A DNA stretch of 20,645 nucleotides from a virus. Positions 1 through 20,645 of the stretch are shown here, one piece after another (positions within the stretch are counted from its first letter, which is position 1; each line of letters begins with the position of its first letter). Position numbers and translations under genes: made by a program. The notes under the pieces are model-generated. The model worked only from the letters and a program-made list of their open reading frames with translations, did not search any database and was not told the DNA's origin. The stretch is from positions 1 to 20,645 of the IMG/VR virus record IMGVR_UViG_3300008448_000831; one strand, 5' to 3'.

Positions 1-389
1 TCTGACTCTAGAATCTTTCCGCCAATTGAAAAACCTGCGAGTGTTCCATCAAGGACTTTCTCCCAGGTATCTTGTGCGCCTTTTGAAATGTAAGATGTTA
101 CATAAACTCCATTGTAAAATTCTTTTGATACGGGATCATAATAAGTTTCTGGCTTAAATGATACAACCTTGCCAACTGCAATTGGCTGATGCATTTCACG
201 TAGATTCCCACGGAATCTTTCAAATGCTTTCATGCTAGCTTCTGCTGTAACTACATCGCCAGTTTGATCAACGTTATCTAGTGTTGCAAATCCTGATACA
301 GTTCTCTTCTCACGATTTACTTTTGTAAATGGAACTGCAAGATGGAGGTTATTTCCATTTGAAGACCAGTTAGACTTTTCAATGTTCAT
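1..389 (-). CDS. Prohead serine protease, HK97/XkdF-like (N-terminal part, cut by window edge)
   Basis: The first 129 residues are visible; the C-terminus lies beyond the left edge. Prohead proteases cleave the scaffold or delta domain of the capsid and other head proteins during head maturation. The region VSGFATLDNVDQTGDVV (31-47) is the usual N-terminal strand-loop. His67 in 'REMHQP' and Ser121 in 'LAGFSIGGK' sit where the catalytic His and Ser of the S78-type family are expected; the third catalytic residue would be off-window. The gene follows the portal, the normal head-gene order. The start is the ATG at 389: an in-frame TGA lies about 60 nt upstream and there is no earlier ATG. No Shine-Dalgarno precedes it, but a TAAAAT hexamer ends 7 nt before the ATG, so translation may be leaderless. 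The family call is confident; XkdF-like versus other S78 branches is less certain. Confidence 0.85.
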   Translation of the reverse strand, partial: MNIEKSNWSSNGNNLHLAVPFTKVNREKRTVSGFATLDNVDQTGDVVTAEASMKAFERFRGNLREMHQPIAVGKVVSFKPETYYDPVSKEFYNGVYVTSYISKGAQDTWEKVLDGTLAGFSIGGKILES

Positions 390-396
390 ATGCTTA

Positions 397-425
397 ATTT
401 TATCTATTTGTAGATAAAAAGGCAA
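397..425 (-). promoter_or_regulatory. Candidate promoter for prohead protease, leaderless geometry
   Basis: TTGCCT (425-420), a 17-bp spacer and TAAAAT (402-397) match the bacterial -35/-10 pattern at 4/6 and 5/6. The ATG of the protease begins 7 nt after the -10, so the expected transcription start falls at or next to the start codon. This fits the absence of a Shine-Dalgarno. It would give the protease, and presumably the capsid gene after it, transcription separate from the portal. Read by eye only. Confidence 0.4.
398..419. repeat. Perfect 9-bp inverted repeat over the promoter spacer and -10
   Basis: TTTTATCTA and TAGATAAAA flank a 4-nt loop (TTTG on the plus strand). The palindrome covers the spacer and most of the -10 of the candidate protease promoter. 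It could be an operator, or an RNA hairpin at the portal end. It is not followed by a T-run in the direction of transcription, so a classic intrinsic terminator is unlikely. All-AT-rich palindromes also arise by chance in such DNA. Confidence 0.4.
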
Positions 426-442
426 ATAGTGGTTGAGTAGAT

Positions 443-2032
443 TTATTCAACCGTTCTTCCGTCTCCTTGAGCATTTCTGCCTTCTCCTGAAATATCTGGA
501 GAATTAGCTTGCCTTTCTTGCTCACGTCGACGAGTATTATTTGCTTGGGTTCTAATTTCAGCCTGTTGCTGTGGCTTTAATTCCACCATTTCATCTCCGC
601 CGTCTAGCGGAATCATGCCTTTTCTAATTCTAACTTCATTAGGAGTAATTACCTTCATTCTTAAATATCTCTCATCAATCTTAGATTGAGTATCCTCATC
701 TGTGAGAGTTAATTCATTGAATTTAAGAGAAAGCGCATCTGTCTTTTCTTCAATAATTCTATTTAATTTCTTCTCTAATGTCATTTGTGCTGGACGGCAA
801 ACCTGCTCTTTAAATGTTTTGTCCGCATCTCTCGCAACCGCTAAATTAACTCCTTCTGGAGTTCCAATTTTATTAATTGGTACACGGTGAGCCAATAGAA
901 TTTCATCTCTATTTGCTTTACGATATACATTAAATGATGACTCCTGTGCCCCCGCCTCAATTGGGTCCATCTTAAATTCAACCTTTGAGTCTGGTGAATC
1001 GGCTGGGAGTGGAATATAAAGGGATCTGTGGTTCTTTCCTCTTAGTCCTACCTGGAAAAATTCAAGTAGCTTGCGCTCTGATTCTGCAGAAAGCTTTGCA
1101 CCTTTTACGGTGATAATATATCTTGGAACAGCCTTATTCTCAAAGTAGTCTAGGTTATATTTACCAGCAAACTCATTTCCAGCCAAAGCGTTCTGTGCCG
1201 CAATAATATCTGGAACTCCGTAGTAGTTATTCATTGGAGTATACTTCTTTAAATGAATGATTTCATTTGGACGATCTTCTTGTCCAGCAATTGGATTCTC
1301 TGTTTCCATGTCTCCAAAATTACGGAAGAATACAGCCTTGCCATAAAGCAATTGAATGAATCCGTCACGTAATCTACGGACACGCATTGTTTTTGCTGGG
1401 ATATGACCGATGTATCCAATGTTACCAGCGACAGTACGGCTAATTTCAATATAGCCATTTCCTGTTGCTTCTAAGTCTGTGTATACCTTAATAAGAGTTT
1501 GGGTAAATGTGTCTTCATCATTTGTTGAGTCAAGCCACAACTGTAAATCTTGCTTTAGCTTATTAAGCTTTCTACGTGCACGCTCCAATTGCTTTGGATC
1601 TTCAATTGAATCGAATGCATCGTTTGTCTTTTTTGTTTCTGTAAAATCATAACCAAGTCCTACGATGTTTGCAACCTTTGCATTAATCGCTGCGTAGTTG
1701 TAAGTTGAAATTTCATAAATTCGTGATAAGTACTCTAGGTTATAAGGTGGCTCAATAAGGTCAAACATTGCATAGCCAGTTATGGCTTGCGCTAATAGAT
1801 TTTGCTGAGTTCCAGTATCTTCTCTACCAGTAAACGATTTAGATAATTCTCTTCCCATCTTACGACGAAATGCTGGGCTTAGACCAGAAACCTTTTTAAG
1901 TGAATCTTCCTGAATCATAAATGGATCTGCTGGATCCATCTCTGGCTCTTTCTTTAATCTAAAAAGATCAGATGCAGAAGAGATCTCAATTCTACTTGTT
2001 GATTCTGAATCGTTGTCTTGTACAAACTCCAT
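443..2032 (-). CDS. Phage portal protein, PBSX/SPP1-like family
   Basis: At 529 residues this is within the usual size for portals. The portal forms the dodecameric ring at the head vertex, through which DNA is packaged and to which the connector and tail attach. Evidence: a core at 80-130 (LLAQAITGYAMFDLIEPPYN), then 'HLKKYTPMNNYYGVPDIIAA' (260-279), typical of PBSX-type portals, the segment LAHRVPINKIGTPEG (380-394), and 'VITPNEVRIRKGMIPLDGGDE' near 461-481, a common portal C-terminal motif. The tail from 485 is a Gln/Arg-rich, probably disordered extension. The ATG at 2032 has a good GGAG site 7-8 nt upstream that overlaps the end of the 113-residue gene, so the two are probably co-transcribed. 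The terminase, usually next to the portal, is not adjacent; fibre genes lie upstream instead. Confidence 0.93.
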   Translation of the reverse strand: MEFVQDNDSESTSRIEISSASDLFRLKKEPEMDPADPFMIQEDSLKKVSGLSPAFRRKMGRELSKSFTGREDTGTQQNLLAQAITGYAMFDLIEPPYNLEYLSRIYEISTYNYAAINAKVANIVGLGYDFTETKKTNDAFDSIEDPKQLERARRKLNKLKQDLQLWLDSTNDEDTFTQTLIKVYTDLEATGNGYIEISRTVAGNIGYIGHIPAKTMRVRRLRDGFIQLLYGKAVFFRNFGDMETENPIAGQEDRPNEIIHLKKYTPMNNYYGVPDIIAAQNALAGNEFAGKYNLDYFENKAVPRYIITVKGAKLSAESERKLLEFFQVGLRGKNHRSLYIPLPADSPDSKVEFKMDPIEAGAQESSFNVYRKANRDEILLAHRVPINKIGTPEGVNLAVARDADKTFKEQVCRPAQMTLEKKLNRIIEEKTDALSLKFNELTLTDEDTQSKIDERYLRMKVITPNEVRIRKGMIPLDGGDEMVELKPQQQAEIRTQANNTRRREQERQANSPDISGEGRNAQGDGRTVE

Positions 2033-2042
2033 AATGTGCTCC

Positions 2043-2384
2043 TTATTTAGGAAGAATTAACTTCTTCATTTCGTCTTTATGGTTTCCAACATCTAAAGGA
2101 TCTGGAATTAGTCCCCACTCAAGTCTTTTTTGCTGATACTCAAATTCTTCGTCATCAATTTTTCTACGCCCAGAAAGAAACTTTGGCTGTCCTTCGTATA
2201 TTCCATATGATGAAACTTCATTTACTAGGGCTTCAATCTTAGCTTTATTGCCCTTCATTGATGTAACTGAAAGAAAATTTCCTTCATCATCGCCAATCCA
2301 CCTACCGTCAGGCATTTCCCATACATATATGCCAAGTCTGGTTTCTTCGTCCAGAACCTGAGTATTAATCTTATTGATGTCCAT
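2043..2384 (-). CDS. Conserved-looking small phage protein of unknown function
   Basis: A 113-residue soluble protein, Asp/Glu-rich, with no signal peptide or membrane segment. Visible blocks are LGIYVWEMPDGRWIGDDEGNFL (17-38, a possible beta-hairpin module), an alpha-helical stretch KAKIEALVNEV, and 'SGRRKIDDEEFEYQQKRLEWG' followed by LIPDPLDVG near the C-terminus. I have a weak memory of similar proteins before portals in aquatic phage contigs, but know no function. It lies 10 bp upstream of the portal, which uses a GGAG site at its stop codon, so it probably belongs to a head-gene operon. No Shine-Dalgarno precedes its own ATG; a TAAAAT hexamer lies 8 nt upstream. A head-assembly or connector role is inference from position only. 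Confidence 0.75.
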   Translation of the reverse strand: MDINKINTQVLDEETRLGIYVWEMPDGRWIGDDEGNFLSVTSMKGNKAKIEALVNEVSSYGIYEGQPKFLSGRRKIDDEEFEYQQKRLEWGLIPDPLDVGNHKDEMKKLILPK

Positions 2385-2392
2385 AGAGTTTT

Positions 2393-2421
2393 ATTTTACC
2401 ACTCTTTGCTGTTTAAGTCCA
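2393..2421 (-). promoter_or_regulatory. Candidate promoter for the 113-residue protein-portal unit (motif shared with 14758-14786)
   Basis: TGGACT (2421-2416), a 17-bp spacer ending in the extended -10 element TGG, then TAAAAT (2398-2393). The ATG at 2384 begins 8 nt after the -10, and no Shine-Dalgarno is present, which suggests a leaderless mRNA. A nearly identical element lies at 14758-14786: in both, T(G/A)GACTTA begins and TGGTAAAAT follows at the same spacing. That shared pattern raises confidence above a random AT-rich match. Confidence 0.5.
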
Positions 2422-2424
2422 GCT

Positions 2425-2447
2425 TTTTGTCACACTATATGACAAAA
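2425..2447. repeat. Perfect 8-bp inverted repeat after the LamG gene
   Basis: TTTTGTCA and TGACAAAA flank a 7-nt loop, directly after the LamG stop codon and 3 bp upstream of the -35 of the candidate promoter. In the direction of transcription the right arm ends in A residues, not T, so it does not look like a standard intrinsic terminator. It may be a regulator site for the head-gene promoter or a hairpin that protects the 3' end of the upstream mRNA. The function is not decided by the sequence. Confidence 0.45.
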
Positions 2448-4205
2448 TTATATACTTTGAATCACAACCCAGTCATTATTATAGACTTCTACGCCATCTT
2501 CTGTCAATGTAAGTGACGAATCTTCGGCTATTTCAATTGACCTTGATGTATATAGGTTGTAATGCTCCGTTGCCTTTGTAGAGTCAAATGCGCTTTCATA
2601 TAAAGCAACATTCTGATAAAGCGATGGGGTAGCCCCATATAAAGAATAATTGAATTTAATATCTCCAGAAATTGTGCTTGTATAAACAATTACAACATGG
2701 TGTAACTGACCTAGGGTAAATACATTTGTAACATCTGTCTGAGATGTCTTATTAACTCCGTTTACATATATTGCTGAAATGTTTGTTTTGGCTACCGTCC
2801 CAGTGTTACGCCAAGAGTAGTTGGAGGCCGTAAAACCGTTTGTAGAGGTCGATGAGACCAGTCCTGAGTCTGTGAATGCCGTAGGGGTATAAAAGAACTC
2901 TACGGTCCTTACAGAGGCTCCTGTGGCTATTGTGAAGCCAGCGTCAGTAGAGCAACGAAGTCCATTTCTATAGTCTCTAGACAATATATCATAATTGGCG
3001 GGGCCAAGATGAAATTCATCTTCTGCATAAACAACTTTCTCGCCAAAGTTTTCAGAAGATACTGTCTTAGATTTATAAAATGAGAAATTAATGTATTTTA
3101 GTTTTGGTACATGCTTGCTTATATCTGAGCTAGATAAAGTAAATTTAATATATAGAGTTCCATCTGTGCTAAAGCTTGATTGTGAATAATCTGGAATTGC
3201 CTGCCCATTTGTGCATTCTGTATATGTAACTCCATCAAGGCTGGTTTCTACAGAGATTCCATTATCTCCGTTCCATTCCACCTTTGATGTTGTTAATCCA
3301 ATTTGTCCTGGAATCATAATATAATCTGTAAATTCTACAGACTTTGATCCACCTGCTGAATCTTTAATTAAAGATATAGACTCATCATCCTTGTTGTAGA
3401 AAATATCAGGAGTTACAAAATTAGTCCATGACTTACTAAATGGATATGAATATGAGAATTGTGATTTGAGATTTTCATCGCTTAGTGGGAAAAATATACC
3501 ATCATCTGGATATGCAATTTGAATTCCTTTTGGTGATCTTGAGTCAATAAAATGTGATAAAACCTTTTTGCTATCTAGGGCATATCTATATACTGCAGGA
3601 GCATCTATTACAAAAGAGTCTGATGAGCTTGTTGTTGGTCCCGCTGCCAATGTGAGCCCAGTATGTGTGATGCCTAAATCGGCGGGAACGACTGAAGTTG
3701 ATGAAACCAAATATCCATCATGATATAAATTCAATGTAGAGCCAGTGTATGTTCCAACAACATGATGAGATTTGGAAACATATGGAAGCGTATATCTTGC
3801 TTCCTTATTTCCAAATTGGATTAGGATGTCTCCGTTTTCATAAAATAAACCTACATTGTTTGTAGAGTCTCCAAATATCTTTGTCTCTGCATTTGTTGTT
3901 ATTTTAGGATAAAACCAAAGCTCAAATGAAAAGTCGTTGTCTAATGAATACTCATCTGCTAATCCGCCGCTGGCGTTAGTTCCAGTATAGTCTTTAGTGA
4001 TTGGAAATGTAATATACTTAGTATTTGTAATTAAAGAACCAATTGATCCGCCAGGAACTAAAGGTAAAAGACCTGTTGTAATGCCACCAGAATATGTTCC
4101 ATTATTGCCACATCCTGATATATCTGCGGCGGTGGTACCAGAAGTCTCATCCAATGCATAGAATGCTACTGGATAATCCTTTATTACTTTAAGTTGGTAT
4201 GACAT
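2448..4205 (-). CDS. Double LamG/concanavalin-like domain protein, probable fibre or surface adhesin
   Basis: At 585 residues, the protein has at least three beta-sandwich regions. Residues 10-222 form a LamG/LamGL-type domain (VAFYALDETSGTTAADISG at 13-31, FSFELWFYP at 92-100, HHVVGTYTGSTLNLYHDG at 147-164). Residues about 258-378 are a second beta-rich region (VETSLDGVTYTEC; LYIKFTLSS). Residues about 415-552 form another LamG-like domain (VRTVEFFYTP; LHHVVIVYTSTISGDIKFNY). The last 30 residues are an acidic tail ending VVIQSI. LamG domains commonly bind carbohydrate or protein ligands; a role in recognising host surface glycans is inferred from the family and from the neighbouring fibre genes. 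No catalytic motif is visible. The ATG at 4205 has no Shine-Dalgarno but lies 6 nt after a TACAAT hexamer. It is the last fibre-like gene before the head genes. Confidence 0.82.
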   Translation of the reverse strand: MSYQLKVIKDYPVAFYALDETSGTTAADISGCGNNGTYSGGITTGLLPLVPGGSIGSLITNTKYITFPITKDYTGTNASGGLADEYSLDNDFSFELWFYPKITTNAETKIFGDSTNNVGLFYENGDILIQFGNKEARYTLPYVSKSHHVVGTYTGSTLNLYHDGYLVSSTSVVPADLGITHTGLTLAAGPTTSSSDSFVIDAPAVYRYALDSKKVLSHFIDSRSPKGIQIAYPDDGIFFPLSDENLKSQFSYSYPFSKSWTNFVTPDIFYNKDDESISLIKDSAGGSKSVEFTDYIMIPGQIGLTTSKVEWNGDNGISVETSLDGVTYTECTNGQAIPDYSQSSFSTDGTLYIKFTLSSSDISKHVPKLKYINFSFYKSKTVSSENFGEKVVYAEDEFHLGPANYDILSRDYRNGLRCSTDAGFTIATGASVRTVEFFYTPTAFTDSGLVSSTSTNGFTASNYSWRNTGTVAKTNISAIYVNGVNKTSQTDVTNVFTLGQLHHVVIVYTSTISGDIKFNYSLYGATPSLYQNVALYESAFDSTKATEHYNLYTSRSIEIAEDSSLTLTEDGVEVYNNDWVVIQSI

Positions 4206-4211
4206 AATATT

Positions 4212-4241
4212 ATTGTACTATTAATCAATACTTAGTGTAAA
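4212..4241 (-). promoter_or_regulatory. Candidate promoter for the LamG gene, leaderless geometry
   Basis: TTTACA (4241-4236; 5/6 match to TTGACA), an 18-bp spacer and TACAAT (4217-4212; 5/6 match to TATAAT). The LamG ATG begins 6 nt after the -10 and lacks a Shine-Dalgarno. The -35 and spacer lie inside the 3' end of the preceding 54-residue gene. This is the third gene in the window with the same promoter-to-ATG arrangement. Confidence 0.45.
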
Positions 4242-4385
4242 TTGTTCTGCTTCTGGATTTAGATAGCGTTGATAGTCAGAGTTAGATGGATCTGCTGGCA
4301 CCCAAGAAACTGAACCATTTTCGTCTGTTCGTTTTAACATTTTTTCATTATTTTCATTTGTTATTTCTTCATAAATAAATGTCAT
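4221..4385 (-). CDS. Small 54-residue phage protein, function unknown
   Basis: Short ORF (MTFIYEEITNENNEKMLKRT at the start, ending FTLSID). It contains 'GSVSWVPADPSNSDYQRYL' (24-42), a W-P-x-D-x-x-N-x-D-Y-x-x-Y/W-L pattern that I recognise from small proteins encoded beside tail-fibre genes in aquatic phages. No function is established to my knowledge. The start overlaps the stop of the upstream fibre gene by 4 bp (ATGA), with a strong GGAGG about 7-8 nt upstream inside that gene's last codons, so translation is probably coupled. A chaperone or assembly role for a neighbouring fibre is only a guess. Confidence 0.8.
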   Translation of the reverse strand: MTFIYEEITNENNEKMLKRTDENGSVSWVPADPSNSDYQRYLNPEAEQFTLSID

Positions 4386-5530
4386 AGCTCTGCCTCCGCT
4401 ACATAATGGCCTCGTATAAGAGTTGCATTATTTGCTGTTCCACTTGCAGTGCCATTAAATCCAACAGAAAAGTTATTGTCTCCAATATTTGCAACTGTTG
4501 GGTTTGCATAAACTTCGTTTGTTCCTACCGTATATTCCCAAAAATTAGGGTTTGTGGCTGAGCCGTCACCTCTGTATAAAGTAATTGTTGGAGTGCTTCT
4601 TTTTGTTACTTTTAAAAATATAGTTGCAGATGAAATTCCAGTAGTTGAATTAAAATGATTTGCTACATTTACACGGTTAACTGTTGTATTTGTTTGTGGA
4701 GCAGTTGCTTGTGCATAAGATTTTTCATAATAACGTTGACACAGTGCCAACTCTTCTCCGATAGAGCTTGCTGCACGACTAAATGGTGTGGCTGTAGAGC
4801 CGAGCTCTAACTGTAATCCTGTTATTTCAAAATAATCATTGGCGCCAGCTGTTCCAGTTGGAGGATAGCCAAAATATATTCTTAATTGTTTTGCTGCCGT
4901 TGCAACTGTTCCAGTTAGAGTAAATCTTTGCCATGATGTTGTCAATGCAACAGAGCTTCCAGCTACTGCGCCTGTTCCAGTAAATGAAAATAATGCTTGA
5001 TCTGTTCCAGTTCCGTAGCCAACAACTGCGCTAAGACTTGAAGCTGAATAGTTTGCTCCAGCTCTAGCATAAAAAGAAAAAACAACTTCTTTGCCTACGA
5101 GTGGGGTTGAATTTACATTTTCAAATACCTGTGCAAAATAAAGTGTGCTTAGGTCTGAATTTCCAGAATTTCTTTGAAATCTAGCACAATATTGTACATG
5201 TGGAAGAGTGGTTAAATCAGAAGTAAGCTGACGAGAAATTGTTGCTGCTGATCCGCCAGACCCACCATAAACCCAACGATCTGCTGTATAGTTTCCTACA
5301 GTTCCGCCTGTCCCAGACTGAGAAATACTTGTTCCTCTTTGCCATATATCAAATCCACCATTAATTATTTTATTTTTTCCAGCTACATCATAATTAGTTT
5401 GTGTAACAACTCCTGAAACATCGGCGGCAGTTAAGGTATGTGTATGTGCTCCTACTCCAATTGGAATCCATGTATCTGTTTCTGTATCATATACATAAGC
5501 TGGTTTGCTAGTTGTTCCTAATGTGGCCAC
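4382..5530 (-). CDS. Tail fibre with carbohydrate-binding-like beta-sandwich
   Basis: A 382-residue protein. The N-terminal 40 residues (AYVYDTETDTWIPIGVGAHTH) resemble the leader that precedes many phage fibre proteins. Residues about 51-265 resemble the CBM-like domain of the 'KNKIINGGFDIWQRGTS ... YTADRWV ... LQLELGSTATPFSRA' type, which is common in tail fibres and often followed, as here, by 'GEELALCQRYYEKSY' (about 259-273). Residues 275-382 form a further beta-rich C-terminal tip. The likely role is glycan recognition at the cell surface. The start is GTG at 5530, directly after the TAA of the upstream small gene, with GGGAGG 8-9 nt upstream. The family type is confident; the ligand is unknown. 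Confidence 0.85.
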   Translation of the reverse strand: MATLGTTSKPAYVYDTETDTWIPIGVGAHTHTLTAADVSGVVTQTNYDVAGKNKIINGGFDIWQRGTSISQSGTGGTVGNYTADRWVYGGSGGSAATISRQLTSDLTTLPHVQYCARFQRNSGNSDLSTLYFAQVFENVNSTPLVGKEVVFSFYARAGANYSASSLSAVVGYGTGTDQALFSFTGTGAVAGSSVALTTSWQRFTLTGTVATAAKQLRIYFGYPPTGTAGANDYFEITGLQLELGSTATPFSRAASSIGEELALCQRYYEKSYAQATAPQTNTTVNRVNVANHFNSTTGISSATIFLKVTKRSTPTITLYRGDGSATNPNFWEYTVGTNEVYANPTVANIGDNNFSVGFNGTASGTANNATLIRGHYVAEAEL

Positions 5531-5746
5531 TTAGTTTCCTCCCAATAATAGCTGCGCTTCTTCTTGTGTAATTCCAAGTTTTTCTAGAAGTGCTTGTTTT
5601 GCAGCAACTTTTTGCTCTTCGGCTGCTTTTCGTATTTCTTGAGCAGCCTTATCTACTTCTAATTGTTCCAACTCAATATTATTCATTTCACGAATTTCAA
5701 TTTCATTTGTTTCAATATTATGAATTGTAATTGTTGGTATTGTCAT
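5531..5746 (-). CDS. Small acidic helical protein (EIREM ... LGITxEEAxLLL family)
   Basis: A 71-residue protein, mostly charged and predicted helical or coiled-coil in the middle (LEVDKAAQEIRKAAEEQKVAAKQ). The N-terminal block 'IHNIETNEIEIREMNN' and the C-terminal 'LLEKLGITQEEAQLLLGGN' are clearly related to the protein at 20011-20220. More distant versions of the C-terminal motif occur at 7607-7900 and 14491-14727. Such proteins often accompany fibre genes in aquatic phages; a chaperone or assembly role is plausible but unproven. The ATG overlaps the stop of the upstream fibre gene by 1 bp (TAATG), and the GGAG site comes from the upstream 'YGVK' codons. Confidence 0.82.
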   Translation of the reverse strand: MTIPTITIHNIETNEIEIREMNNIELEQLEVDKAAQEIRKAAEEQKVAAKQALLEKLGITQEEAQLLLGGN

Positions 5747-6519
5747 TATTTAACTCCATAAAGTATATATGTGCCTGAAAAGTTTCCTGATGTCATAAAC
5801 ATATTAATTTGAGTAATTGCGCTTGTTGTTCGTGCACCAAAACGCCATAAACCTAAACCAAAACCGCCAGCATTTTCGGTAAAGAAATTAACACAACTAC
5901 CGATTTTCCATGATGCGCTTGTGTAATCATTAAAAGTAAATGCAAAACTATTATTGCCGCCTGTTGTTGCATAGTTGCCAGGCCCAAATAGCCAACTTGT
6001 ATCTGATGCGTTTACTTGATATCCGCTATCGCTTGAGCGAGTTGCTTGATAAATGCTACCGCTGTCATTATTAATTCTAAAGTTTGGCACTTGGCCAGCA
6101 GAGGTTATATTATTATTTCTTATAACTAAATGAAGGTTTATGTAGTCTTGGCTGATAGATGTAATATTTACACTACTTGAAGATAATGAACCACTTGCTA
6201 AAACTGTCATTGAACCGCTTAATGGTGTAGCCCAAGCAGGGACTCCACCAGATACAGACAGAACCTGACCAGTAGAACCAATTCCTAATCTAGCTGGTGT
6301 ATTTGCACTAGAAGCATATATAATATCTCCTGTAGAAGATGTTAATGATTTTGGGATGTACTGTACATCTGCTGTAGTTCCATCTGTATCAAGCCATATC
6401 TGTCCGTCCACCGCCGTTGATGGCATAGATGCTTGTGCAGAATGGACGGGGTTATAAGGAAGAGCAGCAGATACTTCTTGCCATGCACTTCCATCCCATA
6501 CTCTTATCTTTTTACCCAT
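5746..6519 (-). CDS. Tail fibre with 'LYGVK' C-terminal jelly-type domain
   Basis: A 257-residue protein. The N-terminus MGKKIRVWDGSAWQEVS resembles fibre leaders. Residues 33-60 (STAVDGQIWLDTDG) are a 'GD/GQ-IW-D' connector also seen in the genes at 6519, 9242, 12726 and 16663. Residues 62-97 hold the fibre motif 'STGDIIYASSANTPARLGIG' followed by GQVLSVSGGVPAW. Residues about 101-257 are a divergent copy of the domain shared by eight genes in the window: SISQDYINLHLVIR, FNDYTSASWKIGS, LWRFGARTTSAITQINMF and the terminal YILYGVK. The likely role is host attachment. The ATG overlaps the preceding gene's stop by 1 bp. Confidence 0.84.
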   Translation of the reverse strand: MGKKIRVWDGSAWQEVSAALPYNPVHSAQASMPSTAVDGQIWLDTDGTTADVQYIPKSLTSSTGDIIYASSANTPARLGIGSTGQVLSVSGGVPAWATPLSGSMTVLASGSLSSSSVNITSISQDYINLHLVIRNNNITSAGQVPNFRINNDSGSIYQATRSSDSGYQVNASDTSWLFGPGNYATTGGNNSFAFTFNDYTSASWKIGSCVNFFTENAGGFGLGLWRFGARTTSAITQINMFMTSGNFSGTYILYGVK

Positions 6520-7577
6520 TATGCCACCGCCGTCTTTAGATATCTAACTATAACTAAGCCTGATCCACCATTCATTGATGTTGCTACGTTATTAATTCCA
6601 CCAGCACCGCCGCCAGTATTAGCAACTCCGTTTGCTGGAGATTGTGAGTTTCCTCTTCCATTTCCTCCACCGCCTGAGCCACCTGTGCCTCCAGTACCAT
6701 AACCATCATAACTAGCACCACCGCCACCGCCGCCAATAAAACCACTAACACCAGTGCTTGTTGCACTGTGCCATGATGAATAGGTGTTTGTGCCTGCGCC
6801 ACCATTTCCACCTGAGTTTCCTGAGTTATTTGAACCTACTGCTCCAGCGCCGCCTCCACCTGATCCAGCTCCAGAACCATCGCCGCCACCACCGTTGTTT
6901 CCTTGTCCTGCTGTTCCAGCTCCACCACCTCCACCTGTTCCAGTTGCTCCACCGCCTGAACCACCTGATCCACCAGCACCTGCATAAGTGCTACTAAATC
7001 CTCCACCAACTGCAGCGGTTAATGAAGCAAATTGTGAATTAGATCCTTTGTTTCCATTTGTGCTTGCTCCTACTCCAGCTCCTCCTGCACCAATAGTTAC
7101 CGTATGACCAGCTGCAGACAATGAATTAGAAGATAATAATAAAACACCTCCAGCTCCACCGCCGCCAGTTCCAAGGCCATTATTACCAGTGTGGTAGCCT
7201 CCAGAAGAACCGCCTCCAGCTACCAACAAGATGTCTGCGGAAAGGCTTCCTCCAGAAACAGTCAAAGTTCCACTTGATGTAAAAGTTCTATAATAATAAG
7301 TTGAATCAGAAGTTAATGTTCCACCCGTAACCGTTGGAACTCCAGCAACTCCTGCTACCGTCCAACCAACTGCATTATACTGATATAAATTTTTTAAAGT
7401 TGTATCATAATATAAATCTCCAACAGTTGGAGATGCTGGTCTATTTTCAGTCGTTCCACGACCACTATGACCATTTGCGGCTGTAGCGTGTGTAGAAATT
7501 GCAGAAGAAACCTCAGTATCAGTAGCCATGCTTGATGATGCCGTTAACATACTTGCTAGATCTCTAATTCTACTCAT
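6519..7577 (-). CDS. Tail fibre with Gly-rich C-terminal domain
   Basis: A 352-residue protein. The N-terminus MSRIRDLASML matches the M(S/T)(R/K)xR(D/N)xA leader of the genes at 16663 and 17977 and is inferred to be a virion-anchoring or fibre-start peptide. Residues 38-76 (SGRGTTENRPASPTVGDLYY and on to YNAVGWTVAG) are the 'RP-SP-GDLYYDT' connector. From about 83 follows the Gly-rich domain: 'YYYRTFTSSGTLTV', 'ADILLVAGGGSSGG', long Gly/Ser/Ala blocks, 'GTAGQGNNGGGGDG', 'GTNTYSSW', a variable stretch, 'NTGGGAGG' and the closing 'GGSGLVIVRYLKTAVA'. Among the five Gly-rich genes only this one has the domain directly after the connector, without jelly or FN3 modules. A GGGTGA site precedes the ATG. 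The plus-strand Pro-rich ORFs opposite it are shadows. Confidence 0.85.
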   Translation of the reverse strand: MSRIRDLASMLTASSSMATDTEVSSAISTHATAANGHSGRGTTENRPASPTVGDLYYDTTLKNLYQYNAVGWTVAGVAGVPTVTGGTLTSDSTYYYRTFTSSGTLTVSGGSLSADILLVAGGGSSGGYHTGNNGLGTGGGGAGGVLLLSSNSLSAAGHTVTIGAGGAGVGASTNGNKGSNSQFASLTAAVGGGFSSTYAGAGGSGGSGGGATGTGGGGGAGTAGQGNNGGGGDGSGAGSGGGGAGAVGSNNSGNSGGNGGAGTNTYSSWHSATSTGVSGFIGGGGGGASYDGYGTGGTGGSGGGGNGRGNSQSPANGVANTGGGAGGINNVATSMNGGSGLVIVRYLKTAVA

Positions 7578-7606
7578 TTTTCACCCATTCTTTTTATATT
7601 ATTTAA

Positions 7607-7900
7607 TTATAAACCTAATAAAATTCTAAGGTCTTCTACAGATAGACCAGTGCTCTGAAGTTTTAACTGACGAATTTCATCTGCAGTTGGTTTTGGCAAA
7701 CCTTCTTGGCCCTTGCCGTTTGGCGGGAATGGTGCTGAATCATCAACTTGAGAAGCTACTGCAAGTTCCGCCCAAGATGTTGCTTCTTCAACTGAATCAA
7801 AAGAGTCTCCGTTTGGATAAGATGGCTGCAACCAAAATGGTTCTGGGTTAATGTCGTCATAAATTTTAACCGTATTATTTTCATCTATTTCGTATCTCAT
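7607..7900 (-). CDS. Small phage protein, 97 residues, unknown function
   Basis: The protein starts MRYEIDENNTVKIYDDINPEPFW. It contains 'PSYPNGDSFDSVEEATSWAE' (about 27-46) and a linker 'FPPNGKGQEGLPKPTADE', and ends 'STGLSVEDLRILLGL', a loose match to the C-terminal motif of the other small proteins. I recognise the N-terminal half as a type frequent near tail genes of aquatic phages; its function is not established to my knowledge. The ATG at 7900 was chosen over an in-frame ATG at 7951, because AAGGGAG lies 7 nt upstream of 7900 and the longer start would overlap the propeller gene by about 50 bp. It precedes the Gly-rich fibre by 29 bp. Confidence 0.8.
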   Translation of the reverse strand: MRYEIDENNTVKIYDDINPEPFWLQPSYPNGDSFDSVEEATSWAELAVASQVDDSAPFPPNGKGQEGLPKPTADEIRQLKLQSTGLSVEDLRILLGL

Positions 7901-7902
7901 TA

Positions 7903-8940
7903 TTATGCTCCCTTTGCGTAATTTCTTGCTTGATTTGCTTGAATTGTCCAAGCATAAATATTTGGTGATGTTTTTGATGTCCAGGTAATTCCATCTGGAG
8001 ATGTTGTAAATACAGATGTTGTGCCAGCATTATATTGAACCTTTGCAAATCCCACATTGTTGCCATATGTAATTAGACCTTCTGTATTTCCAATATTTAT
8101 ATGTGTTCTTTGTGTCCAGCTTGTACCATTAGTTGATGATGCTCCAACAGTTCCTCCGCCTGATGCAACATAAGTGCCAGCTTCAAAACCATAACATTGC
8201 GTTCCGAACCAATATCCAGTTGTTGGCATAGTTCCTAATGTAAAGGATGTTCCATTAGTTGTATACCATAAATTATTTGTTGAACCATAGTTACCAGTAA
8301 ATACTAAAGTTGTTCCATTATATGCTCCGACGCCAGCTGCTCCAAAATAAGGAGATGGTGAACCAGAACCATTTGAAGAAAATGAACTACCAAGAGTTGT
8401 TCCATAATTTAAATTAGGGTCATTGTGTTGCATTATCATATAGTTGCCATTTACAAATCCACCAGCAAGTTGCACATTTGCATTAGATACAGTTGATCCA
8501 GCCCAAGTAACTCCGTCCGTAGAATAAGCATAACGATTGCTATCATACATAGTTCCAATAAGCCATTGTGCTTTTGATGGGGTATAAAAAACAAAAGTTG
8601 ATTTGAATGATGTGTAAGGTGCTGTTCTTGAAGTCCAAGATGTTCCGTTGGTTGATGTGTAAAAGTTGTTCTGTTGGTATGGAGCATAAACCCATAGGCC
8701 ATTACCATAACCAAGATACTCACCGCTTGCTTGAATGTTAGCACCAGATGCAACTGGCAAGTTAAACTGTGTCCAAGTAGAACCATTATCATAAGAAATA
8801 ATTCCACCAGTTTGTCCAGTAGAACCACTTCCTATTGCAATTAAAGTATTAGGAACGCTTTCTGGATTTCCAGCAAGGAAGGACGTATAAACAGTTTTGC
8901 TTTTAGATCCACCTGCATTAGAAAGCTTATAAACTGACAC
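7903..8940 (-). CDS. Asp-box (BNR-like) beta-propeller protein, probably seven-bladed
   Basis: A 345-residue protein. Six Asp-box motifs (S/T-x-D/N-G-x-T/S-W/F) are visible: SYDNGSTW (49), STNGTSW (96), YSTDGVTW (139), TTNGTSF (227), SSTNGTSW (268) and TSPDGITW (313). A degenerate one (LGSSFSSN) lies at about 183. The spacing is 41-46 residues throughout, which predicts seven blades. Asp-box propellers occur in sialidases and other glycan-active proteins, but the sialidase FRIP motif and Arg triad are not apparent, so a binding or structural role is more likely than catalysis. The start is GTG, overlapping the previous TAG by 1 bp (TAGTG). Residues 8-23 (NAGGSKSKTVYTSFLA) may be the attachment segment. 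Confidence 0.82.
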   Translation of the reverse strand: MSVYKLSNAGGSKSKTVYTSFLAGNPESVPNTLIAIGSGSTGQTGGIISYDNGSTWTQFNLPVASGANIQASGEYLGYGNGLWVYAPYQQNNFYTSTNGTSWTSRTAPYTSFKSTFVFYTPSKAQWLIGTMYDSNRYAYSTDGVTWAGSTVSNANVQLAGGFVNGNYMIMQHNDPNLNYGTTLGSSFSSNGSGSPSPYFGAAGVGAYNGTTLVFTGNYGSTNNLWYTTNGTSFTLGTMPTTGYWFGTQCYGFEAGTYVASGGGTVGASSTNGTSWTQRTHINIGNTEGLITYGNNVGFAKVQYNAGTTSVFTTSPDGITWTSKTSPNIYAWTIQANQARNYAKGA

Positions 8941-9242
8941 TATGAAATCTCCACCCCACCAATATGGAAGTTTACTGTTGTTGCAGATGCTGAGCCTTTA
9001 ATTGTTTGAGTAGTGGCAAGTGGCTGCTTTACTTGGATAACAGTTGAGTCATTTGCTCCAACAGTTACAGTATTAGCAAAAACTACATCGTTAAAACTAA
9101 TTGTAAATGTAGCTGATGTTGATGCGGTGTTAGCCACAACAATATCTGTAACTATAGTTGTAGTTGAAGATGGAGTAGTGTAAAGTGTTGTAGAGCTTGT
9201 TGATGCTGCTCCTCTAAATAGTATTTTTGCTGTATTTGGCAT
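8940..9242 (-). CDS. Small beta-rich virion-surface-like protein (100 residues)
   Basis: The sequence begins MPNTAKILFRGAASTSSTTLY and consists of alternating Thr/Ser/Val strands: TTTIVTDIVVANTASTSATFTI, FANTVTVGANDSTVIQV, LATTQTIKGSASATTVNFHI and a final GGVEIS. This pattern predicts a small beta-sandwich. I recognise the 'AKxLFRGAA...LYTTP...IVVANT...ASATTVNFHI(S/G)GVE' type as a common phage protein beside tail genes, possibly a decoration or baseplate-associated protein; no precise function is known to me. It overlaps both neighbours by 1 bp and has a G-rich site (GGGGGG) from the upstream 'MGGY' codons 7 nt before the ATG. It looks like a complete single domain. Confidence 0.8.
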   Translation of the reverse strand: MPNTAKILFRGAASTSSTTLYTTPSSTTTIVTDIVVANTASTSATFTISFNDVVFANTVTVGANDSTVIQVKQPLATTQTIKGSASATTVNFHIGGVEIS

Positions 9243-9910
9243 TAGTAGCCCCCCATTATATTTGTTATTTCTAAATTATTAACACTTGCAATTGTAGCAT
9301 ATGTAGATGCGGCGGTAGATGTAGATAATTTAAGATTTAATGCTGTATCTATTTCTGCTTGTGTATATGTGTCTACTGAATTTAAATTAGTTACTGTTAT
9401 TACTTCTATAATATCATTTACTGCTGCCGCCGCAGATAATGTAACTGTATTTGAATTAGATGTTGTATAATCTGTTCCACGCAAAAGAAGGAGGCCATTG
9501 AAATAAACCTGCTCATATCCTTCTATAAATGTAGCTGATGTAGTATATACTGTTTGTCCCGCCGTTGATGTAAATGCTTGTCTACGGATAATATTAGGAT
9601 CAAATGAGTCTGCAGATGAATCTGATTCCACCCAAATTTGCCCAACAACTGGGCTAGATGGGGCATTGTCAGAATATGTTGCACCCTTTACATCAAGAGA
9701 TGTAAGAGTAGTTGGAGCATATGTTGTTCCAGATGTAGAATATAGGATTTGTCCTGAAGTAGGGGAAGTTGATGTTCCTGTTCCGCCATATTGTGTTGCT
9801 ACATATGCGGTTGAATCCAAATTGCCAGATGCGTCGGAAACGACGGGGCCTGCAGAGGTAATACCCTTTACCTGCAGTTTATTTTTTACTTTAAAGTCTT
9901 TATCTGACAA
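9242..9910 (-). CDS. Fibre shaft/adaptor-type protein with TTG start
   Basis: A 222-residue protein. The N-terminus SDKDFKVKNKLQVKG matches the leader of the gene at 12726 (ADKNFKVKTGL), then 'QYGGTGTSTSPTSGQILYS' (a GGTG fibre motif), 'SSPVVGQIWVESD', and a domain 'AFTSTAGQTVYTTSATFIEG' running into 'YEQVYFNGLLLLRGTDYTTS' (about 113-152), typical of phage fibre proteins. The end is coiled-coil-like: YTQAEIDTALNLKLSTSTAASTYATIAS. It lacks an obvious receptor-binding tip, so it may be a shaft or adaptor for the next genes. The only possible start is TTG at 9910, as an in-frame TGA lies just upstream. The AGGGG site is 14 nt away, against 5 nt at 14114. A frameshift or assembly error at the start is possible. 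Confidence 0.8.
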   Translation of the reverse strand: MSDKDFKVKNKLQVKGITSAGPVVSDASGNLDSTAYVATQYGGTGTSTSPTSGQILYSTSGTTYAPTTLTSLDVKGATYSDNAPSSPVVGQIWVESDSSADSFDPNIIRRQAFTSTAGQTVYTTSATFIEGYEQVYFNGLLLLRGTDYTTSNSNTVTLSAAAAVNDIIEVITVTNLNSVDTYTQAEIDTALNLKLSTSTAASTYATIASVNNLEITNIMGGY

Positions 9911-9929
9911 TCTGGTTCACATATCCCCT
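9908..9929 (-). promoter_or_regulatory. Displaced ribosome-binding site and TTG start
   Basis: AGGGG (9929-9925) lies at ideal distance (4 nt) from a GTG at 9920, but that frame stops after six codons (GTG AAC CAG ATT GTC AGA TAA). The fibre frame begins at TTG (9910-9908), 14 nt from AGGGG. Removing one T from the TT at 9910-9909 would join the GTG to the fibre frame. The related gene at 14114 has AATTAGGGG 5 nt before its ATG. Confidence 0.5.
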
Positions 9930-9934
9930 AATTG

Positions 9935-9953
9935 ATTATATTAAATTATAGCA
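9935..9953 (-). promoter_or_regulatory. Candidate promoter with extended -10 and a second TATAAT
   Basis: Within the 49-bp gap, TGCTATAAT (9953-9945) is an extended -10 with a perfect hexamer. A second perfect TATAAT lies at 9940-9935, exactly 10 bp on. At the -35 distance only a weak GATACA can be seen. A start near 9928-9938 would give a short leader carrying AGGGG. This gap separates the third group of fibre genes from the two jelly + Gly-rich genes. It was read by eye, and AT-rich DNA lowers specificity. Confidence 0.45.
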
Positions 9954-9959
9954 TTACTT

Positions 9960-11336
9960 TTATGTTGTGTATCTAACAATTACAATACCTGAACCGCCGC
10001 TACCAACAGTGACATCTGATACTTGAGCTCCACCGCCTCCGCCTGTATTAGGTAAAGCCTTTGAACCAAAGGTGTCGTGTGAGGGAGCTCCATAACCTCC
10101 ACCACCATTGCCACCTATTGATCCAGTTGAACTAAATGAAGGACCTCCAGCAGAGCCTCCGCCGCCACCTGCATACCAAAAAGTTCCACTAACATTATGA
10201 CCAGTTCCAGTCGCTGAACCCCAAGCGCTGTATGTAGAAACTCCTGCTCCACCATTTCCTGCCTTAGTAGTTGTTGCGTTAGCACCTGCAGCACCTGCGC
10301 CTCCGCCGCCACCGCCAGTCATATTAGGATTAAAGTAACCTAAACCTCCACCGTTGCCTTGTCCTGCTGTTCCTGCTGCTCCTGCTTCAGAGCCACCATA
10401 ACTTTGACCTGATGGCCCTCCACCACCTGAACCACCTACTCTTGCAGCATAAGGAGTTTGTCCACCACCTTGGTATCCACCACCGCCTCCTCCACCAACC
10501 GCAACAGTTAAGCTACCAAATGATGAATTGCTACCATTGTCTCCACTTTGACTACCACGACCGCTTGTGCCACCTGCGCCAACAATAGCTGCATATCCTG
10601 TACCAGATGTAAATGATTGACTTGATGCGTATACAAGTCCACCTGCTCCGCCGCCACCTGCTGCCCAAGAACTTCCTCCACCTGATCCACCACCACCAGC
10701 AACAACAAGAACCTCTCCTCCTGTAATGGAGGCCGTAGGAGTAAACATACCTGATGAGAAAAATGTATGGTAAGTATAACCACCTGCAGTAGTTACAGTT
10801 CCGCCAGTAGCCTTAGAGCCAGTGCCAGTTTCAACATACTTTTTTACACCATAAATACTAAAAGTTGAATTTTGTGCCCAACTGCCAGCAGCTGGTGTTA
10901 TGGTAATTGATGTAATTGCTGCTGTATTGGACCATAAGCCAGATGTTAAATATGCATAAGCGGTAGTTGCATTATTTTCACTTACAGAGTCTACAGATAA
11001 AGATTTATTAGAGGCTCCAGTATAATTTGGTATATAAAACTCTAAATTTCCAAAAGTGTTGGATGTATCAGAAGCAGAAGAAGATACTCCTGCGATATTA
11101 GTATTTGTTGTGCTACCTACTGCTGCACCCGAACCATAAAGAAGTCTAGAAGATAGATTTGTGGTTACTCCATTAAAACTTATTAGGGTTTCAATGCTGG
11201 TTGAAGAATTTGTACCTCTTGGACTTGCCTTAATAATCAAGTCAGTATGAGTTTGTGGAATAGAGTTAAAAGTAACACTTGCTGCACCACCTGAAGGAAC
11301 TGTTATAGTTTGAATCTTTTGCATTGAAGTTGGCAT
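9960..11336 (-). CDS. Two-domain adhesin: jelly-type domain + Gly-rich domain
   Basis: A 458-residue protein. The N-terminal domain (1-165) has the window's shared pattern: 'SVTFNSIPQTHTDLIIKAS', 'LEFYIPNYTGASNKS', 'SGLWSNTAAITSITITP' and 'FSIYGVKK'. A linker (YVETGTGSKATGG) leads to the Gly-rich domain: 'YTYHTFFSSGMFTP', 'GEVLVVAGGGGSGG', 'GTAGQGNGGG', 'AGVSTYSAW', a variable stretch with SGTFWYAGGGGG, 'PNTGGGGGA' and the closing 'GGSGIVIVRYTT'. There is no fibre-type leader peptide, so it may attach through another protein. It is adjacent to a gene of the same architecture, overlapping it by 1 bp (TAATG). Domain order is certain; the receptor is unknown. Confidence 0.85.
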   Translation of the reverse strand: MPTSMQKIQTITVPSGGAASVTFNSIPQTHTDLIIKASPRGTNSSTSIETLISFNGVTTNLSSRLLYGSGAAVGSTTNTNIAGVSSSASDTSNTFGNLEFYIPNYTGASNKSLSVDSVSENNATTAYAYLTSGLWSNTAAITSITITPAAGSWAQNSTFSIYGVKKYVETGTGSKATGGTVTTAGGYTYHTFFSSGMFTPTASITGGEVLVVAGGGGSGGGSSWAAGGGGAGGLVYASSQSFTSGTGYAAIVGAGGTSGRGSQSGDNGSNSSFGSLTVAVGGGGGGGYQGGGQTPYAARVGGSGGGGPSGQSYGGSEAGAAGTAGQGNGGGLGYFNPNMTGGGGGGAGAAGANATTTKAGNGGAGVSTYSAWGSATGTGHNVSGTFWYAGGGGGSAGGPSFSSTGSIGGNGGGGYGAPSHDTFGSKALPNTGGGGGAQVSDVTVGSGGSGIVIVRYTT

Positions 11337-12721
11337 TATACTGGGTACCTCACTATTACTAAACCTGAGCCACCGTTGGCTCCATTAAATCCACCTGAGT
11401 ATACAGTGTTAGTATTAGCACCGCCGCCGCCACCACCTCCACCAGTGTTGGTAACACCAGCGCCAGCCTGCTGTGCGCCTATACCAGCGGGGCTATTAAT
11501 ACCACCGCTACCACCAACGCCTCCACCGCCTGAGCCACCATTGTTGTAATTGCTAGGGGTTCCGTATCCGTCAGAAAATCCACCACCACCGCCACCTGCA
11601 ATAAATCCATTAACTCCAGTATTGGTTGAATTAAGCCAAGCAGAATAAGTGTTTACTCCTGCACCACCAACACCTGCTTGTGAATTATTAGCAGAAAAAC
11701 CAGAGTTACCACCAACAGCGCCAGCACCACCACCGCCACCTGCTGCATAAACACCAACGCCACCGTTGTTTCCTTGTCCAGAAGTACCTAAACCAGGAGT
11801 TGGAGTGTTGTGTTGTCCGCCACCACCACCACCTGATCCACCACTAAGGCCTTGACTTTCAACGCCATAATAAATACCACCACCACCGCCAACAGCAGCA
11901 GTTAATGATTGAAATGTTGAGTTGGAGCCGTTTGCACCTCTGAATGGATAAACTTGTCCTGATGAAACACCACCAGCACCAACTGTAACTGTTCTTGCCG
12001 CTGATATGGAGTTACCGCTTGAGTAAACTAAACCGCCAGCACCGCCACCAGTGGCTTGATAGGCAGCACCTGATTGGCTACTGCCACCTGCGCCACCACC
12101 TGCAACTATCAATACATCACAAGTAAGTGTTGAGTTTGGAGTAAATGTTCCTGATGAAGTAAATGCGTGGTACCAATATGTTCCATCAGTTGTAATTATA
12201 TTTCCACCAGTTGCTTTAAGTTGATTAGCACCAATTCCATAAAGACTAAATGTAGTACCTGCAGAAAATGTTACACCGCTTATAGTAAAAGATGTAATTG
12301 GCTTTGTGTCATAAAAATATGTGCCGATAGCTGCTCTAACAAGTGCTGATGAATCATTGCCTCTAGCAAGTATGGTCTTTTTAATATAGCTACTAGAGTA
12401 ATTCATAAAGTGAAATATGCTATTGCTTTGAGTAGAACTAATTAGCCCTATGTTTAATGAGTCCTCACTTGTTCCTCTAGCTGAAGAAGCAGTACTTCCA
12501 TTAGCTTGTAATAAAGTTCTTGAATAAAAAGTTGAACCGCCACTATCTCCGTTAATTGCACCAATATACAATCCAGCAACACCTGAGCCAGTATGTGTAC
12601 CAGAAACAACAAGAGTTAAGTCAGTATAGATTTGTGGAATATTAGAAAAAGTAACTTCTGTTTGGCTAGAGTTAATAGTAAAACTTCCAATAGCAGTATA
12701 TGTAGTTGCATCTGTTGGCAT
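11336..12721 (-). CDS. Two-domain adhesin: jelly-type domain + Gly-rich domain (tandem neighbour)
   Basis: A 461-residue protein with the same plan as the next gene downstream, but diverged. N-terminal domain (1-167): 'EVTFSNIPQIYTDLTLVVSG', 'FHFMNYSSSYIKKTILARG', 'KPITSFTISG', 'FSLYGIG'. Gly-rich half: 'YWYHAFTSSGTFTP', 'CDVLIVAGGGAGG', 'GTSGQGNNGGVG', 'AGVNTYSAW', 'NGFIAGGGGGGFSDGYG', a variable stretch 'PSNYNNGGSGGGG', 'VTNTGGGGGGGG' and the closing 'GGSGLVIVRYPV'. The ATG at 12721 is served by AAGGAG contributed by the last codons (YGIKE-stop) of the preceding gene. The pair probably arose by duplication or by exchange of modules. Confidence 0.85.
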   Translation of the reverse strand: MPTDATTYTAIGSFTINSSQTEVTFSNIPQIYTDLTLVVSGTHTGSGVAGLYIGAINGDSGGSTFYSRTLLQANGSTASSARGTSEDSLNIGLISSTQSNSIFHFMNYSSSYIKKTILARGNDSSALVRAAIGTYFYDTKPITSFTISGVTFSAGTTFSLYGIGANQLKATGGNIITTDGTYWYHAFTSSGTFTPNSTLTCDVLIVAGGGAGGSSQSGAAYQATGGGAGGLVYSSGNSISAARTVTVGAGGVSSGQVYPFRGANGSNSTFQSLTAAVGGGGGIYYGVESQGLSGGSGGGGGGQHNTPTPGLGTSGQGNNGGVGVYAAGGGGGAGAVGGNSGFSANNSQAGVGGAGVNTYSAWLNSTNTGVNGFIAGGGGGGFSDGYGTPSNYNNGGSGGGGVGGSGGINSPAGIGAQQAGAGVTNTGGGGGGGGANTNTVYSGGFNGANGGSGLVIVRYPV

Positions 12722-12725
12722 TTAA

Positions 12726-14114
12726 TTACTCCTTAATTCCATATAGCGTAAATGATGAATTTTGTGCAAAATTTCCAGTATTTAATGCTAATACTATTGA
12801 AGTAATAGCATTTGTATTTCGCCATAAACCTGAATTTAATGAGATAATACCTGCTCCATTTTGATCGTAGCCATTAAGTATTCTTGCTGTTTTGAACTTA
12901 CTAGTATTTGCGTAATCTAAAACATCAACTATTCCAACATTCGGAGTACCTGAAACGGTAGAGTTACCATTAGGCCAAACTCTAATAGATGCTGTGCTAG
13001 TACCAGCCTCAGCATAAGTTGCAGATCCGTTGCCTTGAACAAGGTGGTAACTGTAATTACTTCCAGTATCAGAGTTAAATGTTATATCAATTCTAGCATT
13101 TACAAACAAAGACGTAAATCTAATCTGTAAATGTTTGTAATCTGCAGGAATACTTGAAAATGTAACAGATGAGGCAGCGCTTGCTAGAGTAGTTGTAGAT
13201 ATGGCAAAAAGAGCACTTGGATCATGAGTTACAGGAATATAATTAGAACTTGATGTGCTTGCTGTACCTGTACCAATTGCATTTACTGCTTTTACTCTAA
13301 ATATATATGTTGTATCAATTGTTAAACCTGTAACTGTAGCTGAGGTTGCTGTTGAAGTTCCGTCCGAAAATACTGTATATGATGATCCGCCATTTGATGA
13401 ATATTCAACTATATAATCTGTAATTGCAGATCCACCATTTGAACCAGGTGCTGTCCACTCAACTAATGCTTCTCCGTCTATTCCTGTATCTGATGCGGTT
13501 ACAGAAGTTGGTGCCCCAGGCACATTTGCTGTTGTTACAGTATTTGATGCAGATGATGCTAATGACACTCCAAAGCTATTTGTTGCAGTTACGGTAAATG
13601 TATATGCAGTACCTGCAGTTAATCCCGATATTGAAATTGGAGAAGTTGCGCCATTTACAGAAATTGATCCTGGATTAGATGTTGCAGTATATGTGCTAAT
13701 TGCAGAATCTCCAAAATCAGTAGGTCCTGTAAATGGAACAGATGCTGTTAATGTAGATAATGTAACTGTACCAATTGTTGGAGGAAGTGGAACTGCACCA
13801 TTTACTGCAACAGATACCCATGCAGATCCTGTCCACACTTCAAATGCTTTCTTTTCTGTATTAAAGAATAAATCTCCAGCAGTTGGGGAACCTGGTCTTT
13901 GAGTAGTTACTCCTCTTGTATATGCTGCTGGAACTGTATACCAAGATGTCTCTGTACCATCTGTTGATAATACTTTTCCAGAATTACCTGTTTGTAATGG
14001 TAGTAATGCATTTAAAGTATTAGAGGCTGATGTTTGTCCTGTTCCGCCCTGTTCTACAGGAAGAGGGGACGGCAGAGTAAGACCAGTCTTTACCTTAAAA
14101 TTCTTATCTGCCAT
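12726..14114 (-). CDS. Fibre with two FN3 domains and C-terminal jelly-type domain
   Basis: A 462-residue protein. The leader MADKNFKVKTGLTLPSPLPV is followed by the fibre motif VEQGGTGQTS (20-29) and 'GKVLSTDGTETSW'. A connector 'TRGVTTQRPGSPTAGDLFFN' leads to AFEVWTGSAWVSV (66-102). Two fibronectin type III-like domains follow: about 110-195 (SISGLTAGTAYTFTVTATNS) and 198-294 (ITDYIVEYSSNGG; TVTGLTIDTTYIFRVKAVNA). The C-terminal shared domain (300-462) ends 'NFAQNSSFTLYGIKE'. FN3 modules usually act as spacers or weak glycan binders in phage structural proteins. The AGGGG site is 5 nt from the ATG. The last codons supply the Shine-Dalgarno of the next gene. Confidence 0.86.
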   Translation of the reverse strand: MADKNFKVKTGLTLPSPLPVEQGGTGQTSASNTLNALLPLQTGNSGKVLSTDGTETSWYTVPAAYTRGVTTQRPGSPTAGDLFFNTEKKAFEVWTGSAWVSVAVNGAVPLPPTIGTVTLSTLTASVPFTGPTDFGDSAISTYTATSNPGSISVNGATSPISISGLTAGTAYTFTVTATNSFGVSLASSASNTVTTANVPGAPTSVTASDTGIDGEALVEWTAPGSNGGSAITDYIVEYSSNGGSSYTVFSDGTSTATSATVTGLTIDTTYIFRVKAVNAIGTGTASTSSSNYIPVTHDPSALFAISTTTLASAASSVTFSSIPADYKHLQIRFTSLFVNARIDITFNSDTGSNYSYHLVQGNGSATYAEAGTSTASIRVWPNGNSTVSGTPNVGIVDVLDYANTSKFKTARILNGYDQNGAGIISLNSGLWRNTNAITSIVLALNTGNFAQNSSFTLYGIKE

Positions 14115-14131
14115 TACTACCCCTAATTAAA

Positions 14132-14479
14132 TTATTCTGGTATTACGAGTTCTTGCCAATTCAAATCTGCTTCAACCCAATTATATAACTTTCCATCTGT
14201 AGGCATTGGTGTTGGAGCTTCCCATAGACATGTCTCCTCATTTAGGATCCATGAATCAAATGGCTTCTCTGGAATAAATGCATCTCGTACACGATCAAAC
14301 TTCATTCCAATTCCAGCAAAATTCTTTCTCATGTTTCCATTATAGGATGTTTGTACCCATGTACCACCAAGTCCAAGATCATCTGCAAGAAATTCTTGTC
14401 CTCTATGTTCTTGGTCATTTCCTACAACAAGTACTCTTAGTACAATATCGTTTTCATCTACTTCTGCAAAATGTGCCAT
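14132..14479 (-). CDS. AHFAEVDEN-type small phage protein (115 residues)
   Basis: The protein starts MAHFAEVDENDIVLRVLVVGND and continues with 'GLGGTWVQTSYNGNMRKNFAG' (36-56), GMKFDRVRDAFIPEKPFDSWILNEETCLWEAP in the second half and a C-terminal 'KLYNWVEADLNWQELVIPE'. I recognise this as a widespread type in cyanophages and other aquatic phages, usually near tail-fibre or neck genes; no function is firmly known to me. The aromatic-rich C-terminal half suggests a compact beta-domain. The ATG at 14479 has AAGGAG 8 nt upstream, overlapping the stop of the preceding small gene, so the two are coupled. It is the first larger gene after the candidate promoter at 14758-14786. Confidence 0.82.
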   Translation of the reverse strand: MAHFAEVDENDIVLRVLVVGNDQEHRGQEFLADDLGLGGTWVQTSYNGNMRKNFAGIGMKFDRVRDAFIPEKPFDSWILNEETCLWEAPTPMPTDGKLYNWVEADLNWQELVIPE

Positions 14480-14490
14480 TTTTTTTCTCC

Positions 14491-14727
14491 TTATACTACT
14501 AGTGTTTCTGCTTCTTCAGCAGTTAACGGTTGTCCAGCAATTAGCTTAGCTTTAGCTGATGCTTTTAGTTCCGCCTTCGCTTCTTCTGCTGCAATACGAG
14601 CTGCTTCTGCTTCTGCAAATGCTGCAGAATCTGCTTCACGCTGTGCGATTTCTTCGGCGGTCAACGGAACAATAGACTGTACTCCTGTTGAGCAGTCTAC
14701 AATAACTTTTGTTAATTCTTCTGACAT
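14491..14727 (-). CDS. Small Ala/Glu-rich helical protein (78 residues)
   Basis: The N-terminus MSEELTKVIVDCSTGVQSIVPLTAEEIAQRE is followed by a long charged helix rich in Ala and Glu (about 30-63) and a C-terminal 'KLIAGQPLTAEEAETLVV'. The layout (beta-type start, long helix, terminal L-T-x-E-E-A-x-x-L) parallels the small proteins at 20011 and 5531, though identity is low. The likely structure is a single coiled-coil helix. Function is unknown; as with its relatives, an assembly or chaperone role for neighbouring fibres is a guess. AAGGAGG lies 6 nt upstream of the ATG, the strongest Shine-Dalgarno in the window, and a promoter-like element lies 31 nt upstream. Confidence 0.78.
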   Translation of the reverse strand: MSEELTKVIVDCSTGVQSIVPLTAEEIAQREADSAAFAEAEAARIAAEEAKAELKASAKAKLIAGQPLTAEEAETLVV

Positions 14728-14757
14728 TTTATGCCTCCTTTATTTCTAATATTTATA

Positions 14758-14786
14758 ATTTTACCATTTATGTAATGATAAGTCTA
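14758..14786 (-). promoter_or_regulatory. Candidate promoter in the 65-bp gap before the second fibre group
   Basis: TAGACT (14786-14781), a 17-bp spacer ending in TGG, then TAAAAT (14763-14758). The layout and several bases (T-R-GACTTA and TGGTAAAAT) match the element at 2393-2421. Here the ATG is 31 nt further on and has a strong AAGGAGG, so the mRNA would have a normal leader. Transcription from here would cover the small protein, the 115-residue protein and the following adhesins. Confidence 0.5.
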
Positions 14787-14792
14787 TTAAAG

Positions 14793-16139
14793 TTATATTG
14801 AATATCTAATAATTACTAAACCTGAACCACCATTACCTGATGTTCCTGTATCGCTTGCGCCACCTGAACCTGAACCAGTATTTGCAGTTGCACTTGCAGA
14901 AGCGGTTGCTGAGCCAGCGGTTGCGCCTCCTGAACCTGCTGAACCTATTGTAGCGTAACTACCACCACCACCAGCACCACCACCACCAGCAATATAACCA
15001 CTAACACCTAATCCAGTTACAGTCAATGCAGCAGATAAAGAACCCCAGTTTGTTACTGAGTTTGTTCCAGCACCACCATTACCACCAGTAGATCCTGAAC
15101 CTGATGTACCAGCACCTCCAGCACCTCCACCACCACCAGCAGGATAATATGGAGCAGAATTTGAACCTCCACCGCCAGCATTTCCTTGACCTGATGTAGC
15201 AGCACCGCCACTTACTCTTGTTCCGCCACCTGAGCCACCATCTGCATTAAGGGTTGCTGTTCCTCTACCTCCACCTACGGCAGCAGTTAAACTGCCAAAT
15301 TGTGAGTTAGAGCCACTATTGCCTTCTTGTCTTTTGGTTGCAAGACCAGCGCCGCCTGCTCCAATAGTTGCTGTGTAAGCAGTGCCGTTAGCTAATGACT
15401 GTGATGCAAATGCAATAACACCACCTGCACCTCCGCCTCCTGAAACATCTGCACCACCAGATCCACCACCTGCTACTACAAGTACGTCTGCAGAAAAAGT
15501 TTTTGCAGGAGTAAATGTTCCTGATGACAAGAAAGCGTGGTACCAGTATGTTCCATCGGTTTCAATAATATCGCCACCTGTTGCGTATGGGGCTATAGTA
15601 GGAGTATCTCCAAGTTTTGCTACTCCGTATAGCGAGAAAGATGAGTATTGTTGAAAAACTCTATTAAAACTTGTTCCTTGATCGAGTGCGCTTAAAGTTA
15701 TAGATGTAATTGCTGCAGTGTTTGCTAATTGACCTGACATTAATGTAATAAATCCATCGCTAGTGCTATTTGTTTCAACTACATTATCGATAGAAACTGT
15801 TTTAAAGTTAGAACTTGTATAATTTGGAATATAAACCTCTGTATTGTCCCATTGACTATTAGTAGATGTAGAACCACTAAGCGCATAAAGCAAATTAGAT
15901 ACACCAGCATAAGAAGCTAGTGTGCTTGTTCCGCTACCTCCTAAAAATTTTTGTTGGTAATTAGTAGTAGAACTATTAAACTGAATTGCTGTATATCCTA
16001 CATTGGTTTGATTAGATTTTACTGACATCTTTAAAACTAAATCGGTATATCCAGATTGTGGAATATTTGAAAATACTACACTAGACGCACCTGCTGCGCC
16101 TACTACAATTTTTTCTAATAAAATATAATTTGCTGTCAT
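14793..16139 (-). CDS. Two-domain adhesin: jelly-type domain + Gly-rich domain (third copy)
   Basis: A 448-residue protein. N-terminal domain (1-175): 'SSVVFSNIPQSGYTDLVLKM', 'TEVYIPNYTSSNFKTVSIDN', 'MSGQLANTAAITSITLSA', 'FSLYGVAKLG'. The linker 'TPTIAPYATGGDIIETDG' leads to 'YWYHAFLSSGTFTP', 'ADVLVVAGGGSGGAD', 'ATSGQGNAGGGG', 'GTNSVTNW', 'VSGYIAGGGGAGGGG', an Ala/Ser/Thr-rich stretch where the other copies are Gly-rich (GSATASASATANTGSG), and the closing 'GGSGLVIIRYSI'. It lacks a fibre-type leader. The ATG at 16139 has only a weak upstream GGCGG from the end of the preceding gene, so reinitiation after that gene is likely. Confidence 0.85.
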   Translation of the reverse strand: MTANYILLEKIVVGAAGASSVVFSNIPQSGYTDLVLKMSVKSNQTNVGYTAIQFNSSTTNYQQKFLGGSGTSTLASYAGVSNLLYALSGSTSTNSQWDNTEVYIPNYTSSNFKTVSIDNVVETNSTSDGFITLMSGQLANTAAITSITLSALDQGTSFNRVFQQYSSFSLYGVAKLGDTPTIAPYATGGDIIETDGTYWYHAFLSSGTFTPAKTFSADVLVVAGGGSGGADVSGGGGAGGVIAFASQSLANGTAYTATIGAGGAGLATKRQEGNSGSNSQFGSLTAAVGGGRGTATLNADGGSGGGTRVSGGAATSGQGNAGGGGSNSAPYYPAGGGGGAGGAGTSGSGSTGGNGGAGTNSVTNWGSLSAALTVTGLGVSGYIAGGGGAGGGGSYATIGSAGSGGATAGSATASASATANTGSGSGGASDTGTSGNGGSGLVIIRYSI

Positions 16140-16141
16140 AG

Positions 16142-16660
16142 TTATGCCGCCTTAATTCCATATAAAGAAAATGTTGATCCTGTTGTAAAATTAACAGCAG
16201 AAGAATTACTTAATCTTATTGAAGTAATTGCTGCGGTACTTCTCCATAGACCAGCATTTGCACTCATACCTGAATAAGAAGTATTAACTCTTGCTAATAC
16301 TGTTTTATTAATAGCTGTATTTGTATATTGCATAACATTTATAATAGCATTATTTGGTGCAGTAGAAGAACTTGTTGGATATAAAGATGTATAGTAACCA
16401 AAATCAATTCCACTAATTGAGGCTTGGCGTACTCCATACGGAGCGACACCATTTCCTTCTAAAACCACTACTGAGTAATTAGATGCTGTATCTGTATTAA
16501 ACAATATTCTCAAATTAGGAGTACCACTAGCAGAAAACAAATTACTGCCAACAACTACTAAATCAGTATAAGTTTGAGGAATAGAAGTAAAGTTTACACT
16601 AAGTGCTGGCGAACTAAGTGTTGAAGTTGCAATTTCTTCATATGTATTTCCTGCTGGCAT
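16142..16660 (-). CDS. Stand-alone 'LYGIK' jelly-type domain protein
   Basis: At 172 residues this gene is essentially only the shared domain: 'YEEIATSTLSSPALSVNFTS' (about 7-26), IPQTYTDLVVVGSN, LRILFNTDTASNYSVVVLEG, INVMQYTNTAINKTVLARV, AGLWRSTAAITSIRLSN and the end STFSLYGIKAA. It defines the minimal unit of the domain found in seven other genes here, so it is the best reference for structure prediction. It has no leader peptide, connector or spacer modules. It may be a tip subunit bound to the fibre encoded just upstream, or a free-standing head-fibre-like protein. The upstream gene's last codons (YGIKGR-stop) supply GGGGAG 8 nt before its ATG. I know no named family with certainty. Confidence 0.84.
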   Translation of the reverse strand: MPAGNTYEEIATSTLSSPALSVNFTSIPQTYTDLVVVGSNLFSASGTPNLRILFNTDTASNYSVVVLEGNGVAPYGVRQASISGIDFGYYTSLYPTSSSTAPNNAIINVMQYTNTAINKTVLARVNTSYSGMSANAGLWRSTAAITSIRLSNSSAVNFTTGSTFSLYGIKAA

Positions 16661-16662
16661 TA

Positions 16663-17964
16663 TTATCTCCCCTTTATTCCGTACAATGCAACAGTTGAGC
16701 CAGAAGCCCAGTTGCCAGTAGCCATTGTTAAATCAATACGATTGATTGCAGATGTTGACATCCACAAACCAGATTCAAAATCAAGATACCCTACTGAATT
16801 AGTATCATAGCCAGATAAGCTTCTTGAAATTTTATTTTTATTAGTATTAGTGTACTCAAAAACGTCTAATATTGATGCTGATACATTGCTACCTGAATAT
16901 AACAAACCAGAGTATCCTGCAAATGTTATTGCATTTCTGCCTGTTTGTGAACCGCCTCCAGTTGAAGATCCTAAGCTGGTCATTCTGCGGTTAGAATAAT
17001 TTGTTCCTGTGTCAGAGTTAAAGGTCATCCAGCAAGCATATCCATTATTTCCACCGACAACTCTTAACTGTAAATGAGTATAAGTCTGAGGAATAGAAGT
17101 AAAAGAAAGAACAGAAGATGAGCCATTAGCTGTTACGGTAGCAATAGAGTCATAGGCGCCAATTGGTGCCCATGCTTGAGGTGTAACGGAATTGCTTGCA
17201 GAACTTGCTGCTGATGTACCATTTGCATTTGTTGCAGTAACTGTAAACGTATATGCGGTTTCATTTGTTAAACCTGTTATTGTAATAGGCGATGATGATC
17301 CAGAAGCTGTGATACTTCCTGGAGAAGAGGTGACGGTATAACCTGTAATTGATGATCCGCCAGTTGCCCCTGCGGTAAACGGAACTGAAGCTTCTGCGTT
17401 TCCAGAAGTTACAGTTCCAACTGTTGGTGCCTGTGGAACAGTTGTTGCAGTGACTCCTGATGAAGCGGAACTTGCAGAAGATGTTCCATAATTATTTGTA
17501 GCAGTAGCAGTATATGTATATTGTGTGCTAGATTGTAAACCAGTTACAACAAGTGGTGATGTTGATCCTGTTGATGTATAAGAACCTGGTGAGGATGTTA
17601 CTGTATAAGAAGTAGGTAATCCTCCTGTTCCCGCCGAAAATGCAACTGAAGCAGACCCATTGTTGTATGCACGAGATGTGCCAACATTCGTAGCAACTAA
17701 AGAAGTTGGTGCGTTAGGAATAACTCCTATTTGTGACCATCCTAAAGAAGTATATGTTTCTAAATTTCCTGTTTGAGTATTATTATAAATATCACCAATT
17801 GCTGGAGATGCTGGCCTATTTGAAGTATTTCCTCTTGCTGGAAGTGCTGCTATTGCAGCATCTCTATTAGAAACTTCTGTAGCAATAAGAGCAGCCGTTT
17901 CTGCATCCGTCGCCAAAGCTGTGGCGGTGGACAGAACGTTAGCTACATCTCTTGCTCTAGTCAT
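16663..17964 (-). CDS. Fibre with two FN3 domains and C-terminal jelly-type domain
   Basis: A 433-residue protein. The leader MTRARDVANVLSTATALATD belongs to the M(S/T)(R/K)xR(D/N)xA type, followed by the connector 'ARGNTSNRPASPAIGDIYNN' (43-62) and LETYTSLGWSQIG. FN3-like domains lie at about 84-174 (VVTGLQSSTQYTYTATATNN) and 177-262 (TITGLTNETAYTFTVTATNA). The shared C-terminal domain (268-431) shows SFTSIPQTYTHLQLRV, MTFNSDTGTNYSNRR, LDVFEYTNTNKNKISRSLSG, SGLWMSTSAINRIDL and VALYGIKGR. The same plan occurs at 12726-14114 with a different leader. AGGGAG precedes the ATG at 17964. Likely a full-length fibre able to anchor to the virion and bind the host. Confidence 0.86.
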   Translation of the reverse strand: MTRARDVANVLSTATALATDAETAALIATEVSNRDAAIAALPARGNTSNRPASPAIGDIYNNTQTGNLETYTSLGWSQIGVIPNAPTSLVATNVGTSRAYNNGSASVAFSAGTGGLPTSYTVTSSPGSYTSTGSTSPLVVTGLQSSTQYTYTATATNNYGTSSASSASSGVTATTVPQAPTVGTVTSGNAEASVPFTAGATGGSSITGYTVTSSPGSITASGSSSPITITGLTNETAYTFTVTATNANGTSAASSASNSVTPQAWAPIGAYDSIATVTANGSSSVLSFTSIPQTYTHLQLRVVGGNNGYACWMTFNSDTGTNYSNRRMTSLGSSTGGGSQTGRNAITFAGYSGLLYSGSNVSASILDVFEYTNTNKNKISRSLSGYDTNSVGYLDFESGLWMSTSAINRIDLTMATGNWASGSTVALYGIKGR

Positions 17965-17976
17965 TATTACTCCCTA

Positions 17977-20001
17977 TTACGTATATCTTACTATAATTAT
18001 TCCTGAGCCGCCATTACCTGCTTGGCTACCGTTTGCTGGTGCTCCGCCGCCACTGCCAGTATTTGTTATACCAGAAGATGAAGTCAATGTTGCTTGAGAT
18101 GTAGATAGTCTTCCGCCGTCTCCGCCTCCACCTGAACCACCAGTTCCGCCAAATGCTAATGAGTATCCGTCAAGTCCGCCGCCACCTCCGCCGCCTGCAA
18201 TTCTACCACCAGATGTTGCTGTTGACCATCCAGATACTCCAGACATCAGAGAAGAAATTGCTGATAGCCATGTTGAATATGAATTTGTTCCAGCTCCTCC
18301 AGCGTTTGTATTTGCAGTTGATGATGCATTACCTCCAACTGCGCCAGATCCTCCACCGCCACCTCCAGAATAATAGGGATCTGAAGCAAATCCTTGTCCG
18401 CCGTTAAAGCCTTGTGATCCAGTTCCAACTGCAGATGGATTATTGTATGAAGCTCCTCCACCTGAACCTCCATTTTTTCCTGCTGCGGTTGAATCTGCTG
18501 AACCTAATCTTGCACCACCAGCTCCTCCACCATTTGCTGTATTTGAACCAAATACGCTGTTAGAACCATTTTGTGCAGTTGTTCCGCCGTTTTGTCCAGA
18601 CAAACCTGTTGCACCAGCTCCAATAGTTGCAGTAACACCAACACCATTTGATACAGAAAGTGATGAACTATAAACTAATCCTCCAGCGCCTGCGCCACCA
18701 CCACCTGCGCCTGCACCGCCAGCGCCACCACCAGCTATATTTAGAACTTCAACAGATGTAAGTCCAGATGTTGCTGGAGTAAATGTTCCGCTTGAAGAAA
18801 ATACATGATAGGTATGAGATCCAGATCTAATAATAGATCCACCATTTGCTTTAGGCATTGTTAACGAAGATGAAGCAGAACTTGCAGAAGAAGTTCCTAT
18901 TGCATTAGTTGCAGTTACTGTAAATGTGTAAGATGTTCCAGCTGTAAGGCCACTAATTGCAATTGGGGAAGAAGAACCTGTTCCAGTAATATTGCCTGGA
19001 GATGAAGTTACTGTATATCCAGTAATAGCTGAATTTCCATTGCTTGCTGGTGCGGTAAATGCTACAGAAGCAGCGGTTGCAGAAGAAGAAGATACTGCTC
19101 CAATTGTTGGAGCGCCTGGAACTGTTAGGGTCTGCATAGTAAATGTTCTATTTGTTGAGTTTCCTCCAGAATCGGTTGCTGCAATTATAATGCTATAGCT
19201 TGCAGCATTATCTGCTGTAGTTCCACTAATAACACCAGTAGATCCATTTAACGAAATACTTGTAGGGAATGCCCCAGATACAACAGAATAACTTATTGTT
19301 CCTGAATCTGGATCAGTTGCTTGAATTGTTTGTGAGAAAGCTGAGTTTTTTGTTGCATTGTTTAAGGTTGATGAAGTAACCCATGTTGGATTTGATCCAG
19401 CAGTTACACCGTTGGTTAAAGTTGCAGACAATGTTGTAGTTGGATTTGTAACAATTAAATCATATGGTGCATCACCAGTTGCAAATGTATCTGGACGGGT
19501 AACAATAATTGAAGTTGCAGATCCTCTAACTGTTGATTTTGGATTTACTAATGTAGAGTCATCAGACTTTCTAAATCTAACAGTTACATCAGTTGGAAAA
19601 TTTGTTCCAGTAATAGTAGCTGTGTCATCTATAATAGGCAATGATGACGGAGAAACTGTTGTAATTGTTGGAGGAGCCCAATATGCATCTGTTTTAGACT
19701 CTAACCCCTGTGCTTCTGAAAGGAATGTAAACACAATTGCGTCACTTGAATTAGCATTGTTAGTTGTAACATATTTAAATGCATCAGATGCTGTTATTGC
19801 TTTTGCCCCGCCAGTTACATATCCAACATTTGCTCCTGCTGTTGATCCAAGGTATATCTCCAGATCATTATCTGTATTTACTGATTCTATTGAGTAAGTC
19901 CCAGGCGGGAATTCACGAGAAAGAGTAGCAGTTTTAGATCCTCCAGTTAATGTGACAACTGTAAAAGAATCAGTATTTGCTATATTTCTAGCCTTACTCA
20001 T
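17977..20001 (-). CDS. Large modular fibre: IPT/TIG, Ig-like, FN3 and Gly-rich domains
   Basis: At 674 residues this is the longest gene here. Leader MSKARNIAN, then a beta-rich N-terminal domain (10-105) with 'GTYSIESVNTDNDLEIYLGS'. Residues 110-200 are IPT/TIG-like (PTITTVSPSSLPIIDDTATI, then TGTNFPTDVTVRF). Residues 205-290 resemble a putative Ig/cadherin-like He_PIG domain (DPDSGTISYSVVSGAFPTSI; TGVISGTTADNAASYSIIIA). Residues 294-382 are an FN3-like domain (AISGLTAGTSYTFTVTATNA). The Gly-rich domain starts at 385: 'HTYHVFSSSGTFTP', 'VEVLNIAGGGAGG', 'GTNSYSTW', a long variable insert, 'RIAGGGGGGGLDGYS', 'ITNTGSGGG', 'GGSGIIIVRYT'. It lacks the usual RP-SP-GD connector. AAGGAG precedes the ATG. 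Confidence 0.86.
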   Translation of the reverse strand: MSKARNIANTDSFTVVTLTGGSKTATLSREFPPGTYSIESVNTDNDLEIYLGSTAGANVGYVTGGAKAITASDAFKYVTTNNANSSDAIVFTFLSEAQGLESKTDAYWAPPTITTVSPSSLPIIDDTATITGTNFPTDVTVRFRKSDDSTLVNPKSTVRGSATSIIVTRPDTFATGDAPYDLIVTNPTTTLSATLTNGVTAGSNPTWVTSSTLNNATKNSAFSQTIQATDPDSGTISYSVVSGAFPTSISLNGSTGVISGTTADNAASYSIIIAATDSGGNSTNRTFTMQTLTVPGAPTIGAVSSSSATAASVAFTAPASNGNSAITGYTVTSSPGNITGTGSSSPIAISGLTAGTSYTFTVTATNAIGTSSASSASSSLTMPKANGGSIIRSGSHTYHVFSSSGTFTPATSGLTSVEVLNIAGGGAGGAGAGGGGAGAGGLVYSSSLSVSNGVGVTATIGAGATGLSGQNGGTTAQNGSNSVFGSNTANGGGAGGARLGSADSTAAGKNGGSGGGASYNNPSAVGTGSQGFNGGQGFASDPYYSGGGGGGSGAVGGNASSTANTNAGGAGTNSYSTWLSAISSLMSGVSGWSTATSGGRIAGGGGGGGLDGYSLAFGGTGGSGGGGDGGRLSTSQATLTSSSGITNTGSGGGAPANGSQAGNGGSGIIIVRYT

Positions 20002-20010
20002 TATATCTCC

Positions 20011-20220
20011 TTAAGATAGAAGCAGTCTTGCTTCTTCTTCTGTGATTCCAAGTCTTTCTAGAAGTGCCGCTTTTGCTAATGCATCTGCTTCTACTTTTTC
20101 TTCATATTCTTGAATAGCAGCCTGATTATCCAGCCAAGATTGATACTCTTCGTCAGTCATTTCACGAATAATAATTTCATCAGTTTCTGAATTATGCTCT
20201 TTAATTTGTGGTTTAGTCAT
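20011..20220 (-). CDS. Small acidic helical protein (IIREM ... LGITEEEARLLL family)
   Basis: A 69-residue protein. 'IKEHNSETDEIIIREMTDEE' (5-24), a charged helix with a central Trp, and a C-terminal 'LLERLGITEEEARLLLS'. It is the closest relative of the protein at 5531-5746, sharing the order of motifs and both end blocks. The helix-turn-helix-like C-terminus is a type I associate with small proteins next to aquatic-phage fibre genes; the function is not established to my knowledge. The ATG overlaps the stop of the upstream truncated fibre by 1 bp (TAATG) and uses a GGAG from its terminal 'YGVN' codons. Confidence 0.82.
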   Translation of the reverse strand: MTKPQIKEHNSETDEIIIREMTDEEYQSWLDNQAAIQEYEEKVEADALAKAALLERLGITEEEARLLLS

Positions 20221-20645
20221 TAGTTCACTCCATATATTCTAATTGTTCCGCCGTCATAATTACCTGTTGAAACTACCATTGAAAATGTAGTAACAGCAGC
20301 GGTTCCAGTTACTATCTGACCATTGAAAAGAATAGGTGAGCCACCTTCGTTAATCCATCTTTGATTAAAAGTTCCAACTTTTGGATTTACAGCATCTGTG
20401 TAATCATAAATATGAATAGCAGTTTTATTTGTTCCTGAACCATAATTGCCACCATAGTTTTGTGCGTTACCAACTGTTCCTCCTGTGGCATAATAATTAA
20501 CGCCAGTTGCTGCTGCTGCTTGCGTAGCATTGAAAACAAGGTTAGTTGAATTGCATTGGTAGTTAATTGTTGGATTAAAGTTAGAAGTATCAATACCTAA
20601 AATTTCAATATATAGGTGCTTATAGCTTTGACTAATATTGGATAC
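20220..20645 (-). CDS. C-terminal end of a fibre with the jelly-type domain (5' end outside window)
   Basis: An open frame enters from the right edge and ends at TAA (20222-20220). The visible 141 residues read SNISQSYKHLYIEILGIDTS near the edge, then YQCNSTNLVFNAT, TGVNYYATGGTVGN, AIHIYDYTDAVNPKVGTFNQ, ITGTAAVTTFSMVVSTGNYD-like strands and the end GGTIRIYGVN. This is a divergent copy of the shared domain: 'SQSYKHLYIEI' corresponds to 'PQTYTDLVV', and 'IYGVN' to 'LYGIK'. The copy most like it is in 5746-6519. A shorter ORF in another frame over the same bases is a shadow. Leader and shaft cannot be seen. Confidence 0.78.
   Translation of the reverse strand, partial: VSNISQSYKHLYIEILGIDTSNFNPTINYQCNSTNLVFNATQAAAATGVNYYATGGTVGNAQNYGGNYGSGTNKTAIHIYDYTDAVNPKVGTFNQRWINEGGSPILFNGQIVTGTAAVTTFSMVVSTGNYDGGTIRIYGVN

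Follow-up and report, generated by a model that had tools for sequence, protein, structure and literature searches.

Most tailed phages carry one to a few receptor-binding proteins. The original prediction for the DNA studied here took this as its background, which holds in general; however, multi-gene islands of tens of kb have already been described as host recognition clusters (HRC) in pelagimyophages and cyanomyophages (PMC7029224). The HRC phages are T4-like, and their island, 44.6 kb on average, lies between VrlC and gp14 (PMC7029224). Near-identical phages also differ in their host-recognition genes: this holds for marine phages with metaviromic islands (PMC3909814) and for cultured phages of Nanopelagicales, whose fibre island measures 5 kb (PMC10202952). 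As far as these two reports describe them, the gene sets are far smaller than the one presented below, and the cassette logic of leader, tip and small ORF is not resolved; the marine islands are also described as holding XkdW-like and tail-fibre-assembly genes. Several receptor-binding proteins per phage, with modular exchange, are found in the Ackermannviridae, where at most four spikes form a known branched complex (PMC11414711, PMC8432352).

Here we analysed a viral window of 20,645 nucleotides, positions 1 to 20,645 of IMG/VR record IMGVR_UViG_3300008448_000831. We consider it likely that the adhesin gene block at 2448-20645 is a host-recognition island which evolves by the swap of cassettes made of a tip and a small ORF. 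Like the HRC (PMC7029224), the block is large, non-syntenic and equipped with tail fibres; it keeps one position among the structural genes, and its surroundings are conserved. Glycosyltransferase-type genes are a further shared trait, although here in relatives only: the island of relative G001 holds Glyco_transf_25, a methyltransferase and an APS kinase, none of which was seen in the window. Unlike the HRC, the island here is bordered by the ribonucleotide reductase (RNR) side and by LamG-p113-portal, with p113 and a phrog_12 portal as flank; in relatives its length is 21-32 kb.

Organization of the adhesin block

All genes across 2448-20645 of the window are on the minus strand, with a coding density of 98%, which bears out the predicted co-directional block. 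The intergenic gaps range from -1 to 65 nt, except that 176 nt separate the LamG gene (g1) from the gene preceding it. Twelve fibre or adhesin genes had been counted, and this number needs correction: the block contains 14 large fibre/adhesin-like ORFs (g1-g14), five short ORFs (s1, s2, s4, s5, s6) and s3, which encodes a beta-domain protein of 100 aa. The features are as follows.

443..2032, minus strand: portal, conserved flank (phrog_12, E 1.5e-56)
2043..2384, minus strand: p113, conserved flank (phrog_9394; 92 relatives)
2448..4205, minus strand: g1, LamG/ConA-like core protein of 585 aa, left border of the island (Laminin_G_3, E 2.5e-14)
4382..5530, minus strand: g2, fibre with CBM-like C-terminal domain (phrog_4492 tail fiber, 3.9e-54; NF048003 head spike fibre domain, 3.8e-10, over cut-off)
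5531..5746, minus strand: s1, 71-aa ORF, acidic and coiled-coil-like, candidate fibre chaperone (grouped with s5 and s6)
5746..6519, minus strand: g3, WDGSAW leader and jelly domain
6519..7577, minus strand: g4, RDLAS leader, RP-SP-GD connector and Gly-rich tip (PF21722, E 3.2e-12)
7607..7900, minus strand: s2, short ORF travelling with the g5 tip (in L183/L184, one 84%-identical stretch together with g5)
7903..8940, minus strand: g5, Asp-box repeat (propeller-like) adhesin
8940..9242, minus strand: s3, 100-aa beta-domain protein (phrog_1276, E 3e-6; 17 relatives)
9242..9910, minus strand: g6, FKVK leader (first 40 aa 48-78% identical to relatives) and 85-aa fibre module
9960..11336, minus strand: g7, jelly domain and Gly-rich tip, without leader
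11336..12721, minus strand: g8, jelly domain and Gly-rich tip, without leader
12726..14114, minus strand: g9, FKVK leader, connector, two FN3 and jelly domain (fn3, E 4.3e-20)
14132..14479, minus strand: s4, 115-aa ORF, putative fibre chaperone (phrog_7759)
14491..14727, minus strand: s5, 78-aa ORF of the s1/s6 family (in L149, transferred along with s4 and the tip of g10)
14793..16139, minus strand: g10, jelly domain and Gly-rich tip, without leader (PF21722, E 3e-19; model weakly like Pam3 fibre 7ypx)
16142..16660, minus strand: g11, jelly domain alone (AlphaFold2 pLDDT 89.7, pTM 0.86)
16663..17964, minus strand: g12, RD leader, two FN3 and jelly domain (fn3, E 6.9e-10)
17977..20001, minus strand: g13, RN leader, Ig (He_PIG), FN3 and Gly-rich tip, visibly chimeric
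20011..20220, minus strand: s6, 69-aa ORF of the s1/s5 family
20220..20645, minus strand: g14, jelly domain (profile search), cut by the window edge

The block of about 18 kb is real. As the right edge of the window falls inside g14 and the corresponding stretch measures 21-32 kb in five long relatives, the block exceeds the length first given. At its other end, g1 had been placed among the adhesins. It lies beside p113-portal in nearly all portal relatives with a flank and is homologous to the gene at the same place in the Streptomyces phages BillNye and StarPlatinum (HMM E 3e-56 and 5e-35). Being a conserved core gene, g1 marks the edge of the block and stands outside the variable repertoire. 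A sigma-70-like promoter signal at 2507-2478 is inseparable from protein conservation.

The ORFs of the block are all intact and mostly preceded by a ribosome-binding site of their own. Purifying selection acts on those tested, with a dN/dS of 0.06-0.33, which indicates that the block genes are kept functional and rules out pseudogene decay. A chance origin of the block is no concern, given profile E-values down to 4e-20 and this selection.

Domains of the predicted adhesins

The limited parts list that had been proposed was largely recovered, with profile matches to Laminin_G_3, Gly_rich_2 (PF21722, over cut-off in g4, g7, g8, g10 and g13), fn3 (g9, g12, g13) and He_PIG (g13), and with eight copies of the jelly-roll domain found by profile search (g3, g7, g8, g9, g10, g11, g12, g14). 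Of the suggested spacers, IPT had no profile match in g13. For the suggested Asp-box propeller, g5 shows five Asp-box-like motifs; the gene matched nothing in Pfam, NCBIfam or PDB. Several genes share the same leader types; g7, g8, g10 and g11 have no leader.

The jelly-roll adhesin domain is widespread and has no Pfam match. PDB sequence searches with the jelly profile, the Gly tip, LamG, g2, g5 and s4 gave nothing useful. The best PDB match of the g11 jelly model is galectin-8 (E 3.4e-4), and superposition (VIA) gave Z 7.0 and rmsd 2.7 with BC2L-C and Z 7.5 with galectin-9, a range (Z 7-8) that possibly reflects a common beta-sandwich arrangement. Among viral models, 123 match at E<=1e-3; the named ones are mostly uncharacterised or fibre-like phage proteins. 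The jelly domain may be a lectin-like tip with a galectin/TNF-like fold.

The Gly-rich tips recall the fibre gp24 of phage Pam3 with its chaperone gp25 (PMC9608196), a fibre that has been likened to the T-even-type Gly-rich adhesin gp38 of phage S16 (PMC9608196). A beta-sandwich followed by a Gly-rich tip, GGGGxGG-type runs and a separately encoded chaperone or, here, candidate chaperone are common to both. Pam3 fibre was second in the Foldseek list for the Gly-tip model (prob 1.00, E 9.9e-3); this AlphaFold2 model of g10 has a pLDDT of 58, and its Gly part is too poor to show a polyglycine sandwich fold with variable distal loops. The two systems differ in that sequence similarity is undetectable in PDB, fold similarity is weak and the small ORFs here are shorter.

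Lineage and host

The portal is 57-60% identical to that of Stanwilliamsviridae, and RNR, LamG, p113-like gene, portal and protease follow in order; the RNR of the freshwater relatives was named from sequence, without profile search. BillNye and StarPlatinum, both cultured Stanwilliamsviridae, share the order RNR ... LamG - p113-like - portal - protease - capsid - tape measure. They have only LamG between RNR/endolysin and the p113-like gene, plus endonuclease VII in StarPlatinum, and no fibre array. Judged by portal and local gene order, the phage appears to be related to Stanwilliamsviridae. A search with the T4 portal gave no match, and as its control was equally silent, it is uninformative. 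The only match of the host scan is a contig of 3 kb that was binned together with a Cytophagaceae genome. This bin conflicts with WhiB, found in two relatives; as host phylum, Actinobacteria are tentatively favoured.

Turnover of the island

The p113 gene and the portal are kept in nearly all 80 portal loci, and the fibre DNA is not. Of six pairs of loci with portal regions that are 98-99% identical, four (L006/L007, L006/L009, L007/L008 and L007/L009) share no DNA 2.5-5 kb upstream of the portal. Relatives G001 and G003 are 93-97% identical on either side of the island, whereas ~13-17 kb of the island is unaligned except for a 326-bp stretch. In four contigs, identity with the window ends at 4214-4218, immediately upstream of the first codon of LamG; for G001/G003 the break falls within that gene. 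The island turns over faster than the neighbouring core genes diverge. Such near-complete local replacement in near-identical phages differs from the gradual divergence favoured for HRC (PMC7029224).

An abrupt end of identity at 4218, in a window that is a single metagenomic contig, could also mean that the assembly fused a real portal end with fibre genes of another phage. We regard such an artefact as extremely improbable: the arrangement of backbone fibres, island, LamG, p113 and portal occurs independently in several long contigs, the relatives differ mutually at the same place, and this portal occurs, along with relatives of the island genes of the window, in the records from which L159 and L265 come. 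The same island flanks are present in G001, G003, G007 and G008, and the near flank in nearly all portal relatives.

Within the block, best matches switch from segment to segment. The g13 product is a two-parent chimera, residues 12-292 matching L159 and residues 293-673 matching L265. Between G001_49 and G006_62, identity in 40-aa bins is 98, 85 and then 8%, a constant leader with a changed tip; G003_57 and G006_55 give 100, 60 and 30. Comparison of related contigs, which had been put forward as a check, supports the view that modules are swapped between strains.

Under an alternative reading, most products would coat the head, as spikes or as Ig/FN3/lectin decorations, and keep the phage close to glycans or particles, while the choice of host would fall to a tail-tip module of its own, located downstream of the tape measure. 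The island does lie directly upstream of the LamG-portal head genes, G001 and G003 have tail-tip-type genes downstream of their tape measure, g2 matches the head spike fibre domain, and some PHROG matches of flanking or relative genes are "head decoration" or "Hoc-like". On the other hand, the conserved backbone genes upstream of the island match Mtd_N and collagen tail-fibre families, with a weak L-shaped tail fibre assembly match, and a constant leader with a variable tip at 98-99% core identity is the pattern of receptor-binding proteins. We therefore think this reading possible but unlikely as a whole. Some island proteins may still sit on the head, as the family match of g2 suggests. A literature search on head spikes of gene transfer agents found nothing for the wording used.

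Small ORFs associated with the tips

The s1/s5/s6 family has 53 members, mostly directly behind a fibre tip or s4. Of the 73 placed members of the s4 family, 56 lie directly behind a Gly-tip gene, against 47 of 1206 for other small ORFs behind a jelly or Gly gene; the loci behind these s4/s5 counts were partly selected for carrying Gly tips. Tips and small ORFs move as units, g5 with s2 (L183/L184) and the g10 tip with s5 and s4 (L149). Although s1, s2, s4, s5 and s6 match no chaperone-type family in Pfam or NCBIfam, they are encoded right after a fibre and inherited with it, as are the tail fibre assembly chaperones Tfa and XkdW. They probably help to fold or cap the adjoining tip, and two of their families may be new fibre chaperones. 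In the fibre and cognate chaperone module of Alteromonas phages A5/V22, tip and small partner are likewise transferred together between unrelated phages (PMC10579305). Those phages have one main fibre and chaperone, whereas here there are many cassettes with a putative partner function.

Switching mechanisms

Switchable attachment had been offered as one role of the many tips, and it gains no support. No reverse transcriptase was found in 14 relatives (fragments, the genome of the window itself being incomplete), no resolvase or serine invertase in 15 records including the window, and no inverted repeats of at least 40 nt within the window. A diversity-generating retroelement is rejected for lack of a reverse transcriptase in those relatives, and an invertible fibre switch of the Mu/Gin type for lack of a resolvase in those records and of long inverted repeats in the window. 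In another reading, the block would be a reservoir: the phage would produce or assemble just one fibre or a few at any moment, and stored tips would reach the expressed position when paralogous leaders recombine. This would suit the several genes with the same leader types and the different tips behind the same leaders in different phages. It appears very unlikely, however, since the searches above found none of these elements and every ORF is intact, mostly with its own ribosome-binding site, in DNA that is almost entirely coding and under purifying selection where tested.

Proposed model

All the above is best accommodated by the host-recognition island. The fibre and adhesin genes would have been inserted as a late array, probably polycistronic, with the LamG-portal head genes on one side and, on the other, a conserved fibre backbone that in relatives comprises a collagen fibre and an Mtd_N fibre. 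Their products would bind receptors and be assembled on the tail, several fibre types to a virion. A cassette would consist of an N-terminal leader for docking (absent from the leaderless genes), optional FN3/Ig spacers and a C-terminal tip, which may be a lectin-like jelly domain, a Gly-rich tip of the gp38/Pam3 type, an Asp-box propeller or a CBM. One or two small ORFs would often complete it. Recombination would swap tip and small ORF behind the constant leader, so that near-identical phages hold differing tip sets and could follow changing cell-surface receptors. Unlike the Ackermannviridae spikes, these fibres have no known docking scheme.

Many tips on one virion, whether for broad attachment or as heavy decoration, would agree with the tight gene packing and the purifying selection. 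A stronger version, that each virion shows a dozen or more adhesins, with same-leader fibres competing for docking sites and tip combinations differing within one burst, seems doubtful to us; if true, such virions would be a combinatorial answer to varied hosts that needs no switching enzyme.

Comparable islands have been described from other phages, and what is new is the lineage, which is little studied and has kinship with Streptomyces phages. T4-like phages are not alone in having host-recognition islands of tens of kb, as these freshwater relatives of Stanwilliamsviridae show. The locus also shows how such islands change: leaders remain, and tips leave with a small partner ORF. This would make the island a system suited to measuring phage-host receptor co-evolution in lakes.

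Organization and content of the fibre-gene block

The window comprises the whole of an IMG/VR contig fragment, in which the following features are referred to by position.

20645–2448, minus strand: run of fibre genes (the block)
4382–5530, minus strand: g2, fibre gene
4206–4381: 176-nt gap before g1, the sole long intergenic gap of the block, coinciding with the end of identity to the related loci L006–L009
2507–2478, minus strand: sigma-70 promoter match (12 of 12) lying within the 3′-terminal part of g1 and preceding the p113-portal genes

From right to left on the minus strand, the order of large fibre-like genes (g) and small ORFs (s) is g14 (cut), s6, g13, g12, g11, g10, s5, s4, g9, g8, g7, g6, s3, g5, s2, g4, g3, s1, g2 and g1 (LamG), followed by p113, portal and protease. 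Where the original prediction counted twelve genes, there are 14 large fibre-like genes, one gene for a 100-aa beta-domain (s3) and five short ORFs in the block. The block is 98% coding, with intergenic gaps of −1 to 65 nt apart from the one before g1, and a GGAG-like ribosome site is present at most of its genes; it appears to be a single late operon. Promoter-like sites occur no more often than in shuffled sequence and terminator-like sites (19 versus 11.8 expected) lie mostly within genes, so neither clearly divides the block. Most relatives show a match similar to the sigma-70 site at 2507–2478, although this site overlaps a coding motif that is itself conserved.

Pfam domains were found in g1 (Laminin_G_3), in g4, g7, g8, g10 and g13 (Gly_rich_2), and in g9, g12 and g13 (fn3), the last also carrying He_PIG. 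PHROGs groups g2 with tail fibres (phrog_4492) and matches p113 and the portal to known phage families. Five Asp-box-like motifs are present in g5. A profile seeded from the window copies of the jelly-type domain (~170 aa), which has no Pfam match, and iterated over 11,604 ORFs of the collected loci found 144 such domains, eight of them in the window. The AlphaFold2 model of g11, which is the jelly domain alone, is all beta (pLDDT 89.7, pTM 0.86). Its top Foldseek match in the PDB is galectin-8 (E 3.4e-4), and VIA-align gives Z 7–8 against galectins, fructosidase beta-sandwich domains and TNF-like lectins (BC2L-C: Z 7.0, rmsd 2.7, 108 residues), values too low to exclude that the arrangement is simply a common one. 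Against a viral library, 123 models matched at E≤1e-3; most of those with a name are uncharacterised phage proteins or proteins labelled FN3, Gly-rich, collagen or side-tail-fibre. Densely packed series of jelly-domain genes are also present in other freshwater phages that lack this portal (L107, L135, L182 and similar loci). For g10, the Gly-rich tip was modelled poorly (pLDDT 58), and the Pam3 fibre (7ypx) ranks second among the PDB matches to this poor model (prob 1.00, E 9.9e-3). The Pam3 fibre is reported to have a Gly-rich end, proposed as the receptor-binding tip, and to be assembled with a separate chaperone (PMC9608196).

A conserved border and a variable interior

For the flank comparison, we collected 80 loci that carry a relative of the portal. 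Nearly all keep p113 and the portal, and in those with enough flank a g1 homologue (28–92% identity) adjoins this pair. The portal is 57–60% identical to those of the cultured Streptomyces phages BillNye and StarPlatinum (Stanwilliamsviridae), where the order is RNR, endolysin, endonuclease VII (StarPlatinum only), one hypothetical protein, a 107-aa protein and the portal. An HMM comparison shows this hypothetical protein to be a homologue of g1 (E 3e-56 and 5e-35). At this place, five long contigs of the freshwater phages carry 21–32 kb with 21–38 predicted genes (g1 included), and the upstream end of this region retains a collagen fibre and an Mtd_N-bearing fibre. Therefore g1, which the original prediction had left undistinguished from the fibre genes, belongs to the core proteins, with the fibres forming an island on its upstream side.

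Close relatives differ sharply within this island. L006–L009, the loci nearest to the window over the core and LamG genes, align at 90–91% up to 4214–4218, where the alignment ends. Their portal regions are 98–99% identical to one another, while the next 2.5 kb have nothing in common in four of the six pairs (L006/L008 share 18%, L008/L009 89%). The longer records G001 and G003 are 93–97% identical on both flanks and unalignable between them except for a 326-bp stretch. The break might be read as an assembly artefact in the window, but the relatives all differ from one another at the same place, which counts against this. Identity between the window and G001/G003 stops inside the LamG gene; therefore the border itself recombines or diverges.

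Exchange of leaders, tips and cassettes

Proteins of the relatives that share a leader (N-terminal part) often have 85–100% identity in the first 40 aa, dropping to 20–35% or less beyond that point, as in G001_49 versus G006_62 (98, 85, 8 and 32% along the sequence) and G003_57 versus G006_55 (100, 60 and 30%). One leader is fused to a tip in one phage and is a separate short gene in another. Along each window gene the nearest match shifts: g12 is closest to L149 in its leader, to L008/L163/L088 in FN3 and to L182/L114 in the jelly domain, and g13 matches L159 over residues 12–292 and L265 over residues 293–673. Larger units are also shared: L183/L184 carry g5 (from residue 13) with s2 in a single stretch of 84% identity (7602–8855), and a segment comprising the Gly tip of g10, s5, s4 and the beginning of the leader that follows is shared with L149 (14053–15210, 77%). 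Relatives of g10 are found in other phages too, and 16 of 21 contigs with g10-type tips or other island genes are without this portal, some of these contigs being fragments. Values of dN/dS for g5 (0.15), s2 (0.06), s4 (0.28), s5 (0.30) and parts of g12 (0.30) and g10 (0.33) indicate that the modules are kept functional; those of core genes are 0.03–0.11.

The small ORFs accompany the tips. s1, s5 and s6 form one family of 53 members, and the s4 family (phrog_7759) has 77 members of the right size; of the 73 placed cases, 56 lie immediately after a Gly-tip gene. Within the s1/s5/s6 family, the preceding gene is s4 for 26 members and a jelly or Gly gene for 17, compared with a jelly or Gly gene for 47 of the 1206 remaining small ORFs of the same loci; these figures are indicative, as the loci were partly picked for Gly tips and the background contains spurious ORFs. 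The small ORFs match no known chaperone profile in Pfam or NCBIfam. From their adjacency and co-transfer with tips, the likeliest reading is that they encode putative chaperones or caps, a role shown in Alteromonas phage V22 (PMC10579305).

We found no reverse transcriptase among 14 relatives, no serine recombinase in 15 records and no long inverted repeats within the window. A DGR- or invertase-type switch is therefore unsupported, and with it the switchable attachment suggested originally.

Location, host and related islands

Both head and tail locations are arguable for the fibres: a head location is suggested by g2, which scores above the NF048003 threshold (a head spike fibre domain named for gene transfer agents), and a tail location by the conserved backbone fibres. 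Two relatives encode WhiB (G007 11305–11478, G014 45132–45305), and this favours an actinobacterial host; the binning of a 3-kb portal contig (L264) with a Cytophagaceae MAG is a weak pointer to that family.

The island of G001 contains Glyco_transf_25, methyltransferase, GH130-like, APS kinase and sulfotransferase-like genes amid its fibres (L083:15868–19319, L084:2327–4778), possibly for glycan or sulfate decoration of the fibres or of the host surface. Another related island (G008 74032–75552, L098) carries four tandem paralogous genes of ~130 aa with a KSIQRG... motif.

Host-recognition clusters with a mean of 44.6 kb, containing fibres and glycosyltransferases, are described in pelagimyophages (PMC7029224). 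Two further reports describe metaviromic islands enriched in recognition genes in marine phages (PMC3909814) and a 5-kb fibre island in cultured Nanopelagicales phages (PMC10202952). The best-supported reading of the present block is a host-recognition island that evolves via cassette exchange. Such an island is of a known kind; what is new is its lineage and the detailed make-up of the exchange units.
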